Source of the DNA: a virus
Length of the DNA: 64,000 nt
Reading direction: 5' to 3' (one strand)
Virus record (IMG/VR): IMGVR_UViG_3300042469_000068
Coordinates: 1 to 64,000 of that record
Shown piece after piece: positions 1 to 64,000 of this stretch; position 1 is the stretch's first letter, and every line of letters starts with the position of its first letter. The translations under genes and the position numbers were made by a program. The notes under the pieces were generated by a model. It did no database searches. It was given only the letters and a program-made list of their open reading frames with translations, and was not told where the DNA came from.

Positions 1-214
1 GGTTGATATCTTCCTTGACTACAACCTTTGTTAGAAGAAAGCCTGGAGTCCAGCCAGAGAATCCAGCACCGCGGTCTAAATGCTTTGCCATTCTCATGGC
101 ATCTTCCTCAAAGAAAAAAGTTTCAATCACTTGTTCGGTAGCAAGTTCAAAAACTCCCCACATGTAATCATCATTTTCCTTGAACGGTACTACATCATAC
201 TTGGTCATTTTCAT
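1..214 (-). CDS. Hypothetical protein, 3' truncated by window edge
   Basis: The reading frame opens with ATG at 214 and is open to base 1, giving at least 71 residues (starts MKMTKYDVVPF). I do not recognise the family. It looks like a small soluble phage protein with mixed acidic and hydrophobic residues. Its ATG overlaps the stop of the helicase gene (ATGA), so the two are translationally coupled. A second in-frame ATG lies two codons in. The C-terminus is outside the window. Confidence 0.6.
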   Translation of the reverse strand, partial: MKMTKYDVVPFKENDDYMWGVFELATEQVIETFFFEEDAMRMAKHLDRGAGFSGWTPGFLLTKVVVKEDIN

Positions 215-1602
215 ACTTTGAATCCTTTGAACTTGTCTTTATTGTTGCCAAACTGTTTCTGTGGAATCTTAGGTGTATTAGAAGTCTGCCCGCTATCGAT
301 GATATCCATCTGTGCGGTGTTCTCTACATCATACAACTTCATCTTTGATCTGTCAATACCCAACATAAATCTCTTGTTCATTGTAGGATCATTGTATCGG
401 TTCTTCAACTGCTTTACCATAATCTGACCGAGTGCTTGTAGTTCTTCGGTAGATATCAAGGCAAACATGAAGTCAGCCGTTGCTGGCAAACCAAATGATT
501 CGGAAGTATCTTCAAGACCAACATCGGAAGATGTGAAGCCGCTTCTGGTTGTCTGTGTGGCTGAAACAACTGGCACTTCAAACTCTACAGCAAGACCACG
601 CAACTCTTCTGCGATAGACTTAATGTAGGTATATGAATTGATATTGGAACCAGGCTTCACGCGCGAGGACATACAAATGTTGAGATAATCGATAAAGATA
701 ATATCTGGCTTGAATGACTTCTTCAAATTCAACTCATTCAACAATGCCTTGAAATGCATCGAGGATGCGCCAGCTGTTGGATATTCCTTAACGATCAACT
801 TGCCATTTGTCTTAGACTTGATCATATTGGCTTTCTTCTCATACATATCCTTCGATAGAGCCATTAGGTCTTCAAAGGTAATGTTCATAAGATTGGCATC
901 AATACGCTTTGCTACCTCTTCTTCGGCCAACTCAAGAGTGATATACAATACATTCTTGCCTTGGTTCAAACACGAAGCAGCAACATGACACATGAACAAA
1001 GACTTACCGACACCAGTACCAGCCAGTGCGATATTCAAAGTCTTCTTTGGTAGACCATCTTTGGTGATCTTGTTGAAGAATTCAAGGTCAAATGGAATCT
1101 TCTCAAGCACACGATGGTAATAATCATATCGCTTATCGAAATCTTCAAGATAATCGTGACCAACATTTGGATCAAACGATACAGCCAAAGCATCCGAAAG
1201 AATAGAGGGAATGGCCCCCGTTGTAAGGGAGCCATTCTTGTTGTTCATGATTTCGATTGAGGACATGATAGCATGATACAGAGCCTTTTCTTGGCAGAAC
1301 TTTTCAGTGCTATCAACAAGCCAATCAATGTTTGTATCGTCTGTGTTAGAACGAAAGTCATTGATTGTGGTATTGATACTCTTGACCTGATCTTCTTTCA
1401 AAGATGGAAGGGAATCAACTTCAATCTGTAAAGCATCATAGGTAGGAGCCTTGTTATACTTGATAACAAAGTCCTTTATCTCCTTGTAGAGAACCCGATC
1501 TTCTTCCGACGAGAAATATTCGTTCTTAATGAATGGCAATACCTTGCGGGTATAGTCATCATTCCTCAACAAATTCCGTAGGATCGTTTTCTCCAGTTGC
1601 AT
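211..1602 (-). CDS. 41: Replicative DNA helicase, DnaB/T4 gp41 type
   Basis: This is the hexameric 5'-3' helicase that unwinds DNA ahead of the phage replisome and works with the primase. At 463 residues it is close to T4 gp41 (475). The N-terminal helical domain covers roughly 1-150. The RecA-like core has a Walker A (GTGVGKS) near residues 195-201, a Walker B (IIFIDYLN) near 301-308 and an arginine-rich C-terminal motor region. The tail is basic, ending in a KFKGFKV-like stretch. A strong GGAGGAAAA Shine-Dalgarno fixes the start. The gene overlaps the preceding 107-aa gene by about 44 bases, and a sigma70-like promoter lies inside that gene. Confidence 0.96.
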   Translation of the reverse strand: MQLEKTILRNLLRNDDYTRKVLPFIKNEYFSSEEDRVLYKEIKDFVIKYNKAPTYDALQIEVDSLPSLKEDQVKSINTTINDFRSNTDDTNIDWLVDSTEKFCQEKALYHAIMSSIEIMNNKNGSLTTGAIPSILSDALAVSFDPNVGHDYLEDFDKRYDYYHRVLEKIPFDLEFFNKITKDGLPKKTLNIALAGTGVGKSLFMCHVAASCLNQGKNVLYITLELAEEEVAKRIDANLMNITFEDLMALSKDMYEKKANMIKSKTNGKLIVKEYPTAGASSMHFKALLNELNLKKSFKPDIIFIDYLNICMSSRVKPGSNINSYTYIKSIAEELRGLAVEFEVPVVSATQTTRSGFTSSDVGLEDTSESFGLPATADFMFALISTEELQALGQIMVKQLKNRYNDPTMNKRFMLGIDRSKMKLYDVENTAQMDIIDSGQTSNTPKIPQKQFGNNKDKFKGFKV

Positions 1603-1882
1603 ACTTTTCCTCCAAAGTTTCCAGAATCATCGTATTCAATACAAGTCCAACATGTTGTGTGAACTTCACATCTTTCCGAAGCGATGTTTCGGTGTGATCG
1701 CCCATCTCAAGTAGATCATAATCAAACAACATCTTGGCTTGATCATTCTCCATCTCTTTGATGGACACGGTTGTATAGCGAAGTATAACATCTTTATACG
1801 GCCCAGTCAATAACTGAATGGGCATCGTCTTATCTTCTTCGTACAAATCATCTCTTAGGAGATAGTCTTTACCGATGATCAT
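1559..1882 (-). CDS. Conserved hypothetical protein upstream of helicase
   Basis: 107 residues, acidic, starting MIIGKDYLL, with no transmembrane segment. I do not recognise a named domain. Small genes of this kind sit just before the gp41-type helicase in several T4-like phages, so a replication-linked role is possible, but that is inference from position only. It overlaps the helicase start by about 44 bases and is itself joined by an ATGA overlap to the membrane protein gene upstream. Its coding sequence contains the promoter at 1782-1810. Confidence 0.75.
   Translation of the reverse strand: MIIGKDYLLRDDLYEEDKTMPIQLLTGPYKDVILRYTTVSIKEMENDQAKMLFDYDLLEMGDHTETSLRKDVKFTQHVGLVLNTMILETLEEKYATGENDPTEFVEE
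1782..1810 (-). promoter_or_regulatory. Sigma70-like promoter ahead of helicase
   Basis: Reading the minus strand, TTGACT is followed after exactly 17 bases by TATACT. The site lies inside the 107-aa gene, about 180 bases before the helicase start, so it would give an independent transcript for the helicase. Confidence 0.6.
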
Positions 1883-2070
1883 TGATTATCTCCCTCACGA
1901 TAGGTCTTATACAGCATGTAGATGAATCCTAATGGAAACAACAAAAGGAATAAACCATTCGTCAGAATTGCAATGCCAACACAGACTAATAGAAGTAGTA
2001 TTAGAGTTACTGCGGCACAAACTATGAAGATGGCGCCGTATTTGTCATTAGCTTTTTCAAGGAAACTCAT
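1879..2070 (-). CDS. Small two-helix membrane protein
   Basis: 63 residues with a short charged N-terminus ([12 protein letters not shown]) followed by two closely spaced hydrophobic segments, about residues 14-36 and 38-56, and a charged tail. That pattern predicts an integral inner-membrane hairpin protein. No family recognised. It starts at the stop of uvsX (one-base overlap) and ends in an ATGA overlap with the next gene, so it is part of the uvsX-helicase operon. Confidence 0.75.
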   Translation of the reverse strand: MSFLEKANDKYGAIFIVCAAVTLILLLLVCVGIAILTNGLFLLLFPLGFIYMLYKTYREGDNQ

Positions 2071-3122
2071 TATTCTTCCTCCACTGCTGCAACATTAGAC
2101 TTGCCGTAGAGGAATTCATCCTTACACTTTTCATCAATCTGGTCGAGAATATCCTTAGTGAAATACTTCTCAGGATTCTTTTCGATGGCTGATTCAAAGA
2201 CTTTAGTTCCATTAGGAAGTTCGTAACGAGTTGTTACCTTCTTGAAGATACCAAACTTCTCTGCCAAGTCCAGAAGACCATAGTATGGATCAAGACCAGT
2301 TGCATAGTCAAGAAGAGTTTCGACCTTCTTATTCTCGATTGTCAAACGCGCCTTCTTGAGATTTGCGGTGATGATAGCACCAGTAATGGAGTTATCGGAC
2401 TTGTCCTTATCCTTCTTCTTAGACAGGAAGAGAATAGTAGACGCAGCATATTCAAGACCAGAACCACCACCCATCTTCTTAGTTGGGACATAAGCACCAA
2501 CAACATCATAAACGTGATTTGTCACGATGAGAGGAACTTTGGCCTTGCCAAGCTTTAGAGTGAGAACACGGAAAGCACCACGAACAAGTTGTGCGCGTGT
2601 CATATCGCGTGTGTCTTTACCATCAGCAATATCCTCCATCTCTTTCGTAGTAGAAAGATTGCCAAGTGAGTCGAGAACAAAAAGCATCTGAGGACGATCC
2701 TTTTCATTCTTGCTTTCAATATACTTGTCGAGGATTTTTACGGCTTGAGTGCGGAACTCTTGGATAGTTGCGACCGGCACAACAGCAACTCGCTTTGTGT
2801 CAATCTCTCTATCTGCCAGCATTTGCTTAGATATAGCGGATTCGGATTCGAAGTAGAAGACGAACCCTGTTTCGTTGTCCCTGAGGAACTGTCGAACGAT
2901 GTTAATCGCATAAAAGGTCTTTCCGGTTGAAGGTTCACCTGCAAGTGCGGTAACCTTGTTAGCAGGGAGGCCGCCGTATATACTACCAGAAAGCAAAGCA
3001 TTGAGGCTATAGCTGCCGGTACCAATGAACCCAGTAACATCACCAGCTTCAACGCCGTCTTCTGCGATACCCGCATACTCATTATCAATCTCCTTTAATA
3101 GGGAGTTAAACATATTACTCAT
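2070..3122 (-). CDS. uvsX: UvsX, RecA-like recombinase
   Basis: This is the phage strand-exchange ATPase that builds presynaptic filaments with UvsY and starts recombination-dependent replication. At 350 residues it is shorter than T4 UvsX (391). The RecA core shows Walker A (GEPSTGKT) at about 62-69, a Walker B-like strand (MLFVLDSLG) near 145-153, and a [10 protein letters not shown] segment matching the L1/L2 region of the family. The C-terminus is acidic. An ideal TTGGAGAATCAAT Shine-Dalgarno sets the start. The mediator UvsY and the helicase UvsW are also encoded in this window. Confidence 0.96.
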
Positions 3123-3173
3123 ATTGATTCTCCAATATTATGTGTTAAGTCACGAATCTCCGTGACGCCGTAT

Positions 3174-3542
3174 TTAGCAGCGAACGATATCTTCTTCGCT
3201 ACATATCTCCCCCATCTGAACCTCAATAGCAATCAAAGTTTCATGTAGGTGAGTATTCGTAATCTTGTGTAAAGACATGCGAGGCACATGAAATGATTCG
3301 CCCTTACTAACAGTAAAGATATTACCATCAACGATGACCTTGCCTTCACCCTGCACAATCGTCCAATGTTCCGAACGATGATTGTGATACTGTAGTGAAA
3401 TAGCCTGATCAGGTAGAATGTGTAGGCGCTTTACCTTATATCCCTGATCTACATCAAGTACATGCCATTCACCCCATGGGCGCTTCATCGATTCATGTAA
3501 CATCGGTTGATTCCTATCATTCAAATCATCATAACTATCCAT
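3174..3542 (-). CDS. Cupin protein, mannose-6-phosphate isomerase C-terminal type
   Basis: 122 residues forming a single cupin barrel. The metal-binding signature is clear: HNHRSEHW at about 53-60, then GEGKVIVDG, and a second motif with FHVPRMSLHKI. Segments such as RPWGEWHVLD and GYKVKRLHI are typical of the isomerase half of type II phosphomannose isomerase/GDP-mannose pyrophosphorylase enzymes. The nucleotidyltransferase half is absent, so this is a stand-alone isomerase-like domain. It probably supplies mannose precursors for the sugar cluster at 9.9-29 kb (inference). It starts at the stop of the membrane protein gene upstream. Confidence 0.85.
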   Translation of the reverse strand: MDSYDDLNDRNQPMLHESMKRPWGEWHVLDVDQGYKVKRLHILPDQAISLQYHNHRSEHWTIVQGEGKVIVDGNIFTVSKGESFHVPRMSLHKITNTHLHETLIAIEVQMGEICSEEDIVRC

Positions 3543-4327
3543 TATTCCAACTCATCCATTGTTAAGTATTCCATTCGTCTTGATCTGCTCATCGATATAT
3601 TGAATGCTAATAGGAGCAATACCGCTAAAGGATCAAATACAAATATGAGAACTATTATAACAAATCTAACGGCTTTGTCAAGTAATTGTTGATCATCTGA
3701 CCCATAGATAAGTTCGGCCACATATTTTAGTGGGCCGACTTCCGCTTCAATCTTTTTTTGATTGGATTGTAATTTGATTTTATCTGTCTTTAATTTGCCG
3801 ATCTTATCAATCTCTGCTCTTTTTTCATCCACAAGAGTTTGTCTAGTTTCCTTTTGTTGCTTTGCAGCCTGTAAGGAAGATTTAGTTTGCCCCTTTTCAA
3901 TCATCTTTGAAATGGAATCATCGATGACTTTTATCTGTTTATCCAAATCTGCGATACGTTCCTCTTGAAACTTTATATCGTTATCAACAATTTCAATTTG
4001 ATCACTAACACCAGTGTTCATTGTTAGTGTCTGTTCTATGTGCGCTCTTGATAAAAAGCCAAAGATTCCCATGCTTGTTATCAGCATGAGAACCACTATT
4101 GATATTGTGAGATATGACTTGATTAGAAACGGCGTTTGTTTCCAGTTATTGTATAGCCATGATACTGCGACGAGTTTGCCAAACTCAAGTGAAGTGCCCA
4201 TAATGACCACAGGCCAAAATGCTCCTGCAAAGATAGCAGTAAGACCTATGATTGAGTAGTAAGCAGCAACGCCTGATATGATTAGTCCTGTTAGAAAGAC
4301 CAGATAGTTTAAGAAATGTTGTTTCAT
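3542..4327 (-). CDS. Membrane protein with central coiled coil
   Basis: 261 residues. Three hydrophobic segments lie in the first 100 residues (about 8-30, 34-58, 73-96), followed by a long charged heptad region (about 108-205, rich in Lys/Glu/Gln/Ile) and a strong C-terminal transmembrane segment near 220-245. This suggests an inner-membrane protein with a coiled-coil domain outside the bilayer. Similar hypothetical proteins occur in marine T4-like phages. Function unknown; a role in membrane anchoring or superinfection control would be guesswork. A sigma70-like promoter is embedded near its 3' end. Confidence 0.75.
   Translation of the reverse strand: MKQHFLNYLVFLTGLIISGVAAYYSIIGLTAIFAGAFWPVVIMGTSLEFGKLVAVSWLYNNWKQTPFLIKSYLTISIVVLMLITSMGIFGFLSRAHIEQTLTMNTGVSDQIEIVDNDIKFQEERIADLDKQIKVIDDSISKMIEKGQTKSSLQAAKQQKETRQTLVDEKRAEIDKIGKLKTDKIKLQSNQKKIEAEVGPLKYVAELIYGSDDQQLLDKAVRFVIIVLIFVFDPLAVLLLLAFNISMSRSRRMEYLTMDELE
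3654..3681 (-). promoter_or_regulatory. Sigma70-like promoter ahead of cupin gene
   Basis: TTGACA and TATAAT, both perfect hexamers, separated by 16 bases on the minus strand, inside the 3' part of the coiled-coil membrane protein gene. It would transcribe the cupin gene and onward to uvsX. Confidence 0.6.
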
Positions 4328-4330
4328 CTC

Positions 4331-4789
4331 TTATTTAGAAGTTCTTAATACCTCATACACAGTTCCTACGCCAACACAACAATCTTTTGCGATCTTCTTT
4401 ATACCTATTCCGGAATTTCTCATGATACTAATTTTAGATTTTAATTCTTCTGTTAATTTCGTCGGTCTGCCTATTTTAATGCCCTTCTCTTTGGCAGTCT
4501 TTTGTCCTTCTTTGATCATATTACTATGTTCATATTTTTGAAATCTTATGAGACCATGCATCAAATTATGATGATATGAACATACAGTAATTGTTTCATC
4601 TTCCGTAATAATCCCTTTGTCAAAAAGCCACGCAAAGACTTCTATTGAAGTACAATCCTTTAATTTTTTGTTAGAATCATAATTCTTATTTTTTGCTTTT
4701 CTGTTTATTCTACTGTAAACAACAGGCTCAATATGATGTTGATGTAAATCGTTTGTTGTACCACATACCGCACAAAAATCTAACTTCAT
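4331..4789 (-). CDS. HNH endonuclease with C-terminal helix-turn-helix
   Basis: 152 residues. The N-terminal part has CAVC at residues 6-9, a QHHIEP motif at 17-22 and CSYHHNLMHG at 70-79, the layout of a zinc-bearing HNH nuclease. Residues about 100-152 (GRPTKLTEELKSKI..., ending in a GVGTVYEVLRTSK segment) look like a resolvase or transposase-type helix-turn-helix. It is a candidate free-standing homing or nicking endonuclease. Its ATG overlaps the stop of the DNA polymerase gene, a classic location for phage homing enzymes. It has more AT-rich codons than its neighbours, which suggests acquisition. Confidence 0.8.
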   Translation of the reverse strand: MKLDFCAVCGTTNDLHQHHIEPVVYSRINRKAKNKNYDSNKKLKDCTSIEVFAWLFDKGIITEDETITVCSYHHNLMHGLIRFQKYEHSNMIKEGQKTAKEKGIKIGRPTKLTEELKSKISIMRNSGIGIKKIAKDCCVGVGTVYEVLRTSK

Positions 4790-7341
4790 GAAAAGAAATC
4801 CTCTAGTGAACTAACTTGTTCTGTCTTCCAACCAATACTATCAAGGATGATCTTCAATGGTTCCACAAAAGACTTCTCGAATTGTGTATCATGGTCGATA
4901 TACGATTTCAATTCAAATTCATCTGGCAGCGATTGCGGGAAAGCAATTACATTCGAATGAAGATGATTCGGTTCTTTCAGGAAAAGAAACTTGATCTTCT
5001 CGCCTTCTTTGATAAGAGGCAACTTCTTATCAAGATTGTTGACAACGACAAATGCGTTATACAGCAATGAACCTCTCACATGAATTGGACAACCTTTACC
5101 ATACACCATGTTCACATCAGAAAACTTTGCAAGACCATTCACGCCGCGAGGGAATGAAATGTCAGCAATATTTTGATGACGGAACTCTTGACGCCATGTT
5201 TCGACCATACTGATCATATCATCCTCAGTCTTGTTGAGAACAATATCAATTGCTTCCCAAAGAATCTTACGACAATAGGCTGGAGTCGAAGACTTGATCA
5301 TTTCAAGACCCATGATCTTTATCTTAGGATGCGTATACTCAACACCTTCGTTGTTATACACATTCAGAATGTAACGCTTCTTGGCTGTCCAGATACCCTT
5401 GTCGGCCAAAGCTTCGCGTTTCATCTGCATCTTCTGTTCGTAGGCGTTTACATACTCAGCAAGCTCAGAATAAGCCTTGTCAATAAACGGTTGAATCCGA
5501 TCTTCACACGCCTTGTCCATGAAGGTGATGATTTCTCTTGTAGTAGCATTCGGCTTCTGCTTAACAATAGTCTCGCTGACCAATTTATCAAGCGATAGGT
5601 AAATCGAGTCCGTATCTGACGCAATGACATAATCGTGATCCTTTGTCTTGAGTAACTTGTTCAGATACTCGTTTATCTTGTTTTCTATCCATCGAATAGA
5701 AAGTTGACCGGCCGTGGTAATACCCGAGGCCTGTCGAACGTCAAAGTACCTGAAATATTGGTTGCCAAGAGCGCCGTAAGCAGAATTGAGCGAAACCTTC
5801 TTCGCAAGTTGGAGATTGTTATATCGTGCAATGCGTTTTTCAATCTCATAGCGTTTTGATGAGTCGGTCTCTTTCTCAAGTTCTTTCTTAGCCGTAATAG
5901 CCTTCTTCTTGTACGCAGAGCGGTCATTGTACATTGTCTCCATAATTTCGGGCAAGAACCCATGGCGTTCTTTTGTAAAGAACTGCCCATTGGGAGTTAA
6001 GGTGCAATTAGATGTTGCCAAGCTGCCAAGCTCAACATTGCGAGATAATAGGCTGTCAACATCCACGCGATTACGCAAAATATTTCTTTGAGCATCATTA
6101 TATTTTTCCGGTTCAATAATAGTGTCTGGGCTGATATTGTACTGCATAATCAAATGCGGATACAGACTGTTCAAGTCGAATGAAGCAACCCACTTGTGAA
6201 TGCCAAGGATTGGATCCTTGACGAATGCGCCAACATATGCTTCATCCTTATGGTGCTTGATGATAGGATCAACAACAATATTCTTCTTACGGAGATGATT
6301 ATAAACGATAGCATCCCACATACGCACCTGAGAGAATGCGTCCATGTAGTTTGTCTTGGAATCATACGCAAGAGTTAGAACAAGTTCAATCAGTTTGATC
6401 TTATCGTCAATCTTTTCTACCAGTTCAACGTCTTTAATGTTATACTCAATGAATAACTGATAGTTGTCCTTGTAGAGAGTATGAAGATTACCGTACTCTT
6501 CATACGAAAGCTTACGCTCACCAACTTCTACATTAGCGATAGCATCAAGCTTATATGATTCCTGAGACTGACCACCTGGAGCAAACTTCTTATACATTGC
6601 GAGATAGTCCAGAACAGCAATACCCATTAGATCATAGGCTTGTTCTTCTGCACCATTATATCCACGAATCTTACGCTCATTCACAATCATCCAAGGAGAC
6701 AGACGCTTCGTTGCGTCTTCACCAAGGACATTACGAATACGATTGACAAGATAGGGAATATCGAAACGCTCAACATTCCAACCAGTAATGATATCTGGAT
6801 AGTTGTCAGCCCACTCATCAATGAATCGCTTGATTAGATCGATTTCATCACGGCACTGAATATACCAAACATCATCGCGCTTGTTATCAAACTTGCCACA
6901 ACCCAATACAATAAACTTGCCTTGATTGTTCTTGAATGTGATAGCAGTGATAGGCTCACTGGCCTGACCAGGCTCAGGAAATCCATTCTCGGATCCAACC
7001 TCGATATCGATATTGGTAACATTGATATGACTTAGATCCCAGTCCACATCATCACTGAAATGATCTGCGATAAAAGCATACTCATACTTTTGATTGCCAT
7101 AAATTTTGAAGTTCTGTACATCTTTGTATGTTTCAACAAAGTCCCTTGTTTCGCGGATGTTGCCTGGCTTCATTTCAGCCATAGCTTCACCAGAAACGGA
7201 AGAAAACCCTGTATGCTCTTTTGCTGGAACATACAGGGTTGGGAAATAATCAATCTTTCGCTTGACTTTTCTTCCGTCTTCTACACCGCGATACAGGATA
7301 CGAGAACCGTAGACCTGAACATTAGTATAGAAAGATTTCAT
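4786..7341 (-). CDS. 43: DNA polymerase, family B (T4 gp43 type)
   Basis: This is the replicative polymerase with proofreading exonuclease. At 851 residues it compares with 898 in T4 gp43. Exonuclease motifs: NIDIEV near residue 110, GWNVERFDIPYL near 200 and NIKDVELV near 300. Polymerase motifs: A (SFDLNSLYPHL) near 385, B (KKVSLNSAYGALGNQ) near 515 and C (ASDTDSIY) near 570. The C-terminal residues (EDFFS) resemble a clamp-binding tail. No intein or interruption is seen. The start follows AGGAGCTTAA. It is physically separate from the 45-44-62-regA genes (41-47 kb), unlike T4. Confidence 0.97.
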   Translation of the reverse strand: MKSFYTNVQVYGSRILYRGVEDGRKVKRKIDYFPTLYVPAKEHTGFSSVSGEAMAEMKPGNIRETRDFVETYKDVQNFKIYGNQKYEYAFIADHFSDDVDWDLSHINVTNIDIEVGSENGFPEPGQASEPITAITFKNNQGKFIVLGCGKFDNKRDDVWYIQCRDEIDLIKRFIDEWADNYPDIITGWNVERFDIPYLVNRIRNVLGEDATKRLSPWMIVNERKIRGYNGAEEQAYDLMGIAVLDYLAMYKKFAPGGQSQESYKLDAIANVEVGERKLSYEEYGNLHTLYKDNYQLFIEYNIKDVELVEKIDDKIKLIELVLTLAYDSKTNYMDAFSQVRMWDAIVYNHLRKKNIVVDPIIKHHKDEAYVGAFVKDPILGIHKWVASFDLNSLYPHLIMQYNISPDTIIEPEKYNDAQRNILRNRVDVDSLLSRNVELGSLATSNCTLTPNGQFFTKERHGFLPEIMETMYNDRSAYKKKAITAKKELEKETDSSKRYEIEKRIARYNNLQLAKKVSLNSAYGALGNQYFRYFDVRQASGITTAGQLSIRWIENKINEYLNKLLKTKDHDYVIASDTDSIYLSLDKLVSETIVKQKPNATTREIITFMDKACEDRIQPFIDKAYSELAEYVNAYEQKMQMKREALADKGIWTAKKRYILNVYNNEGVEYTHPKIKIMGLEMIKSSTPAYCRKILWEAIDIVLNKTEDDMISMVETWRQEFRHQNIADISFPRGVNGLAKFSDVNMVYGKGCPIHVRGSLLYNAFVVVNNLDKKLPLIKEGEKIKFLFLKEPNHLHSNVIAFPQSLPDEFELKSYIDHDTQFEKSFVEPLKIILDSIGWKTEQVSSLEDFFS

Positions 7342-7662
7342 TTAAGCTCCTGGCATGATAAGATTACTGGAAGGTACAACAAGTCCACCAAACATGGAAT
7401 TATATTGATTGATAAACTCTTTGATAGGATTGATTATAGCAAGAATATGAGACTTGTCAATAGTAAATGTCTTGTCATCACTAAATTCTGCCCATGGAGC
7501 AAAGCCTACATTTGGAGTCTTAGGATCAACCTTGTTAGGCATTACAACGATACGAACAGGATTCTTGATTATCACACTTGTTGGAATAGGTGATGATTCC
7601 GTAACTTCACCAAGTAACTCTTCACCTGTAACAAGTCTTAGAATCTTTACATTAGCGGCCAT
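7342..7662 (-). CDS. Sm-like (LSm-fold) phage protein, copy 1
   Basis: 106 residues. The pattern ILRLVTGEELLGEV, then IIKNPVRIVV, and later FTIDKSHILAI matches the small beta-barrel Sm-like proteins found in T4-like marine phages. The 133-aa protein at 58398-58799 has the same landmarks (LRLKSGEDLITEV, INPCKI, FEIDKSEVLF), so the two are paralogues. A role in RNA binding is known for Sm folds generally; the phage target is unknown. It lies directly before the polymerase gene, and its coding region carries a promoter for that gene. Confidence 0.75.
   Translation of the reverse strand: MAANVKILRLVTGEELLGEVTESSPIPTSVIIKNPVRIVVMPNKVDPKTPNVGFAPWAEFSDDKTFTIDKSHILAIINPIKEFINQYNSMFGGLVVPSSNLIMPGA
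7433..7460 (-). promoter_or_regulatory. Sigma70-like promoter ahead of DNA polymerase
   Basis: Perfect TTGACA and TATAAT hexamers spaced by 16 bases on the minus strand, inside the Sm-like gene and about 90 bases before the polymerase start. Confidence 0.6.
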
Positions 7663-7859
7663 TATTCCAACTCCATCATGTAATCAAACACTCCAACTGT
7701 CATCCACTTTTCAGGGACATATGTCATCCGATTACCACTCTCGGTCTTATAGACACACTTGTTATCATAGTCCATAACCTTAGCAAGCTTCTCCCACTTA
7801 CCATCATAAGCGCGTTGTACGAACTGAGTTTCAAGAATATTCATTATATACTTCTCCAA
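7662..7859 (-). CDS. Hypothetical protein
   Basis: 65 residues, starting MEKYIMNILETQF. An alternative start is the internal ATG six codons in, giving MNILETQFVQRAY; the ORF's first codon lacks a convincing ribosome site. Contains WEKLAKVMDYDNKCVYKTE and RMTYVPEKWM segments. No family recognised. The stop overlaps the start of the Sm-like gene by one base, so translation is coupled. Confidence 0.6.
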   Translation of the reverse strand: MEKYIMNILETQFVQRAYDGKWEKLAKVMDYDNKCVYKTESGNRMTYVPEKWMTVGVFDYMMELE

Positions 7860-7860
7860 A

Positions 7861-8061
7861 TTAATTAAATATTGTGCCGTTCATTTTTTCTTCGGTGGTA
7901 ACGAATATCATTCGTTCGCTGTCATCAGTATAGTATACAGGGTTTAACCCTGCTTGTCTATAGTCTTCTGCGTATTTTATTGCTATATGGAAGTTGCTGT
8001 CGGGGCCGGATAGTTCTGCTGCTTGTTTAATAATTTCTTCGGAAATAGTTTGATAAGTCAT
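7861..8061 (-). CDS. Hypothetical protein
   Basis: 66 residues, starting MTYQTISEEIIKQA, with an N-terminal amphipathic helix and a short beta-rich end (PVYYTDDSERMIFV). Not recognised. It lies in a run of small same-strand genes between the polymerase and the tRNA, separated from the next gene by only about 20 bases. Confidence 0.6.
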   Translation of the reverse strand: MTYQTISEEIIKQAAELSGPDSNFHIAIKYAEDYRQAGLNPVYYTDDSERMIFVTTEEKMNGTIFN

Positions 8062-8082
8062 AGTTCTATTCCTTCTAAAGGG

Positions 8083-8346
8083 TTACCATACTCCGTCTTC
8101 TATTACCCACGCGCGACCATTCTCTATAAGTTTACCAATACAATCATCACAAACATTACCTGTCTTATATTTATCTTTCTTCAAGGCAAATTTTTGCATA
8201 TCATAGAAAGAGCCATACTGAGCGATAATATAAAAGTCTCCATTCATCAAATAGAGAGTTGCGGCACACCCATGACTATGTTCCATGTTTTGTTTTGTTG
8301 AAGAATAGAACTCTTGTTCACAGGTATTACACTTCATCAGTCCCAT
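8083..8346 (-). CDS. Hypothetical protein with two CxxC zinc-ribbon-like knuckles
   Basis: 87 residues. CNTCEQEF near the N-terminus and CDDCIGK near residue 67 form two Cys-x-x-Cys pairs, as in a zinc ribbon. Between them is a mixed strand/helix stretch (LYLMNGDFYIIAQYGSFYDMQKF). I do not know the family. It overlaps the next upstream gene by ten bases, so it belongs to the same transcription unit. Confidence 0.65.
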   Translation of the reverse strand: MGLMKCNTCEQEFYSSTKQNMEHSHGCAATLYLMNGDFYIIAQYGSFYDMQKFALKKDKYKTGNVCDDCIGKLIENGRAWVIEDGVW

Positions 8347-8933
8347 AGTCCTTGATAATATTTGCCAAAGAGACGAAAGCCGTTTGCGATACGATCATTG
8401 ATTACTTTGCGTTCTGCTAATGCTTCGGGTGGCCAATCTTTGCCATGCTTTTCATAGATTCGCAAATCCCAATCTTCATCAAGTTCCATTTCAAAAGCAT
8501 AGATCATTTCATCCATAACCCAATTCCAACGAACATGAATAGTGTCATCAGGATCCCAGATTTCAGTCTCACGAATATCAGGATCACCCATCTTAATACG
8601 ATCTGCGTTAGACCGAAGATGCTCAGGCACATCTTCATCGTCAGTATAAGGAGAACCGTGCTTGGTAGCTTTGAGTTGCTTTAACATAGGAAGAACGATA
8701 AGAGCGAGAGTATGATCCATATTCCAAGTATCATACTTATCAATACGAACCTTGACATTGCGTTCCTTCTTACTGTGTATCCAATCACAAAAATTGCCAA
8801 CCCATGTATCAGCGAGCCAAGAGCCAAAATTATGAACACGCTCGTCTTTCTCTTTGTCCATCCAGAACAGGATCTTTTCTGCGATCTGGTATGGACCAAT
8901 CCAGTTACAATATGGGCCGATATAAACCTTCAC
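8337..8933 (-). CDS. Hypothetical protein, GTG start
   Basis: 198 residues rich in Trp and Asp (for example MKVYIGPYCNWIGPYQIAEK, then many W-containing turns). The initiation codon is GTG, which overlaps the stop of the 55-aa gene upstream (GTGA). I recognise the general type from phage genomes (large acidic, Trp-rich hypothetical), but no function can be stated. No membrane segment or signal peptide. Confidence 0.65.
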   Translation of the reverse strand: MKVYIGPYCNWIGPYQIAEKILFWMDKEKDERVHNFGSWLADTWVGNFCDWIHSKKERNVKVRIDKYDTWNMDHTLALIVLPMLKQLKATKHGSPYTDDEDVPEHLRSNADRIKMGDPDIRETEIWDPDDTIHVRWNWVMDEMIYAFEMELDEDWDLRIYEKHGKDWPPEALAERKVINDRIANGFRLFGKYYQGLWD

Positions 8934-9097
8934 TCTTTAGTTTCCTGTTCTTCAATAATCTTATTAGCAGATTCAATCAGAGTGGCTAAAATACCCTTTC
9001 GCGCGAACACTAAAAGAGTATCGTAATCCATAGTCACGGCAATAGTCGCACTGCCATCTTCATTCTCAATGAACTCATCTAGAGTAAAGTTATTCAT
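8930..9097 (-). CDS. Small hypothetical protein, 55 aa
   Basis: A short gene read directly from the sequence: ATG at 9097, TGA at 8930-8932, 55 residues, starting MNNFTLDEFIENEDG and ending in an acidic helix (IIEEQETKE). The ATG overlaps the upstream stop (TAATG), and its own stop overlaps the GTG of the next gene (GTGA). Tight coupling on both sides supports it as real. Function unknown. Confidence 0.65.
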   Translation of the reverse strand: MNNFTLDEFIENEDGSATIAVTMDYDTLLVFARKGILATLIESANKIIEEQETKE

Positions 9098-9339
9098 TAG
9101 GTGCCGCTTCCAGTCTTGCCAATTGCCTTGTTGATTTCTTCGCCAGTAATTTCCTTACAAATGTAATAGACAGAACCAGCATCAGTGCCGATCTTGGCCT
9201 GTTCTTGTTCCATGAGATAGTTGCCTACATCATTACAAGTCTTCTCGTTGTTGTATTCGGGAGTGTTAGGATATCTGGTATCAACGGTAGCCTTACCGTC
9301 AGCCAGAACTGTAAAAAGAATGATATACCAAATGGACAT
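9097..9339 (-). CDS. Small protein with possible N-terminal signal or anchor
   Basis: 80 residues. A hydrophobic N-terminus (MSIWYIILFTVLADG) could be a short signal or membrane anchor. It is followed by a polar part with two cysteines (KTCNDVGNY and YYICKEITGE), which might form a disulfide if exported. Family unknown. First gene after the tRNA in the direction of transcription, with a one-base overlap to the next gene. Confidence 0.6.
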   Translation of the reverse strand: MSIWYIILFTVLADGKATVDTRYPNTPEYNNEKTCNDVGNYLMEQEQAKIGTDAGSVYYICKEITGEEINKAIGKTGSGT

Positions 9340-9358
9340 AATGTCACCTCATAATGAA

Positions 9359-9432
9359 TGGAGCGGAGTACGAGATTCGAACTCGTTTCTCTAGCTTGGA
9401 AGGCTAGGGCACAACCCATATACCAACCCCGC
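9359..9432 (-). tRNA. tRNA-Gly (anticodon UCC)
   Basis: The minus strand folds as a complete cloverleaf. The acceptor GCGGGGT pairs with ACTCCGC (one G-T pair), the anticodon arm CTAGC/GCTAG encloses CTTCCAA with anticodon TCC, and the T arm ACGAG/CTCGT encloses TTCGAAT. The D loop carries GGG. The discriminator is U, as expected for glycine, and CCA is encoded. It reads GGA (and GGG by wobble) codons, which may help translate the glycine-rich fibre and adhesin genes (inference). Only tRNA found in the window. Confidence 0.95.
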
Positions 9433-9443
9433 GATATTTGTAT

Positions 9444-9671
9444 TTAGTCTGCTAACTGTGAAATGCCACGCAACTCACGAAATTTTCTTTCAAGAAGAAT
9501 AAGTGCTTCCTTCTTATCACCACGATTCCAGTGGTACTCAATTGCTATGATATCGTTATGATCAGCATCGCTAACATAGAAACCTCGAGCTTCAACTTCC
9601 TCAATCAATTCCTGATCATCAAACTCGTCAAGGTCAACTTCAACTTCAACTTCGGTAATAACTCTAGCCAT
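9444..9671 (-). CDS. Hypothetical acidic protein
   Basis: 75 residues, starting MARVITEVEVEVDLDEF, with a short acidic beta/turn part and a C-terminal helix (KKEALILLERKFRELRG). The DQELIEEVEARGFYV segment is common in small proteins of tailed phages, but no function is assigned. It has its own sigma70-like promoter immediately upstream (9704-9732) and a clear AGAGGAAA ribosome site. Confidence 0.7.
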   Translation of the reverse strand: MARVITEVEVEVDLDEFDDQELIEEVEARGFYVSDADHNDIIAIEYHWNRGDKKEALILLERKFRELRGISQLAD

Positions 9672-9703
9672 CTCATTTCCTCTGTGTGTTTGTCAGTTTG
9701 TAT

Positions 9704-9732
9704 ACTATACCATAGGAATTAAACTAAGTCAA
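9704..9732 (-). promoter_or_regulatory. Sigma70-like promoter ahead of the 75-aa gene and tRNA
   Basis: TTGACT, 17-base spacer, TATAGT on the minus strand. The -35 box lies inside the end of the DUF1289 gene. It would drive the 75-aa gene, the tRNA-Gly and the genes below them. Confidence 0.65.
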
Positions 9733-9928
9733 GTGAAATCATCTGCCTCTGCTCGTTGGCTTTCTTGGTGGCTTTGGAACGTTTCCTTGCGGCTTTTGCG
9801 ATTTCAACTTTCCGTTCTTTGGTGGCATAGAACCACTCGGTGATCTCCTCAGCCGTGCGGCCGCACCCTCGGCATATTCTTTGATCGTCTTCATATTCAC
9901 ATACCTTTCTACAAATGGAATTATTCAT
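9719..9928 (-). CDS. DUF1289-family small cysteine protein
   Basis: 69 residues. The spacing of CRKVC, then CRGCGRTAEEI, and the WFYATKERKVEIAKAA helix match the DUF1289 family of small proteobacterial proteins, proposed to bind iron-sulfur or zinc. Biochemical role unestablished. The C-terminal half is very basic (RKRSKATKKANEQR), so nucleic-acid contact is possible. The family is common in alpha- and gammaproteobacteria, which is one of the host hints. Its start overlaps the epimerase stop by eight bases. Confidence 0.8.
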   Translation of the reverse strand: MNNSICRKVCEYEDDQRICRGCGRTAEEITEWFYATKERKVEIAKAARKRSKATKKANEQRQMISLDLV

Positions 9929-10907
9929 TGTTTTTCAAATTATCCAGACAGTACTTGATGCTCTCTTGAAGTTTCTTTGTTGACTTGAAATTTAGCATTT
10001 TTTCCGCCTTGCTTATATCTGGAATACGAACTTTAACGTCAGCATAATAATCCGCAACAGTTTCGAAAGAAAGATCACTCGGCGGAATAAGACCGCGCTC
10101 TACTGCTTCATCATGAATGGTATATGCTAACTGCTTCATGGTTAAAGGTTCAGGATTACCTATATTGAACGTTTCATTAAGTGATCTAACATTAAAAGAT
10201 TCCGTGCCAATCATTCGGGCTACATCATCAATCCAAGTGAAGCATCTTATCTGCGATCCATCACCGATGATTGGTAGAGGATTCTTTTTTTCAATTACAA
10301 TATGCTTGATGTAATCCGCAAACACATGCGAAGTGCCAATATCACCTTCAGACTTTTCATAAGGCGTAATGATATTGAATGGACGCCAGATTGTATAATC
10401 CAAATCATATTGCTTTTTGTATGCGATAGACATACGTTCACCAACATACTTGGACATTCCATATTCGGTATAAGGAGCAGGATACTTGTCTACCATATCT
10501 TCGTATACAGGAACATCGACACTTTGTGGACAGTTCTCATACACCATACTTGATGATATATAGACAACGCGCTTTACGTTCCAATTAACAGCAGATTGGA
10601 GAATATTACCATGTAGCATAGGATCATTGTATAGAATGTCCGCACAGTACTTGTTGAATCCACCAACGCCAAAGATTCGAGCAGCAGCTTGAATGATATA
10701 GTCGGGTCTTATTCTACCAATAAGAGTGTCAACATCGAATGGATTTGTAAGGTCGATCTTCTCAAAGTCATAACCCTTTGCTAAATTCATTCTTTCATTA
10801 TAACGAAATAGACTATCAGCACCAACAACTTCATGACCGTTAGCAATCAAATAGGGAATAACAGCCTGCATCAAACTGCCTTCGGATCCAGTAACTAAAA
10901 TTTTCAT
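9921..10907 (-). CDS. NAD-dependent nucleotide-sugar epimerase/dehydratase
   Basis: 328 residues, extended short-chain dehydrogenase fold. The Rossmann start is VTGSEGSLMQAVIPYL, with the glycine motif partly altered. VYISSSMVYE carries the catalytic Ser region and YGMSKYVGER the YxxxK pair. RPFNIITPYE and NIGNPEPLTM are typical of UDP-glucose 4-epimerase-like enzymes. It converts an NDP-sugar in the cytoplasm for the adjacent glycosyltransferases; the exact sugar cannot be told. It overlaps the dehydrogenase gene upstream by four bases and opens, in map order, the glycan island. Confidence 0.9.
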   Translation of the reverse strand: MKILVTGSEGSLMQAVIPYLIANGHEVVGADSLFRYNERMNLAKGYDFEKIDLTNPFDVDTLIGRIRPDYIIQAAARIFGVGGFNKYCADILYNDPMLHGNILQSAVNWNVKRVVYISSSMVYENCPQSVDVPVYEDMVDKYPAPYTEYGMSKYVGERMSIAYKKQYDLDYTIWRPFNIITPYEKSEGDIGTSHVFADYIKHIVIEKKNPLPIIGDGSQIRCFTWIDDVARMIGTESFNVRSLNETFNIGNPEPLTMKQLAYTIHDEAVERGLIPPSDLSFETVADYYADVKVRIPDISKAEKMLNFKSTKKLQESIKYCLDNLKNNE

Positions 10908-12124
10908 AATGTATAAACTCCGTCTGTTGTCTCTTTACTTTGATTTAAGAATTTCCAAGCATCAGCAATCACAGTGCCGCGATTCTTAGCGATATGTTTA
11001 TCAAAGAATTTCTGAAATACTGTGTGAGGTGTCATGACAATGAACGCATCAAATTCTTCTAATAGGTGATCTAATGGCCACCAATTATCTGGATGACGGA
11101 GATATGGATCAAAAAAAGCATATTCAATACCATTTCTTTTACAAATCTTTGCGAATTTAAAACTTAAACTATTTCTAGCATCATCACAATCAGCCTTGAA
11201 TGTCGCACCAAGAATACCAATCTTACTGATATTAGGATTTTCCTTCATCATCATCTTAAACATATATTGTGGCATACCTTCATTGATCAAAAATGAAGAC
11301 TGAATCAATTCTGGATAGTGTACATCTTCAAGTAAAAACTTGCCATCTTTGAATAAACATGGGCCGCCCACGTTTGGTCCAGGCTTAGGTAATGCCATGC
11401 GCGAGTATCCTTTATTCGCAGCATCGATTACCTTATGAACATCTAAGCCCTGATCTGTACCGATCATGTAAAATTCATTAGCAAGAGCAAATGTCACATA
11501 ACGATACATATTAGTAATGAGCTTACCAAACTCAGCTTCGCGTTGCGTTAGCCACATACATTCTGGCACGAAATTAAATAGCTCACACGCGCGATTATAT
11601 GCGTCTTCTGTACTAGCACCAATAAGTTGTGGGAACTTTTTACTTTCCAATATGCCAACGCCCTGCGCTACACGTTCTGGAGCAAATACGACATGTGTAG
11701 AAACAGATGATTCCTCTTTCAAGATTTTCTCAATAAGTTCTGTAGTACCAGGAGCAACTGTACTACGAAGAACCACAAGAGTATTATCACGAATGCTTGG
11801 AGCAAGAGAATATCTTACAAAGTCTAAGATATCATCAACTCGAGGATTACTTTCGCCATCAACCGGAGTGCCGATCATGATTGCGACAGCATCACATTCT
11901 TCTAATCGCTCGGTATCTGTTGTGTATGTCAAGCGATTGGTATTAAGTAAACTCATTAATAATTCTTTTGCTCCCTCTTCTTTATGAGGAACAAAACCGC
12001 CTAATAGTTGTACACATGCTGCTGGATTACAATCAATGCCTATAACATCATGTCCAGCATCCGCTAGAACAAGTGAGAAAGGAAATCCAACATGTCCTGC
12101 TGCACCAATAACAGCTACCTTCAT
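10904..12124 (-). CDS. UDP-glucose/GDP-mannose dehydrogenase family enzyme
   Basis: 406 residues, with all three domains of the family. The N-terminal NAD fold starts MKVAVIGAAGHVGFP (GxxGxxG). A central dimerisation region includes FGKLITNMYRYV. The catalytic cysteine lies in PGPNVGGPCLFKDGKF near residue 255. The C-terminal substrate-binding domain has GATFKADCDDARNS. The enzyme oxidises an NDP-hexose to the uronic acid using two NAD+. The C-terminal motif resembles UDP-ManNAc/UDP-GlcNAc dehydrogenases as much as UDP-glucose dehydrogenases, so the substrate is open. Confidence 0.92.
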   Translation of the reverse strand: MKVAVIGAAGHVGFPFSLVLADAGHDVIGIDCNPAACVQLLGGFVPHKEEGAKELLMSLLNTNRLTYTTDTERLEECDAVAIMIGTPVDGESNPRVDDILDFVRYSLAPSIRDNTLVVLRSTVAPGTTELIEKILKEESSVSTHVVFAPERVAQGVGILESKKFPQLIGASTEDAYNRACELFNFVPECMWLTQREAEFGKLITNMYRYVTFALANEFYMIGTDQGLDVHKVIDAANKGYSRMALPKPGPNVGGPCLFKDGKFLLEDVHYPELIQSSFLINEGMPQYMFKMMMKENPNISKIGILGATFKADCDDARNSLSFKFAKICKRNGIEYAFFDPYLRHPDNWWPLDHLLEEFDAFIVMTPHTVFQKFFDKHIAKNRGTVIADAWKFLNQSKETTDGVYTL

Positions 12125-12624
12125 TACAAATTATTCCTTAAAGTGAGTGGATAGTCTGTACAGATTCCATGAAATCTTTCAAAATCTACATCATAGTTTA
12201 TATCATATTTGATTGTTTTGCAAGCAGGAAATACAGCAATACAATTTTCTCTTACTGATGCGGAATTAACAGCATTTGGATGAACCCAGATAGTATTATC
12301 TTTTAGAAGAATACACTGATCAATATCATGAAAGAATGGAATTATATTTCTCTTACTAATCTTTACCATCTCTTCTAATGCCCACATATTTTTACAATGA
12401 ACATAAAAATTCTGATTCATGTAAACAGTAGACCAGTGTAAAAGAGTATCGATTGAAAATGATTTGACAGGATTATCATGTCCTAACCAAAACTTGCTGC
12501 CCATATACCAAATATCAAATTCAATATCGAAGCCCCTTTCGAGGGCTTCGATTAGATACGATTCGGTATTTTCTTTTTCTTTATCTGGGCCAGTAAGATT
12601 GCCTCTGTGCGATACAATTCTCAT
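12124..12624 (-). CDS. Glycerophosphodiester phosphodiesterase-like protein
   Basis: 166 residues, shorter than typical GDPD enzymes (about 240). The N-terminus shows the family signature: SHRGN at residues 4-8, ENTESYLIEAL, EFDIWYMGSKFWLGHDNP with the acidic metal ligands and the second histidine. The C-terminal half of the barrel is abbreviated. Likely hydrolyses a glycerol- or sugar-phosphodiester; within this cluster it could trim or build a phosphodiester-linked glycan (inference). Starts at an ATGA-type overlap with the methyltransferase gene. Confidence 0.8.
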   Translation of the reverse strand: MRIVSHRGNLTGPDKEKENTESYLIEALERGFDIEFDIWYMGSKFWLGHDNPVKSFSIDTLLHWSTVYMNQNFYVHCKNMWALEEMVKISKRNIIPFFHDIDQCILLKDNTIWVHPNAVNSASVRENCIAVFPACKTIKYDINYDVDFERFHGICTDYPLTLRNNL

Positions 12625-13304
12625 ACGTTAATCACGACTCCTAGATTTTCACCGTGTGGCTGAGGCAACATAATTTCAACTCTCTTACCTATTAGATTGT
12701 AAAGGTGTTCATGTACTTTGTCTGTGAAACTCCATGGATACACATCATGAAATGCGATTACATATTTTTCTCCAAGTAAAGGAACAAACGAACTAATGTC
12801 TTTAATCATTTGATGCTCAAAGTGGCCCGCGTCAATGAATACAAAATCAAGAGGTTCTTTAATCCACTTACGAATAGATTTTTCTGTATCATATGGACTC
12901 CATCCAATTTCTGGATACAAAATATCTCTCAATCCAAACTTATCGATAAGATAGTTAACAGACTTATATCCATCAGACTTTTCATACACAAGAGGGTCAA
13001 TATTTTCGTATGCGCCTGGATTATCTAATACCTCTTCGACATAGGCATCCATTGTAACACATCTGCCACCAGTATTTTTAAATCCTAGGCCGATAGCAAG
13101 ACTGCTGATACCAAATGCTGTGGCACATTCATATCCGCGTTGGAGATTATACTTCGTCACTAGATCAGTTAAGAAGTCAAATTCGCTTTGCTTAATTGAA
13201 TATGGATACTGGTGATTCTTCATCTTAAGATTTCCACCACTTACGGACTCATAAGAAACAGGGCCGTCATTTAATGCTAAAATTTGTTCAAAGTAATTGC
13301 TCAT
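12621..13304 (-). CDS. Class I SAM-dependent methyltransferase (Methyltransf_24-like)
   Basis: 227 residues. RGYECATAFGISSLAIGLGF near residues 56-75 is motif I in altered form (xCATAxGxSS). DFVFIDAGHFEHQMIKDI is the characteristic acidic/His motif of the Methyltransf_24/CmcI-like group, and YVIAFHDVYPW follows. Probably methylates a sugar hydroxyl or a small molecule in the glycan island. It overlaps both neighbours by four bases, so it is one of a coupled series. Confidence 0.82.
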   Translation of the reverse strand: MSNYFEQILALNDGPVSYESVSGGNLKMKNHQYPYSIKQSEFDFLTDLVTKYNLQRGYECATAFGISSLAIGLGFKNTGGRCVTMDAYVEEVLDNPGAYENIDPLVYEKSDGYKSVNYLIDKFGLRDILYPEIGWSPYDTEKSIRKWIKEPLDFVFIDAGHFEHQMIKDISSFVPLLGEKYVIAFHDVYPWSFTDKVHEHLYNLIGKRVEIMLPQPHGENLGVVINV

Positions 13305-14017
13305 GCTATTTCCTTATATTCACCTAGTGGAGTATGTTGTATTGTTTTATTGAGAGGTATTTCTTGCCAATTAAGATTAAGCATCTTAATCCATGCTTCT
13401 GAAAGAAGATGTGGACAAAGAGTATCTGTCTGCTTATATATGTGATTAATATAACATGATAGTTTTGAAAACAAGACCATATTCAACATGTTCCCTGCTT
13501 GAAACATATCTCCTGTGCCTTGACCCAAATGATTTCTATGTACTGCTGTATAGAATTTTTTAGGATCAAAACTCGGCAACGGTTGATGTAAGATCATATC
13601 CGGCCTTATGCGAATTACGAAATCGTATGTTTTTCCAGTTCGCGCAGAATACTCTTCAACTAAAGACATGCCTCGCTGTATCTTATAAAACATGCTTAGA
13701 ATATTCTTTCGGCGATGGGCAAAGTTAGGAAAGGTGTCCCCTAACTTTTCAAAATGCTCGTTGTAATCTTCCCAGTCTTCTGTGACCATACTCTTAGGAA
13801 GATATGTATCAAAAACCTCTTGATGATTTACATCAGGAGTATTTTCATGAAATCCTTTTACATTGGTCTTATCGCCAGGAATCCACCAACCCTCTTCATT
13901 CCATGTATGAATGAAAATATCGGGCTGATAAGGCTGTATAATCCTCTCTTGAAAGTTTGGAAACACTTGTTTCCAACATCTCATATGTCCAGTTAGAACT
14001 ACAGCGATGTTTGTCAT
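13301..14017 (-). CDS. Putative glycosyltransferase, GT-A-like phage family
   Basis: 238 residues. The N-terminus IAVVLTGHMRCWKQVFPNF and the DIFIHTW motif, followed by DFVIRIRPDM (DxD-like R-x-R-P-D) and GDMFQAGNM, match a family of uncharacterised GT-like proteins in large phages and bacteria. No membrane segment. By position it is one enzyme in an assembly line for a phage glycan; donor and acceptor unknown. Coupled by overlap to genes on both sides. Confidence 0.65.
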   Translation of the reverse strand: MTNIAVVLTGHMRCWKQVFPNFQERIIQPYQPDIFIHTWNEEGWWIPGDKTNVKGFHENTPDVNHQEVFDTYLPKSMVTEDWEDYNEHFEKLGDTFPNFAHRRKNILSMFYKIQRGMSLVEEYSARTGKTYDFVIRIRPDMILHQPLPSFDPKKFYTAVHRNHLGQGTGDMFQAGNMLNMVLFSKLSCYINHIYKQTDTLCPHLLSEAWIKMLNLNWQEIPLNKTIQHTPLGEYKEIA

Positions 14018-15396
14018 TCTTTATGATTTTCCAAGAAATACTTGAGGTCTTCAGGAGTGCCGATGCCCCACATACGCTCAATCTGCTTGATACGAATTTT
14101 CTTATTGTCTTTGATTGCGTAGTTGAATACTGGACACACATAGAACTCGTTGTTTGTTCTATCATTTGCCGCAATCATTTGGTCGGCATATTTTACGTAA
14201 TCGGATCCCTTCTTCCAGAAATATATACCAACAGTAGCATTTTCACTGATCACATTCTTCTCTGCCACTTCACTAACAAAACCATTATCATCCAGTTTTG
14301 CGTAGCTCCACTTTGGATGATTTGCCTTAAATGTTAGGATACCACCATCAATCGAATCCGCATTGAAAGCGTACATGACTTCGTTAGTATTCCATTCAAC
14401 AAATTGATCGGAGTTTGCCATAATAAGAGGATGATCATTGTCGATCAATTCTCTCGCAAGAAGAGTAGTACAAGCCGCACCTTCTGTCATGCCTTCAACT
14501 TGTACAATTTTACAACCGGGCTTGATGGCAGATAGAAGAGACTTAAGATTATACTTCTCGTAGTGATCCTTCTGTACGATAAAGATATAATTTGCTTCCA
14601 TGTTTAGGTTATCAACCACTGTCTGGATCATAGTCTTATCACGTACCTCGATAAGAGGCTTAGGGAAAGTATATCCAGCAGCCGCGAAGCGTGATCCTGC
14701 TCCTGCCATTGGAATAAGAACATTGAGTTTTTGATCACGCCATGGAATAGACTTCTTACTACCACTTTCTAACTTCATTACAATATCCTGTATTCTTTCT
14801 AATGTTAGATCATAACTGTTTTCTATAGGAAGCAAAACAGCACCACTATCTATTGCGCCCTGTCTACCAATATGACTATCTTCTGCGATAATCGTAGTTC
14901 GAGGAATCGCATTAAGAGCATTCATACAATTCCAATACATCTCAGGATAAGGCTTTGTACGTCGAACATCTTCATTGCTCATGATGTATTCAACGTATTC
15001 CATTATACCAAGAGACATGAGACTAATCTTAATTGTTTCTCGGATACTGTTTGATGCTACAGCTATTCGATAGTTTTTGCTTTTAAGCCATTCGCAAATT
15101 TCAATAAGTTTAGATGACTTTGAAATAGACTTCAATCGTTCAAAAGTGTGCTTCTGCTTATCTTGCCAAATCTGATCGAAATAGGAAGAAGGTAGACCCT
15201 TGTTAGCAGCAAGAATTTTCAACTTAGTTGTTGTTGATAATCCATCATAAGTTGAAAGATGTTCTTCACGGGTAATGATATATTTTGGATCAATCGCATT
15301 CAGAGCATCATTGAGAGTTTCATAATGAAGTTCTCGGCTTTCGATCAAAACACCATCAAGATCAAATATCATTAGTTTATTATATTCAGTGGCCAT
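14014..15396 (-). CDS. Fusion of HAD-type phosphatase and sugar nucleotidyltransferase
   Basis: 460 residues from the ATG at 15396, which has an ideal AAGGAGATATTTGATA site. Ten further in-frame codons upstream are probably untranslated. Residues 8-215 are a HAD hydrolase (FDLDGVLIES nucleophile motif, VASNSIRE, EDSHIGRQGA). Residues about 230-460 are a nucleotidyltransferase (LIPMAGAGSRFAAAGY, FPKPLIEV, MANSDQFVEW). This pairs dephosphorylation with NDP-sugar activation, as in heptose or similar pathways (inference). Fusions of this kind are rare but known in bacteria. The stop overlaps the next gene. Confidence 0.88.
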   Translation of the reverse strand: MATEYNKLMIFDLDGVLIESRELHYETLNDALNAIDPKYIITREEHLSTYDGLSTTTKLKILAANKGLPSSYFDQIWQDKQKHTFERLKSISKSSKLIEICEWLKSKNYRIAVASNSIRETIKISLMSLGIMEYVEYIMSNEDVRRTKPYPEMYWNCMNALNAIPRTTIIAEDSHIGRQGAIDSGAVLLPIENSYDLTLERIQDIVMKLESGSKKSIPWRDQKLNVLIPMAGAGSRFAAAGYTFPKPLIEVRDKTMIQTVVDNLNMEANYIFIVQKDHYEKYNLKSLLSAIKPGCKIVQVEGMTEGAACTTLLARELIDNDHPLIMANSDQFVEWNTNEVMYAFNADSIDGGILTFKANHPKWSYAKLDDNGFVSEVAEKNVISENATVGIYFWKKGSDYVKYADQMIAANDRTNNEFYVCPVFNYAIKDNKKIRIKQIERMWGIGTPEDLKYFLENHKE

Positions 15397-16165
15397 TATC
15401 AAATATCTCCTTAAGCCTTTTAACACATTCGTCGGTCATCTGTCCAACTTTCCACTTATTAGGCTTCTGTATAGAAACGTCTGAATAAGGATTAAATTGA
15501 AATTTGTAACCAGCATCAATAACACTTTCACTCCATGCCAAATCTTCTGCTTGACCCCAAACAAACGATTCATCTAGCACAACATCTGTGAGTACCTTCT
15601 TCTTTGCTAGAATGTATCCACCACTTATATATTGTAGATGCGTGAGACCTTGTTCGGAGTAAGGCAGACCGCAAACCCATCTCGCGCCATTCCAGTTATC
15701 GGGAGCAACAGAGTATAATTCATTATGTAGACTAGGATATTTTTCTAAAAGCTTATCCATATATTTTTGATTTACAAGCCAGTCACTATGACGATCACCC
15801 TCATATCGATGCACCCTATTCATAAGAATATTCCAATTAGGATTCTCATCATTATAACGTCTCATGCCTTCATGCCAATTGAGATGTAATATATAGTAAT
15901 CGTGTATGAGACAGACAATATCATACTTTGAATTATTGACGAGTATATTCTTCTTCTTTGTGATCCAACCCTTTTTCTGTGTTTCATCAAAATCAATAAT
16001 GTTTGAATTTTTAGGAAGATTCACATCGTTTCTAAATTTTCCAATAAGATTAACTTCGTAGACAGCATCAGATTGTTTTCCAATACTGTCTACGAGATTT
16101 TGTAATTGATTAACATCATACTCTGGAGAAAGGCAGATGCCAAATGAAACTTCTAAATTTCCCAT
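15386..16165 (-). CDS. Glycosyltransferase-like protein (GT2-like)
   Basis: 259 residues. VSFGICLSPEYDVNQLQNLVDSI and DIVCLIHDYYILHLNW (with a DYY in place of the usual DDD/DxD), YISGGYILAKKKVL and WGQAEDLAWS (an ED motif acting as general base region) fit a GT-A family 2 glycosyltransferase. It has a perfect sigma70-like promoter inside the upstream GT4 gene. It overlaps that gene by 13 bases and the HAD-nucleotidyltransferase start by about 11. Confidence 0.75.
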   Translation of the reverse strand: MGNLEVSFGICLSPEYDVNQLQNLVDSIGKQSDAVYEVNLIGKFRNDVNLPKNSNIIDFDETQKKGWITKKKNILVNNSKYDIVCLIHDYYILHLNWHEGMRRYNDENPNWNILMNRVHRYEGDRHSDWLVNQKYMDKLLEKYPSLHNELYSVAPDNWNGARWVCGLPYSEQGLTHLQYISGGYILAKKKVLTDVVLDESFVWGQAEDLAWSESVIDAGYKFQFNPYSDVSIQKPNKWKVGQMTDECVKRLKEIFDNGH

Positions 16166-17100
16166 AGAATATCTTCGATATCATTTACCGTTTGTTCGAT
16201 TGTGTGATTTGCCATGACGTAATTATAGCTATCTTCAATCTCTTTGTCAACTCTTTTAAATCTCATCAGCATCAACATAAGTTCTGATTCGTTATCATAG
16301 ATTTTACCATATGATGACATATCTTTAGCTCCAGCAATGTTACGAGCATACCAAGGTGTCTTATTCATCATTGCTTCCAAAAGAACAAGACCGAATCCTT
16401 CATCATAGCTATTCATAATATAAGCATCCGCACTTGCGATAGCTTGAGCAACTTCATCTTTTGGTTTGCCAAGAAATACCTTAACATTACTTGTATTCGG
16501 TGGCATTTCTCCAGGATGATATCCGTATAGATGGAGTTCTGTATTTGGTATGTTCGCATGTATGAATTCTTGAGCAAGAGGCACCATTGCCTTATTTGGC
16601 CAAAAACCACCAGCAGAAACGAAAGTTGTCTTAGGATATTTCAATTTTGGTTTTATGGTTTGCCCAACATTCATTCCATGACGAATGCGCCGAGCTTTAT
16701 TAAGATATCCAAATTTCTTGATATGATTGATATCGACAGAAGTTGAATATGCTATGAATCGATGATGCTTTAATCCATTGTAACAAATTTCGCTTTCGCT
16801 CGGTTTGATAATCATATAGACAACAGGTGTTTTTCTTAAAGCATAGGCATTCGCATGAACAATATTCTGAGAGATAACATCGCCGCCATGAACAACTATG
16901 AGATTCCATCGCTGATTAAGAATGTTATAATCGTTTGTAACTTTAACGCCGTTTAAGTCGCCCTGATGCTCATGAGCAAGTACGGTAACATCATAGCCAC
17001 GTCTCACACATTCTTCTGCCATATCTCTCACATAATACTCAGAGCCACCAGGAAATGGAGCATATCGATGTACCACAAACATAATACGAGCGTTACTCAT
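16153..17100 (-). CDS. Glycosyltransferase family 4 (GT-B fold)
   Basis: 315 residues. The N-terminal acceptor domain begins MFVVHRYAPFPGGSEYYVRDMAEE. The C-terminal donor domain shows FVSAGGFWPNKAMVPLAQEF, the YGYHPGE turn and SYDEGFGLVLLEAMMNKTP, the E-x7-E signature of GT4 retaining enzymes. Slightly shorter than typical (350-400). It transfers a sugar from an NDP donor in the cytoplasm. The start is at the stop of the GT10-like gene (TAATG). Confidence 0.9.
   Translation of the reverse strand: MSNARIMFVVHRYAPFPGGSEYYVRDMAEECVRRGYDVTVLAHEHQGDLNGVKVTNDYNILNQRWNLIVVHGGDVISQNIVHANAYALRKTPVVYMIIKPSESEICYNGLKHHRFIAYSTSVDINHIKKFGYLNKARRIRHGMNVGQTIKPKLKYPKTTFVSAGGFWPNKAMVPLAQEFIHANIPNTELHLYGYHPGEMPPNTSNVKVFLGKPKDEVAQAIASADAYIMNSYDEGFGLVLLEAMMNKTPWYARNIAGAKDMSSYGKIYDNESELMLMLMRFKRVDKEIEDSYNYVMANHTIEQTVNDIEDILWEI
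16222..16250 (-). promoter_or_regulatory. Consensus sigma70 promoter inside GT4 gene
   Basis: Perfect TTGACA, 17-base spacer, perfect TATAAT on the minus strand, about 60 bases before the start of the 259-aa glycosyltransferase gene. One of the best promoter matches in the window even though it lies wholly inside coding sequence. Confidence 0.7.
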
Positions 17101-17978
17101 TACAATTTATCCTCATAAACAAAAGTATCGAACCACTTATAAAATTCATCAAAGTTCATCCATTCATTTGGTCTGTTATCTTTGACAGCAGATTGTGAAA
17201 GCATATCAAGATACAGGTTCTTGTTATTGTCCAGTTCTCTAACACGATCAACGACCTCACCCAAATTTACATACTCATGACTATTGATAAATGCTTTTGG
17301 ATTAAAATCACGCACAACAGTTAGACTCCCCCAGTATATAGGTATTGTATTCGAATAGAAAGTATTCAATATCTTTTCGGTTACATACCCAGGATAACTA
17401 CCGTTCTCAAAAGCAATGTTAAACTTGTGTTTAGAAACAAAATCAATTTTTGCTTGAAGCTTTTTAGGAATAGTATATCCTATGTTGTTCTTGTGCGGCC
17501 CTGCCGAATTCACTTTCTTATATTCTGAGAGAAGATCAAAGAAAATATTGCGAGTTTCACAGTTGGGATTACTTTGAACGAAAGAACAAAATTCTGTTTT
17601 TCTGTCCCATTCATATTCAATATCAACTTTTCTATTCAGTACATGATAGAAGTCCTTGTAGTCTGTATCATATGTTGCCGACAACATTTCAGCAACATAT
17701 AGCGGTAAACGATAGTGCTTTGGACTACTCTCATGATCAAATGTGATAGCATAATCATATGTGAAATATGTTGGACGATAATTTTCGCCTGTAAATAAAA
17801 TCTTCTTGCAGTTTTTATATGTGTAGTTGTTGGTACCAAATGTAGGATCACAAAAGATAAGATAATCTGGATTGGTATCATCTCGAATAATTTCGTAGTA
17901 TCTACCGAGAATATCGGTTAGAGTTTTCTTAGCATTATCATACGCATCGGTAAAACCTAATTTAAGTTTTTTCTTCAT
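17100..17978 (-). CDS. Fucosyltransferase-like glycosyltransferase (GT10 type)
   Basis: 292 residues from the ATG at 17978, chosen because GAGG lies six bases upstream; the frame could also begin at GTG 17990. The hallmark FNIAFENGSYPGYVTEKIL, then NTIPIYWGS, is the GT10 alpha-1,3-fucosyltransferase donor motif. FCSFVQSNPNCETRNIFFDLL matches the family pattern before it. It would add fucose or a similar deoxysugar from a GDP donor. Fits with the nearby epimerase and isomerase-like genes. Confidence 0.85.
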   Translation of the reverse strand: MKKKLKLGFTDAYDNAKKTLTDILGRYYEIIRDDTNPDYLIFCDPTFGTNNYTYKNCKKILFTGENYRPTYFTYDYAITFDHESSPKHYRLPLYVAEMLSATYDTDYKDFYHVLNRKVDIEYEWDRKTEFCSFVQSNPNCETRNIFFDLLSEYKKVNSAGPHKNNIGYTIPKKLQAKIDFVSKHKFNIAFENGSYPGYVTEKILNTFYSNTIPIYWGSLTVVRDFNPKAFINSHEYVNLGEVVDRVRELDNNKNLYLDMLSQSAVKDNRPNEWMNFDEFYKWFDTFVYEDKL

Positions 17979-17990
17979 ATTATACCTCAC

Positions 17991-19184
17991 TTATTCCGTA
18001 AACACGTATGGAAAATATCTTACAAAAGAATCCTTCTTGTCAGGACGAAGCTTTTTAATCTTAGCTTGAATCTCTTCAAAGAAGTTCCAAGCAAGAGGCA
18101 CGAATACAACATCTTCATTGGCATATTCATTCATCTTTTCCGAAGAGAAGATAGGAACGCGCATACCAGGAGTAAACAATCCTTGCTTCATAGGATTATC
18201 ATCAATGATGAAATCAAGTATGATGTTTGCTGCGTTTAGTAGAGTGTTGCCCTTAGCTGGAGCACCATAGCCAATAACAGTCTTACCCGCTGCCTTGTGG
18301 TTTCTAACTTCAATACCAAACGCTTCTATAATATTCTTACATTCCTCAACGTAAGCTTCATAGGTGTTCTCATCATAAAGATGATATGTTTCTTCATTCT
18401 TAATAAGAAGATTGATATATGAAGGTCTAGCTTTTGACTTTGATATAACAAAGATAAAGCTAGTGCCATGAATCGGATGCTTTAATACTTCTACTAGATT
18501 TAGTCCAGCCCTTTTACACAGTTCATTCATAGAACGAACGTTATAGAAAGAAAGATGTTCGTGATAGATAGTATCAAACTCACAGTTCAAGACCATGTCG
18601 GCCTGTGATGTAGTAATATAGATGTACCCTTCATCTGACACAACGTTAGCCATATTCTTTAAGAATGTAAGCTGGTCATAGTTGTGAGCAAAAGCATTTT
18701 GGCAGATAACAGCACCACATCCAATTCTAGGATAAGTGCTATCAAAATAGCCACAATGTACATGATGATTCTTGGAACTGATCTGATATAGATTTTCTGC
18801 AGGATCAACACCGAAAGTCAATGCGCCATACTTCTTGAATGCGTCAAGTTGTGAGCCGTCATTGCAGCCGATATCTAAAACACGATCCGCTTTATGGTTT
18901 TCCATAACAAACTGAGCAAACCAATCAAAGTATTCTAACTGAGTCTTTGTAGTACCAGACACATAGAGATAGTTCTTGAACAAAAGATCAGGATTAACTT
19001 TATGTGTCAATTGTACATGAAAGCATTCTTCGCAATAATTGGTAGCGAGAGGATACACAGCCTCTGGTTCATTGTCTGTCTTAACAAACGAATTAGCTAG
19101 AGGCTGTATTCCAAGATCAAGTAGAGACTTTAAATGATTGCCTCCACACGCAATACATTCTTTAATTTCTACGCAGTTTTCCAT
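17991..19184 (-). CDS. Sugar C-methyltransferase (NDP-hexose 3-C type)
   Basis: 397 residues with the three parts of the family. An N-terminal zinc-binding segment has CIACGG at 10-15 and YCEECFHVQL near 50. The SAM domain has VLDIGCNDGSQLDAF near 100 and an IYHEHLSFYNV motif carrying the Tyr/His/Glu catalytic group. The C-terminal domain has VIGYGAPAKGNTLLN. This matches TylC3/CloU-like enzymes that add a branch methyl to dTDP-keto-sugars. It lies directly after an RmlB-like dehydratase, which makes the keto-sugar substrate, so the pair probably acts in sequence. Confidence 0.92.
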   Translation of the reverse strand: MENCVEIKECIACGGNHLKSLLDLGIQPLANSFVKTDNEPEAVYPLATNYCEECFHVQLTHKVNPDLLFKNYLYVSGTTKTQLEYFDWFAQFVMENHKADRVLDIGCNDGSQLDAFKKYGALTFGVDPAENLYQISSKNHHVHCGYFDSTYPRIGCGAVICQNAFAHNYDQLTFLKNMANVVSDEGYIYITTSQADMVLNCEFDTIYHEHLSFYNVRSMNELCKRAGLNLVEVLKHPIHGTSFIFVISKSKARPSYINLLIKNEETYHLYDENTYEAYVEECKNIIEAFGIEVRNHKAAGKTVIGYGAPAKGNTLLNAANIILDFIIDDNPMKQGLFTPGMRVPIFSSEKMNEYANEDVVFVPLAWNFFEEIQAKIKKLRPDKKDSFVRYFPYVFTE

Positions 19185-19185
19185 A

Positions 19186-20211
19186 TTACATTCCTAACCA
19201 TTTGGTATTATTCATATACCAATCAGATACTTCCTTGATGCGCTCACTTAAAGCAAGTCTAGGTTCCCAACCAAGTGACCGCATAAGATCACCAGAGAGA
19301 GCATACCTAAGATCGTGACCTGGTCTAGAAGTATGAAAATCAACCATCTCATATTTTAGTTCCTTATTCTGAGCGGCAGCAATCATCTTAGCAAGAGAAA
19401 GATTGTCCACTTCTTCTTTACCAACAATATTAAATTTGCGACACTTTGCCATACCAAAATCTGGTTCAATCTGTGGATTATTCTGTAATAAGAATAACAG
19501 TGCGTCAGCCACATCCTTAGCATGAACATAGAAACGAGATCCTGCTCTTGTCTTTGTGGGATCAGCATGAATAGTCACTACTTCATCGTGTAGTACCTTC
19601 TTAATAGACAGAGGAATAAACTTCTCTGGAGTCTGACGTTCGCCAAACACGTTCATTGTGTGAGTGACCATCATTGGCATCTTGTATGTGTTCTCATACG
19701 CAACACACAGTTCTTCTGCGCCTGCCTTAGATGCTGAGTAAGGATTGGTCGAGTTGTAACGATCACGTTCCTTGTACGCAACACCGGGAGGTGCTACACC
19801 AAAGATTTCATCAGTACTAAAATAAAGGAACATTTCAAGATTATCAAGTCTACGCGCGTACTCAAGCAAGTTAGCTGTGCCCATGACATTATCTGTAATA
19901 CATTCTATAGGATGTGAAATAGAACGATCCACATGTGAAGCTGCTGCCAAATGAAGAATGATATCTGGCTTACCAACAAAATTCTGTACGAGAGGATTAA
20001 GTTCAGCCTTCAAATCATGAAAAACAGTACGAACTCTCTTTGTTTGATCGGAAGGACGATCATGAGTGACTTCATATAATCTATTCAAATTGCCAGAATA
20101 ATCAAGTCTATCTAATGTGATAATATTCCAGTCTGTATTATCCAATAAATGTCCCACAACATGGTGTGCGATAAAGCCAGCGCCGCCAGTAATCAATACA
20201 GTCTTAGTCAT
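19186..20211 (-). CDS. rmlB: dTDP-glucose 4,6-dehydratase (RmlB-like)
   Basis: 341 residues from ATG 20211, which has GGAG eight bases before it; the longer frame to 20268 runs inside the upstream gene. Motifs: VLITGGAGFIAHHVV (NAD binding), LDRLDYSGNLNRL, LAAASHVDRSI, STDEIFG (catalytic Thr-Asp-Glu) and YSASKAGAEEL (YxxxK). It makes dTDP-4-keto-6-deoxyglucose, the branch point to rhamnose and other deoxy and branched sugars. No RmlA/C/D in this window except the generic nucleotidyltransferase fusion and the cupin. Confidence 0.93.
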   Translation of the reverse strand: MTKTVLITGGAGFIAHHVVGHLLDNTDWNIITLDRLDYSGNLNRLYEVTHDRPSDQTKRVRTVFHDLKAELNPLVQNFVGKPDIILHLAAASHVDRSISHPIECITDNVMGTANLLEYARRLDNLEMFLYFSTDEIFGVAPPGVAYKERDRYNSTNPYSASKAGAEELCVAYENTYKMPMMVTHTMNVFGERQTPEKFIPLSIKKVLHDEVVTIHADPTKTRAGSRFYVHAKDVADALLFLLQNNPQIEPDFGMAKCRKFNIVGKEEVDNLSLAKMIAAAQNKELKYEMVDFHTSRPGHDLRYALSGDLMRSLGWEPRLALSERIKEVSDWYMNNTKWLGM

Positions 20212-21109
20212 TATACTTCTCCATAATCTTATTTTTCCAAGAATTAGTGCGATCATATTGGTGAACAATTACAAATCTATTGCCTTTTTCGTTCTCAACA
20301 TAACCATCAGCAGTTAGTCGCGGTTGCTCATCAAAATACTTAGCTTGATATAGAATCATGTTTGATGGATTCTGTGCTACGCTCATGCCAATATCACCAG
20401 CGCCAGACTTTACCGCCTCAATTGTTGTGCCAAGCTGAATTGCCCACCCATCAGAGTTGTATGAGAACTTAACAATATCCTTATACGGCTTCTGTTGAAG
20501 AATGATATTGAATACAGCTTGATCAACAATCGGAATAGGTCTGTTGATAGACAACTGGAAGATCAAAAATAGTAAGTCAGCAATGTACGCAGCTTCGCCC
20601 GCAATAGTACCAACGTTGAAAATTGGATTCGACTTATATATGCTATGGAAATATGGTCCGAAAGATTCTAATAAATTGTTATTGCTCCAAGGCTCGTCTT
20701 CATATTTCATTCCCTCAGAAGCTACAACAATAGTTTCACGACCAGAGAAAATCATCTCATCAAGCCAAGCAGAGGGATTCTGCTGAAACACAACATCGCG
20801 CGTGTCCGTCGTGATCACGAAATCATATAAATCTAGATTTTGTCTGATGTAGTTCCAGATATAGAAGAAGCGTTCTACATGAGGCGCACCATTTGTGTGT
20901 GCTGTAAAGTTGCCTTCAGCATCCTTATTGCCATACAATTCAAGAATAACACCCTTGCTTGTGAGCTTATCAATTGTCTCTTTAGTGATGTTTGTTGCGA
21001 CTAGAACAACATCACCAGCAAAACCAGAAAGCTGAATTGAATTGACCCAGTACTTCAATTGATCCCAGGTGTAGCCAGAAGCGCCACCAATAATTAAGTC
21101 TTTACCCAT
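20204..21109 (-). CDS. Putative glycosyltransferase
   Basis: 301 residues from the ATG at 21109 (TAATG overlap with the upstream stop); six further codons are open upstream. MGKDLIIGGASGYTWDQL opens an alpha/beta domain. DFVITTDTRDVVFQQNP has a DTRD variant of the DxD nucleotide-sugar/metal motif. IFNVGTIAGEAAYI and DQAVFNIIL resemble GT8-like and capsular-synthesis transferases. Donor unknown. Part of the coupled run of glycan genes. Confidence 0.7.
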   Translation of the reverse strand: MGKDLIIGGASGYTWDQLKYWVNSIQLSGFAGDVVLVATNITKETIDKLTSKGVILELYGNKDAEGNFTAHTNGAPHVERFFYIWNYIRQNLDLYDFVITTDTRDVVFQQNPSAWLDEMIFSGRETIVVASEGMKYEDEPWSNNNLLESFGPYFHSIYKSNPIFNVGTIAGEAAYIADLLFLIFQLSINRPIPIVDQAVFNIILQQKPYKDIVKFSYNSDGWAIQLGTTIEAVKSGAGDIGMSVAQNPSNMILYQAKYFDEQPRLTADGYVENEKGNRFVIVHQYDRTNSWKNKIMEKYND

Positions 21110-21690
21110 TATTCTACTCTCGCGCAAATCACATCATTAGGAATGTGTCCATCAAGAAATTCAATTCTATATTTTGGATTTATCTTTAAAAGATTTTCCA
21201 TAGCACTTGATAAACTCACATAAGACCATTCGGCCGAACCAAATAATCTCTTATCATCAATAAAGATAGTGTGTTCTTTACAAACACTAGCATTAATGAT
21301 AGCTAACTCATCTACCACAGGAGAACCTCCGCTCTTGCCACCAACAAGAGGTCCAGATGCGTGAGCGTCTAACCAGAAAGTAGCACGGTTATCTCCAATC
21401 TCATTAATGATAACAGGAAGAATCTCGGCAGAATCGCCAAGCCAAATCTTCACGGCTGGTTCATCCTTAAACATTTCTACAGCATCATCATAAAGCTTCT
21501 TGTTCAACTCAATCGAATGTATCTTCTTAAAACCATGCTCAAGAGCAAGTCTTACAGTATCACCGAGATATGTGCCAGTTTCAACAAAAATATCACCTGA
21601 AGCATACGTTTTTAAGTATTCTAATGTTAAATGAGAAAGACTGTTTGATTCTATCACTTCTTGGCCGGGTAGTACTAATTTGTAATCCAT
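21109..21690 (-). CDS. SAM-dependent methyltransferase-like protein
   Basis: 193 residues. GDIFVETGTYLGDTVRLALEHG near residues 33-54 is motif I in ETG form, followed by KIHSIELNKKLYDDAVEMF (acidic end of strand 2) and ATFWLDAHASGP (motif IV with DAH). This is the pattern of FkbM/Methyltransf_24-like enzymes. ETG-type enzymes are frequent in phage and polysaccharide clusters. Overlaps the GT2 gene by about 16 bases. Confidence 0.75.
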   Translation of the reverse strand: MDYKLVLPGQEVIESNSLSHLTLEYLKTYASGDIFVETGTYLGDTVRLALEHGFKKIHSIELNKKLYDDAVEMFKDEPAVKIWLGDSAEILPVIINEIGDNRATFWLDAHASGPLVGGKSGGSPVVDELAIINASVCKEHTIFIDDKRLFGSAEWSYVSLSSAMENLLKINPKYRIEFLDGHIPNDVICARVE

Positions 21691-22424
21691 GGTAATGCTC
21701 CATTATAATGTTCAAGCTGTTGTTCGTTGCCCTTGATGAAGAAATCAGCATCAGGAGAATTTGGATTTGCGTCTGTTCTATAACAGAGAGTGTGTTTATA
21801 ACTTGTATCCCACTTAGGATTCTGAGCTAATACACTGTAAAGATATCTGCGATCACCGCCCCAACCAGAATGCCATAAATGACAAGTCTTCTGTAGGAAT
21901 TTTGTATTGAAGGCAAACGAAGATGTATCAACAAGATACTGCGGATCATTGTGAGAGAAATAGATTGGCCATTTGCCTAGTGCTTCACAGTTATCGTCTG
22001 CGATATATGTCTTATCGGGGGAGTATATTTTGCGGAATGAGTATGCGAAATCGTTACCACGATCAAGCACCTCTACAAGAGTTCTCACATGATCGGGTTC
22101 ATACCAATTATCTTCATCAAGAAAAAAGACATAATCAGCATTGAGAAAATGAGGAACACCAGCATAGATGCGATGCCCGTAGAATTTGCCACCAGTCCCT
22201 CCAGTGTTCCAAGGTAGAAACATAAATTGAAGATTCCAATGATCCTTATCTTGGTGCACAAGATTTTTATTAAAACGTTCTAGATGTTCAGTTCCATCTA
22301 GAACCAAAAGATGTGTGAGATTTTTATATGTCTGATTCGCAACGCTCTCAACAGCATCAGCAAGTTTTGCTGAACCTACTGTAGGGGTAACAACGACCAC
22401 AGACTTTTCAATAATGAGTTTCAT
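21675..22424 (-). CDS. Glycosyltransferase family 2
   Basis: 249 residues from ATG 22424, preceded by an AGG-containing ribosome site; the longer frame to 22466 crosses the promoter/terminator and is unlikely. VVVVTPTVGSAKLADAVESV and NQTYKNLTHLLVLDG are the GT2 start, and YVFFLDEDNWYEPDHV contains the DED metal-binding triad. It is the first gene of the downstream glycan operon, directly after the promoter at 22455-22483. Confidence 0.88.
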   Translation of the reverse strand: MKLIIEKSVVVVTPTVGSAKLADAVESVANQTYKNLTHLLVLDGTEHLERFNKNLVHQDKDHWNLQFMFLPWNTGGTGGKFYGHRIYAGVPHFLNADYVFFLDEDNWYEPDHVRTLVEVLDRGNDFAYSFRKIYSPDKTYIADDNCEALGKWPIYFSHNDPQYLVDTSSFAFNTKFLQKTCHLWHSGWGGDRRYLYSVLAQNPKWDTSYKHTLCYRTDANPNSPDADFFIKGNEQQLEHYNGALPWITN

Positions 22425-22442
22425 AATATACCTATAAAGAAA

Positions 22443-22473
22443 GGAGAAGATGATAGTATATATCATCCTCTCC
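22443..22473 (-). terminator. Rho-independent terminator of pstS, overlapping a promoter
   Basis: On the minus strand a 13-base left arm GGAGAGGATGATA pairs with TATCATCTTCTCC (one mismatch) across a five-base loop, and is followed by TTTCTTTAT. It sits 14 bases after the pstS stop. The next promoter's -10 box lies in the loop. Confidence 0.75.
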
Positions 22474-22483
22474 AGATTGTCAA
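22455..22483 (-). promoter_or_regulatory. Sigma70-like promoter of the GT2-led glycan operon
   Basis: TTGACA, 17-base spacer, TATACT on the minus strand. The spacer contains the left arm of the pstS terminator hairpin and the -10 box forms its loop, so readthrough is stopped while new transcripts begin. Confidence 0.7.
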
Positions 22484-22486
22484 GTA

Positions 22487-23458
22487 TTACTTAAGCGGGA
22501 TAAGACCCTTCTCAGCCAAATATCCTTCTTCGCCAATAGCTTCGTCGCTCTGATATTCATCCATAAACTTCTTCAAGTCTGGATTTGATTCAAAGTGTGA
22601 TCCCTTGAAATAAACATAGAGCTTACGAGCGATTGGATAATTACCAGCAGCGATAGCATCATATTCTGGTGCAACATCATTGATTGTTGCGCCCTGAATA
22701 GTGTTTAGGTTCTCTTCAAGGAATGAATAACCAAAGATACCGAGAGCAGCAGGATTCGATTGAAGCTTCTGAACGATTAGATTATCATTCTCACCCGCTT
22801 CGATGTATGCGCCATCTTCACGAACTGATTGACAGAATGCCTTTGTATCTTCTTCTGAAACGATCAAGTTGTTATTCTTAATGTCAGCCTTGCATTCCTT
22901 CTCAAATACCAACTCTACAAATGAGTCGCGCGTACCTGAAGTTGGCGGCGGGCCAAGAACTTCAATCTTGTCAGAAGGAAGATCAGAACGAACCTCATTC
23001 CAAGTCTTTACTGGATTTTCGACAAACTTACCATCAACAACCACATACTTCGCAAGAGCGCGATAGATATCGTTTGTTGATAGGTTGATGCCAGGATGAT
23101 CCTTAGACATTGCGACTACAATGGCATCAATACCGATTGCCATTTCGGTGATGTTTTCTACACCATTCTCAGCACAAATCTTCTTCTCTTCATCCTTCAT
23201 CTTACGAGAAGCATTCACAGCATCAGGAGTATCCGGACCGTTACCAGCACAGAACATCTTGATACCACCACCAGTGCCAGTTGCTTCAACGATTGGTGCT
23301 GAAACACCATTCTTCTTAGCGAACTGTTCTGCGACAGTGGTTGTGAAGGGATAAACTGTAGATGATCCTACAATACGGATAACATCACTGGTAGCATAAA
23401 CTGAACTGGTACCAAAAGCAAACAGAACAGCAGCAAGAGTAAGCATAGTCTTATTCAT
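22487..23458 (-). CDS. pstS: PstS-like phosphate-binding periplasmic protein
   Basis: 323 residues from ATG 23458, which is positioned correctly after GGAGAAATGT; a start four codons earlier would place the ribosome site inside the gene. Signal peptide at about 1-23 (lysine, hydrophobic core, ending in VYATS). VRIVGSSTVYPF-type opening, ATGTGGGIKMFCAGNG and PPTSGTRDSFVELV are the phosphate-binding loops of PstS; a GSSTV and SGTRDSF pair are both present. It captures phosphate for the host Pst transporter during infection. Phage pstS is known from cyanophages. Flanked by terminators on both sides. Confidence 0.93.
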   Translation of the reverse strand: MNKTMLTLAAVLFAFGTSSVYATSDVIRIVGSSTVYPFTTTVAEQFAKKNGVSAPIVEATGTGGGIKMFCAGNGPDTPDAVNASRKMKDEEKKICAENGVENITEMAIGIDAIVVAMSKDHPGINLSTNDIYRALAKYVVVDGKFVENPVKTWNEVRSDLPSDKIEVLGPPPTSGTRDSFVELVFEKECKADIKNNNLIVSEEDTKAFCQSVREDGAYIEAGENDNLIVQKLQSNPAALGIFGYSFLEENLNTIQGATINDVAPEYDAIAAGNYPIARKLYVYFKGSHFESNPDLKKFMDEYQSDEAIGEEGYLAEKGLIPLK

Positions 23459-23478
23459 ACATTTCTCCATAATAAAAA

Positions 23479-23502
23479 CTGAGGAGCGTTATTGCTCCTC
23501 AG
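23479..23502 (-). terminator. Rho-independent terminator after hsp20 operon
   Basis: Perfect nine-base inverted repeat CTGAGGAGC/GCTCCTCAG around a six-base AATAAC loop (minus strand), followed by five T residues. The T run reaches the pstS ribosome-binding region, so it ends the hsp20 transcript immediately before pstS. Confidence 0.8.
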
Positions 23503-23511
23503 TATGTAGTG

Positions 23512-23559
23512 TCATTGGCCAGATAGCCAATCAGCTTCTTCATTAGTATAAGGAGCCAT
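23512..23559 (-). CDS. Possible 15-aa micropeptide
   Basis: ATG at 23559 overlaps the stop of the DUF3563-like gene (TAATG), AGGAG lies at a usable distance, and the frame MAPYTNEEADWLSGQ ends in TGA at 23512. It is followed at once by a terminator. It may be a real leader or micropeptide, or simply chance; nothing similar is known to me. Confidence 0.25.
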   Translation of the reverse strand: MAPYTNEEADWLSGQ

Positions 23560-23708
23560 TACCAATGTCTCCTATCGTTATAGGACTTGCGGTCCCATTC
23601 ACGCTGAAGCCATTCTAAGTGAGCTTGATCGGTAGCTTGACAAAGATAATCATACATACGATCATGCTCACTCTTGCGAGTGAATAGTTTCTTCAGTGTT
23701 CTTATCAT
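23559..23708 (-). CDS. DUF3563-like small protein, 49 aa
   Basis: A short gene of 49 residues. The core SEHDRMYDYLCQATDQAHLE, then WLQREWDR, follows the pattern of DUF3563 proteins (xYLAQATDxxDLExRxRxLDR), which are small proteobacterial proteins of unknown function. The N-terminus is basic (MIRTLKKLFTRK). Its ATG overlaps the hsp20 stop by one base, so it is translated with hsp20. DUF3563 occurs mainly in alpha- and betaproteobacteria, a second host hint. Confidence 0.65.
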   Translation of the reverse strand: MIRTLKKLFTRKSEHDRMYDYLCQATDQAHLEWLQREWDRKSYNDRRHW

Positions 23709-24241
23709 TACTTCTCCGATCTATCTTGTAGATACTCTTTGGTGGCAGTATTGCCATCCTCGTTGAGAAGTTCTTTCTTGGATTCAGTCTTTTCGCCGAT
23801 GTTGATTTTCTTTGGCTTCTTATCTTCAGGAATGAAGCGTTCAAGCCAAATCTTTAGCATACCGTTAATCAAATCAGCATTCTTAATTTCAATTGTATCG
23901 GCCAGAGCGAACTGGCGAGTGAAAGCACGTTCTGCAATTCCCTTGAAGATATAATTGTCGTCGGTGTCATTTGTATGAATATTGCCCTTGACGGTAAGCT
24001 TACCATCTTCTAGCTCAAGTTCCAGATCCTGCTTGCCAAAACCAGCAACAGCGATTTCAATAACGTAGGTGTTTTCACCAGTCTGTCTGATATTGTAAGG
24101 CGGATAAGTAGGAATCTTAGGAAGGGTTTCTGACATTTCCGAAAGTCTCTTCAAGATTGGTTCAAATCCAATTGTGGTATTGAACTGCTTCGGAAGAGAA
24201 AAAGACATAGGATCGAAAAAGGGGATTTTATTGATAGTCAT
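23708..24241 (-). CDS. Small heat-shock protein Hsp20/IbpA family
   Basis: 177 residues. The alpha-crystallin domain runs from about 45 to 145 (YPPYNIRQTGENTYVIEIAV, then GFGKQDLELELEDGKLTVKG, AERAFTRQFALADTIEI, ADLINGMLKIWLER). C-terminal tail acidic with an unusual TESKKELLNED extension. It is an ATP-independent holdase; in T4-like phages Hsp20 proteins are thought to help virion folding or protect during infection. Its promoter region carries both a sigma70 promoter and a T4 late box, so it may be expressed both early and late. Confidence 0.92.
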   Translation of the reverse strand: MTINKIPFFDPMSFSLPKQFNTTIGFEPILKRLSEMSETLPKIPTYPPYNIRQTGENTYVIEIAVAGFGKQDLELELEDGKLTVKGNIHTNDTDDNYIFKGIAERAFTRQFALADTIEIKNADLINGMLKIWLERFIPEDKKPKKINIGEKTESKKELLNEDGNTATKEYLQDRSEK

Positions 24242-24302
24242 GTGTTAACTCCTGTTTAGCAAGTTAGTTGTTTAAGTCTTCCCATTCAGGCGAAGACATA
24301 CA

Positions 24303-24333
24303 TATTTATATCACATCCTATGTCTCAAGTCAA
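24303..24333 (-). promoter_or_regulatory. Dual promoter of hsp20: sigma70 plus T4 late box
   Basis: On the minus strand TTGACT (24328-24333) is 17 bases from TATAAA (24305-24310), and the same -10 region reads TATAAATA (24303-24310), the exact T4 late-promoter motif used by gp55. The overlap suggests one site read by host sigma early and by gp55 late. The leader between this site and the hsp20 ATG is about 60 bases. Confidence 0.7.
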
Positions 24334-24346
24334 GTGTTTAAAAAAA

Positions 24347-25819
24347 TTATTCTGCGTCAAAGAAGAACATATGCCACAGTCTAGCATCATCCATAGTTAT
24401 GCCAAAATATTCGCTGGCAGCATGGATGCATCCGCCGTCAAAGATGACCAATCTATTGAATATGTTTCCGAACTTATCAACTCTTTCAAATGGAGTTCCA
24501 TCAAGGTGGTTGCTACCATAGAAAACTTCATTGATGCGTGGACTAGAGTTATGATGAACTCTACTCTTTTTATGCATGAAAGTAGATGTTCCACACGATG
24601 GCGGAGCATCTGGTGTTAGAAAGATCATAGCAGCATATTTTTGGAAGTCACAGTGATATACTACTGGTTCTCCTGCGGTATTGAGTTGGAATCTACCATT
24701 CATACCATAGTCTTCCCACTTGGTAATTTTCATATTTAAAATAGATTCGAATGATCTCTTGACTTCAGGAAAAAGAAACTGCTTAACTGTTCTTTTTCCT
24801 ATAAACCCACGACCAAAACCACCTTCGACATATTCTTGCTGCTGCGCGAAAGCCCGAATAGCAAGAGGATCTGAATAGAAGTTGTCTACTATAAAGGCTC
24901 TCTTGTTCATGCCTTTGTTCACATTGAACATTAATTCTTGTTCAGTGGGCTTAGGCTTTTCAGGTTCTGGAAGAGGATGATGAGCCTTATTCTCATACAC
25001 TGGTCTATGAACTATGTTCTTAAGGGGATTCTCGTTCTCTTTTATATCAACAAAGTTATACAACTTGGCCTCTGGATTTGAATTGATCCAGAATTCATCT
25101 CTATATCTGTTAGATCCTATTATCGATCTAACATCTCCTAAATTATCTAGAAAACTGTTCCACCAATTTAGATTTGAAGGATCACCGAGAGTTCTCAGAT
25201 AGCTTGATTTTGCCCACCAAGTATTACCAGCAAAATGTGGTATAAGATATGTTTGGTAATTGAAACTGGCTACATCATATGTATCAAGAGCTTTATGTAA
25301 TGTTTTCCAATTTTCAATTGCTCCCCAATTTAAAAATTGTCTAGAAAGATATGTTGACTTTTGATATTGATTATCATATGCCCACTTAACATTGTTGTTA
25401 TCTCTTGCCTCATACAGTCCTCTCAAACTGAAAGTTATACCACGCGCATGAAAATACAAAATCTTCATGTCTTCTTTTTGAGCCATATTATAGATTTTAC
25501 TATGGGTATAGGATTCAGTATTTTTATTTCCGCCATGATTGCCTTGATTTTTTGTAAAATCAGGATAGTGGTTCAACATATCTTGATCTGAAACAAAAGG
25601 ATCTGGTACTTCCTCGATTACCGCTTTCTTAAAATAAGAATTAGCTAGAACACTAAACCACTTTGTTTTCCAATAACTGTTGCTGACACATGTGATATAC
25701 ATTTCATCTGTAGCATCAAATAGACCCGAATCTACAGCACAGGAAAACTGTTCATTAACAATTGATGACCAATGACCCAGATCGTCCAAATAGATATGAT
25801 AAAATAGTACTGTCTTCAT
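24347..25819 (-). CDS. Glycosyltransferase-like plus 2OG-Fe(II) oxygenase-like fusion
   Basis: 490 residues from the ATG at 25819. Residues 1 to about 280 are alpha/beta with a FHARGI and NWKTLHKALDTYDVASFNY pattern resembling uncharacterised GT-like proteins of capsule clusters. Residues about 300-490 (FIVDNFYSDPLAIRAFAQ, VVYHCDFQKYAAMIFL with an HxD, then IFDGGCIHAASEYFG with the distal His and a RLWHMFF arginine) match the DUF6445 group of 2-oxoglutarate/Fe-dependent oxygenase folds. It might hydroxylate a sugar or protein acceptor. Separated from the hsp20 promoter by a few bases. Confidence 0.7.
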   Translation of the reverse strand: MKTVLFYHIYLDDLGHWSSIVNEQFSCAVDSGLFDATDEMYITCVSNSYWKTKWFSVLANSYFKKAVIEEVPDPFVSDQDMLNHYPDFTKNQGNHGGNKNTESYTHSKIYNMAQKEDMKILYFHARGITFSLRGLYEARDNNNVKWAYDNQYQKSTYLSRQFLNWGAIENWKTLHKALDTYDVASFNYQTYLIPHFAGNTWWAKSSYLRTLGDPSNLNWWNSFLDNLGDVRSIIGSNRYRDEFWINSNPEAKLYNFVDIKENENPLKNIVHRPVYENKAHHPLPEPEKPKPTEQELMFNVNKGMNKRAFIVDNFYSDPLAIRAFAQQQEYVEGGFGRGFIGKRTVKQFLFPEVKRSFESILNMKITKWEDYGMNGRFQLNTAGEPVVYHCDFQKYAAMIFLTPDAPPSCGTSTFMHKKSRVHHNSSPRINEVFYGSNHLDGTPFERVDKFGNIFNRLVIFDGGCIHAASEYFGITMDDARLWHMFFFDAE

Positions 25820-25821
25820 AA

Positions 25822-27984
25822 TTAAATTTCCACATCTGTTCTGTAACAAAGTTTCTTAAAGATTGCCGTAGAGCCTACCGAATGAATAGGCACGAATCCT
25901 ATCTTTTCTAAGAACTTAGGTACATTTTCAACTTGACCCCAATCAACATCATCGACAATACAGTATCCATTCAGTTCAACATTCACAGCATACTTTTTCG
26001 CATCGCGTAGAGCTTGATCGGTATGCTGACCATCGATATGTAGCAAGTTAATATTCTTTAGTTCAGGAGCATTATCACTTGTTTCTTTGAGTGTTACAAC
26101 ATATTCGTCTAATTCAAATTCCTTAATTACCGTCTTAAACAATTGAAATTTTTCTTGTAGATTGATTTGACTCCAATATTCATAGTGCGGACCCTCATAT
26201 CCTTTGGTCGCTTCTTCATTTGTCCAAGGATCAATGGCATAGATTTGACCTTTGTAATTTCTCTTTAATTCCAAAGCAACAGGCAAAATACTCTTACCCG
26301 CATAAACTCCAATTTCAACGCAGATAGGATTGTCAACATCTCTACAAATTTCATCTACATAGTCGATTAAACATCCGGCCTTGTCGAGTGAAATCCATCC
26401 CCATTCGCCATACTTCGCATCATATTCTGGATATATTCTTTCAATCTTATGTTTCGTTTGATTTTTTGATGTCGGCTCATAAGTTGGAAATAAAAACTCT
26501 TTAACTGTAGGTAATTCAAAAATTATAGAAGGCAAATCTTCAATAGGATACTTTTTGAGGATTCTATTTTTTTCAGCACTGACTCCCATCGATCCTTCTT
26601 CGATAAGAACATTGTCGATGTAATCCATTTTCTTTACGGAAGCAACTTTACCGTTTACCGATGATGTGGTAAAAGTATCATCATAGTGAACAAAGGTCTT
26701 ATACTTGTGCTTGACAACATCTCTGCCGCCCATAGAACTAAAATGCCATCCCAAGTCCTGTATCATTTGATCGTTTTGTGTTACATAGTTTATAGGGAAA
26801 GGATTATTTACATTGGTTCTCATTTGTGCTGGAGTGGCTCTTCTCAAATGCTGTCTTGTTGTGATAACAGCGCCAGTCCATTCAGCGGGTGTATTCGAAT
26901 CTCTATTGTAAACACGATAGTCAGCTCTACCTTCAAGCAATACCATTGGAATTCTTATGATACAATTTTGATTTTGCTTAACAATAGAAGACATGAATTC
27001 TATTGCTTGTGGCTTAATAATCTCATCAGCATCACTAATGATAAAGACCGTATCGTCGTTATAACTGTCCAGTACAGAAACAAGAGAATCAATGCCCATA
27101 CGCTCTCTAACCTTTGCTTTTAGAGTATTGATGTTATCGATGTTGTAGGAAGCATTAACTCTATCGATATCTTCTATAACAAGATTTTCTGTTTCTGGAA
27201 TATCCACCTTAATAATTCTAATATTGAGATGATCACATCCTATTTCTCTTAGAACGTTTTCAAGTTGATATTCCATAGGCGCGCCACTATGACTCTTATT
27301 ACATTCGGAAATAACAAACTCATCAACATGGTCTTTTAGTATATTAAGTCTCAGTCGAAGAATTTCTTTCATCGTTGGTGCATAGAATGTGAAACAATCT
27401 ACAGTTTTGATTTGTTCTGGGCCAAGTTTAGATTCAATAGTGCTCATATAATTATCAACCTCTTCTCTATGAGAATTATCCATGTCATTCCAATATAATC
27501 TTTTCAATCTTTTGAATAGTCTTCTAGACCTTTCATTTTTACCATACCACCATGATGCGATTGCTTCGTGATAATATAATCCCCATCTACCAGGATAGTC
27601 TGATCCTATATCTGAATATGAGTTTTCTTTACAGTTGCGTTGTGCCATACTACACATTAGAAAAGAGTCAGCATAGTTCTGTTCGGAATTATAATTTCTT
27701 GCTAGAAGATAATATGCCTCTGGTCTATCAGGGCAAAGATCGATAGCATTTCGATACATAGACTTAACAGTATAGTTTCTGTTTTTCTGTTTTTCAAAAC
27801 ATCTACCAACTCTCAACAAACATTCATATGATAGAAGATTGTCTTTTGATCTTTCAGCCGCGCGTAGTAGATACGATACAGCAGCCGCAGTCTGTCCAAT
27901 CTTTTCATATTCGAGACCCATCTTGTAGTTAAGAATTGGGTTTTCGGTATCCATAATATATTCAATAAGCAAAGACTCAAGCAT
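25822..27984 (-). CDS. Three-domain protein: TPR, GT17-like glycosyltransferase, methyltransferase
   Basis: 720 residues. About 1-180 contain TPR-like helical pairs (YLLRAAERS, RSMYRNAIDLCPDRPEAYYLLARNY-type repeats). About 195-480 open DCFTFYAPTMKEILRLRLN, then DEFVISECNKSHSG and FIISDADEIIKP, the pattern of GT17 beta-1,4-GlcNAc transferases. About 540-715 form a SAM domain with CVEIGVYAGKSILPVA and HIDGQHTDQALRDAKKY. A single chain that binds partners, glycosylates and methylates is rare. AAGGA nine bases upstream supports this start, which overlaps the next gene's stop by eight bases. Confidence 0.85.
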   Translation of the reverse strand: MLESLLIEYIMDTENPILNYKMGLEYEKIGQTAAAVSYLLRAAERSKDNLLSYECLLRVGRCFEKQKNRNYTVKSMYRNAIDLCPDRPEAYYLLARNYNSEQNYADSFLMCSMAQRNCKENSYSDIGSDYPGRWGLYYHEAIASWWYGKNERSRRLFKRLKRLYWNDMDNSHREEVDNYMSTIESKLGPEQIKTVDCFTFYAPTMKEILRLRLNILKDHVDEFVISECNKSHSGAPMEYQLENVLREIGCDHLNIRIIKVDIPETENLVIEDIDRVNASYNIDNINTLKAKVRERMGIDSLVSVLDSYNDDTVFIISDADEIIKPQAIEFMSSIVKQNQNCIIRIPMVLLEGRADYRVYNRDSNTPAEWTGAVITTRQHLRRATPAQMRTNVNNPFPINYVTQNDQMIQDLGWHFSSMGGRDVVKHKYKTFVHYDDTFTTSSVNGKVASVKKMDYIDNVLIEEGSMGVSAEKNRILKKYPIEDLPSIIFELPTVKEFLFPTYEPTSKNQTKHKIERIYPEYDAKYGEWGWISLDKAGCLIDYVDEICRDVDNPICVEIGVYAGKSILPVALELKRNYKGQIYAIDPWTNEEATKGYEGPHYEYWSQINLQEKFQLFKTVIKEFELDEYVVTLKETSDNAPELKNINLLHIDGQHTDQALRDAKKYAVNVELNGYCIVDDVDWGQVENVPKFLEKIGFVPIHSVGSTAIFKKLCYRTDVEI

Positions 27985-28951
27985 AAATAAATTCCTTAAT
28001 CACATTCACATCCGTCTTTAATACATATGCGACATTATCTTGAAAGCCAAATGTTATGAAGATATCATTATCTCTTTTAGCAAGCCCGCAGGCAAATTCT
28101 ATCTTTGCTTCCATGAACGAGAACTCTTTCGATCTATGTATTGGTTCCCAGTCCTTACTCCAGTAGATGAATCGATGACGATATGTTCCATCTTTTCTTC
28201 CTTGGGCACTAACATATAGATTTGTTTCATGGATGAGTGCTAGATATCCGTCTTCAAATGGAATAACTTGACCGCCGCCGCGTTGATCTCTATCAAAGAA
28301 TATTTTGTTTCCTAAGAAACTTGTCACGCAACTCCTATCTTCAGGATCTGCTTTAACGATTTCTACTGGATTACACCACTTCAAATAATGATACGGCATA
28401 TCTGTTATAGGCATCCAGTTCTTTTCACAGTAAGAACCATCACCATTTGGTGCAGGAATACGGAATCGAGAAATCTCTTTGACACCACTCTCAGAAATTT
28501 CTATCTCTGAAAGTTCCATACGACCTTCACCATTAGTTTTCACATCTCTTCTAACACCAGAAATATATAGCTTATCATTCCATCTAACTATTCTAGCATC
28601 TTCTAATCCAACAAATTCCCATACAGGTTTAATATCAAATGCGCTTGTATCAACTTTGTGACAGTATTTAAAAGATAAGTCTTCGTTCAACTCACCGAGA
28701 TAGTTTGTTGTTGTAAGACTTACATCATTTTCAGGATTGAGATAGACTAGAGGACCCCAAGTATGTTCAAAACGATTTAGCTCGGAATGATATAGAGTAT
28801 ATTGGCAGTGTCGAACATTAACTAAAATCTTATCGCCATCAACATATACGCTTGGATTAAACAGACCTGTTCCATTTGTAAGTGAGGAATCTAACAGAAG
28901 CGGTTTGACAATACCGCCATTATTCAAAACATACTTCGCAAAGTGGATCAT
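27977..28951 (-). CDS. GH130-like five-bladed beta-propeller protein
   Basis: 324 residues. TGLFNPSVYVDGDKILVNVRH, VGLEDARIVRWNDKLYISGVRRD and NWMPI with later QVIPFEDGYLALIH match GH130 phosphorylases and related propeller enzymes, which act on beta-linked mannosides. The conserved Asp/Glu pair of the ED-R motif is visible; I cannot confirm the phosphate-binding residues. It could trim the phage glycan or a host polysaccharide. It starts the upstream end of the glycan island and has its own promoter at 28981. Confidence 0.7.
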   Translation of the reverse strand: MIHFAKYVLNNGGIVKPLLLDSSLTNGTGLFNPSVYVDGDKILVNVRHCQYTLYHSELNRFEHTWGPLVYLNPENDVSLTTTNYLGELNEDLSFKYCHKVDTSAFDIKPVWEFVGLEDARIVRWNDKLYISGVRRDVKTNGEGRMELSEIEISESGVKEISRFRIPAPNGDGSYCEKNWMPITDMPYHYLKWCNPVEIVKADPEDRSCVTSFLGNKIFFDRDQRGGGQVIPFEDGYLALIHETNLYVSAQGRKDGTYRHRFIYWSKDWEPIHRSKEFSFMEAKIEFACGLAKRDNDIFITFGFQDNVAYVLKTDVNVIKEFIYA

Positions 28952-28980
28952 AATATACCTTCATTATAAAAATTCACACT

Positions 28981-29009
28981 ATTATATAGCAAACACTTTA
29001 TAGATGCAA
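28981..29009 (-). promoter_or_regulatory. Sigma70-like promoter for GH130-like and downstream glycan genes
   Basis: TTGCAT, 17-base spacer, perfect TATAAT on the minus strand in the 82-base gap after the adhesin gene. The -35 box is weak. The ribosome site AAGG lies before the gene start about 30 bases on. Confidence 0.5.
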
Positions 29010-29033
29010 GCTAATTATGATAGATATGACTTA

Positions 29034-30137
29034 TCAGGTTGTGTAGAATTGAAAAGCAATGGCTCCATTAAAGCCATCTATACCTGATCCTACTGTGTTT
29101 TTTCCATAACCACCTATACCATAATTATTCCAGTCTGGACCACCAAAATTTGGATAGGTATAAGATGTCTGGCCTACTGTGCCCGTCTGACCCGAAAGAC
29201 TGTATAGGAGATATGAGCCTGCAAAATAATTAGAGCCGCCACCGCCGCCACCACCGCCTTGGTTGGCAGACCAACCGCCGCCACCTCCACCGTACCAACC
29301 GGAACCGCCGCCACCTCCGCCGCCGCCTTCATTGCCGCGCTGGCCGCCACGACCGCCGCCGCCTGCGCCGCCGAGTGGACCAGTATTGTTGGCATATGCG
29401 GCAATACCACCTGCCAAAAATCCGCCGGTGCCGCCAGTGCCGCTTTGACCACTACCTCCAGTACCACTACCTCCAGCACCAGCAGTTCCTCCAGATGCCG
29501 CAGAACCTCCAGCCGAAGAACCGGTTGCTCCTGCATTCTGACCGGCCACACCGTTTGAGCTACCACCACCGCCAGGACCACCACTATCGTTAGAAGCAGA
29601 TCCAGTGCCGCCACCGCCGCCACCGCCGGCAATAATACAAATATAGGGTTGGCCAGCCCGCGAGTTATTTCTTACCCATGAAGCGCCTCCGCCGGATCCG
29701 CCTTCACCAGCAAATGGTGATACACCGGCAGCGTCTCCGCGAATTCCTTTACCACCAACATTAAAGGACAGAGTTTCGCCGGCAACCGCATCACATATGC
29801 CCCACACAAAACCACCAGCGCCGCCAGGCCCTGATACATTTAAAGAACCAGAACCTCTGCCTCCTGAACCACCTCCGCCACCCCATGCTTTTATACCAAC
29901 CAACAATGTTCCTGCTGGTACGACAAGAGTTGATTGACCGGCGGTAGTATATACTGTCGAATAAGCAGGAGGCCATGATTTACCCCAACCACTTGACATT
30001 GAAATAGGATTTACCCATTCACTAAACAATGTTCTTAGGTAAATATCACTCATAGCAATTGGAGTTTGACTTGCTCGACCAAACTCGGTGTTTACATTAT
30101 TGAGGCTAATTGCATTAGGTGATGTTGGTAGTACCAT
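29034..30137 (-). CDS. Glycine-rich tail-fibre adhesin
   Basis: 367 residues. The first 60 residues (LPTSPNAISLNNVNTEFGR, then SDIYLRTLFSEW) are the short tail-protein head found in many phages of alphaproteobacteria. Residues about 85-350 are mostly glycine, serine, alanine and asparagine in runs of G separated by aromatic turns (WYGGGGGGW, PFAGEGGSGGG). This resembles polyglycine-II sandwich adhesins such as T2-type gp38 and the tip of Salmonella phage S16. It probably binds the receptor at the end of the collagen-like fibre encoded just upstream (inference). Confidence 0.75.
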   Translation of the reverse strand: MVLPTSPNAISLNNVNTEFGRASQTPIAMSDIYLRTLFSEWVNPISMSSGWGKSWPPAYSTVYTTAGQSTLVVPAGTLLVGIKAWGGGGGSGGRGSGSLNVSGPGGAGGFVWGICDAVAGETLSFNVGGKGIRGDAAGVSPFAGEGGSGGGASWVRNNSRAGQPYICIIAGGGGGGGTGSASNDSGGPGGGGSSNGVAGQNAGATGSSAGGSAASGGTAGAGGSGTGGSGQSGTGGTGGFLAGGIAAYANNTGPLGGAGGGGRGGQRGNEGGGGGGGGSGWYGGGGGGWSANQGGGGGGGGSNYFAGSYLLYSLSGQTGTVGQTSYTYPNFGGPDWNNYGIGGYGKNTVGSGIDGFNGAIAFQFYTT

Positions 30138-30159
30138 TTATTTACAACTTACGCTTAAT

Positions 30160-30459
30160 CTATTCAACAATAACAGCATTAACTGAAGCTCTAGCAATAG
30201 CAATTGCTTCATTTGCTTCATAATTCATTACAATAGTTTTAATATTATCGATAGACATTTGGCGAACTTTTGCAAGCAACTCTTCAGGAGTAAGTTCCCT
30301 AGTTGTTGGTATCTGTCGCGTCTCAAGTTCGCCAGTTAACGGATTTGCTACTTCTTCTGTTATAGTTTCAAAGGCAGGACCAAAGTGCTTTCTTAAAGCT
30401 GCTCTAATTCTATCCATATGTTCATCTGCTACAGAAAATTCAATAGTAAAAGTTGCCAT
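30160..30459 (-). CDS. Hypothetical tail-associated protein
   Basis: 99 residues starting MATFTIEFSVADEHMDRI, with a two-part structure: a beta-strand start and a long helical C-terminus (SIDNIKTIVMNYEANEAIAI). Small proteins ending in such an alanine/glutamate helix are common beside tail-fibre genes of proteobacterial phages. No defined function. A TGAGGAAAA site supports the start. Lies between the adhesin and the giant fibre, so it may be a fibre accessory or chaperone. Confidence 0.6.
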   Translation of the reverse strand: MATFTIEFSVADEHMDRIRAALRKHFGPAFETITEEVANPLTGELETRQIPTTRELTPEELLAKVRQMSIDNIKTIVMNYEANEAIAIARASVNAVIVE

Positions 30460-30493
30460 TTATTTTTTTCCTCAATGAAAACGTTGACAGTTG

Positions 30494-33400
30494 TTATTTA
30501 TTTCTAAGTTCTTCTATTTGTTCTTGAAGATCATCAATCTTATTTGACATTTCTTTAATAGCTTCAATAAGCAGGGGCACAAGTTTATCATAAGCAACTG
30601 TTTTATATGGATCTCCATCAGGAGATATATGTACGCTATCACTTATAAGTTCAGGAGCAACATATGCTACTTCATGCGCGAGTATACCAAAGTCTGCTTT
30701 TCCAGGTGAACCCACTATATCTGGAAGGTCTTTCCACGTGAATCGAACGCCGTTGAGCTTCTTAATTTTATATAGAGAATTCTCAAGCGGTGTAATATTT
30801 TCTTTGAGACGAATATCCGAATACGCAGTAATATTACCTGCCGCTGTCATATCACCAGTTGCTAGATATACATACCATCTCCATGAAGATGCCGACCAAC
30901 CACCCATACCCATATATCCATCAGGACGAAGATGTAGTTTCGCGCCATATTGACCAGAACAATGAAAAGCGAGAACGGCTGCGGCAGCTTCGCCGGTACC
31001 GCCACCATTTTCTATCATAATTTGTCCGGAAGAATCATTTGATCCTGCTGTACTAGCACCAAAAGCACCAGCCCAGAACGTTTTATTATTATAAACTTTG
31101 ACTTGACTACTATTATTCATATAGATGCCGCCGCCGTGAGTTGAGCTAAACCAACCAGTATCACCGGTTGAACGGAACCAGTCTCCACAATTGAATGAAT
31201 TAGAATACGCATATCCTGTCGCAGCATTGAAACTTAGTTTTGTTGTTGTAACTTTAGGAACCTCAGAACTACCCGCAGCACCAACCATAACTGGATAAAG
31301 CGTTGTTGTAGTTGTATCGTTTGTTGCTGTAATAGTTGTTGCCCCGCCAACCTCGCCCATTGGACCAAAGTTAAGAGAGGTAAGACCGCCTCCTACATTG
31401 CTGAAAGAGCTATCAAGATATAACGCACTACCTATTGCTCTAGCAACAGTTCTTATAAGTGAACCATCTTTAAAATAACGAATATTTGCGCCATCGTATG
31501 TGATCGTGAAAGTTGAACCAATATGGCTGCCATGAGCACTAACATATACTCCACTTTCACGAATTTCACATTGATAGTCTGTACCTGGTCCATCACCAAG
31601 AAGGTACCAAGCATAGTCTGTACTTGCGAAACCAGCATCTGCGGCCGGATCAGAGTTAAGTCCAAAAATTACATCAGAATCGGCTTGCGATGCTGATGCT
31701 GTAACATAAACTCCTCTAGCATAACCTTGTTGAGAATACACTTGGCCATCAAATACATTATCGAAACCTGAAGTTTTAACAAATGTTGATGGACCGGTTT
31801 GTGTAACACCGCCTGTCATAATTGGAGTCCAACCAGGGGTACCAAATGCGCCCTGAAGACCTTGAATGCTTTGAGGACCTTGAATACCCTGAATACCTTG
31901 AAGACCCTGTATACCTTGAGAAGTGCCAGATGATCCTTGAATACTTAGACCTTGAATACCTTGAATACCCTGTATACCTTGAGAAGTGCCAGCGGGACCT
32001 TGAATACTTAGTCCTTGGATACCTTGAATACCCTGTATACCTTGAGAAGTGCCGGATGCTCCTTGAACACTTGCGCCTTGAATACCTTGACGACCTTGTA
32101 GTCCTTGTGTTCCTTGAGTGCCTTGAATGCCTTGAATGCCTTGAGTGCCCTGAATACCTTGACGACCCTGTATACCCTGATGACCTTGTATACCTAGAGT
32201 GCCTTGAGTGCCCTGAATACCTTGACGACCCTGTATACCCTGTATACCTTGAGAAGTGCCAGATGGTCCTTGGATACCCTGAGTGCTTTGAGTGCCCTGA
32301 ATACCCTGGAATCCATTAGCGCCTTGAGTTCCTTGGATACCTTGAGTGCCTTGACGACCCTGTATACCTTGAATACCTTGATGGCCTTGTATACCTAAAG
32401 TGCCTTGAATGCCTTGAATGCCATTAGCGCCCTGAATGCCTTGAATGCCTTGAGAAGTACCAGATGGTCCTTGGATACCCTGAATACTCTGAGTACCTTG
32501 AATGCCCTGACGACCCTGTATACCCTGTATACCTTGATGACCTTGTATACCTAGAGTGCCTTGAATACCCTGTATACCTTGGATACCTTGATTGCTTGTT
32601 CCTTGAATACCCTGGAACCCGTTAGCTCCTTGAATGCCTTGACGACCTTGAATACCTTGAGTTCCTTGAATACCTTGGAACCCGTTAGCGCCTTGAAGAC
32701 CTTGTATACCATTAGCGCCCTGGATGCCCTGAATACCTTGAATGCCTTGATTGCTTGTTCCCTGAATACCTTGGAACCCGTTAGCGCCTTGGATGCCTTG
32801 ACGACCTTGAATACCTTGATTGCTTGTTCCCTGAATACCTTGGAACCCGTTAGCTCCTTGAATGCCTTGAGTGCCTTGAAGTCCCTGGAATCCATTGGCA
32901 CCTTGAATGCCTTGACGACCTTGAATACCTTGAGTTCCTTGAATACCTTGGAATCCGTTAGCGCCTTGAATGCCTTGAGTGCCTTGGAATCCATTTGAGC
33001 CTTGGATGCCTTGAATGCCTTGAATACCTTGATTGCTTGTTCCCTGAATACCCTGGAATCCATTGGCACCTTGAATGCCTTGACGACCTTGAATACCTTG
33101 AGTTCCTTGAATACCTTGGAATCCGTTAGCACCTTGAGTTCCCTGAATACCTTGGAAACCATTGGCACCCTGAGTACCTTGGATACCCTGGAACCCGTTA
33201 GCTCCTTGGATGCCTTGACGACCTTGAAGTCCTTGTACACCTTGAATGCCCTGGAATCCGTTAGCACCTTGAATACCTTGAGTGCCATTAGCTCCTTGAG
33301 TTCCTTGGATGCCTTGACGACCTTGAAGTCCTTGTACACCTTGAATACCCTGGAATCCATTTGCGCCTTGAAGACCTTGTGTACCTTGAATACCTTGGAA

Positions 33401-36190
33401 TCCATTTGAGCCTTGGATGCCTTGACGACCTTGAAGTCCTTGTACACCTTGAATACCCTGGAATCCATTTGCGCCTTGAAGACCTTGTGTACCTTGAATG
33501 CCATTAGCACCTTGAGTGCCTTGAATACCTTGGAATCCGTTAGCACCTTGAGTACCTTGAATACCTTGGAATCCGTTAGCGCCTTGAGTTCCTTGAATAC
33601 CCTGGAATCCATTTGCGCCTTGAAGACCTTGTGTACCTTGAATGCCATTAGCACCTTGAGTGCCTTGAATACCTTGGAATCCGTTAGCGCCTTGAGTACC
33701 TTGACGACCTTGAAGTCCTTGTACACCTTGGATACCCTGAAAACCATTGGCTCCTTGAATGCCTTGAAACCCATTAGCGCCTTGAATACCTTGTCTTCCT
33801 TGAAGTCCCTGTGTGCCTTGAATACCTTGGAATCCGTTAGCACCTTGAATACCTTGAGTGCCATTTGCGCCTTGTGTGCCTTGAATACCTTGGAATCCGT
33901 TAGCGCCTTGAAGACCTTGTATACCTTGTATACCTTGGGCGCCCTGTACACCATTTACACCGTCTATTGCCTCACCCTTTGGTCCTTGAAGACCATCAGC
34001 ACCTTGAATGCCTTGTATACCCTGAGAGCCTCTAGTACCTTGAATACCTTGGAATCCGTTAGCACCTTGAATACCTTGAATGCCATTTGCGCCCTGAGTA
34101 CCTTGAATGCCTTGGAATCCATTAGCACCTTGGATACCTTGTATACCATTTGCTCCTTGGATACCCTGAGTTCCTTGGATGCCTTGAAATCCATTAGCGC
34201 CTTGAATGCCTTGAATGCCTTGACGACCCTGTATACCTTGAGTGCCTTGTATGCCTTGGAATCCGTTAGCGCCTTGAATGCCTTGAATACCTTGAGTACC
34301 TTGACGACCCTGTATACCTTGAGTGCCTTGTATGCCTTGGAATCCGTTAGCGCCTTGAATGCCTTGAATACCTTGAGTACCTTGAAGTCCTTGTACACCT
34401 TGAATACCTTGGAATCCGTTAGCACCTTGAATACCTTGAGTGCCTTGAATGCCTTGGAATCCGTTTGCACCTTGGGTACCCTGTGTGCCTTGAAATCCCT
34501 GAGTACCCTGAATGCCTTGGAATCCATTGGCGCCTTGGATACCCTGAATACCGTTAGCACCTTGAGTGCCTTGAATACCCTGGAATCCATTTGCGCCTTG
34601 AATGCCTTGGAATCCATTTGCTCCTTGTAGACCCTGAGTTCCTTGAAGTCCCTGGAATCCATTTGCGCCTTGTGTGCCTTGAATACCTTGAGTGCCTTGA
34701 CGACCCTGAATACCCTGTGTACCTTGTATGCCTTGGAATCCATTAGCACCTTGGATGCCTTGTATGCCTTGAATACCTTGTATGCCTTGGAATCCATTTG
34801 CACCCTGAGTTCCCTGTATACCCTGTATACCATTCGCGCCCTGAATTCCTTGAGTGCCTTGAATACCCTGAATACCATTAGCCCCTTGAGTGCCTTGTAT
34901 ACCTTGAGTGCCTTGTATGCCTTGGAAACCATTAGCGCCCTGAATACCTTGAGTTCCCTGTATACCTTGAGTTCCCTGAATACCTTGGAATCCATTGGCA
35001 CCCTGAGTACCTTGGATGCCTTGAATACCATTAGCACCCTGAATACCTTGAGTTCCCTGAATACCTTGAGTTCCCTGAATACCTTGGAAACCATTTGCGC
35101 CTTGAAGTCCTTGAATACCCTGTGTACCTTGAGTACCTTGAATGCCCTGTATACCATTAGCGCCTTGAGTGCCTTGAATACCTTGGAATCCGTTAGCGCC
35201 TTGGATACCTTGTCTTCCTTGAAGTCCCTGTGTACCTTGTATGCCTTGGAATCCGTTAGCGCCTTGAATGCCTTGAATGCCTTGAATACCATTAGCGCCT
35301 TGAAGTCCTTGAGTACCTTGAAGTCCTTGAAGTCCTTGAAGTCCTTGAATACCTTGAGTGCCCTGAATACCTAAATCACCCTGAATGCCTTGGATGCCTT
35401 GAATACCCAAATCGCCCTGAATGCCTTGAGTGCCTTGAGTACCTTGAATGCCTTGAAAACCATTAACACCTTGAATGCCTTGGATGCCCTGAATACCTTG
35501 AGTACCAGTTTCACCCTGTATACCCTGAATACCTTGAGTACCAGTTTCACCCTGTATACCCTGTATACCCTGAATGCCTTGAATACCTAAATCGCCTTGA
35601 AGTCCTTGTAGGCCTTGAGTTCCTTGAATACCCTGGAATCCATTGGCACCTTGGATACCTTGAATACCCTGAATGCCTAAATCACCTTGAATACCTTGAA
35701 TACCTTGGGTACCAGTTTCACCTTGGATACCTTGTAGACCCTGAATACCTAAATCGCCTTGAATACCTTGTAGACCTTGAGTACCGGTTTCACCCTGGAT
35801 ACCTTGTAGACCCTGAATTCCTTGGAGTCCTTGAGTACCCTGAGTGCCCTGAATACCTAAATCGCCTTGAAGTCCCTGAGTACCTTGAAGACCCTGAGTA
35901 CCAGTTGTGCCTTGTGGACCTTGAATGCCTTGAAAACCTAGATCGCCTTGAACACCTTGAATGCCTTGATCGCCTTGAAGTCCTTGAATGCCCTGGATAC
36001 CTTGGATACCTTGAGCGCCGCCACTATTTCTCCAAATAATACCATCACTATGCCAACGAATGCCATCGTCAGTTTGAACCTGCTTACCAACATAAGCAGC
36101 AGGATCTAAATCTGCCAAAGACGCCAAAGGTATGATGTAGAGACCATCGTCAGCAGGATAGCTGCGGCCTGATAAGAACTTTTCAATCAC
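30494..36190 (-). CDS. Giant collagen-like tail fibre with S74 chaperone domain
   Basis: 1898 residues, GTG start coupled (GTGA) to the gene before it. Residues 1-57 are a head domain. About 58-1450 are almost unbroken Gly-X-Y triplets, mostly GIQ, GTQ, GLQ, GFQ and GAN, with proline nearly absent and charge rare. About 1450-1640 look like a lectin or SPRY-type beta domain. The last ~110 residues begin with SDIRLKENI, the self-cleaving intramolecular chaperone (Peptidase_S74) motif with its Ser/Lys pair, and end in a coiled coil. It should trimerise, cleave itself and form a long flexible fibre. Confidence 0.93.
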   Translation of the reverse strand: MIEKFLSGRSYPADDGLYIIPLASLADLDPAAYVGKQVQTDDGIRWHSDGIIWRNSGGAQGIQGIQGIQGLQGDQGIQGVQGDLGFQGIQGPQGTTGTQGLQGTQGLQGDLGIQGTQGTQGLQGIQGLQGIQGETGTQGLQGIQGDLGIQGLQGIQGETGTQGIQGIQGDLGIQGIQGIQGANGFQGIQGTQGLQGLQGDLGIQGIQGIQGIQGETGTQGIQGIQGETGTQGIQGIQGIQGVNGFQGIQGTQGTQGIQGDLGIQGIQGIQGDLGIQGTQGIQGLQGLQGLQGTQGLQGANGIQGIQGIQGANGFQGIQGTQGLQGRQGIQGANGFQGIQGTQGANGIQGIQGTQGTQGIQGLQGANGFQGIQGTQGIQGTQGIQGANGIQGIQGTQGANGFQGIQGTQGIQGTQGIQGANGFQGIQGTQGIQGTQGANGIQGIQGTQGIQGANGIQGIQGTQGANGFQGIQGIQGIQGIQGANGFQGIQGTQGIQGRQGTQGIQGTQGANGFQGLQGTQGLQGANGFQGIQGANGFQGIQGTQGANGIQGIQGANGFQGIQGTQGFQGTQGTQGANGFQGIQGTQGIQGANGFQGIQGVQGLQGTQGIQGIQGANGFQGIQGTQGIQGRQGTQGIQGIQGANGFQGIQGTQGIQGRQGIQGIQGANGFQGIQGTQGIQGANGIQGIQGANGFQGIQGTQGANGIQGIQGANGFQGIQGTRGSQGIQGIQGADGLQGPKGEAIDGVNGVQGAQGIQGIQGLQGANGFQGIQGTQGANGTQGIQGANGFQGIQGTQGLQGRQGIQGANGFQGIQGANGFQGIQGVQGLQGRQGTQGANGFQGIQGTQGANGIQGTQGLQGANGFQGIQGTQGANGFQGIQGTQGANGFQGIQGTQGANGIQGTQGLQGANGFQGIQGVQGLQGRQGIQGSNGFQGIQGTQGLQGANGFQGIQGVQGLQGRQGIQGTQGANGTQGIQGANGFQGIQGVQGLQGRQGIQGANGFQGIQGTQGANGFQGIQGTQGANGFQGIQGTQGIQGRQGIQGANGFQGIQGTSNQGIQGIQGIQGSNGFQGTQGIQGANGFQGIQGTQGIQGRQGIQGANGFQGLQGTQGIQGANGFQGIQGTSNQGIQGRQGIQGANGFQGIQGTSNQGIQGIQGIQGANGIQGLQGANGFQGIQGTQGIQGRQGIQGANGFQGIQGTSNQGIQGIQGIQGTLGIQGHQGIQGIQGRQGIQGTQSIQGIQGPSGTSQGIQGIQGANGIQGIQGTLGIQGHQGIQGIQGRQGTQGIQGTQGANGFQGIQGTQSTQGIQGPSGTSQGIQGIQGRQGIQGTQGTLGIQGHQGIQGRQGIQGTQGIQGIQGTQGTQGLQGRQGIQGASVQGASGTSQGIQGIQGIQGLSIQGPAGTSQGIQGIQGIQGLSIQGSSGTSQGIQGLQGIQGIQGPQSIQGLQGAFGTPGWTPIMTGGVTQTGPSTFVKTSGFDNVFDGQVYSQQGYARGVYVTASASQADSDVIFGLNSDPAADAGFASTDYAWYLLGDGPGTDYQCEIRESGVYVSAHGSHIGSTFTITYDGANIRYFKDGSLIRTVARAIGSALYLDSSFSNVGGGLTSLNFGPMGEVGGATTITATNDTTTTTLYPVMVGAAGSSEVPKVTTTKLSFNAATGYAYSNSFNCGDWFRSTGDTGWFSSTHGGGIYMNNSSQVKVYNNKTFWAGAFGASTAGSNDSSGQIMIENGGGTGEAAAAVLAFHCSGQYGAKLHLRPDGYMGMGGWSASSWRWYVYLATGDMTAAGNITAYSDIRLKENITPLENSLYKIKKLNGVRFTWKDLPDIVGSPGKADFGILAHEVAYVAPELISDSVHISPDGDPYKTVAYDKLVPLLIEAIKEMSNKIDDLQEQIEELRNK
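31840..36019 (-). repeat. Tandem-repeat DNA encoding Gly-X-Gln collagen triplets
   Basis: About 4.2 kb of degenerate 9-base units (TTG-xxx-xCC on the plus strand) arranged in 18-90 base higher-order blocks, for example the alternation encoding GIQGTQGANGFQG. It is the largest repeat in the window. Only a few imperfections break the triplet phase, such as the GTSNQG and GPSGTSQG blocks and a degenerate island near 33940-34030. Such DNA is prone to slippage and recombination. Confidence 0.9.
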
Positions 36191-36690
36191 GGAATAACAC
36201 CTACATGTTCTGCTGATGCTTGTTCATTTGCTGATGCCCACACTTGAAAACTAGCAGTATTGCCTGCTCTAACGTAAAGAATATCACCGTTAGTAGTAAA
36301 AGTGGTGATACCATTAGCATTTAATACATTTCTTTTAACAAGGGAACGTCCTTGGATAGGTATAGCAACAGATTCGCCCGCAGGCACAGTTATTCTTCCA
36401 AAAGCATCGTTGTTAGCAGTTCCGCCTTCAGGTCTAAATCTAACTTCAATCCAATCTGTTCCTGCTGTAATATTCTTAGCAACTAATGGAGTAAGAAAGA
36501 ATAATTCTCCTGCTGCAATACCTCTTGTTCCATCAGCAAGATCACGACTACCCGGATAAGCTGAACGTGAAGGATCAGGAACTGAAAAATCTGGTGCTTC
36601 TGCTATGTTAATCCACTCTGTACCTACACTATTGTTTTGAACGCTTATAGGTTTACCTGTAGATGGTTGTCTGCATTTTATTGTTGTCAT
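36187..36690 (-). CDS. Hypothetical structural protein near tail fibre
   Basis: 167 residues, beta-rich (starts MTTIKCRQPSTGKPISVQN), with GTDWIEVRFRPEGG and the repeat-like NGDILYVRAGNTASF. Proteins of this sort are encoded beside tail fibres and often form small trimeric fibre parts or base domains. No known domain. Its stop overlaps the GTG of the giant fibre gene and its start the stop of the beta-helix gene, so all three are co-expressed. Confidence 0.65.
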   Translation of the reverse strand: MTTIKCRQPSTGKPISVQNNSVGTEWINIAEAPDFSVPDPSRSAYPGSRDLADGTRGIAAGELFFLTPLVAKNITAGTDWIEVRFRPEGGTANNDAFGRITVPAGESVAIPIQGRSLVKRNVLNANGITTFTTNGDILYVRAGNTASFQVWASANEQASAEHVGVIP

Positions 36691-38543
36691 CCAAATCCTC
36701 CGAATGTAATAGCCGCACGAATGGCTTCACGTTTAGTTGGCGCAATAAAACCTCTTCCGCCCATACCAAATCTAGCATCAATTAAAACATCACCAGCAAA
36801 GATAGCATTACCATCACTATCTTGTCCTGTCGCAATAACAATAGCACCATTCGATTCTAGGATGCTATCTCGAATTGGCAATCTAGCCTCAGCAGGAGGA
36901 ATCTTGATTGCCCAAACACCAATCATTGTAGCAGTCCAAGTATGACCAATAGCTTCAATTCTACTTGGTTCAACTCTAGTTACAGGACTCAATATAGTTG
37001 ATTGAACACTTGCTGTTGCTGTATTTATAGCCTGTCTAGCATTAGTATTTAGTGGGAGTTTATTAAGTTCATCTCTCATAAAATTATAACTATGATTGAA
37101 GGCTGCTGTTTTATCGGCAGTAAATACTAAATTACCAGTGGCATCAAATAGAACAGATTGGAATCTGTCGATCATATCAGTAGAGCCGCCTTTTATCATA
37201 TATTCTACTGAGCGAAGCCACACATCGGAATCAAATCGTGTGTAATTTTCATCGTCAGGTAAAGTCCAACTACCAGTAATATATCCTTGGGAAACCAAAT
37301 TGCTCCACAATCCATCTACGATTGTTGTTCTATTTGTAGAAATTAGATTTGCGGCTGTAGTGTTTGATGTGACATCTACAACAGTATCATAAGGAATACC
37401 AATTCTTCTTGATCCATCAGCAACTAATGAATAGTCGCCAAACTGTGTAGAACATGAACTGAGAATAATTTGTCCGCCACTCATGGCCAAGAAGTGTTTG
37501 TGTGCCCACATAGAGATAGCGTTAACAGCGTTGATCAGACCACCGTTCTTCGCACAGTAGCCAATACCGTTGTAAGAAACGGGAGTAGCACCCCATGTCA
37601 TGATGTTAGGGAAGATTGAATATTGAGAACAGACCATACCGTCAGCAAGACAAACGCCTGCGCCTAATGGAAATCCTGGATTAGGAGGATTCGATAATGG
37701 ATCTAAAGTGCCGCCAGTAAACCCTTCAGGTTGTGCGCTACGAACAGCACACTTGTGCGCGTACGGTACGCGCGTGATGACTGCACCAGGTCTAAAACTA
37801 AAAGCAAATCCTTCTGTTGGATTTGTCAGACTATCAAGTCTAAAGTTTTCAATAATGAACCCTTCGATGAAACAACCTGATCCCATACGGAATACATTTT
37901 TTACTTCGGATCCAGCTTTAGGACGAATAAATACTGCTCTATGAACGCCTTGAAGAATACAATTGTCAGGAAGGTCTATATGCCCATGTGTTTCATAGAT
38001 GCCAGGTCCCACTTTAATGATTGTTAGTTCATTTCTTAGCGTAGCAACTTCAACGGCTTTTTCTATAGTTTGGAAAGGAGCATATTCACTTGAACCATCA
38101 TTTGCTGTGTCACTACCTGATGTAGCAACATATATCGTTTTTGCGATTGATGGAAGAGCACCAGGTAGACCAACATCACCAACGTTTACCCAAACACCTG
38201 CGCGACGAATTTGTAGAAAGTCTGTCTCTTCATTATAGATAACAAGACCGTCTGGTGGATTAGGAACACTTTCTCTTTCGAGAGTTGTTAGACGAGGAAA
38301 AAGAATACCCTGATTCTTTGACCATGCTTCAATAACAGCAGCAGGATTTCTTGTGGCTGTATTACCAACACGAAGATCACCTGATTTGTATACTACAAAC
38401 TTTGAATTTGAATTTACTTCGAAGTTTAAAAGAGTAGAATTTGCGGATGAGTTAACATCGTTGACACTCATTCTTATGGCGTTGTTTACAGATACGGATG
38501 ATGTTATCCATGTCGCGCCTAAATTAGATAAAGGTACTGCCAT
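36687..38543 (-). CDS. Virion protein with right-handed beta-helix region
   Basis: 618 residues. N-terminal 1-130 have a trimeric head-like segment (SNSKFVVYKSGDLRVGN). From about 138, YVATSGSDTANDGSSEYAPF, then TIEKAVEVATL and repeated short beta turns with NCILQGVHRAVFI are the pectate-lyase-like parallel beta-helix seen in phage tail spikes. The C-terminal 300 residues lack repeats. Likely a fibre or spike on the tail or neck. A TATAAATA late box occurs inside its 3' end at 37022, possibly serving the next gene. Confidence 0.75.
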   Translation of the reverse strand: MAVPLSNLGATWITSSVSVNNAIRMSVNDVNSSANSTLLNFEVNSNSKFVVYKSGDLRVGNTATRNPAAVIEAWSKNQGILFPRLTTLERESVPNPPDGLVIYNEETDFLQIRRAGVWVNVGDVGLPGALPSIAKTIYVATSGSDTANDGSSEYAPFQTIEKAVEVATLRNELTIIKVGPGIYETHGHIDLPDNCILQGVHRAVFIRPKAGSEVKNVFRMGSGCFIEGFIIENFRLDSLTNPTEGFAFSFRPGAVITRVPYAHKCAVRSAQPEGFTGGTLDPLSNPPNPGFPLGAGVCLADGMVCSQYSIFPNIMTWGATPVSYNGIGYCAKNGGLINAVNAISMWAHKHFLAMSGGQIILSSCSTQFGDYSLVADGSRRIGIPYDTVVDVTSNTTAANLISTNRTTIVDGLWSNLVSQGYITGSWTLPDDENYTRFDSDVWLRSVEYMIKGGSTDMIDRFQSVLFDATGNLVFTADKTAAFNHSYNFMRDELNKLPLNTNARQAINTATASVQSTILSPVTRVEPSRIEAIGHTWTATMIGVWAIKIPPAEARLPIRDSILESNGAIVIATGQDSDGNAIFAGDVLIDARFGMGGRGFIAPTKREAIRAAITFGGFG

Positions 38544-38881
38544 TAATCTTCTACCACCAAATGTGTTGTTTGATAATCTTGGCTAGGTAGACCAGTGAAG
38601 TGATAGTCTTCTGCCACGATTTTTCCATTTCCATCATATATAACAATCGGTAATATCACTTCCCAATATGTAGGTTCATAATACATATCGTAATCGTAAG
38701 AAATATTAAACTCAGAAACAGTCAATTCTGTTCCTGATTCATCACCGATAATAACATCGCCCACTTCAAATACAGGACCGTATATATCATAAAGAACTAC
38801 TAAGCCAGTATCAGGATAAAAGTTCTTTACTCTTGCTGTAGTATTACCTGATCTTACGGTCTCATTGAAGTTCCAATTCAT
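38543..38881 (-). CDS. Hypothetical structural protein
   Basis: 112 residues, acidic, starting MNWNFNETVRSGNTTARVKN. The VGDVIIGDESGTELTVSEF segment resembles beta-sandwich repeats of cyanophage tail proteins. No other recognisable feature. Linked by overlap to the beta-helix gene and the PAAR-like gene, so it is part of the tail module. Confidence 0.65.
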   Translation of the reverse strand: MNWNFNETVRSGNTTARVKNFYPDTGLVVLYDIYGPVFEVGDVIIGDESGTELTVSEFNISYDYDMYYEPTYWEVILPIVIYDGNGKIVAEDYHFTGLPSQDYQTTHLVVED

Positions 38882-39201
38882 TTACCACCACCAGCTGCTC
38901 CACCATAGACAAGAACCTGGTATGAGTGTCCTAGTGGATTAGTAGATCCTGCCGGATGTTCATAAATACAATCCTCAAGATCCCCAGCGGCAGCATCTCC
39001 CATCGCACATATGATCTTTTTTCCAGATATCTCAACACACTTTGATCCATATACAGCAGATAAAGCACCTTGATTACAATGATCGTTTTTATCGCCTTCA
39101 ACAGCCCATAACAATCCGTTAACAAGAACCTTATCTTGTCCTGTTACATTTGTTTTGGCACCGCAAAATCTTTTGTCTGTATCTCTATGGGCTCCTGGCA
39201 C
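38878..39201 (-). CDS. PAAR-like spike-tip protein
   Basis: 107 residues. DTDKRFCGAKTNVTGQDKVLVNG, LLWAVEGDKNDHCNQG, ALSAVYGSKCVEISGKK and the Cys/His content match PAAR-domain proteins that cap the cell-puncturing spike in T4-like tails (equivalent to T4 gp5.4) and in T6SS. The cysteines and histidines probably bind the metal at the tip. Gly-rich end. It lies at the join between the tail genes and dut. Confidence 0.8.
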   Translation of the reverse strand: MPGAHRDTDKRFCGAKTNVTGQDKVLVNGLLWAVEGDKNDHCNQGALSAVYGSKCVEISGKKIICAMGDAAAGDLEDCIYEHPAGSTNPLGHSYQVLVYGGAAGGGK

Positions 39202-39809
39202 TATGCTACCTTTCTTGGTCTTCCTCTACCGCGCTTGACTTCTGGTTGAACTTCTTCGTTAAGAACAACTGGTTCAGTTTTTATCTCATCTGGTACAAAT
39301 ACAGCAACGCCAGTTGAGCCAAGACCACCGATTCGATCAGTCTTTTGCGTTGGCGCTTCCATAATTTCCCAAAGCACATATTCTTCCTTCTTTACAAGTT
39401 CGGCCTGTGCAATTCTATCACCATTATTTATCGTCTGATCCACTTCGGAACGATTAGTGAGCAGAATAAAAGTTTCTTGGATGTAATCAGAATCGATTAC
39501 AGCCTCGAGATTAGCAAGAATAAGACCCTGCTTATAAGATAGCCCTGAGCGTGGATGAATACGAACTGAATAGCCCTCTGGAATATCGAAGATCAATCCA
39601 GTAGGAACAAGGATACGATCACCTGGCATAATACGAATCGCGCCAGAACTGGTCAAAGCTCTTGTGAATGGCGCATTAAAAGAATTGTATCCACTATATG
39701 TTGCTTTGCCTTCCGCTTGAAATGAAATGTCAAAACAAGCAGCTTGCTTGGTACCAAATCTCGGCAATACGATATTTGGATTTGTCTTATATACATTCAA
39801 TCTATTCAT
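39201..39809 (-). CDS. dut: dUTP diphosphatase with basic AT-hook-like tail
   Basis: 202 residues from ATG 39809, preceded by ACGGAGTATATC; the longer frame to 39845 has no ribosome site. Motifs in order: AACFDISFQA (I), HPRSGLSYKQGLILAN (II), LEAVIDSDYIQE (III), NNGDRIAQAEL (IV) and GGLGSTGV (V), the last changed from the usual GFGSTG. A central insertion and a C-terminal tail KRGRGRPRKVA, with the GRPRK core of an AT hook, extend it. It hydrolyses dUTP to dUMP, keeping uracil out of DNA. It sits unusually inside a structural block. Confidence 0.92.
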   Translation of the reverse strand: MNRLNVYKTNPNIVLPRFGTKQAACFDISFQAEGKATYSGYNSFNAPFTRALTSSGAIRIMPGDRILVPTGLIFDIPEGYSVRIHPRSGLSYKQGLILANLEAVIDSDYIQETFILLTNRSEVDQTINNGDRIAQAELVKKEEYVLWEIMEAPTQKTDRIGGLGSTGVAVFVPDEIKTEPVVLNEEVQPEVKRGRGRPRKVA

Positions 39810-39826
39810 GATATACTCCGTTGTTA

Positions 39827-41167
39827 TTAAGTTATTTCTTGCCAATCAATAGAGCCGACACAAGTATCTCCTGCTCCATATCCTGCAACTGCTAAAACAA
39901 ATGTTGTATTTGTTCCTGTAAAATTATTTCTCTCTAATTGAAATTGGAATTGACCGTCGCTCAATTCGCCAGGAGAACCGCCTTGCTGAGCCACATATGT
40001 ATAACCATTTATATGTGATGTTCCATTTGCAAGTGCTGTTCCTGTTATATTATATTGTACAGCGGAATCACTACCTGCGTCTACCCAAGTGCCGCCAGTT
40101 ATCTCTGCGCCTGTTATAACTCTATAAGCAAGTCTTGTTCCATTACCTGTAAGTCCCAAGACACTAATATTCTTTGGAACTACTATAGCATCTTTTCTAT
40201 CTGATTTCAATCTAATAGCAACCACAGGATAGAATCGTCCAGCAGTAGATAATGTATAAGATGTATTGGGTAATTGACCAATAGTCTTTGGTCTACCACG
40301 CATTTCGTATCCACCTTCGGACATTACAGAAGTACATATGATGCGAAGATTACTGTTGTTTGCTGTATCTGCTGTATTTTGTATTTCACAGCGAATAGGT
40401 AAACATGCTGTAGTCATGTATGTGTTATCAAGAATGTTTGCGTGATTCCATGTATGACAGTGTATGAACTTACCGTCAATAACAAACCCTGCTCTTACTG
40501 AACCTACGCCTAACCACTCAATATCATGAAATAGAATTTGAGATTTTGACAAATCTAAAGTATATCCAGATGGATTTTTATTTGCTGCAGGATTACCTTC
40601 TGAACTACCAGGAACATTTGAACCATCAACTCTGTCTATGTTCCAATTGGATTGCGCGACTCTTGTCTCTGTGACTGTACCGCTAGATTTTGAGCGTCTA
40701 ACAAAATATATGTTATGTCCGTCTTGTTCTAAAAACACACCATTCTCTGTATCGAAATATCCATATCTTTGTCTTAGTCCAGTCTGTGCTGGTGCCATAA
40801 CAAATGTCTGTAAGATTTGTAATGATTTGCCTGGCTGATAAGCAAATACGCGATTCGATTCACGATAAACATAATTGTTATTTGCAGTTCCTACAGAACA
40901 TACTACAGACGAAGAATTTGCGTCATGTGTAACAGTCGTGCCTGCAGAATTGGCAGTACCTACTTTTCCATTATCCTGATATCGATGAAACGAATCAAAC
41001 AGGGTCATAGGCTGTGAAACTCTTGCTCTACCAAAAGCATCAACTGCCATGCCTGATGGATTAGCGGGACCGATAACACTTCCATATTGATCAGCCAACA
41101 TAACAACTTCAAATATTGTTTTTTCTTGGTTTAAATACTGATTAGTATCTTTACGGAACTGTGCCAT
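39827..41167 (-). CDS. Conserved phage structural protein
   Basis: 446 residues. It begins FRKDTNQYLNQEKTIFEVVM, then MAVDAFGRARVSQPMTLFDSFHRYQDN, a block I recognise from T4-like phages of cyanobacteria and marine bacteria where it is listed as a virion protein, with SWxx and beta-rich segments after it. Its exact place in the virion is not known. It starts the late-type module on this side and overlaps dut by a short distance (the dut longer frame). Confidence 0.7.
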   Translation of the reverse strand: MAQFRKDTNQYLNQEKTIFEVVMLADQYGSVIGPANPSGMAVDAFGRARVSQPMTLFDSFHRYQDNGKVGTANSAGTTVTHDANSSSVVCSVGTANNNYVYRESNRVFAYQPGKSLQILQTFVMAPAQTGLRQRYGYFDTENGVFLEQDGHNIYFVRRSKSSGTVTETRVAQSNWNIDRVDGSNVPGSSEGNPAANKNPSGYTLDLSKSQILFHDIEWLGVGSVRAGFVIDGKFIHCHTWNHANILDNTYMTTACLPIRCEIQNTADTANNSNLRIICTSVMSEGGYEMRGRPKTIGQLPNTSYTLSTAGRFYPVVAIRLKSDRKDAIVVPKNISVLGLTGNGTRLAYRVITGAEITGGTWVDAGSDSAVQYNITGTALANGTSHINGYTYVAQQGGSPGELSDGQFQFQLERNNFTGTNTTFVLAVAGYGAGDTCVGSIDWQEIT

Positions 41168-41170
41168 AGT

Positions 41171-41575
41171 CTATTCTTCCTTGCGCTTTTTACCTATGTT
41201 ATATTTAGCCACAAGATTCCAATCAATCTTTTCTTTATGAGAAATAATTTTGATTTGAGATAGTGGGGCTACAGGCACTGCACTTTTGTTTTCATCTACC
41301 AAACTTACCAGTTCCCACTCGGACAGTAGGTTGGCAATAGTATTAAGACGGGCGCGGTCATCTTCTACGAAGTCTGACTGCTTCCCGTCTAATAGAAATA
41401 ATTGCTTAAAATGAACGATGTAATATCTACCCTGCTTGTGTAGTATGTGACAGGACTGATACAGCGTTTTATCTTTCTTTGAGGCTACTCCAATACGCGA
41501 AAGCGTCTCACGAACCTTTAAAAAATTATCTGGGTTAGGTAGCGTTACCTCCACTAGTTCGTTTATGTCTAACAT
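41171..41575 (-). CDS. regA: RegA translational repressor
   Basis: 134 residues (T4 122). PDNFLKVRETLSRIG, KDKTLYQSCHILHKQGRYYIVHFKQ and the C-terminal DWNLVAKYNIG match T4 RegA closely. It is an RNA-binding protein that blocks ribosome binding on early T4 mRNAs, including its own and those of replisome genes. It directly follows gene 62, as in T4, with an overlap of about 41 bases. Confidence 0.95.
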   Translation of the reverse strand: MLDINELVEVTLPNPDNFLKVRETLSRIGVASKKDKTLYQSCHILHKQGRYYIVHFKQLFLLDGKQSDFVEDDRARLNTIANLLSEWELVSLVDENKSAVPVAPLSQIKIISHKEKIDWNLVAKYNIGKKRKEE

Positions 41576-41954
41576 TCAAACCACCTTTATTTAAATACTT
41601 CTTAATCTCTTGTATCTGCGTGTCAGACAATAAGGACAAGGCTTCCTTAGCCTTCTCGTTGGAATAGTTATAAAATTCTTTCACCGCTTCCAAATTCTCT
41701 ACAATATCACGCTTTTGCCATTTCTGGAAAGGCCTTTTATAGGCTCTTACAGTATTTAGCAGATAGTGATATTGTAGGAGATTGTCGGTCGATGGGTTCA
41801 TATTCATCTGGTTTGCTGCCATTACCATATCCAGGTGGAAGGATATGGAACGGTTAACGACGAACGGGACATAGTCCCGTTCGTTTTCAGTGGTGATAAC
41901 TACCTTCTTAGTCACATGAATGGAAGGTATAATGTCTTTGAAAAGGTCAGTCAT
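41535..41954 (-). CDS. 62: Clamp loader small subunit, T4 gp62 type
   Basis: 139 residues from ATG 41954; the open frame extends upstream inside the neighbour, but this ATG matches the family start (MTDLFKDIIPSIHVTKK). YVPFVVNRSISFHLDMV, LLQYHYLLNTVRAYKRPF and YSNEKAKEALSLLSDTQIQ are the gp62 pattern of T4-like phages. It forms the 4:1 complex with gp44 to load the gp45 ring. The gene overlaps regA by about 41 bases, as a coupled unit. It is separated from 44 by a methyltransferase and a 392-aa gene. Confidence 0.88.
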   Translation of the reverse strand: MTDLFKDIIPSIHVTKKVVITTENERDYVPFVVNRSISFHLDMVMAANQMNMNPSTDNLLQYHYLLNTVRAYKRPFQKWQKRDIVENLEAVKEFYNYSNEKAKEALSLLSDTQIQEIKKYLNKGGLNVRHKRTSGGNAT

Positions 41955-41955
41955 A

Positions 41956-43134
41956 TTAGTCTCTCTTGAGGATGAATTTTTTGAAGTCCACAAAGGCATT
42001 AGTCTTACCTTGTGCCGAAGGTCCACCAGTATCAGCAAATGTGATGTTAGCTTTGGTAATAACTTCGCCATTAGGCGCTATGAACAGAATATTCGCGTTA
42101 TTTGTTTTGCCGTTTCTCTTTACTGTGAGAGTGAAATTCTTCGACAGTTGTGAAATCATCCTTTGTAATTCTTCACTCTTGCGAGAAGAAATGATCTTCT
42201 GTTTACCCGCTTCACCAATAGCAGCGTAGAAATCATCCTCACCATCGAAACCTAACATACGCAGAACTCTTTCATTCATCACTTTCTTGTGTTTAGGATA
42301 ATATTTCTGAAAGATTTTGGCAATTATTTCGATCACATCTCCATGTGTTTTCTTAGCTTTCTTACGGGCATCTTCTTTTGATTTGCCTTTTTTCATTTCA
42401 GTTCCAATGATATTCTGATAATCATAAAGTTGACGCAAATCTTTTTCAGAACCATAGTCTTTGGCAAATTTGAGAATGAACTTTTCCGTACTACCTGAAA
42501 TGTCAGCATCGGCATCATAGAACAAGGTCTTAATTAAGCTAATGAAAGTAGAATTTGAAAGATTGATAGATGCCGACTTATATGCTTTCAAAGAAGCCAC
42601 AATCTTATCAACAACCACTTTTTCTGAATCCTTTGTGACAGTCAATATTAAATCTGCTTTGGTAACACCTTTGCCAGAATCTCCTGTGAGATTAATATCA
42701 AAAGTAAGTAAAAGTAGGTCTTCGTCTTTAACGATAACATCCTCAAAGATTTGTTTTGCTATAATAGAACCTGCTGTTACCATTCTATCAATTTCAGATT
42801 GAGAAGCACCGAGTTTTTGGACTATTTTCTTTTTAGCTAGAAATTCATCATTAAGCTTCTTAGGATTTGATCTACTCGTTAAGCGCAGACCTTTATTTTT
42901 GATTACGCTAGAGAGAGTTGAAGCACAGGCAAATTCCGAAAGATATCCCAATCGTGATTTTAAATCTATATCTTCATTCAAATTGCTATCGGGTATATCG
43001 ATTTTCATGGATACTTGTTTTCCAAAACTCAGTGACGCCAACAAAGACTTAAACTTTTCTACTATCGAACCAAAGAGTTTCGATAGGAAAGATTCAGTTA
43101 GCTTGATCTGTTTATATTCTTCGTATGTTAGCAT
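41956..43134 (-). CDS. Unknown protein, possible PD-(D/E)xK nuclease fold
   Basis: 392 residues. N-terminal helices (MLTYEEYKQIKLTESFL), then YLSEFACASTL, FDINLTGDSGKGVTKADLIL and VASLKAYKSASI. The spacing E ... D-x-x-L ... S-L-K resembles a PD-(D/E)xK nuclease core (inference only). The end carries a GKTNAFVDFKKFI segment. A TATAAATA late box lies five bases before the ATG and no ribosome site is visible, so the mRNA may be leaderless. Unusual location between 62 and the methyltransferase, so it may be an insertion. Confidence 0.6.
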   Translation of the reverse strand: MLTYEEYKQIKLTESFLSKLFGSIVEKFKSLLASLSFGKQVSMKIDIPDSNLNEDIDLKSRLGYLSEFACASTLSSVIKNKGLRLTSRSNPKKLNDEFLAKKKIVQKLGASQSEIDRMVTAGSIIAKQIFEDVIVKDEDLLLLTFDINLTGDSGKGVTKADLILTVTKDSEKVVVDKIVASLKAYKSASINLSNSTFISLIKTLFYDADADISGSTEKFILKFAKDYGSEKDLRQLYDYQNIIGTEMKKGKSKEDARKKAKKTHGDVIEIIAKIFQKYYPKHKKVMNERVLRMLGFDGEDDFYAAIGEAGKQKIISSRKSEELQRMISQLSKNFTLTVKRNGKTNNANILFIAPNGEVITKANITFADTGGPSAQGKTNAFVDFKKFILKRD

Positions 43135-43139
43135 AATTC

Positions 43140-43147
43140 TATTTATA
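43140..43147 (-). promoter_or_regulatory. T4-type late promoter box
   Basis: Exact TATAAATA on the minus strand, ending only five bases before the ATG of the 392-aa gene at 43134. A late transcript would begin at or in the start codon. The neighbouring GTTGACA just upstream adds a -35-like element, but no -10 at proper spacing precedes the ATG. Confidence 0.55.
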
Positions 43148-43159
43148 TGTCAACGAACT

Positions 43160-44056
43160 TCATTCATACTCGAATAGCTTTTCTAGAGTATTTTCCTTAT
43201 TAAAACAATGATCCTGAATACGGCGTTCTGAGATATCAACATAGTGTTTGTCTAGATCAATACCAACAAACTTCTGTCCTTCCTGTATTGCTGCGATGCC
43301 AGTAGACCCTGATCCCATAAATGGATCAATAACAAGACCATTAGCAGGCGCATACACACGACAAAGATATCGCATCAAAGAGATCGGCTTAGGAGTCGGG
43401 TGATCGTTATATTCTCCGCGTTCCTTTCTCGTTACTCTAGGTGCGTAGAAATATTTCTGGTGTTCAGTGTCATCAAAATGGCCGATGATATTTGAAGGAT
43501 AACGTCCAGTAGGATTAGCATCTTCTGTTTCCTTCACAGCTTGATCAGCAGCTTTAGCTACATCACTGCCAAATGCTCGACGCTTTGATCCACCCTTAAT
43601 CCATCCAGTTGGCGGTTTACCATCCCAAGGAATACGCGCACGATCAATATTAATCTTGCCGCAACCCCACTTCTCAAAGTTCTTCTCAATAGAACCCTCA
43701 ATAGGTTTCTGAGCTACAAAGATTGGTTCATGAGCAGGCTTAAGACGATTAGCTTTTGCCATCTTAGTCGTGATCATCCAAACAATCATGTCAAGAGGAC
43801 GGAAGCCAGCATCTTCAACATTAACTGCCATGCGGTGATAAAATTCAGGCGCACAAAATGACAAGACAAAAGCGCCGGGCTTCAATACCCTATTCATTTC
43901 TTTCCAAGTATCAACAGGAGGAACATTATGATCCCAACCAACACCAGCAATTTCCATACCATAAGGAGGATCAGTAATACAAGCATCAATGGAATTTGCT
44001 TCCATTGATTTCATTGCTGCGATATTGTTAGAGCATATCAGTTTGTAATTAGACAT
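43160..44056 (-). CDS. DNA methyltransferase, N6-adenine/N4-cytosine beta class
   Basis: 298 residues from ATG 44056, supported by GTGGA eight bases upstream (GTG at 44062 is an alternative). Catalytic motif IV DPPYGMEIAG comes before SAM motif I DPFMGSGSTG, the order of beta-class enzymes. HPTPKPISLM, the VGIDLDKHYV block and a target region with many Lys/Arg between them complete it. Likely an orphan modifying enzyme that protects phage DNA. It is inserted between clamp-loader genes 44 and 62, an unusual place. The recognition site cannot be predicted. Confidence 0.9.
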   Translation of the reverse strand: MSNYKLICSNNIAAMKSMEANSIDACITDPPYGMEIAGVGWDHNVPPVDTWKEMNRVLKPGAFVLSFCAPEFYHRMAVNVEDAGFRPLDMIVWMITTKMAKANRLKPAHEPIFVAQKPIEGSIEKNFEKWGCGKINIDRARIPWDGKPPTGWIKGGSKRRAFGSDVAKAADQAVKETEDANPTGRYPSNIIGHFDDTEHQKYFYAPRVTRKERGEYNDHPTPKPISLMRYLCRVYAPANGLVIDPFMGSGSTGIAAIQEGQKFVGIDLDKHYVDISERRIQDHCFNKENTLEKLFEYE

Positions 44057-44996
44057 ATTCACAGTCCACCATTAGTTCGGTCAAACAAGCGACTAGATTG
44101 ATTTCTTGATCAGCAACAAACGCGGCCTGATATTGATACTTTGAGATAATCACAACTGCTTGTGGAATACTCTCAGGCTTGAAATACTCATACAGACTAT
44201 CATAGACCTTGCGATAGATACGTGCTGGCTCAATATCAGAATTGGCTACACACCACTTTCGCATATCACCAAAGTTCTTGTCCTTTAGAAACTTAACCAG
44301 CTCGGAAATTTTACGAACATCTGAGAGTTGTGCAACGATGCCTGCATCCAAAGAGCCAGAAGAACTATACCGCTGTAGCTCATTAAGAGTACGGCGATAG
44401 TCAGGGAAGTACTTTTCGATAATCTTCGCAAGAACCGCCTTATCATAAGTGATACCTTCCAGTGTTAGTACGTTTTCCATACGCTTCATCAACTGCATGG
44501 CCATCTTCGACTTCTCATCATTCTTCAAAGCAAAGTCAATGACAGAACAACGAGAATGAAGAGCATCAATCAGCTTGGACTTGAAGTTACAAGTGAAGAT
44601 GAATGTACAGTTAGCAGAAAACTCTTCGATAGCACCACGCATCGCTGCCTGTGCATCTGGAGTCATATAGTCAGCTTCGTCTAGGATAATTACCTTTTTA
44701 CCACCAGTCAGAGACACAGTGGAAGCATAACCGCGAATGGTAGTTCGCAGCATATCAATACCACGATTTTCAGAGGCATTGATATACAGATGATTGATAC
44801 CAATCTCATCACACATAGCTTTCGCTACGGTTGTCTTACCAACACCCGCAGAACCAGTCAACATGAGATTTGGAATTTCTTGCTTCTCTACATATTCCTG
44901 AAATGGCTTTTTCAGGCGATCAGGAAGAATACAATCAGCAATAGTCTTCGGGCGGTACTTCTCGACCCACAGGAAGGATTCGTTCGTCAATTTCAT
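44049..44996 (-). CDS. 44: Clamp loader large subunit, T4 gp44 type
   Basis: 315 residues (T4 319). AAA+ ATPase: LTGSAGVGKTTVAKAM (Walker A), IILDEADYMT (Walker B), the sensor region AANCTFIFTCN-like and HSRCSVIDF arginine finger of the RFC family. Opens FLWVEKYRPKTIADCILP, an RFC box. Four copies pair with gp62 to open and load the gp45 ring. The start overlaps the 81-aa gene by about 62 bases, and a sigma70-like promoter lies inside that gene. Confidence 0.96.
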   Translation of the reverse strand: MKLTNESFLWVEKYRPKTIADCILPDRLKKPFQEYVEKQEIPNLMLTGSAGVGKTTVAKAMCDEIGINHLYINASENRGIDMLRTTIRGYASTVSLTGGKKVIILDEADYMTPDAQAAMRGAIEEFSANCTFIFTCNFKSKLIDALHSRCSVIDFALKNDEKSKMAMQLMKRMENVLTLEGITYDKAVLAKIIEKYFPDYRRTLNELQRYSSSGSLDAGIVAQLSDVRKISELVKFLKDKNFGDMRKWCVANSDIEPARIYRKVYDSLYEYFKPESIPQAVVIISKYQYQAAFVADQEINLVACLTELMVDCEYV

Positions 44997-45180
44997 TCAC
45001 CATCTTTTGAATTAGGAGTTTTGCACCTTCACCGCCAAGCTGCTGAACATAGATCATCTTGGCGGTAACCATCATGTTGGAAGCCAACATTAGCAAGTCT
45101 TCAACATTATCGCACATCATGATCTGCCTGTCAATAGGCTTCATGAGTTCGTCCATTCGTGCTATTACATCTTTGGTCAT
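44935..45180 (-). CDS. Hypothetical helical protein overlapping gene 44
   Basis: 81 residues, all-helical in appearance (MTKDVIARMDELMKPIDRQIM; LLMLASNMMVTAKMIYVQQL). I recognise similar short proteins before 44 in T4-like marine phages; function unknown. The coding region overlaps the start of gene 44 by about 62 bases, a large overlap for this genome. It is supported by spacing to the GIY-YIG gene and by carrying the 44 promoter. Confidence 0.6.
   Translation of the reverse strand: MTKDVIARMDELMKPIDRQIMMCDNVEDLLMLASNMMVTAKMIYVQQLGGEGAKLLIQKMVNEIDERILPVGREVPPEDYC
45106..45134 (-). promoter_or_regulatory. Sigma70-like promoter ahead of gene 44
   Basis: TTGACA, 17-base spacer, GATAAT on the minus strand within the 81-aa gene, about 110 bases before the clamp-loader gene start. 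Confidence 0.5.
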
Positions 45181-45182
45181 TA

Positions 45183-45686
45183 TTAAGCTTTCTTTCTGGT
45201 ATTAAACCTAGACTTTAACATTATTGCTACTGTTTCATCAAGTGTTTCATACTCAACAACAAGATTTTCCACTTTTGGAAATTCACTTTTTGGAAAAAAC
45301 TTTACCAAAAGATTATTAGGATTTACACCAGCACGCCGAGCCTTTCTTGCTCCAGGATGATCTTCATCATGTCTAGAAACTCCATGAAGTTCCTTCACAA
45401 ATCTATATACTCGTTGTCTCATAGAATGATTACTTCCTCCAGTGTATAGACAAGACATATCGTTGATCGTCTTTTCATATATCGCGTATAGTCCTGGACA
45501 ATCTATCTCACTATATTTTGGCTGTATAAAATTAAATTCTTCTTCATGGAATGAGATTGAGCATTCCCTGTTTGGTGTAATAAATGAATTTATGCGATAA
45601 AAAGGTTTACTGTAACCAAGAGTGACTATCTTTCTGGCATAGTCCCAATTGTCAACATAAACATCACCATACAAATCGATTGCCAT
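45183..45686 (-). CDS. GIY-YIG-like nuclease domain protein
   Basis: 167 residues. A middle segment CPGLYAIYEKTI, then MSCLYTGGSN, follows the GIY-(10-11)-YIG pattern in GLY/YTG form, then SMRQRVYRFVKEL supplies the conserved arginine and a late VVEYETLDET the glutamate. GIY-YIG domains cut or nick DNA; a free-standing copy beside replication genes could be a homing endonuclease. The motifs are altered, so activity is uncertain. N- and C-terminal flanks unknown. Starts two bases after the end of the 68-aa gene. Confidence 0.65.
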   Translation of the reverse strand: MAIDLYGDVYVDNWDYARKIVTLGYSKPFYRINSFITPNRECSISFHEEEFNFIQPKYSEIDCPGLYAIYEKTINDMSCLYTGGSNHSMRQRVYRFVKELHGVSRHDEDHPGARKARRAGVNPNNLLVKFFPKSEFPKVENLVVEYETLDETVAIMLKSRFNTRKKA

Positions 45687-45893
45687 TTACTTTACCTTTT
45701 TCCATTTAAAACCTAAGATCAACTCTTGCATCTTACGATGGAACCAATTAGGTTCTTGTCCTTCAAAAGGAGTGTAGACAAGACCTCTTTTGGAACCAAA
45801 CAAATGACATTGCCAGTCTGAAGATTTAGGCGGAAAATCTATAGATGTTATCCGTGAATCCTCAATAACATATTTGTTTCTATCATCCATCAC
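45687..45893 (-). CDS. Conserved phage hypothetical protein
   Basis: 68 residues. HLFGSKRGLVYTPFEGQEPN, WFHRKMQELILGFKWKK is a pattern I recognise in T4-like cyanophages and their relatives, always as an unnamed protein near the clamp genes. Basic C-terminus suggests nucleic-acid contact. Coupled by overlap to the DsbA-like gene upstream. Confidence 0.7.
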   Translation of the reverse strand: MMDDRNKYVIEDSRITSIDFPPKSSDWQCHLFGSKRGLVYTPFEGQEPNWFHRKMQELILGFKWKKVK

Positions 45894-46174
45894 TTCATCA
45901 CGGCGTCATAGAATTCTTCGAACTGACGGTTCTCTTCCTGCTCTTCGGCATAGTTGGACTTGTAGTAGACCTTTGCCATGCGGCGAATGATCTTCTTATC
46001 CACACCAGTCTTATCAACTGCGCCATCCAACGCGCTCTTCTGGAAGTCTCGCTCGGAAGCCACGCGCGTCATGCTATCGTTCATTTCACGAATAGCATTC
46101 TTCAAGTCTGTCTTCTGAGTTTCGGTAAGAGAATTGATACTCACGAAAGGCTTATTGTGTCCGATACCAGCCAT
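45890..46174 (-). CDS. dsbA: DsbA-like late-transcription/dsDNA-binding protein
   Basis: 94 residues from ATG 46174, which follows TTGGAG; the longer frame to 46258 runs inside the clamp gene. The segment after position 40 (ALDGAVDKTGVDKKIIRRMAKV, YYKSNYAEEQEE, FEEFYDAVM) matches T4 DsbA, which binds DNA near late promoters. The N-terminus MAGIGHNKPF is a motif frequent in alphaproteobacterial and rhizobial phage proteins. It probably assists gp55-dependent late transcription or recombination. Confidence 0.75.
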   Translation of the reverse strand: MAGIGHNKPFVSINSLTETQKTDLKNAIREMNDSMTRVASERDFQKSALDGAVDKTGVDKKIIRRMAKVYYKSNYAEEQEENRQFEEFYDAVMK

Positions 46175-46175
46175 A

Positions 46176-46841
46176 TTACTTTGTCTCCAATGCGATGAAA
46201 TACTTGATCTTGTCCTTGAATACGCCACTTGTAGAAGTAAACTTGGCAAATGCTCCAAGCTGCATCTCTACATCATAGTCACCAGGAACGAGCTTGATGT
46301 TATCAACCTTAAACGATGCGATGAAGTCAGCACCCTTGTAATCATTCAACTTGAACGAAGCTGAATTGGAAGTGTCGTTTGCCTTCTCATGGGTCTGTAA
46401 ACGAATTTCACCATTCTTACCAACAACGGAAAGATGAGTGAGATTGTTCATAGCTGCCAAACGAAGAAGCTTGGTCAGAATGGCATTCGTGAGAGTGAAG
46501 CTAACATCGACCTGCTTAAGCTTCAACTCCTTGTCGGGAGGAGATACGATAAGGTTAGGCGAACAAGAATAATAATTGAAAGCGATATCGCCATCATTCA
46601 TCATTACAGAGTTTTCGCTAAAGCTTAGATCAGGATTTCCAAGAGTAGAAACATTACCCAGGAACTGATTTAGATCATAGATGCCGAACTGAGATGGAAT
46701 CGCGTCTTCAAGTTCGACTTCAACAAGAATGGACTTCTCAGGGGAAATAGTCTTCTGAACATTTCCCTTCTGCAAGACAAGTCCGGAATTGATCGCAGAA
46801 AAGTTCTTCAATACACTTAGGGTGTTTTCACTAATCTTCAT
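46176..46841 (-). CDS. 45: Sliding clamp, T4 gp45 type
   Basis: 221 residues (T4 228). Homotrimeric processivity ring. LSVLKNFSAINSGLVLQKGNV, FGIYDLNQFLGNVSTL and the C-terminal LVPGDYDVEMQLGAFAKFTS match T4 gp45. It also couples replication to late transcription through gp55/gp33. The order 44-...-45 is conserved but separated from 44 by four genes. Promoter TTTACA-17-TATACT lies in the 3' end of the dNMP-kinase gene. Confidence 0.95.
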   Translation of the reverse strand: MKISENTLSVLKNFSAINSGLVLQKGNVQKTISPEKSILVEVELEDAIPSQFGIYDLNQFLGNVSTLGNPDLSFSENSVMMNDGDIAFNYYSCSPNLIVSPPDKELKLKQVDVSFTLTNAILTKLLRLAAMNNLTHLSVVGKNGEIRLQTHEKANDTSNSASFKLNDYKGADFIASFKVDNIKLVPGDYDVEMQLGAFAKFTSTSGVFKDKIKYFIALETK

Positions 46842-46866
46842 AATATAATCTCCAGTGTTTTTTAGT

Positions 46867-47517
46867 TTAGGCTGCTAGTATAGCAGGCTTTTGTGGGCCT
46901 GTAAAGACTTTTAGCATGTGACCAATATCAGCTTCAAGCATGGAAATGCTTCCATTATTATCAAGCTGATAATCCATAATCTGACCTGCCCATGCCCATT
47001 CGGAATAGTGGACTTTGTAATGATCTACCATTCTATCTTGAGCAATAGAATCATTTGCGTTTGCTTTCACTGCTTCATCATACCAAACAGGATCAGCATT
47101 ACGACAAACACGAACAGCGAAGCCGCCCTTTGACCGCATCCATTCAATCTCATTTGGGAATCGAACATCTGCGATAACTACATTCTTGTACATTTCCATC
47201 TTACGCTCAAGCGCATATACCCAAACATCCTTATGAAATACATCACGACCGGCTTCGGTACCCATTAGCTGTAGAGCAAGGCGAGGAGAGAAATCATAGC
47301 CAAACTTTGTCGACCACCATTCGTCCTTAGTCTCGCGGAAACTACGGCTTTCATCCGTATCACCTTCGAGGAGAGACCGCTGCCATCCGAAGATGGCAGC
47401 AGTTGCGTCCTTAACAGCATCCGCAAATGAAAGCTTTACGAAGCCGTGTTTCTCAACTAGAATATCAGCCGCAGTTCCTTTACCGCTACCGATAAAACCA
47501 ATTACACCAATGATCAT
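46867..47517 (-). CDS. 1: Deoxynucleoside monophosphate kinase (T4 gp1 type)
   Basis: 216 residues (T4 241). P-loop GFIGSGKGTAADIL at about 7-20, lid/substrate region FADAVKDATAAIFGW, LALQLMGTEAGRDVFHKDVW and VVIADVRFPNEIEW. It phosphorylates dNMPs, including modified ones in T-even phages, to dNDPs, feeding the phage nucleotide pool. Fits beside the clamp as part of replication supply. Ends in a short TGPQKPAILAA tail. Confidence 0.92.
   Translation of the reverse strand: MIIGVIGFIGSGKGTAADILVEKHGFVKLSFADAVKDATAAIFGWQRSLLEGDTDESRSFRETKDEWWSTKFGYDFSPRLALQLMGTEAGRDVFHKDVWVYALERKMEMYKNVVIADVRFPNEIEWMRSKGGFAVRVCRNADPVWYDEAVKANANDSIAQDRMVDHYKVHYSEWAWAGQIMDYQLDNNGSISMLEADIGHMLKVFTGPQKPAILAA
46877..46905 (-). 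promoter_or_regulatory. Sigma70-like promoter of the sliding clamp
   Basis: TTTACA, 17-base spacer, TATACT on the minus strand. The -10 box straddles a short inverted repeat CTGCTA/TAGCAG with a TAC loop, a possible operator or folded element. Lies at the 3' end of the dNMP-kinase gene. Confidence 0.6.
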
Positions 47518-48410
47518 TATAGATTTCCTGTATGATTAGCGATTGCTTGCATGTTTCCAGTAAAGGCATAAGTGCCAACGTGCTGAGTTTTCATCCATGG
47601 GCACAGCCAAATTTGACCGCCCATCTTTCTCCAGTACTGACAGAACATATAATCTTCTGAGAGATAGCGATGAGAAGCCGTCTTCTCTGCTTCCATAAAC
47701 TTCTTAGCGGCTCCACTTACATCTTCACCATTTGAAGCTTTCAAGACAAGAGAATACAAATCATCATATGTATAACCATTATCCATAACGGTATCAAAGT
47801 ATGCGTGAATGTAACGAGTGCCATCAAAATTTGCTTGACCAATATGATCGGGCTTATAGTTCTGCTTAGGATAAGCTTCTCTAAACTTATCAAAAACTTC
47901 TCTCTTGACCATCATGTAACCAGTTCCAAGTTCAAGAACTTCAAGAGGTTCTCTCACATTAAATGACTTTGTACCAGGAACAGGATTAAAGACATAATCG
48001 CCAACAAGACCCTCAAGTTCTCCTGGATTGATTACAGGATTTTTAGCTAGAGCAGCAACTATATTTTTCCAGTTAATTGCCTTCTTTGGATAAGGAGCAC
48101 CAATTACGTCCTTATCAAGGGCCATCATCGCAAGAATATCTTGCGGCTCGAAATGAATATCGGAATCGAGAAAGAGTAAGTGAGTATAACCAGAACGCAA
48201 GAATTCATCTACGAGATAATTTCTTGCGCGAGTAATTAGGGATTCGTTAAACAGAAATGAGAATCTATTTTCAATTCCATATTGAAAACAAATTGCTTGA
48301 AGGTCTAGACAAGCCTTCATGTAAAGACCGTTATTAACACCACCGTACATAGGCGTTGCTATGAACAGCTTGTTCTTTCTCAGGTCTTCAACTTTGATTG
48401 ATAATTCCAT
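47517..48410 (-). CDS. Glycosyltransferase-like protein (GT62/ANP1-like)
   Basis: 297 residues. FIATPMYGGVNNGLYMKACLDL, SLITRARNYLVDEFLRSGYTHLLFLDSDIHFEP (DxD) and IGAPYPKKAINW are the pattern of GT62-like glycosyltransferases widespread in T4-like cyanophages. It probably modifies a phage or host glycan or DNA; substrate unknown. It is separate from the big glycan island and has its own promoter inside a terminator hairpin. Confidence 0.8.
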   Translation of the reverse strand: MELSIKVEDLRKNKLFIATPMYGGVNNGLYMKACLDLQAICFQYGIENRFSFLFNESLITRARNYLVDEFLRSGYTHLLFLDSDIHFEPQDILAMMALDKDVIGAPYPKKAINWKNIVAALAKNPVINPGELEGLVGDYVFNPVPGTKSFNVREPLEVLELGTGYMMVKREVFDKFREAYPKQNYKPDHIGQANFDGTRYIHAYFDTVMDNGYTYDDLYSLVLKASNGEDVSGAAKKFMEAEKTASHRYLSEDYMFCQYWRKMGGQIWLCPWMKTQHVGTYAFTGNMQAIANHTGNL

Positions 48411-48428
48411 GCGGGTACTCCATAATAA

Positions 48429-48462
48429 AAAGGGATGCTACGCTTATATATAGCATCCCTTT
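48429..48462 (-). terminator. Terminator hairpin with promoter box in its loop
   Basis: On the minus strand AAAGGGATGCTA pairs perfectly with TAGCATCCCTTT (12 base pairs) around a ten-base loop, followed by TTTATT. It would end the HTH-protein transcript. The promoter at 48447-48475 overlaps it, with its -10 box in the loop. Confidence 0.75.
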
Positions 48463-48475
48463 TTGGACATGTCAA
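48447..48475 (-). promoter_or_regulatory. Sigma70-like promoter of the GT62-like gene
   Basis: TTGACA, 17-base spacer, TATATA on the minus strand. The spacer holds one arm of the terminator hairpin and most of the -10 box lies in the loop. New transcripts would start after the left arm and not form the hairpin. Confidence 0.65.
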
Positions 48476-48481
48476 TAAAAA

Positions 48482-48694
48482 TTAGGCAGCAAAACGATAA
48501 AACATCTTGCGCTTACCGTTAACAGTACGGTAGTTGCTATAGATGCGATGGCCTTCAAGAGTGCGTAGGTCATACACACGCTTGGAAACGCTGGCCTTAG
48601 GTACACCAGTCAGACGGGCAATCTGGGCAACAGTGATGCCAGCACCCTTGGTATTCTGACGGAGAACCTTAGCAACCTTACGAATCTGAGACAT
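48482..48694 (-). CDS. Small winged helix-turn-helix DNA-binding protein
   Basis: 70 residues, basic. KGAGITVAQIARLTGVPKASVSKRVYDLRTLEGHRIYSN is an HTH followed by a wing (YRTVNGKRKMFYRFAA). Close in form to IclR/MarR-type winged-helix transcriptional regulators, but reduced to the DNA-binding part. A palindrome lies within its own promoter, so autoregulation is likely (inference). It lies between a GT62-like gene and the CobS-like gene. Confidence 0.8.
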   Translation of the reverse strand: MSQIRKVAKVLRQNTKGAGITVAQIARLTGVPKASVSKRVYDLRTLEGHRIYSNYRTVNGKRKMFYRFAA

Positions 48695-48731
48695 TCAATA
48701 ACTCCATAATAAAATAACCGCTTTGTTGGAA

Positions 48732-48767
48732 CAGACACTATGGCGCGGTTGTCTACCATAGTGTCTG
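48732..48767 (-). promoter_or_regulatory. 5'-leader hairpin of the HTH gene
   Basis: A perfect 12-base inverted repeat CAGACACTATGG/CCATAGTGTCTG with a 12-base loop begins right after the -10 box, so it forms at the extreme 5' end of the transcript. It is not followed by a T run; more likely an mRNA-stabilising or regulatory leader than a terminator. Confidence 0.6.
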
Positions 48768-48769
48768 CT

Positions 48770-48798
48770 ATTATACATTAGGTAGAACCTAATGTCAA
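48770..48798 (-). promoter_or_regulatory. Perfect sigma70 promoter with operator palindrome
   Basis: Perfect TTGACA, 17-base spacer, perfect TATAAT on the minus strand. The spacer and box edges form the inverted repeat ACATTAGGT / ACCTAATGT with a three-base centre (48775-48795). This is a classic repressor site, best explained by the small HTH protein encoded just downstream. Confidence 0.75.
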
Positions 48799-48804
48799 CT
48801 CTTT

Positions 48805-50028
48805 TTAAGTGAAGACCACTTCGTCTTCATTCTTAGACTTATCTTCTTCCTTAGTTTCAGTCTTCGGAAGAACCTTTTCGTCCAGCTTGGCGTAGAGATC
48901 AAAGAAGCCAGTCTTGGTATCCACATCAAAGCGGTTGAGACAGAGCTTGATTGCCTTCTCACGATCCTGACCGAAGATGGCGTAGGCTTCACAGATATGA
49001 ACCAGACGGCGAGTGGAGATGATATCGGAGACCGCACCATCGTAGAACGCCTTACGGATCATGTCAGCCCAGTTGACCAGCTTGTCAGCAAAGTCCTTAT
49101 CTTCAATGCCAGAAGTCTTCAGGACATTGTTGAGGATCTTGGCCTCAGTCTTGGTCGAAGGATATTCCTGTTCGAACGTGATAGAGAAACGCTCAAGGAA
49201 AGCTTCGTTCATCACGTTGGTACCGATGAAGCGACCATCGTCTGAACCCTTACCCTTGGTGTTAGCAGTGGCAAGGATGTTGAAGCCCGGAGCCGGAGTG
49301 ACCACACGGTTGATCTTCTTGAGGTAAACGGGCTTACCCTCGAGGATCGGCTGGAGACACATAAGCTTGGCGTCACCAAGATCAACCTCGTCCAGAAGCA
49401 GGATGGCACCACGTTCCATGGCCACGATAACCGGGCCGTTCTGCCAGACAGTCTTACCGTCCGAGAGACGGAAGCCACCGATGAGATCATCCTCATCAGT
49501 TTCCTTGGTGATGTTGGCGCGAACAAGCTCACGACCTTCCTGAGCGCAAATCTGCTCAATCATCATAGTCTTACCGTTACCAGACAGACCGGTGATGTAA
49601 GTCGGATAAAACTTACGAGACTTGACAATCATCCGAACATCCGGGAAGTGACCGAAGGGAACATAACCAGAAGCCTTAGTCGGCACCAGATCAATACCAC
49701 GGTTCTCTACCGCGTGAAGCGGAACAACCGCAGCGGCTGCCATCTGCATTTCGGAAGCGTTAGCAACCTCGTCCATCGCAACAACGGGAACGCTTGAAGC
49801 GATATCGGCCGTCTTGGAAGACTTTACAGCCGCAACAGGAACATCGGTAAGCGAATACATTCCACGACCGACGCGCACGGCGTCATTCTTGGTCAGCCAA
49901 AGCGGATCCTTCAGCTTGTACTTCTTCATAATGTGGACAACTTCCGCGCGGGAAATCGTATTGACCTTACCAAATTCCTTAGCAACAGCGGCGAGGAACG
50001 GGGTCTTATCAACAGGGCGCTTAGCCAT
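48805..50028 (-). CDS. CobS-like AAA+ ATPase (MoxR/CbbQ group)
   Basis: 407 residues. An N-terminal 60-residue DNA-binding-like helical domain (MAKRPVDKTPFLAAVAKEFG...) is followed by a low-complexity Ala/Val link and an AAA+ core: ITGLSGNGKTMM (Walker A) at about 145-156, GAILLLDEVDLGDAK (Walker B) near 208-220, FNILATANTKGKG (sensor 1). CobS pairs with CobT to insert cobalt in bacteria; many T4-like cyanophages encode CobS. Here a CobT-like partner is encoded next door, so the pair probably forms a MoxR/VWA-type remodelling complex. C-terminus acidic. Confidence 0.88.
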   Translation of the reverse strand: MAKRPVDKTPFLAAVAKEFGKVNTISRAEVVHIMKKYKLKDPLWLTKNDAVRVGRGMYSLTDVPVAAVKSSKTADIASSVPVVAMDEVANASEMQMAAAAVVPLHAVENRGIDLVPTKASGYVPFGHFPDVRMIVKSRKFYPTYITGLSGNGKTMMIEQICAQEGRELVRANITKETDEDDLIGGFRLSDGKTVWQNGPVIVAMERGAILLLDEVDLGDAKLMCLQPILEGKPVYLKKINRVVTPAPGFNILATANTKGKGSDDGRFIGTNVMNEAFLERFSITFEQEYPSTKTEAKILNNVLKTSGIEDKDFADKLVNWADMIRKAFYDGAVSDIISTRRLVHICEAYAIFGQDREKAIKLCLNRFDVDTKTGFFDLYAKLDEKVLPKTETKEEDKSKNEDEVVFT

Positions 50029-50066
50029 TAGGTATTTTCCTTTGTGTGTGTTTCGATTATGTGTAT

Positions 50067-50095
50067 ATTATAGACTAGGAAGAGGTGATTGTCAA
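50067..50095 (-). promoter_or_regulatory. Perfect sigma70 promoter of the CobS-like gene
   Basis: Perfect TTGACA, 17-base spacer, perfect TATAAT on the minus strand. The -35 box is one arm of a ten-base palindrome TTGTCAAGCG/CGCTTGACAA (50089-50114), which reaches into the last codons of the CobT-like gene, so a repressor or activator could bind there. Confidence 0.75.
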
Positions 50096-52323
50096 GCGGC
50101 AATTCGCTTGACAACCTGAGTGAGTAGAACTCGGGAAATTGACTTCTTTTCCGAGAACTTAATGAACGCCGAGGCAAGACCACGGCGAGTGGCATCCTTA
50201 GCAACCACAAGATTTCCACTGGAAACGTTGAAGGTCAAGGCGTTAATGATATAGTATTCATCATAACCAGCGGAAGTCACACCGAAGAAGCCGTTGTCTT
50301 TCCAGCAAGTGGCAGCCTTACCACGGTGAGCAGCGTTTCCATAACCATGGTAGCGGTCATAAACACGCTTGAAGCCGTTGGAGTTAATGAAGAAGCCGAT
50401 CAGATTACAGTCAGTCCGATCCTTCAGGATCTTAAGAAGGACAGGAGTGATGTTATCATTCCGAAACGCATGACTAGAATACTTCACAGTCGGAAGGTCA
50501 TAAGTCTTCTTGGTGATATCGTCCTGAATGATAATCTTACGCGGCTTCCAGCCGATGTTCACACCGTTGATTGAACCAGACATAGGATCGGAATCACCAT
50601 CAGTAATGAATACCGTATTGACAATCTGTACCTTGGACTTGGCCTTGAAACGATTGACAATTTCCGAAGCAGCCACAATACAAGGATTGAGCGGCGTGGA
50701 AGTCAAGTCATCACAAGCCAGACCACCATGTCGGGAAGACATAATAAACAGATGGTACATTGCGTCATTCAACTCCTGAATTTTCATTCGGGACGAAAGC
50801 AAGTTTCGGGCAACAAAACTATCAACACAAATTTCGTTGGTGTTTTTAGTGAAGCCAGCCGACAACCGAGTCCGATCATTGTCGCTATAAGAGACACAAC
50901 GGAAAGCGTAGACCTCGAACGGGATCTGGACTCGCTTACAGAACATTACCAGTGAAAGCAACTGTCGGACAGTCTTCCGCAGATTTGTATCCATGGAGCT
51001 TGACCAGTCAACAAACATGACAAAGCCATGGTTCTTGCCGCTGGCTACCGTAGTGATACGACGGAACAGATCATCATTATACCGATAAGAATGAAGCTTG
51101 TTAGTGTCAAGCATACCAGTCTTGGCGGTGCTGGTGCGAGAATATTCGTCTGCGGACTTACGCATTTCGAATTCCTTGACCATGAATGAAATGGCCGAGT
51201 TTTCACTGGACTTGAACTGATTGAGTTCCTTGCGAACGGCAAGAAGCCAATCTGGATCAAACCTACGGCGAGCCAATTCGCGCCGCTGATCATCAAGCAC
51301 GACCTTGAAGTCATGAACCGTACGGTCATAGTCGGCAATCTTCGGTAGCTTGGCATAGACATAATCATATTCGGAATCGATGATTAGGTCATTCTGCTTT
51401 TCCTGCCAAGCCTTTTCAGTCTCGGACTCGGGAACATCATCATTACCGTTAGAGGCAGTACCGACGTTGGACTCGGCGTCTTCCTTCTCACCGTCTTCGG
51501 TAGAGGCCGAGCCATTACGCTCATCCTCGTCCTCGTCCTCATCGCCGTCTCCATCATCATCCTGATCCATAGACTGGCTGGACTGCGAAGGATCGGACTC
51601 GGCGTCTTCATCATCGCCAAAGTCCATTTCATCGCCATCTTCACCGTCTTCGGTATCATCACCGAAGCCAGACTTGGCTTTCATCATGTCCGGGCCGGCT
51701 TCTTCTTCCTGCTGATTTTCCATCTGCTGCTTAGACCAGCGATAGATTTCCTCAGTAAGAGCCAGAACCTCTTCAAAGGTCTCGGCCGCTTCAACCTTGC
51801 GGAGCATTACCTTCTCTTCAGGAGAAAAGTTAATGCCGAGCATAACGCCACCCTTACAGTAAATGTTAAGGCGGTCGATAAAGGACATAGAGTTAACGTC
51901 CTTAGTTGCGGTACCGAAAAAGTCCTTTTCGATTAGTTCGGCATAGCCCTTGATGTAGTTCCGACGGGCACCAGGGAAGCGGCGCTTCTGGCGCTTGTCA
52001 ATGCGGGCGTCTTCAATGACATTAACAAAGCCCTTGATAGCACCCAGAGCACGGTTGGAAGTCTCTCCAAGACGGGCTGCGATAGCCTTGAGGTTCTCTA
52101 CAAAGTCTTCACCAGGAGTGTCCAGAGCATGGCCAACCTCATGGACGACCAGCATATCGTAAAGATCATCCGACATTTCACGCCAGACAGGCAGCATCAG
52201 GACGCGGTTCTTAACATCGAACCAAGCGGTCTTAGCCGATGCGGAATGTTGAACCGTAATGTTTTCCGTAGCCAGCAACTTGGCCAGCTGGGACTTTGCG
52301 TTATGATTATGTGAAACTTCCAT
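50092..52323 (-). CDS. CobT-like protein: HExxH metalloprotease-like plus VWA domain
   Basis: 743 residues. HEVGHALDTP at 61-70 is a zincin-type HExxH motif within a helical N-domain. About 205-310 is extremely acidic, low-complexity (runs of D, E and S). A C-terminal VWA domain has the MIDAS motif DWSSSMD near 440, an F-V-D-S-F-V region and TVFITDGDSD. This is the CobT/VWA architecture, here with an intact HExxH. It is the likely partner of the CobS-like ATPase. No other cobalamin genes are in the window, so cobalt insertion is not supported; a remodelling role is more plausible (inference). Confidence 0.85.
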   Translation of the reverse strand: MEVSHNHNAKSQLAKLLATENITVQHSASAKTAWFDVKNRVLMLPVWREMSDDLYDMLVVHEVGHALDTPGEDFVENLKAIAARLGETSNRALGAIKGFVNVIEDARIDKRQKRRFPGARRNYIKGYAELIEKDFFGTATKDVNSMSFIDRLNIYCKGGVMLGINFSPEEKVMLRKVEAAETFEEVLALTEEIYRWSKQQMENQQEEEAGPDMMKAKSGFGDDTEDGEDGDEMDFGDDEDAESDPSQSSQSMDQDDDGDGDEDEDEDERNGSASTEDGEKEDAESNVGTASNGNDDVPESETEKAWQEKQNDLIIDSEYDYVYAKLPKIADYDRTVHDFKVVLDDQRRELARRRFDPDWLLAVRKELNQFKSSENSAISFMVKEFEMRKSADEYSRTSTAKTGMLDTNKLHSYRYNDDLFRRITTVASGKNHGFVMFVDWSSSMDTNLRKTVRQLLSLVMFCKRVQIPFEVYAFRCVSYSDNDRTRLSAGFTKNTNEICVDSFVARNLLSSRMKIQELNDAMYHLFIMSSRHGGLACDDLTSTPLNPCIVAASEIVNRFKAKSKVQIVNTVFITDGDSDPMSGSINGVNIGWKPRKIIIQDDITKKTYDLPTVKYSSHAFRNDNITPVLLKILKDRTDCNLIGFFINSNGFKRVYDRYHGYGNAAHRGKAATCWKDNGFFGVTSAGYDEYYIINALTFNVSSGNLVVAKDATRRGLASAFIKFSEKKSISRVLLTQVVKRIAA

Positions 52324-52346
52324 TGTGTCCTCTTGATTATGGACTT

Positions 52347-52375
52347 ATCTTATACGAATATGGGTCGATTGTCAA
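52347..52375 (-). promoter_or_regulatory. Sigma70-like promoter of the CobT-like gene
   Basis: TTGACA, 17-base spacer, TAAGAT on the minus strand, placed 30-50 bases before the CobT-like start. The -35 box overlaps the stop of the 52-aa gene. Confidence 0.6.
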
Positions 52376-52530
52376 TCATAAGATTGATTAGACGGGCGAT
52401 CAGAGAAAAGACGCGGAAACATCTTATGAAGACGAATTTGCAACTTAAGCGCAAGTATCGGCGGAATAAAAGTCACATACATGGTGCTATAAGCAAGGTA
52501 GTCTTCAAGCTTAAGAATGATCTTGGTCAT
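52372..52530 (-). CDS. Small membrane-like protein, 52 aa
   Basis: Short gene with ATG at 52530 and TGA at 52372-52374: 52 residues beginning MTKIILKLEDYLAYS, then a hydrophobic stretch (YVTFIPPILALKLQI) and a basic end. A strong AATGGAGAACACT ribosome site supports the start. Function unknown; the hydrophobic segment may anchor it to membrane. The longer plus-strand frame here has no such support. Confidence 0.6.
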   Translation of the reverse strand: MTKIILKLEDYLAYSTMYVTFIPPILALKLQIRLHKMFPRLFSDRPSNQSYD

Positions 52531-52589
52531 AGTGTTCTCCATTGTCATACACTATATATGGGGATGACAAGTCGGTTTTACAAGTGGTC

Positions 52590-52627
52590 AAAAAGCATAC
52601 CAGCCATGCGGTGGACACATGGCTGGT
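52590..52627 (-). terminator. Rho-independent terminator after the TAGT-like gene
   Basis: ACCAGCCATG/CATGGCTGGT forms a ten-base stem on the minus strand with a nine-base loop, followed by ATGCTTTTT. It lies about 30 bases after the stop of the glycosyltransferase gene at 52657. Confidence 0.75.
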
Positions 52628-52656
52628 GGCTAAGTCATTGATTTTATTGGGTTCGG

Positions 52657-53631
52657 CTAAGTCTTTGATATCTTTTTTAGAACCATACCGTAGTTATTGA
52701 CCTTAGGTAAAGATGAAAGATCAACGCCAGGTTTTAATCTCAACCGATTATCTTCTGGACCCAAACCGAGATTCCGACGGATCTGTAACTGTTCTGGATT
52801 CAATTCCCGCTCTGGCTTTTGGAACGGAAGATAATCAACATGGTGATGCCAGCGTCCATATTTCCAAACAAGTTTAGCAACATCGGGATGCATATCGACC
52901 AGCATCTGCGATTTGTTCACAGTACCAGTTGCGTTCATTTGGCCTTCACGCCACTTGCTTCTGTCTAGTTCACCTTCCGCGTGATAGAACTCAGCAGTGT
53001 TACCACCCTTGACAGTTTGAGTGGCAGACTTGCCTTGTAAAAAGGCATTAAACTGAATAGTACAGTCACCATCTTTTAGAACTCTTAGACAAATATCAGT
53101 GTCTTCATTATACCTACCACGCCAACGATGCTTACAATCGTTAGAGATGAGCAGAGTGGAATAGATACGAGTGTTTGGCGTGAATGGATAGTATGCTTGG
53201 TTAGGTGCAATGAAGAACCGATATTGAAAGCCTGAGATAGGAACATTCTCGAAGCGATCAACAAAGTCTTCTGCGGCCTTAAAGATTACACCAGATTCCA
53301 CACGAATGCGTTGGTTCTTATGTAGACGGTAGAAATCTGAAATGTTATCATCGCATACCCAATGCTTCTCAGCGCCTATTGAAATAGCATGATCCCAACA
53401 CCAATTACGAGCCCGACCAGGGCCATCGCCGTGGTTGCTGAAAGGGGCAACAAGCAGAGTAACATAATCCCTAATATTGAAATTATCAAGGGCAGCTTCA
53501 TAAGAACTTTCATCTTGTGGTTCAATCGCAATATAATGTGGAATCTTCATACGCGCGAGTGAGCGCGAGGTATACATTGTATCATGCCTACCTTTAGAAA
53601 TAATATAAACTGGATGAGTCGGATTCGTCAT
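52657..53631 (-). CDS. TAGT-like glycosyltransferase (TET-associated type)
   Basis: 324 residues. HPVYIISKGRHDTMYTSRSL, then the HWVCDDNISDFYRL motif with DDN, NEDTDICLRVLKDGDC and later a QTVKGGNT acceptor loop fit the TET-associated glycosyltransferase group that sugars modified bases in phage DNA. The DDN and NEDTD acidic pairs are plausible metal and catalytic sites. If right, phage DNA contains a hydroxymethylated or otherwise modified base (inference). No TET/JBP enzyme is in the window, so partner genes would lie elsewhere. Confidence 0.65.
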   Translation of the reverse strand: MTNPTHPVYIISKGRHDTMYTSRSLARMKIPHYIAIEPQDESSYEAALDNFNIRDYVTLLVAPFSNHGDGPGRARNWCWDHAISIGAEKHWVCDDNISDFYRLHKNQRIRVESGVIFKAAEDFVDRFENVPISGFQYRFFIAPNQAYYPFTPNTRIYSTLLISNDCKHRWRGRYNEDTDICLRVLKDGDCTIQFNAFLQGKSATQTVKGGNTAEFYHAEGELDRSKWREGQMNATGTVNKSQMLVDMHPDVAKLVWKYGRWHHHVDYLPFQKPERELNPEQLQIRRNLGLGPEDNRLRLKPGVDLSSLPKVNNYGMVLKKISKT

Positions 53632-53957
53632 TCTTCAAACCAACGCTTGAGTGAGTTTTCGTCCTTATCAAGATGTGGATACCACATGCTCTTAGTCTTA
53701 GGCGTGATATTCTGTTCCTCATCCAGGTTCTTATACTTTGAAACGAATGTATCAAAGTCTTCCTTGTTACGGAAGTGAACATAGATTGTCTTGAACGGAG
53801 GATTATCCTTCTGTTCAAACTCAGGCATTCCTACCCAAAGCTTTTCACGTTCGCTTCCATCATCCTCTTCAATCTCAAAGAGTGCTGCTGGCTTTAATAC
53901 TTCTTCCTTCTTGCCAAGGAAGTTATCGTATTCTGCGGATTCAATAACTTTAGTCAT
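53628..53957 (-). CDS. Conserved phage hypothetical protein
   Basis: 109 residues. The block MPEFEQKDNPPFKTIYVHFRN, FDTFVSKYKN and ITPKTKSMWYPHLDKDENSL is a recurrent pattern in tailed phages of bacteria (often annotated hypothetical or ParB-associated). Function unknown. It overlaps the TAGT-like gene's start by four bases. Confidence 0.7.
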   Translation of the reverse strand: MTKVIESAEYDNFLGKKEEVLKPAALFEIEEDDGSEREKLWVGMPEFEQKDNPPFKTIYVHFRNKEDFDTFVSKYKNLDEEQNITPKTKSMWYPHLDKDENSLKRWFEE

Positions 53958-54120
53958 TCCAATCTCTCTCTATTCTTTTACCTGTTCTTTTTTCACGACT
54001 CTTTAAAAACTTTTCAACTTCTCTATTATGACGCTCATCTTTTTTTTCTAGATAATATTGATCTTTTTCACGACGGACTCTTGTCCAATCTCTATGTTTC
54101 GAACTTGTTCCGCGCGTCAT
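53950..54120 (-). CDS. Small basic protein, 56 aa
   Basis: Read directly from the sequence: ATG at 54120, TAA at 53950-53952. 56 residues, strongly basic and helical (begins MTRGTSSKHRDWTRVRR, then many Lys/Arg/Glu). Its ATG overlaps the gene 46 stop (ATGA) and its end overlaps the next gene's start. A perfect sigma70 promoter lies just upstream within gene 46. Probably a nucleic-acid-binding protein (inference). Confidence 0.6.
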   Translation of the reverse strand: MTRGTSSKHRDWTRVRREKDQYYLEKKDERHNREVEKFLKSREKRTGKRIERDWND

Positions 54121-55829
54121 ACTAACCTGCTAAAGTTTTTGATTTTCTCGAATCGGTAAGTCTTATCGAACTTATCGGCAATCGCGTCAGTCTTGTGCGA
54201 TATTATAAATGTATTTGTATCATCTGTCAAGGTCTGAATGATCTTTAGGAACTCGTCAGTACCATTAGCATCTAAACTTCCATCTAAGATTTCATCCAGT
54301 ATCAACAGATTCGTATTGACGGAATTTTTCATCTTAGCAATTGTACGCCAGGTAAACATCAAGGCCAAATCAATACGTGTCTTCTCACCTTCGGAGAAGT
54401 TCGCATAGGAAAACTCATCACGATACCTAGACTTGATTACCTCATTGAAGTTTTCGTCAATGTTAAAGTTTACAAAGAATCCCATCTGAGCGAGGTATTT
54501 ATTAACGAGCTTATTGATGATTGGAATGTATTGCTTGATAATCTTGGTCTTGATACCACCATCTTTCAATAGGGCTAGTGCAGTCTCAATATACTTGCGA
54601 TCTTCCAACCAATCGGACTGGATACAGTGTAGGATATGTATTTCCGAGTCTACAGCATCCAAGTCCTGTTCCGCATCCTGTACAAGTTTGTCGGCCGTAT
54701 TGATTTTTTCAATAGCGTCATCGGTATCATTAATGATTGATACCAAATGCATCATCGTCTGCTTCTTCGCAGAGATATCAGCCGTAATACCTTGAATGCG
54801 TTTTACCTTCTTTTCTTTTTCATTGATAGATTCCAGCAGTCTATTCGAACTACCTTCTAATGTAGTTGCGTGAATACAAAGTTTACCAATCTCATTAGCA
54901 AGGTGTAATACACGCCTTGATTTAAAACTTTCTTCAATGTGCTGCTTACAAGTTGGACACTCGTCAGTTGCCTTTAGCATATCCTTTTCAGTATCAAGTC
55001 TCTTGGCTTCGGTATCAGCCTGAGTATAAAGTTTGATGGCATCATGAAACTGTTTCTTGATATTGTCCAGATCATTCACATCGGCCTGTAAAGTCTTGCG
55101 CTCTTCTACAAGTTTTTCCACTTCCAAAAGCAGATTGCGCTTCTGAGTGTTATAATCCTTCAGTTGTTCCTCAAGTTCGTCCAATCTGTCTTTGCTATTT
55201 TTCTTGAGTCCAGAAAGTGTCTTTTCGATGAAAGACTTGCGATCCTTCTTGGAAGAAAGTTCGATACGGTTCTTCTCAAGACCCTGCTTGTTTTCCAAAG
55301 CTCGTTGCTTCATCAGTACATTCATTACCGAGAAGATTTGAATGTCTAACAGACCTTCGATGATAGCACGACGATCAGCAGGAGATAACTGCATGAAAGG
55401 AACAAACGAAGCAGAACCAAGAATGACAATCTGCGTGAATGCTTTGTAGTTCATTTTGAGGATGAACTTCTCAAGGTACTCTTGATAGTCGCGCGAGGCC
55501 GAGTCCTGATTGATCATCGTACCATCTACCCAAATCTCAAAGACATTGGGCTTGATACCACGAATGATTCGATACTCTTTACCGTTTGTATTGAAATCAA
55601 TCTCTACAACGCAATCTTTACCGTTCACTGAATTGACCAGTGTCGGCTTATTGATGTTGCGGAATGCTTTACCAAAAAGCACAAACGTCATGGCATCCAG
55701 AATAGTGGATTTGCCATGACCATTTGCGCCAATGATTAGATTTGTCTTGGAAGAATTTAGTTCAATCTCAGTAAATTGATTGCCTGTAGATAATAGGTTC
55801 TTCCACTTAACTTTCTTGAATGTTATCAT
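54117..55829 (-). CDS. 46: Recombination nuclease subunit, T4 gp46/SbcC/Rad50 type
   Basis: 570 residues (T4 560). ABC-type ATPase split by coiled coils. Walker A IGANGHGKSTILDAM near 33-47, a CPTCKQH zinc-hook-like turn in the middle of the coil, and in the C-terminal lobe FSEGEKTRIDLALMF (signature) and LLILDEILDGSLD (Walker B). With gp47 it trims DNA ends for recombination-dependent replication and repair. Gene 47 is encoded two small genes upstream, as usual. Confidence 0.95.
   Translation of the reverse strand: MITFKKVKWKNLLSTGNQFTEIELNSSKTNLIIGANGHGKSTILDAMTFVLFGKAFRNINKPTLVNSVNGKDCVVEIDFNTNGKEYRIIRGIKPNVFEIWVDGTMINQDSASRDYQEYLEKFILKMNYKAFTQIVILGSASFVPFMQLSPADRRAIIEGLLDIQIFSVMNVLMKQRALENKQGLEKNRIELSSKKDRKSFIEKTLSGLKKNSKDRLDELEEQLKDYNTQKRNLLLEVEKLVEERKTLQADVNDLDNIKKQFHDAIKLYTQADTEAKRLDTEKDMLKATDECPTCKQHIEESFKSRRVLHLANEIGKLCIHATTLEGSSNRLLESINEKEKKVKRIQGITADISAKKQTMMHLVSIINDTDDAIEKINTADKLVQDAEQDLDAVDSEIHILHCIQSDWLEDRKYIETALALLKDGGIKTKIIKQYIPIINKLVNKYLAQMGFFVNFNIDENFNEVIKSRYRDEFSYANFSEGEKTRIDLALMFTWRTIAKMKNSVNTNLLILDEILDGSLDANGTDEFLKIIQTLTDDTNTFIISHKTDAIADKFDKTYRFEKIKNFSRLV
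54202..54230 (-). promoter_or_regulatory. Perfect sigma70 promoter inside gene 46
   Basis: Perfect TTGACA, 17-base spacer, perfect TATAAT on the minus strand, about 80 bases before the 56-aa gene. It would drive that gene, the 109-aa gene and the TAGT-like gene. Confidence 0.7.
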
Positions 55830-56034
55830 TCTTTTGGATTTCTTTCACTCTCTCATCAAGGATTTCTCTAAGAGTATTCCTTGTGATAATACCATCGTAT
55901 TCAAGTCTTGCTAATGCGCCTGCTGCTGTAGGATCACAAAACTCATTTAGTGTTAGACCTAACTTCGTTGCTCTTGGCATAACTTCATTAGTCAGGATAG
56001 CGTAACACTTTTCCGATATCTCTGCTTCACTCAT
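55807..56034 (-). CDS. Hypothetical protein, possibly GatB/YqeY-tail-like
   Basis: 75 residues. EYDGIITRNTLREILDERVKEIQ resembles one helix set of the GatB/YqeY C-terminal domain that contacts tRNA acceptor ends, but the match is partial and may be chance. The rest (MSEAEISEKCYAILTNEVM) is helical. It sits between 46 and the MazG-like gene with overlaps at both ends. Confidence 0.5.
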   Translation of the reverse strand: MSEAEISEKCYAILTNEVMPRATKLGLTLNEFCDPTAAGALARLEYDGIITRNTLREILDERVKEIQKNDNIQES

Positions 56035-56222
56035 GGAATGCCCATGAGTTGCTTGTATTCGTTGAGACGGTATTCAACATCACCAATCTCAAGAATAATA
56101 TTCTCACGATTCCTATCACTCATACCGAAACGCTTGACCTTACAAAGTTCTTTTGTTAGTTCGGCCATCTCTTCTATAAGTTTATCATCGGCGGCACCGA
56201 TGTGTGCGTAATCAGGGTTCAT
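56031..56222 (-). CDS. MazG-like all-alpha NTP pyrophosphohydrolase, mini
   Basis: 63 residues. DDKLIEEMAELTKELCKVK, then NIILEIGDVEYRLNEY gives the EExxE and ExxD metal motifs of the MazG/dUTPase-2 fold, in a very short form. Such proteins hydrolyse NTPs and may affect ppGpp or damaged nucleotides. It would need to dimerise to form the full helical bundle. It overlaps gp47 by four bases. Confidence 0.7.
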   Translation of the reverse strand: MNPDYAHIGAADDKLIEEMAELTKELCKVKRFGMSDRNRENIILEIGDVEYRLNEYKQLMGIP

Positions 56223-57301
56223 TCCACGTTCTCCAATGAGATAGCTTCCACATATACTTCACGCATATAAGTTTTCATCTTATCATTATCTACGGGCAAA
56301 GTCAAGTTAGAAATGTAACTGTCGAGTATGGTAGGAGTGTCTTGTGCTTGATCCACAAGCTCATCTGGATTGGTATCGGTAAACAGATTGATATCTTCAA
56401 CAATTGAAATATCTGCTGGAGATTCCTGATGTAACTTTTCCAGAAGCATATCAAACGCAAATGGATTAGACTTGTTCACGCATACAATCTTAACATATGT
56501 GTCCTTATACTTGCTGTAATCTGTTGCCTGAATTTTCTCAATGATATCAGGATGCTTTACATCATCATAAGATAGCATATGAAAAATACTAAAAGGATTA
56601 CGATGGAAAGTAACTTCCAGTGTTTCTGTATCAAGTATTGAGAAACCTCGAGGATCGTTATAATCACTCCAAATGTGCTCAGAAAAAGCACCCAGATAGT
56701 GAATATTGTTGCGGCTGCTGCGGTGATGATAATGCCCACTGTAAACACTAACAAAGCGGCTAAAAATGCTAGAACTTTGTCCATGGTCTGATACTTGTCC
56801 TTTATAAAACTCAAAACCTTCCAGTTCTAAGTGACCCATTAGAATGGGTGCTTTGCTATTGTTGATTGCGTCAAATGCTTGTTGCTCGTTATCCTTAGTA
56901 ATCCAAGGCATAAGCAAAATATCACACGCACTAATATTGAGAGTGTAAGGAGTAGAATGTGTGGTGATGTATTCATATCTATCACCAACTAACTCTTCAA
57001 GAGCATTGATCTTGTATGTGTCCTTATAATACTCATCATGATTGCCAGCAATGATATGCATCGGAATACCAGCATCTTCAATCTTCTCAAGAAAATCTGT
57101 GCGAAGACGATATGCGGTATTGATGTTCACATACTTGCGTCTATCTACCAGATCACCGAGATGAATGATATCGGTAACATAGTTGGCTTTGATTGTGGGT
57201 AGGAAAAACTCATCTACACACTTCTTGAAATAGTCCAAGAAGATTGGGGAATCATTCCTGACTCCCCAATGAGTATCGGTAATCAATGCTATTTTGGCCA
57301 T
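56219..57301 (-). CDS. 47: Recombination nuclease subunit, T4 gp47/SbcD/Mre11 type
   Basis: 360 residues (T4 339). Calcineurin-like phosphodiesterase motifs: ITDTHWG at the N-terminus, HLGDLVDRRK, GNHDEYYK, MGHLELEGF and SGHYHHRS. It is the Mn-dependent exo/endonuclease partner of gp46. Start at the stop of the 62-aa gene. A promoter inside that gene and the overlap at both ends place it in the 47-mazG-x-46 operon. Confidence 0.96.
   Translation of the reverse strand: MAKIALITDTHWGVRNDSPIFLDYFKKCVDEFFLPTIKANYVTDIIHLGDLVDRRKYVNINTAYRLRTDFLEKIEDAGIPMHIIAGNHDEYYKDTYKINALEELVGDRYEYITTHSTPYTLNISACDILLMPWITKDNEQQAFDAINNSKAPILMGHLELEGFEFYKGQVSDHGQSSSIFSRFVSVYSGHYHHRSSRNNIHYLGAFSEHIWSDYNDPRGFSILDTETLEVTFHRNPFSIFHMLSYDDVKHPDIIEKIQATDYSKYKDTYVKIVCVNKSNPFAFDMLLEKLHQESPADISIVEDINLFTDTNPDELVDQAQDTPTILDSYISNLTLPVDNDKMKTYMREVYVEAISLENVE
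56277..56305 (-). promoter_or_regulatory. Sigma70-like promoter inside gene 47
   Basis: TTGACT, 17-base spacer, TAAGAT on the minus strand, about 60 bases before the start of the mini MazG gene. Confidence 0.5.
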
Positions 57302-57489
57302 TATGCCTTTTTCTTTCCTTGAGTGTTAGCTATATAGAGTTCATTATCGTACTTTTTTACAGCTTTGTCAAGTGCTTCCTGTATGCTTACCAATCTTTGT
57401 CTATAGTTTTGTCTCAAGTGAACACTTTCCTTCTTATTCAGTAGGCTATTGATCAGGTGTTCAATCTGAAACGGCACTTCGTTGCTCAT
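57301..57489 (-). CDS. Hypothetical helical protein, 62 aa
   Basis: 62 residues from ATG 57489, which follows GAGGAAGAAAAAG; five codons upstream in frame are open and would give a 67-aa form. FQIEHLINSLLNKKESVHLRQNY is a helix with a coiled tendency. Function unknown. Common between 47 and 55 in T4-like phages. It overlaps the end of gene 55. Confidence 0.6.
   Translation of the reverse strand: MSNEVPFQIEHLINSLLNKKESVHLRQNYRQRLVSIQEALDKAVKKYDNELYIANTQGKKKA
57343..57371 (-). promoter_or_regulatory. Sigma70-like promoter ahead of gene 47
   Basis: TTGACA, 17-base spacer, GATAAT on the minus strand, inside the 62-aa gene, about 40 bases before gene 47. Confidence 0.6.
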
Positions 57490-58042
57490 CTTTTTCTTCC
57501 TCATAAAATTTCTGTAAGCCTTCTTTTGTTTGCTTACGCTTTACTTTCTTTTCGTGTTCTCTCTTTTCGAACTTTGCCATGAAGTCGTTGATGTTATCAT
57601 ACATCTGAGTTGGCATCAAGTGATTATCATCATTATCTACAAGGTATCCAGAGTTACCTGAGTTGACGATACTTTCCTGATAATTCTTATATATGATATA
57701 TCTGTTCTTCTCTTCTTTTCCTATTCTTCTAAGGAAAGCATAATATATGATTTGTGTAAAGTACGCAAATGGATTCTGTCCGATCTCTGGATTGTAATCT
57801 TTGAAATACATTATACAGTTTTCAATTCCATCGGATATCATTTCGTCACGATAAGAGTAGTTTATAAATCTTGGCATAGTGGAAAGCTTCTTTGCAATCT
57901 TGTAAATACACTCACCAATGTATTCTGGTAAACGAGGTTCTTGTTTACCTTCTGATCTTGCTTTCTGTAAGCTCTCTCTGTATTTTAGGATTTCTTCGTA
58001 GAACTTCTTATTGTCTACATAGTGTACGGTAACTTTTTTCAT
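57461..58042 (-). CDS. 55: Late sigma factor, T4 gp55 type
   Basis: 193 residues (T4 185). VDNKKFYEEILKYRESL, IGECIYKIAKKLSTMPRFINY, YRDEMISDGIENCIMYFKDYNP and FAYFTQIIYYAFLRRIGKE match gp55 and its sigma region 2-like core. With gp45 it directs host RNA polymerase to TATAAATA late boxes, four of which are found upstream of genes in this window. C-terminus basic and charged (KVKRKQTKEGLQ). Overlaps the next gene. Confidence 0.94.
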   Translation of the reverse strand: MKKVTVHYVDNKKFYEEILKYRESLQKARSEGKQEPRLPEYIGECIYKIAKKLSTMPRFINYSYRDEMISDGIENCIMYFKDYNPEIGQNPFAYFTQIIYYAFLRRIGKEEKNRYIIYKNYQESIVNSGNSGYLVDNDDNHLMPTQMYDNINDFMAKFEKREHEKKVKRKQTKEGLQKFYEEEKDEQRSAVSD

Positions 58043-58059
58043 TCAATCTCACTTTTCTA

Positions 58060-58088
58060 TTGACAAATGCTTGACAGCGTGGTATAAA
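58060..58088 (+). promoter_or_regulatory. Possible plus-strand sigma70 promoter, antisense
   Basis: On the plus strand TTGACA is 17 bases from TATAAA, with a second TTGACA inside the spacer. It points away from gene 55 into the opposite strand of the 93-aa gene, so a transcript would be antisense to the 58117-60283 genes. No plus-strand gene follows. Could be real or an accidental match. Confidence 0.4.
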
Positions 58089-58116
58089 GGCTATGTCAGC
58101 CATCATATGAATAACT

Positions 58117-58398
58117 TTAAATGGTAGTTAGAGTCTTAAGTCTCTTAATCTGTCTATCAATCTGTTCTTTACGATTAGGCCATTTGATCATAGGCTTATC
58201 AGGATCTTTAGCTAGATTTTCCAATAGAGGCATAAAGATTTTATTAAGAGCAGTCAGCCTCTGCTTCAGGTCATCTACTTGTTCCTGTAAAGAAGAATAC
58301 TCTTTGTTTTCCTCAACAATATCATTCTCATCAGCAAATGTAAATCCGAAGTCATCTTCATCTTCAAGATCAAGGTATATGTTTTTATCGTTTGCCAT
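58117..58398 (-). CDS. Conserved T4-like hypothetical protein next to gene 55
   Basis: 93 residues. Acidic N-terminus (EDEDDFGFTFADEND), then helical SLQEQVDDLKQRLTALNKIFMPLL and a C-terminal PMIKWPNRKEQIDRQIKRL. I recognise this pattern from cyanophage and other T4-like genomes, always near 55 or uvsW; function unknown. Coupled by overlap to the Sm-like gene. Confidence 0.7.
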   Translation of the reverse strand: MANDKNIYLDLEDEDDFGFTFADENDIVEENKEYSSLQEQVDDLKQRLTALNKIFMPLLENLAKDPDKPMIKWPNRKEQIDRQIKRLKTLTTI

Positions 58399-58799
58399 CA
58401 GTGTAAGCTTCCTTTATCATCTTTATTTCCGAGTAATTCTTTAAGCATTTCAAGTTTTTCCTCATATGATTCATCCGATAGAGGATCATCATATTCAATG
58501 TTGTCTTTTGATTCGGAACTCAAGAAGTGTTCAACTGAATTCCAGTAATGATCAACCATTCCTTCAGCGGGTAATGTTTTAAAAAGAACTTCGCTCTTAT
58601 CTATCTCGAATATTTGATCTAGAGATATCTTGGAAAATACCCATTGCATAAGAGAGATAGAAAGAAATCCACTCTTGCTTCCTTTCAAGTAAAGTATCTT
58701 ACAAGGGTTAATAAGAACCATGGTCTTATCAGTTTCTTGAACTTCCGTTATTAAATCTTCACCGCTTTTTAATCTTAGAAACTGAATCTCTGATTCCAT
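58398..58799 (-). CDS. Sm-like (LSm-fold) phage protein, copy 2
   Basis: 133 residues. LRLKSGEDLITEVQETDK, INPCKILYL, QWVFSKISLDQIFEIDKSEVLF match copy 1 (7342-7662) at the same relative positions, with an added C-terminal acidic helical segment. A small beta-barrel RNA-binding role is plausible. It lies between uvsW and the 93-aa gene with 55 below, so it may act in late gene expression. Confidence 0.75.
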   Translation of the reverse strand: MESEIQFLRLKSGEDLITEVQETDKTMVLINPCKILYLKGSKSGFLSISLMQWVFSKISLDQIFEIDKSEVLFKTLPAEGMVDHYWNSVEHFLSSESKDNIEYDDPLSDESYEEKLEMLKELLGNKDDKGSLH

Positions 58800-58804
58800 T
58801 GTTT

Positions 58805-60283
58805 TTATCCTTTTAACTCAATCTTATAAATTTTGAAGTTGAACTTCTCTTCCGTATACACCTTAAGACGTTCCGCAAAATGCTTTAGAGTATAGTTCTC
58901 ATGTTTCTTGTATCGCATATCATCTGCGATATCAAACAACTGTGCCGATTCTTTTGTATCAGACTTTCTAAGTCCACGGCCAATAGACTGTAGATTTCTT
59001 ATCCTAGACTTAGACGGGCTAGCAAATATAATGTTATGGAGATTTCTAATATTGATTCCAGTGCTAAAAGTACCAAAACTAGCCACAATAATAGCGTTTG
59101 TTTCCGACTCAACGATCTTACGAACTTCTTCACGTATGTCCACATCTGTTTCACCACTTACAAAGAAAACTTTTCTATCTGATCCGACTTTCTCGGAGAT
59201 AAGATTATGGAGTATTCTTCCGTGCTTGTCAACGTACTGGAATAAGACGAGGGTATTTCCGTCGAGGGATACCGCAAGATTGCTAATGAACCTATTTCGG
59301 GACTCATTAAGTACCAAGTATTCAATTTCTTGCTGATAGGTGAAAGTCTTACTTGCCTGACAGATTGATTCACCATGTCTGAGAAGAAGGCACTTGATAT
59401 TGAACTCAGCCAAGTGCTTTGCATCCATAAGCTCTTTTGTGGTAATAACTTTTCTGACCGATCCAAAAAGGCCTTCAAGTACCAAGCGATGGGTCTTTGT
59501 ACCGTCAAGGGTTCCAGTCGTTCCAATTCTGTACTTTGCATTAGAGAGTCCTGTCATAATATCTGTTAGAGATTTGGCCTTAAACTGGTGCGCTTCGTCT
59601 CCGATTACAAAATCAAACTGCGCGAACCATCGTTTTGGCATCTTGTACAAAGACTGCCAAGTAGAGATGGTCAGGAACTTGTCTGTATCCTTGTCCTGAC
59701 CCTGATAAACTTTATGTACGTTTGCAGCAACGTCCCAACCATTCGTTTCACTATACTCTTTAAAGTCGCCTGCTAATTGTTCCACCAAAGAAACAGTAGG
59801 AACAATAATAAGACCTCTCTTCAACCCTCTATGTTTGAGAAAACGAGATAGAAGATAAATAATAAGAGACTTACCACTTGCAGTGGGGCTAAGAAGTAAA
59901 GACCTTCGTGTACGAATTGCGTGAACAAATGCATCCAACTGATAATCTCTTGGAGCATGTTTCGGCCTTAGTTTCTCTACAAATTCTTTTGCTTCCGCTA
60001 ATGAAAACTCTTCATCAAAGTCTTCATTTTCATAATCCCATTCGTAGTTTCTTTCCTCACAAAACTTAGCTATATACGGCACTAGACCGCGATAGAGTTG
60101 TTTCGTTCGGATATCGAATAAACGTATCTTTCCATCCCAAAGTCGTGCCTTATATTGTGGAGTAAATTGATACCCTGGCACCTGGAATGTAAAATTTTCA
60201 CGAAGCTCATATGCTACACCATCTTCACAGACAATGCCAACATAAGCCTCGTTCACGTTTCTAATAATAATTTTACTGTCCAC
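58805..60283 (-). CDS. uvsW: UvsW, recombination DNA helicase
   Basis: 492 residues (T4 about 500). Superfamily 2 helicase: motif I SPTASGKSLIIYLLS near 135, Ia IIVPTVSLVEQL, II IGDEAHQFK, III TGTLDGTKTH, then IVASFGTFSTGINI and SIGRGLRKS (VI). It reverses forks and moves Holliday junctions for the recombination-dependent replication switch. The start overlaps uvsY by eleven bases, as a coupled unit. Confidence 0.95.
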   Translation of the reverse strand: MDSKIIIRNVNEAYVGIVCEDGVAYELRENFTFQVPGYQFTPQYKARLWDGKIRLFDIRTKQLYRGLVPYIAKFCEERNYEWDYENEDFDEEFSLAEAKEFVEKLRPKHAPRDYQLDAFVHAIRTRRSLLLSPTASGKSLIIYLLSRFLKHRGLKRGLIIVPTVSLVEQLAGDFKEYSETNGWDVAANVHKVYQGQDKDTDKFLTISTWQSLYKMPKRWFAQFDFVIGDEAHQFKAKSLTDIMTGLSNAKYRIGTTGTLDGTKTHRLVLEGLFGSVRKVITTKELMDAKHLAEFNIKCLLLRHGESICQASKTFTYQQEIEYLVLNESRNRFISNLAVSLDGNTLVLFQYVDKHGRILHNLISEKVGSDRKVFFVSGETDVDIREEVRKIVESETNAIIVASFGTFSTGINIRNLHNIIFASPSKSRIRNLQSIGRGLRKSDTKESAQLFDIADDMRYKKHENYTLKHFAERLKVYTEEKFNFKIYKIELKG

Positions 60284-60722
60284 CTATAAACTTTTCCCAA
60301 TCCATGAATGACTTAAGCTGCCATGTCCTGTTATTAAGTTCTTTCAGGACACTCTTACAGAAGTCTACAATCTCTTCATGCATAACTTTTTTCAGTAGTG
60401 TGTTATTTAGTTCAGTATCAGAATCAAGATAGTGTTGTAAATCGGCTCTGAGTACCTTCTTCATCATCGGTTCCAGACCATACCTTTCAAGGTCTTCTGG
60501 ATTGTTTAGATCGCCAGAATAGTATTCCCACTTGATCTTACGCCGTGAATTATAATCGGCTTGTAATTTCTTGGCTAAAAGATTGTGGTGTGTAAGGATA
60601 CGCAGATACTTGGCGTGAAGCTTTGATATGTTTGCCATGGCCTTCTGCGGTTCAGTTTCATCAAAAGAAACATCTTTGATCCACTCTTCCATAAGCAGTT
60701 CTATATTCACTGGCGGTTTCAT
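60273..60722 (-). CDS. uvsY: UvsY, recombination mediator
   Basis: 149 residues (T4 137). LMEEWIKDVSFDETEPQKAM, KLHAKYLRILTHHNLL, WEYYSGDLNNPEDLERYG and LNNTLLKKVMHEEIVDFC match UvsY, which loads UvsX on gp32-covered ssDNA. It has its own promoter (60751) and lies downstream of 19. Confidence 0.92.
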   Translation of the reverse strand: MKPPVNIELLMEEWIKDVSFDETEPQKAMANISKLHAKYLRILTHHNLLAKKLQADYNSRRKIKWEYYSGDLNNPEDLERYGLEPMMKKVLRADLQHYLDSDTELNNTLLKKVMHEEIVDFCKSVLKELNNRTWQLKSFMDWEKFIGGQ

Positions 60723-60750
60723 TCTATCTCCATTACAAAAAATGTATATT

Positions 60751-60779
60751 ACTATACTACACTTTTAGGTAAATGTCAA
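60751..60779 (-). promoter_or_regulatory. Sigma70-like promoter of uvsY-uvsW
   Basis: TTGACA, 17-base spacer, TATAGT on the minus strand. The -35 box abuts the gp19 stop. About 28 bases before the uvsY start with an AATGGAGA ribosome site between. Confidence 0.7.
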
Positions 60780-61298
60780 TTACAATCTTTCAATATCGAA
60801 ATAATCGTATCTGATACCAAGATCGGCTGTGATAGTATTATCAGCAGAATCAGCCGTATTGAATGTTATACCGCTAAGACTTACAGGATGACAGTCTTTA
60901 AATTTGAAACGAAGATTAGGCAAATTGGAATTTGTATTGATTGTCAGAATGCCATCGTAGTATATAGACGCTTTAGAATCAAAGTGTTTAATATACTCTT
61001 CATGTTTGGTTGGACGAGCCACACCTCTAAGCCAGTTGTATGTTTCTTGCCATGCTCTTAGGTCTTCATCAACAATAAAAGTGATTCTAAGTTCTTCATA
61101 TGTCAGTTTAACACCATGACGAAATGTATCAGAAAATGGACTTGGTACCGATACAGCACCAGTTGATACTCCTGGCATAACAACAGACTGACAAAAGTAT
61201 TTGGCAAAAGGAAGATTGGGCACAGTGAAAGTGTACTTAGTTGCCTGTAGCAAACTTGTATTTTCTGGAGTCTTAGTGATGAATGATTCTGTTGTCAT
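60780..61298 (-). CDS. 19: Tail tube protein, T4 gp19 type
   Basis: 172 residues (T4 163). TFTVPNLPFAKYFCQSVVMP, GVKLTYEELRITFIVDEDLRAWQETYNWL is the tail-tube/gp54-like fold shared with T6SS Hcp. It stacks in hexameric rings inside the sheath. A T4 late box and an AGAGG ribosome site lie upstream, after the gp23 terminator. Confidence 0.93.
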   Translation of the reverse strand: MTTESFITKTPENTSLLQATKYTFTVPNLPFAKYFCQSVVMPGVSTGAVSVPSPFSDTFRHGVKLTYEELRITFIVDEDLRAWQETYNWLRGVARPTKHEEYIKHFDSKASIYYDGILTINTNSNLPNLRFKFKDCHPVSLSGITFNTADSADNTITADLGIRYDYFDIERL

Positions 61299-61314
61299 TT
61301 GATACCTCTGGTAA

Positions 61315-61322
61315 TATTTATA
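61315..61322 (-). promoter_or_regulatory. T4-type late promoter of gene 19
   Basis: Exact TATAAATA on the minus strand, 16 bases before the gp19 start and right after the terminator's T run. Confidence 0.8.
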
Positions 61323-61352
61323 TAAACAAAAAGGGCGGTGTTGCCACCGCCC
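61323..61352 (-). terminator. Rho-independent terminator after major capsid gene
   Basis: Perfect eight-base GC stem GGGCGGTG/CACCGCCC with a GCAA tetraloop on the minus strand, followed by TTTTTGTTT. It ends the gp22-gp23 transcript 28 bases after the gp23 stop. Confidence 0.9.
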
Positions 61353-61379
61353 AAGTTGTTACTGCGTTTCTTCTTATTA

Positions 61380-62753
61380 TTAGGTAAGATTGCGAACGCG
61401 GAAGATACGGTAGTACTGGTTAGCACGTACTGTATCTGTGATTGAGTCAGAAAGGTCTGAAAGCTGGGCAAGACCCTTAGCGAATGGGTTGGCTACCATT
61501 CCGTAACGTGTCTTGAAACCAATCTTTGGCTGGAATGTATCCTGACCGATTGCGCGTACCATCTGTAGTGGTACGTATGGGCAGTAGAATAGACCAGCGT
61601 CATAAGGTGAAGTACCCTTATAACCAACTGTACATAGTTCGTCACCGTTTGATGAACCACCGAAGTATGGGTCGATGTAGACCTTAACACGGCCGTGCAT
61701 TGTACCAGCGAATGTGTTGCCAGTATCGTCAACTGTTAGGTTAACGTTTAGAGCAGGTGTGTAATCAAGAACACCAGCCATAGCAAGAGCAGAAGCAACA
61801 TCTGAAGAAACGATAAGGATATTACCCTTACCACGTCTTGTTGCCTTAGAGATTGCGTTGCATTCACGTTCAATCTGGAATACAAGACCCTTGAACTTTT
61901 CAACTGACCAACGGCCATTTGAGTCTGTGTCAAGATCGAATGTACCAGCGGTTGTTACACCGTACTGAGCGCCAACAACGGCTGAACGGTAAACAGTTCT
62001 TACAACTTCGCGGTTAATTTCAGCGAGAATTTCTGTTGAAAGAATGTTTGCGAGTTCTGTCTCAGCGTCTAGACCGTGAACAGCCTTAAGATCCTGAGCA
62101 AGTTCCATTGTGTACTCTGCCTTTAGCGCACGGCTACGAGCAGTTACAGTTACCTTTTCAATGCTGAAGTTCATTTCAGCAAAACCGTTATCAGCAGAAT
62201 CACCAAGAGCTTCAGCGTATGATGTTGGCATACCCTTACCAGTTGTGTACTGTGTAGAATCTGATGTGTCAACAACTGGGTTAGTTCCTGTGTGGGAACC
62301 AACGATTGTGCTGGCAATATTTCCTCTTGTATTCTGTGACGAGAAGCTTGTTAGAACTTCATCAAAGAATGTTTCGCTTGAACCGCCTGTGCGGTCATTA
62401 CCACGGCGTGAGCGCATAGCAAAGATTAGTCCTGTTGGACCAGTCATTGGCTGAACGCCAGCGATGTCATAAGCCATTAGGTTTGGAAGAGCGCGACGAA
62501 CCAAACTGATTAGGATTGGATCGTAACCTGCTACTGGACCACCGGCAGTAGAACCACCACTGTAACCACCTGTGCCAACAGAGTTTACTGGCGCAGCTTC
62601 GTTAAGCATACGGCCTTCTTCAGCCATAGCCTTTTCCTGATTTTCTAGGACAAGAGCTGTAACTGCACGACGGTAAGAATCCTTGATTGGATTTGCGCCG
62701 GCGTGGTCAAGCACTGGTGCCCACTTCTGTTCTAATTGTTCTGTAAGATACAT
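61380..62753 (-). CDS. 23: Major capsid protein, T4 gp23 type
   Basis: 457 residues (T4 521). PNLMAYDIAGVQPMTGPTGL, FAMRSRRG, NFSIEKVTVTARSRALKAEYTMELAQDLKAVHG and YGMVANPFAKG are gp23 signature blocks of the HK97-fold T4 capsid family. The first 60 or so residues (WAPVLDHAGANPIKDSYRR) include the delta peptide that the gp21 protease removes. Many copies build the head. Preceded by a late box at 62788 and an AAGGAGAATAC site, followed by a strong terminator. Confidence 0.97.
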   Translation of the reverse strand: MYLTEQLEQKWAPVLDHAGANPIKDSYRRAVTALVLENQEKAMAEEGRMLNEAAPVNSVGTGGYSGGSTAGGPVAGYDPILISLVRRALPNLMAYDIAGVQPMTGPTGLIFAMRSRRGNDRTGGSSETFFDEVLTSFSSQNTRGNIASTIVGSHTGTNPVVDTSDSTQYTTGKGMPTSYAEALGDSADNGFAEMNFSIEKVTVTARSRALKAEYTMELAQDLKAVHGLDAETELANILSTEILAEINREVVRTVYRSAVVGAQYGVTTAGTFDLDTDSNGRWSVEKFKGLVFQIERECNAISKATRRGKGNILIVSSDVASALAMAGVLDYTPALNVNLTVDDTGNTFAGTMHGRVKVYIDPYFGGSSNGDELCTVGYKGTSPYDAGLFYCPYVPLQMVRAIGQDTFQPKIGFKTRYGMVANPFAKGLAQLSDLSDSITDTVRANQYYRIFRVRNLT

Positions 62754-62787
62754 TTTAGTATTCTCCTTTAAAGTCTTACTTTTCTAA

Positions 62788-62795
62788 TATTTATA
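62788..62795 (-). promoter_or_regulatory. T4-type late promoter of gene 23
   Basis: Exact TATAAATA on the minus strand, about 35 bases before the gp23 start with an AAGGAGA ribosome site between. The box lies just after the gp22 stop. Confidence 0.85.
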
Positions 62796-62801
62796 ATTCC
62801 G

Positions 62802-64000
62802 TTATCTTGGTGCTGTCTTACCAAGTGATCTAACATAAGCAGCCATTGGACCGTTTAGTTCTTCTGAGATCATACCTTTACCATCTGTTGATGATTCAGC
62901 AGCATCTAGAACCTTGTCGGACTTAACTGATGATGAGAAATAATTTTCCTTAAGAATAGAAACTTTCTGAGCATATTCGTTTGCGTCAGCGTACTCAATT
63001 CCTTCAGCAAGAGATTTTAACTTCTCTGCCTGTGTATCTGTCAATCCATCACAAGCATTAAGTAAAATTTCATTAGACTTAGATTCGTTGAGCATCTTGC
63101 TTAGTGCTACACTACGCTCAATTTCCTCATTTAGTTTTTCTTCTAGTTCGGCAACCTTGTTACCCATTTCTTCTACAACTGATACTGCTTCCTCAGGAAT
63201 ATCAATGTAGTGTTCAACGAATAGGTTACGAAGACCAGAGATAAATTCTTCGGTTAGTTCAGAACGGAGACTTGCTTCAATAGCAACTTCGTTTTCTGCT
63301 GTCCACTGTTCAACAACATAGTTAAGATAGTCATCAACATTTGTTGAAAGTTCTTCTTCGATGCGACCAACTTCTTCTTCAAGAGTAGCAGCAAATGCTT
63401 CTTCAAGAACAGCAACTTCTTCTGCGACCTTCTGCTTAACAGCGGCTTCAAAGATAGCTGTAGCCTTAGCACGGAATTCTTCTGAGAGTTCTTCGCCAGC
63501 AAGAAGAGCGTCAACATGCTCGGACATGTCTACTTCGTAATTTTCCATTACGGCTTCTTCTGTTTCTGATTCTGATTCTTCAGTTACGAATTCGAAGTTT
63601 TCTTCGATTGCGGTGGCAATCTGATCTTCGTCCATACCTTCTTCAAGGCACTTGTTGATGAATGATTCTAGTTCTTCTGATAGTTCAACTTCATCTTCGT
63701 TGATTTCTTCAGCAGCTTCTTCAGCAACAACTTCGGATGTTTCCTCAACATCTTCTTCCATTACTTCAGCTTTCTTCTTCATTGGTTCAGCTGGCTTTGC
63801 GCCTTTTGTAGGTGCAGAATTATCTTTGCCCTTTACAGCGGCAGCAGCACCAAGGTTTGAACCATCAGTGCCGTTTGGTTGAACTACTGGATCAGCAAGC
63901 TTTGTAGCAGAACCAAGTGTCTTTGTTGGATCTACTGACTTTGAACCTGGTTTAAGTGAAGCCATGTTTGGATTTGATGACTTAGCGCCACGGAATGGAT
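62802..64000 (-). CDS. 22: Prohead core scaffold, T4 gp22 type, probably 5' truncated
   Basis: The frame has an ATG at 63965 giving 387 residues, but it remains open to the window edge (PFRGAKSSNPNMASL...) and that ATG has no ribosome site, so the true start is probably outside. Highly acidic, helical and repetitive (long EEVAEEVA-type tracts), with a conserved block near SLAEGIEYADANEYAQKVSI and IEERVGK-type helices. T4 gp22 is 269 residues, so this one is enlarged. It forms the assembly core and is later cut by gp21. Next to 23 in the usual order. Confidence 0.88.
   Translation of the reverse strand, partial: PFRGAKSSNPNMASLKPGSKSVDPTKTLGSATKLADPVVQPNGTDGSNLGAAAAVKGKDNSAPTKGAKPAEPMKKKAEVMEEDVEETSEVVAEEAAEEINEDEVELSEELESFINKCLEEGMDEDQIATAIEENFEFVTEESESETEEAVMENYEVDMSEHVDALLAGEELSEEFRAKATAIFEAAVKQKVAEEVAVLEEAFAATLEEEVGRIEEELSTNVDDYLNYVVEQWTAENEVAIEASLRSELTEEFISGLRNLFVEHYIDIPEEAVSVVEEMGNKVAELEEKLNEEIERSVALSKMLNESKSNEILLNACDGLTDTQAEKLKSLAEGIEYADANEYAQKVSILKENYFSSSVKSDKVLDAAESSTDGKGMISEELNGPMAAYVRSLGKTAPR

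Follow-up and report, generated by a model that had tools for sequence, protein, structure and literature searches.

Organization of the island and its phage context

Positions 9921 to 28951 of the window (the whole 64,000-nucleotide stretch analyzed here, from IMG/VR virus record IMGVR_UViG_3300042469_000068) hold 19 ORFs, all of them open, intact, and on the minus strand, and mostly overlapping or abutting. Seventeen of these are glycan or methyltransferase candidates, in agreement with the "around seventeen" genes of a preliminary description; the other two, which it missed, encode the phosphate-binding protein PstS (22487-23470; Pfam E 2.8e-43, with NCBIfam TIGR02136 below its cut-off) and an HSP20 small heat shock protein (23708-24241; Pfam E 1.7e-17), neither of them a glycan gene. 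PstS and HSP20 divide the island into two units, a division absent from that description: unit A, an NDP-sugar and glycosyltransferase cassette running from 22466 to 9921, and unit B, running from 28951 to 24347 and encoding a protein with a predicted GH130/GT108 fold, a TPR-glycosyltransferase-methyltransferase protein, and a 2OG-oxygenase fusion. A tRNA-Gly(TCC) gene (9359-9432, minus strand) adjoins the right-hand boundary. Because its ORFs are long and overlapping, its family matches strong, and its genes recurrent in independent contigs, the island is more than a product of chance, and its Pfam sugar-enzyme families confirm the glycan content first proposed for it.

Unit A begins with a GT2 glycosyltransferase (21675-22466; Pfam E 2.1e-12), a putative SAM methyltransferase (21109-21690) proposed from its sequence only, with no Pfam or PHROG match, and a Nucleotid_trans-like putative glycosyltransferase (20204-21127; below the Pfam cut-off, PHROG 1579 glycosyltransferase at E 2.1e-4). 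These are followed by an RmlB-like dTDP-glucose 4,6-dehydratase (19186-20268; Pfam, PDB match at E 4e-50, expected motifs), an NDP-sugar 3-C-methyltransferase (17991-19184; matching D-mycarose 3-C-methyltransferase at E 3.4e-56 and TcaB9, with a YHEHL motif), a GT10 fucosyltransferase-like protein (17100-17990), a GT4 glycosyltransferase (16153-17100), and a possible glycosyltransferase (15386-16165) with no family match in Pfam, PHROG, or NCBIfam. The remainder comprises a fusion of HAD phosphatase and sugar-phosphate nucleotidyltransferase (HAD-NTP; 14014-15426), which is 61-65% identical to proteins of nine Synechococcus phage records; a further possible glycosyltransferase (13301-14017; weak DUF7796 match); a Methyltransf_24 SAM methyltransferase (12621-13304); a small GDPD-like protein (12124-12624; PHROG 34507); a nucleotide-sugar dehydrogenase (10904-12124), UDP-ManNAc-dehydrogenase-like; and an SDR sugar epimerase/dehydratase (9921-10907). 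UDP-glucose dehydrogenase was considered for 10904-12124 and rejected, UDP-ManNAc-type dehydrogenases being closer.

The SDR epimerase, NDP-sugar dehydrogenase, HAD plus NTP_transferase, sugar C-methyltransferase, and RmlB-like SDR matches all lie above the Pfam cut-off, as do those to GT4, GT10, GT2, GT17, and Methyltransf_24 (the last also within 25822-27984 of unit B). A multi-enzyme sugar pathway, a sugar C-methyltransferase, and other SAM methyltransferases were therefore rightly claimed; of the "at least seven" glycosyltransferases, only the GT2, GT4, GT10, and GT17 types pass the Pfam cut-off, and the rest are plausible candidates. The label "GDPD-like" finds no Pfam match and is sustained by alignments at 29-31% with proteins of S-CAM9, B23, and DSL-LC03, the last annotated as a glycerophosphoryl diester phosphodiesterase; GDPD-like homologs lie near HAD-NTP in cyanophages and in one bacterial chromosome.

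The source contig is an incomplete, 84.5-kb T4-like phage in which T4-type core genes were matched (DNA polymerase, UvsX, DnaB-like helicase, sliding clamp, clamp loader, RegA, and major head protein, the last at 66% to S-WAM1), and the phage context ascribed to the island is thus sound. The phage is kin of known ocean phages, and from these relatives we infer a marine origin. In a near-identity DNA search against phages, the island matched nothing except at the tRNA-Gly. A cyanobacterial host is not supported: the Photo_RC gene is present in three of five isolates and in none of 15 uncultured records, many of which are fragments. Among five phage records matched, the closest PstS is that of a Pelagibacter phage (44%), and PstS proteins 49-58% identical occur at no fewer than 80 genome loci (at least 80), mostly alpha- or gammaproteobacterial by title among the matches listed. 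The host is probably a heterotroph.

Cassette exchange and the junction promoter

In this T4-like phage, unit A forms a cassette of nucleotide-sugar and glycosyltransferase genes that is exchanged between relatives. The relative L038 is 94.0% identical to the window over 20202-21087 and 94.6% over 4785-9922, and between both flanks it has just two matches, each below 70% (236 and 992 bases). The same slot in L038 carries a different sugar pathway, with a DegT aminotransferase and a GNAT protein, and this sister phage with near-identical flanks thereby provides a natural cassette swap. Two other relatives, L018 and L019, regain 94% identity at 9928, and their contigs end before the other flank; in DNA alignment, the right-hand boundary at which these two and L038 regain ~94% identity lies at 9922-9928. 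The L030 cassette has a DegT enzyme by Pfam and Gmd/GMER-like SDRs as read from sequence. The boundaries vary among relatives: in L018 and L019 the divergence takes in a 198-aa gene lying past the boundary (37%), and L007 has the right-hand end in common with the window as far as 12623.

Contiguous NDP-sugar enzymes and glycosyltransferases, together with hypervariability between close relatives, place the island among the glycan/LPS islands of marine T4-like phages, a kind already known in cyanophages and pelagimyophages. Such islands have been in the literature since at least 2010, in accounts that show no target for them, as LPS or sugar gene blocks in the cyanomyoviruses P-SSM2, S-SSM7, and S-SM2 (PMC3037559, PMC2984593). 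Those blocks resemble the present island in being large, in lying near tRNAs in marine T4-like phages, and in having a suggested role in surface change with function unproven; they differ in that their phages were isolated on picocyanobacteria. The pelagimyophage "host recognition cluster" (PMC7029224) is likewise a hypervariable island, with tail fibres, glycosyltransferases, and mention of a sugar dehydrogenase. Its published emphasis is on GT8, whereas the island ORFs have no GT8 Pfam match, and the passages describing that cluster refer neither to exchange at defined boundaries, nor to a conserved promoter, nor to a GH130-TPR-2OG unit. Sugar cassettes are also present in the isolates S-CAM9, B23, DSL-LC03, and DSL-LC02. 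Three of the four combine a GDPD-like gene with HAD-NTP (61-65%), and glycosyltransferase or SDR genes occur as well; these cassettes are smaller, adjoin high-light-inducible genes in all four, and have other sugar genes with weak or no match to the island. The assertion that such gene content is far beyond the usual consequently holds against T4 and fails against marine T4-like phages, given these isolates and the published clusters (PMC3037559, PMC7029224, PMC2984593).

The island could in principle be ballast, or a recently transduced host polysaccharide locus, and we regard this as the least probable of the explanations considered. "Stuffer DNA" has been raised for cyanophage LPS clusters (PMC3037559), the RmlB homolog of L019 reads in two ORFs and is perhaps broken, and a 1.4-Mb genome, from the class of a Rhodospirillaceae centre, has HAD-NTP (57%) beside a GDPD-like gene (30%). 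However, the ORFs and motifs of the window are intact, conservation extends to the junction promoter, and HAD-NTP has nearer homologs in phages (61-65%) than in any of the 385 genomes sampled, among which that same 57% match is the best. In these genomes, synteny with a host locus, which the preliminary description had named as grounds for suspecting recent capture, extends at best to the two adjacent genes plus one weak DUF7796 match (26%), and the dehydrogenase has two listed matches, at 33% and 36% (E limit 1e-60). Among the genomes sampled, recent capture is unsupported, and related phages use the same slot.

Directly before unit A, overlapping a dyad, lies a sigma70-like promoter, TTGACA-17-TATACT (22443-22483, minus strand); the likely true start of the GT2 gene is the ATG at 22430, downstream of it. 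The form TTGACA-17-TATA(A/C)T is kept in all seven distinct PstS-GT2 junctions (12 rows if duplicates are counted), L011/L012 have an 11/12 site before GT2, and L013 scores at best 7, with 110 bases available. Within the window, 13 of the 14 sites matching at least 11 of 12 positions share the strand of the genes; DNA polymerase and cobS are among those preceded by one. A 12/12 site (16250-16222, minus strand) precedes the gene at 15386-16165. A general scan at 9 of 12 yielded no more sites than chance would give (80 against 74.7 expected), and the argument here draws on the stricter set and its conservation alone. Upstream of the cassettes of S-CAM9 (8/12), B23 (9), and DSL-LC02 (8), the best sites within 200 bases are at background. 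Unit A is probably transcribed early, by a host-type RNA polymerase acting from the cassette's own promoter.

Unit B and the neighboring fibre

The first gene of unit B (27977-28951, minus strand) encodes a GH130/GT108-like propeller protein. Its Pfam GH130 match (E 0.0041; 16.5 of 26 bits) is below the cut-off, and the GH130-like assignment of the preliminary description instead draws its support from the predicted fold: the AF2 model (pLDDT 88.6, pTM 0.90) finds mannoside synthases and phosphorylases in Foldseek (best E 4.3e-10), and the GH130 E-D-R motif, the conserved Asp of which we take to be catalytic, is kept in 57 of 57 aligned rows. In fold and motif the protein resembles the mannoside phosphorylases of GH130 and the GDP-Man mannosyltransferases of Leishmania, the fold of the latter being known as GT108; it is 10-16% identical to its GH130-type fold matches and has no profile match to PDB sequences at E 0.01. 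The second gene (25822-27984, minus strand) is, by Pfam, a fusion of TPR, GT17-like, and Methyltransf_24 parts, with partners that vary in relatives.

The third gene (24347-25849, minus strand) joins an N-terminal domain to a C-terminal DUF6445 2OG-Fe(II) oxygenase domain. In its AlphaFold model the C terminus is mostly above 90 pLDDT and the N-terminal half is poor, with two long stretches below 50, so the latter is at most a candidate glycosyltransferase. Structure search of the C terminus retrieved OGFOD1 and others (E 4.6e-5); HxD and a distal H are present in every one of the 46 rows long enough to cover them; the distal Arg is present in 50 of 53, among which are rows without the 2OG domain. 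The fold and conserved residues are those of a 2OG-Fe(II) oxygenase, a domain that the preliminary description does not mention. By the titles and abstract openings listed, a literature search returned no paper on a GH130-TPR-2OG fibre-modifying module, and the unit deserves biochemical study in its own right.

Unit B recurs in many phage contigs, often adjoining collagen-like fibre genes, and in the window it lies near a tail fibre gene with 432 Gly-X-Y triplets (30494-36190, minus strand). The island's targets may be virion proteins, of the tail fibres or capsid, glycosylated while still in the cytoplasm, with unit B acting on the adjoining fibre and unit A supplying the sugars, a reading that would require no membrane partners and that we judge unlikely, though not negligible. 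Across the best 80 matches of each scan (loci related to one another), 25 of the 48 distinct GH130 clusters whose upstream sequence is long enough have a collagen-like or Gly-rich ORF within four ORFs upstream, against 2/40 downstream and 2/232 control four-ORF windows. In DSL-LC02, unit B is inverted and flanked by genes annotated as collagen-like and as tail fibre, and TPR-DUF6445 fusions occur in L196 and L205. In S-SCSM2R, however, the nearest neighbor of unit B is annotated as a baseplate wedge/tail pin, not a fibre, and animal-type prolyl/lysyl hydroxylation misfits the fibre. Its triplets are nearly devoid of Pro and Lys (3 Pro among 432 X positions, 1 Lys among 432 Y positions), a composition on which animal-type collagen hydroxylation or glycosylation is rejected.

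Promoter-like motifs bear on the same question. The late-type NATAAATA occurs in the 160 bases preceding GH130 in 24/91 regions versus 70/2000 random phage windows (a control drawn from phage loci only), which weights virion decoration slightly up. Sigma70-like sites matching at least 10 of 12 positions are likewise enriched there (29/91 versus 107/2000 phage windows and 72/910 shuffles of these regions), so the picture for unit B timing is mixed, and the window's own region before GH130 has no late motif. A TGCTATATAATAGTG promoter-like core lies upstream of unit B (28977-28991, minus strand); in relatives this core is upstream of the unit A GT2 gene. A late-promoter-like TATAAATA site precedes HSP20 (24303-24310, minus strand), and this motif is at chance in the window (5 found, 4.7 expected).

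Candidate acceptors of the sugars

Some phages use NDP-sugar genes to modify DNA, and the window encodes a protein of the beta-glucosyl-HMC-alpha-glucosyltransferase family (52657-53631; PHROG 842, E 1e-42). Placement of the sugars on phage DNA nevertheless seems very improbable: a thymidylate-synthase-family (dCMP hydroxymethylase-type) gene, PF00303, was found in none of 12 records searched, most of them fragments; so many varied transferases would exceed the needs of base modification; and cyanomyoviruses are described as giving no evidence for hydroxymethylcytosine or DNA glycosylation (PMC2984593).

A hydrophobicity scan of 135 plus-strand cassette ORFs (at least 120 aa, 15 loci) gave one hydrophobic window in 10 and two in none, and the cassettes of S-CAM9, B23, DSL-LC03, and DSL-LC02 likewise have two in none of 43 plus-strand ORFs (at least 100 aa); the same scan gives 13 windows in one bacterial ORF. 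The initiating transferase, flippase, and polymerase/ligase families (PF02397, PF01943, PF04932) were found in none of 20 related records, most of them fragments, and in 9/14, 13/14, and 9/14 positive controls, respectively. With no polytopic ORF scanned and no Wzx, Wzy/ligase, or initiating-transferase family found, the island is not a stand-alone O-antigen system and does not have the makeup of a Wzx/Wzy O-antigen or capsule locus, and "complete pathway" was too strong a term for a gene set in which no undecaprenyl-phosphate initiating transferase, flippase, or polymerase/ligase family was found. A serotype-converting gtr cluster consists of a polytopic membrane flippase and a glucosyltransferase, and the island, with no polytopic ORF in the scan, does not fit that description. 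Export genes may lie elsewhere, since the phage's own record and most relatives are fragments.

Modification of the LPS core does not require a flippase of phage origin. Host surface and virion, the two targets originally proposed, both hold as candidates, and we tentatively favor the former, at somewhat less than an even chance: early, cytosolic unit A enzymes would attach a sugar of the phage's choosing to lipid-linked glycans of the host, for instance the LPS core, changing the surface of the infected cell. A host-type RNA polymerase would start unit A early from the cassette's own promoter, and its enzymes, cytosolic or peripheral, would make an unusual sugar, with RmlB and the 3-C-methyltransferase suggesting a 3-C-methyl-6-deoxyhexose, and the dehydrogenase and epimerase a uronic-acid-type sugar. 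This would be joined to a putative host acceptor accessible on the cytosolic side; the likeliest is lipid-linked outer core/LOS or some other glycan of the inner leaflet, which the host would then export in modified form. Rival phages might bind the altered surface less well, and contest among phages would drive cassette exchange. For pelagimyophages, surface change against co-infection is a published inference (PMC7029224).

Host-surface change by unit A could also be half of a pair of separable systems under common regulation: an early sugar cassette, swapped as a whole behind its conserved promoter much as in a serotype slot, and a widespread unit-B-type module modifying phage fibres. This combination appears improbable; if true, one regulated programme would change both fibre chemistry and host-surface chemistry. 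The cassette swap, the candidate early promoter, and the cytosolic-only enzymes yield testable predictions on timing and acceptor, and the long-standing question of the acceptor of phage-island sugars can now be addressed with a candidate promoter and the swap. Decoration of the virion, too, would need cytosolic enzymes alone.

Island content and relatives

The window lies in an 84,507-base IMG/VR virus record (bases 1-64000), and by its phage-family matches, which include DNA polymerase, UvsX, replicative helicase, sliding clamp, clamp loader, RegA, and major head protein, the virus is a T4-like phage. Its major head protein is 66% identical to that of Synechococcus phage S-WAM1 and 64% to that of Pelagibacter phage Mosig, relatives from which we infer a marine origin. 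The preliminary description proposed a glycan island of about 19 kb with around seventeen genes; this is borne out with corrections, as the region (9921-28951) holds 19 intact ORFs, all minus-strand and most with family matches, two of which (PstS and HSP20) are non-glycan. Islands of this kind have been published before, as LPS clusters in cyanophages and as the host recognition cluster of pelagimyophages, and surface change against co-infection was previously suggested for them (PMC3037559, PMC2984593, PMC7029224). New here are cassette exchange with both flanks seen, a conserved promoter ahead of the cassette, the finding of no membrane partners for the island enzymes, and a GH130-TPR-2OG unit as a separate module.

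PstS and HSP20 (22487-24241) part two minus-strand units. Unit A, the NDP-sugar and transferase cassette (22466 to 9921), encodes a dTDP-glucose 4,6-dehydratase (PDB match, E 4e-50) followed by a D-mycarose/TcaB9-type sugar 3-C-methyltransferase (E 3.4e-56), as well as a HAD-nucleotidyltransferase fusion, a UDP-ManNAc-dehydrogenase-like enzyme, and an SDR epimerase. A sequence motif check found the motifs that such enzymes would need to be active. Proteins in nine Synechococcus phage records share 61%-65% identity with the HAD fusion, and the best match among 385 genomes sampled from one class, which lies next to a GDPD-like gene, shares 57%; the dehydrogenase reaches 33% and 36% in those genomes among the matches listed. 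A search of 15 uncultured records for a photosystem reaction-centre gene found none. On a bacterial chromosome of 53% GC (L345, 8501-10413), HAD-nucleotidyltransferase and GDPD-like genes stand side by side, which suggests a conserved two-gene unit. Within unit A, a 17-pair hairpin (16095-16056) lies at the start of a 259-aa gene that is unassigned, shortly downstream of a promoter-like site with a perfect 12/12 score (16250-16222).

Cassette exchange and possible promoter control

Among phages related by DNA polymerase, differing cassettes occupy a slot bordered by the PstS, GT2, and Nucleotid_trans genes on one side and small genes before the polymerase on the other. The sole relative with both flanks, L038, is 94.0% identical over 20202-21087 and 94.6% over 4785-9922, and between these only two matches remain, both below 70% identity (236 and 992 bases). 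Two relatives with the right flank only, L018 and L019, return to 94% identity at 9928, and a 198-aa gene further right has also diverged in both (37%). Cassette boundaries vary among relatives, because L007 shares the right-hand end with the window up to 12623 at ~80% identity. The cassette of L038 carries a DegT aminotransferase, a GNAT acetyltransferase, and an RmlB homolog; that of L019 an RmlB homolog split over two ORFs, a C-methyltransferase and, as read from sequence, GNAT- and DegT-like genes; and that of L030 a DegT enzyme preceded by what we read as Gmd/GMER-like SDRs. The slot of L026 holds GT2, the Nucleotid_trans gene, and an FkbM methyltransferase only. A tRNA-Gly lies next to the right-hand boundary, an arrangement also described for cyanophage LPS clusters (PMC3037559).

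Where PstS and GT2 were found adjacent, all seven distinct junctions (12 rows counting duplicates) carry TTGACA-17-TATA(A/C)T with an overlapping dyad between the two genes. An 11/12 site precedes GT2 in L011 and L012, and none occurs in the 110 bases available upstream in L013. The window has 14 sites at ≥11/12, 13 of them on the coding strand and some ahead of replication genes, versus 2-10 across five mononucleotide shuffles, values doubled from counts on one strand. A search of 3.27 Mb, partly redundant, found the core TGCTATATA(A/C)TAGTG or its window variant only ahead of GT2, in seven distinct contexts, and in one case ahead of the GH130 gene of unit B. Together, these sites suggest possible early and shared control. 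The best sites ahead of the cassettes of S-CAM9, B23, and DSL-LC02 score 8, 9, and 8 of 12.

Membrane partners and acceptor

A hydropathy scan found at least two hydrophobic windows in none of 135 plus-strand cassette ORFs (≥120 aa, 15 loci; 10 with one) and in none of 43 ORFs (≥100 aa) of four isolates (five with one); the island itself has two ORFs with one window each. Searches of 20 records, most of them fragments, found no initiating transferase, Wzx, or Wzy/ligase family, and control genomes were positive. On this evidence, the island does not make and export a polymer alone. Its enzymes would instead act on cytosol-accessible acceptors, namely host lipid-linked glycans, virion proteins, or DNA, of which DNA seems least likely. 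Outside the island, 52657-53631 encodes a beta-glucosyl-HMC-alpha-glucosyltransferase family protein (PHROG 842), although none of the records searched yielded a gene of the hydroxymethylase family.

Unit B and its fibre neighbors

Unit B (28951 to 24347) comprises three genes, for a GH130/GT108-fold protein, a TPR-GT17-methyltransferase fusion, and a protein that, by model, Foldseek, and motif check, ends in a 2OG-Fe(II) oxygenase domain. The first had been labeled GH130-like from sequence, and its AlphaFold model (pLDDT 88.6) agrees, with Foldseek placing the predicted fold with GH130/GT108. The same order of GH130, TPR, and DUF6445 homologs recurs in many IMG/VR contigs among the best 80 matches per scan. 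Of 85 distinct GH130 clusters from scans keeping the best 80 matches each, 48 had ≥3.5 kb upstream, and in 25 of these at least one of the four ORFs upstream of GH130 is collagen-like or Gly-rich, versus 2/40 downstream and 2/232 control windows. DSL-LC02 has the unit in inverted orientation, flanked by collagen-like and tail fibre genes, and in S-SCSM2R its neighbor is annotated as baseplate wedge and tail pin. The window's own fibre (30494-36190; 1898 aa) has 432 Gly-X-Y triplets in which Pro and Lys are nearly lacking, which disfavors collagen-type chemistry. Y is Gln in 349 of the 432, and this, with the scarcity of Pro, is unusual for a collagen-like stalk.

Expression timing of GH130 units, judged from sites ahead of the gene, appears mixed: Sigma70-like sites at ≥10/12 precede GH130 in 29/91 regions, versus 107/2000 random phage windows and 72/910 shuffled versions of those regions; late-type motifs do so in 24/91 versus 70/2000 random phage windows. 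Part of this excess is compositional, because the upstream regions are AT-richer (33% vs. 38% GC). In L184 (TPR identified by tblastn), L196, L205, and L295, TPR proteins next to GH130 are fused to differing partners (FkbM or type-24 methyltransferases, GT17, GT2, and DUF6445), which suggests that catalytic domains may be exchangeable on one TPR scaffold. Finally, an S-CAM9 product (L176, 7970-8650) is named "minor coat protein," as is PHROG 1644; that family matches the DUF6445 oxygenase domain, and the label looks doubtful.
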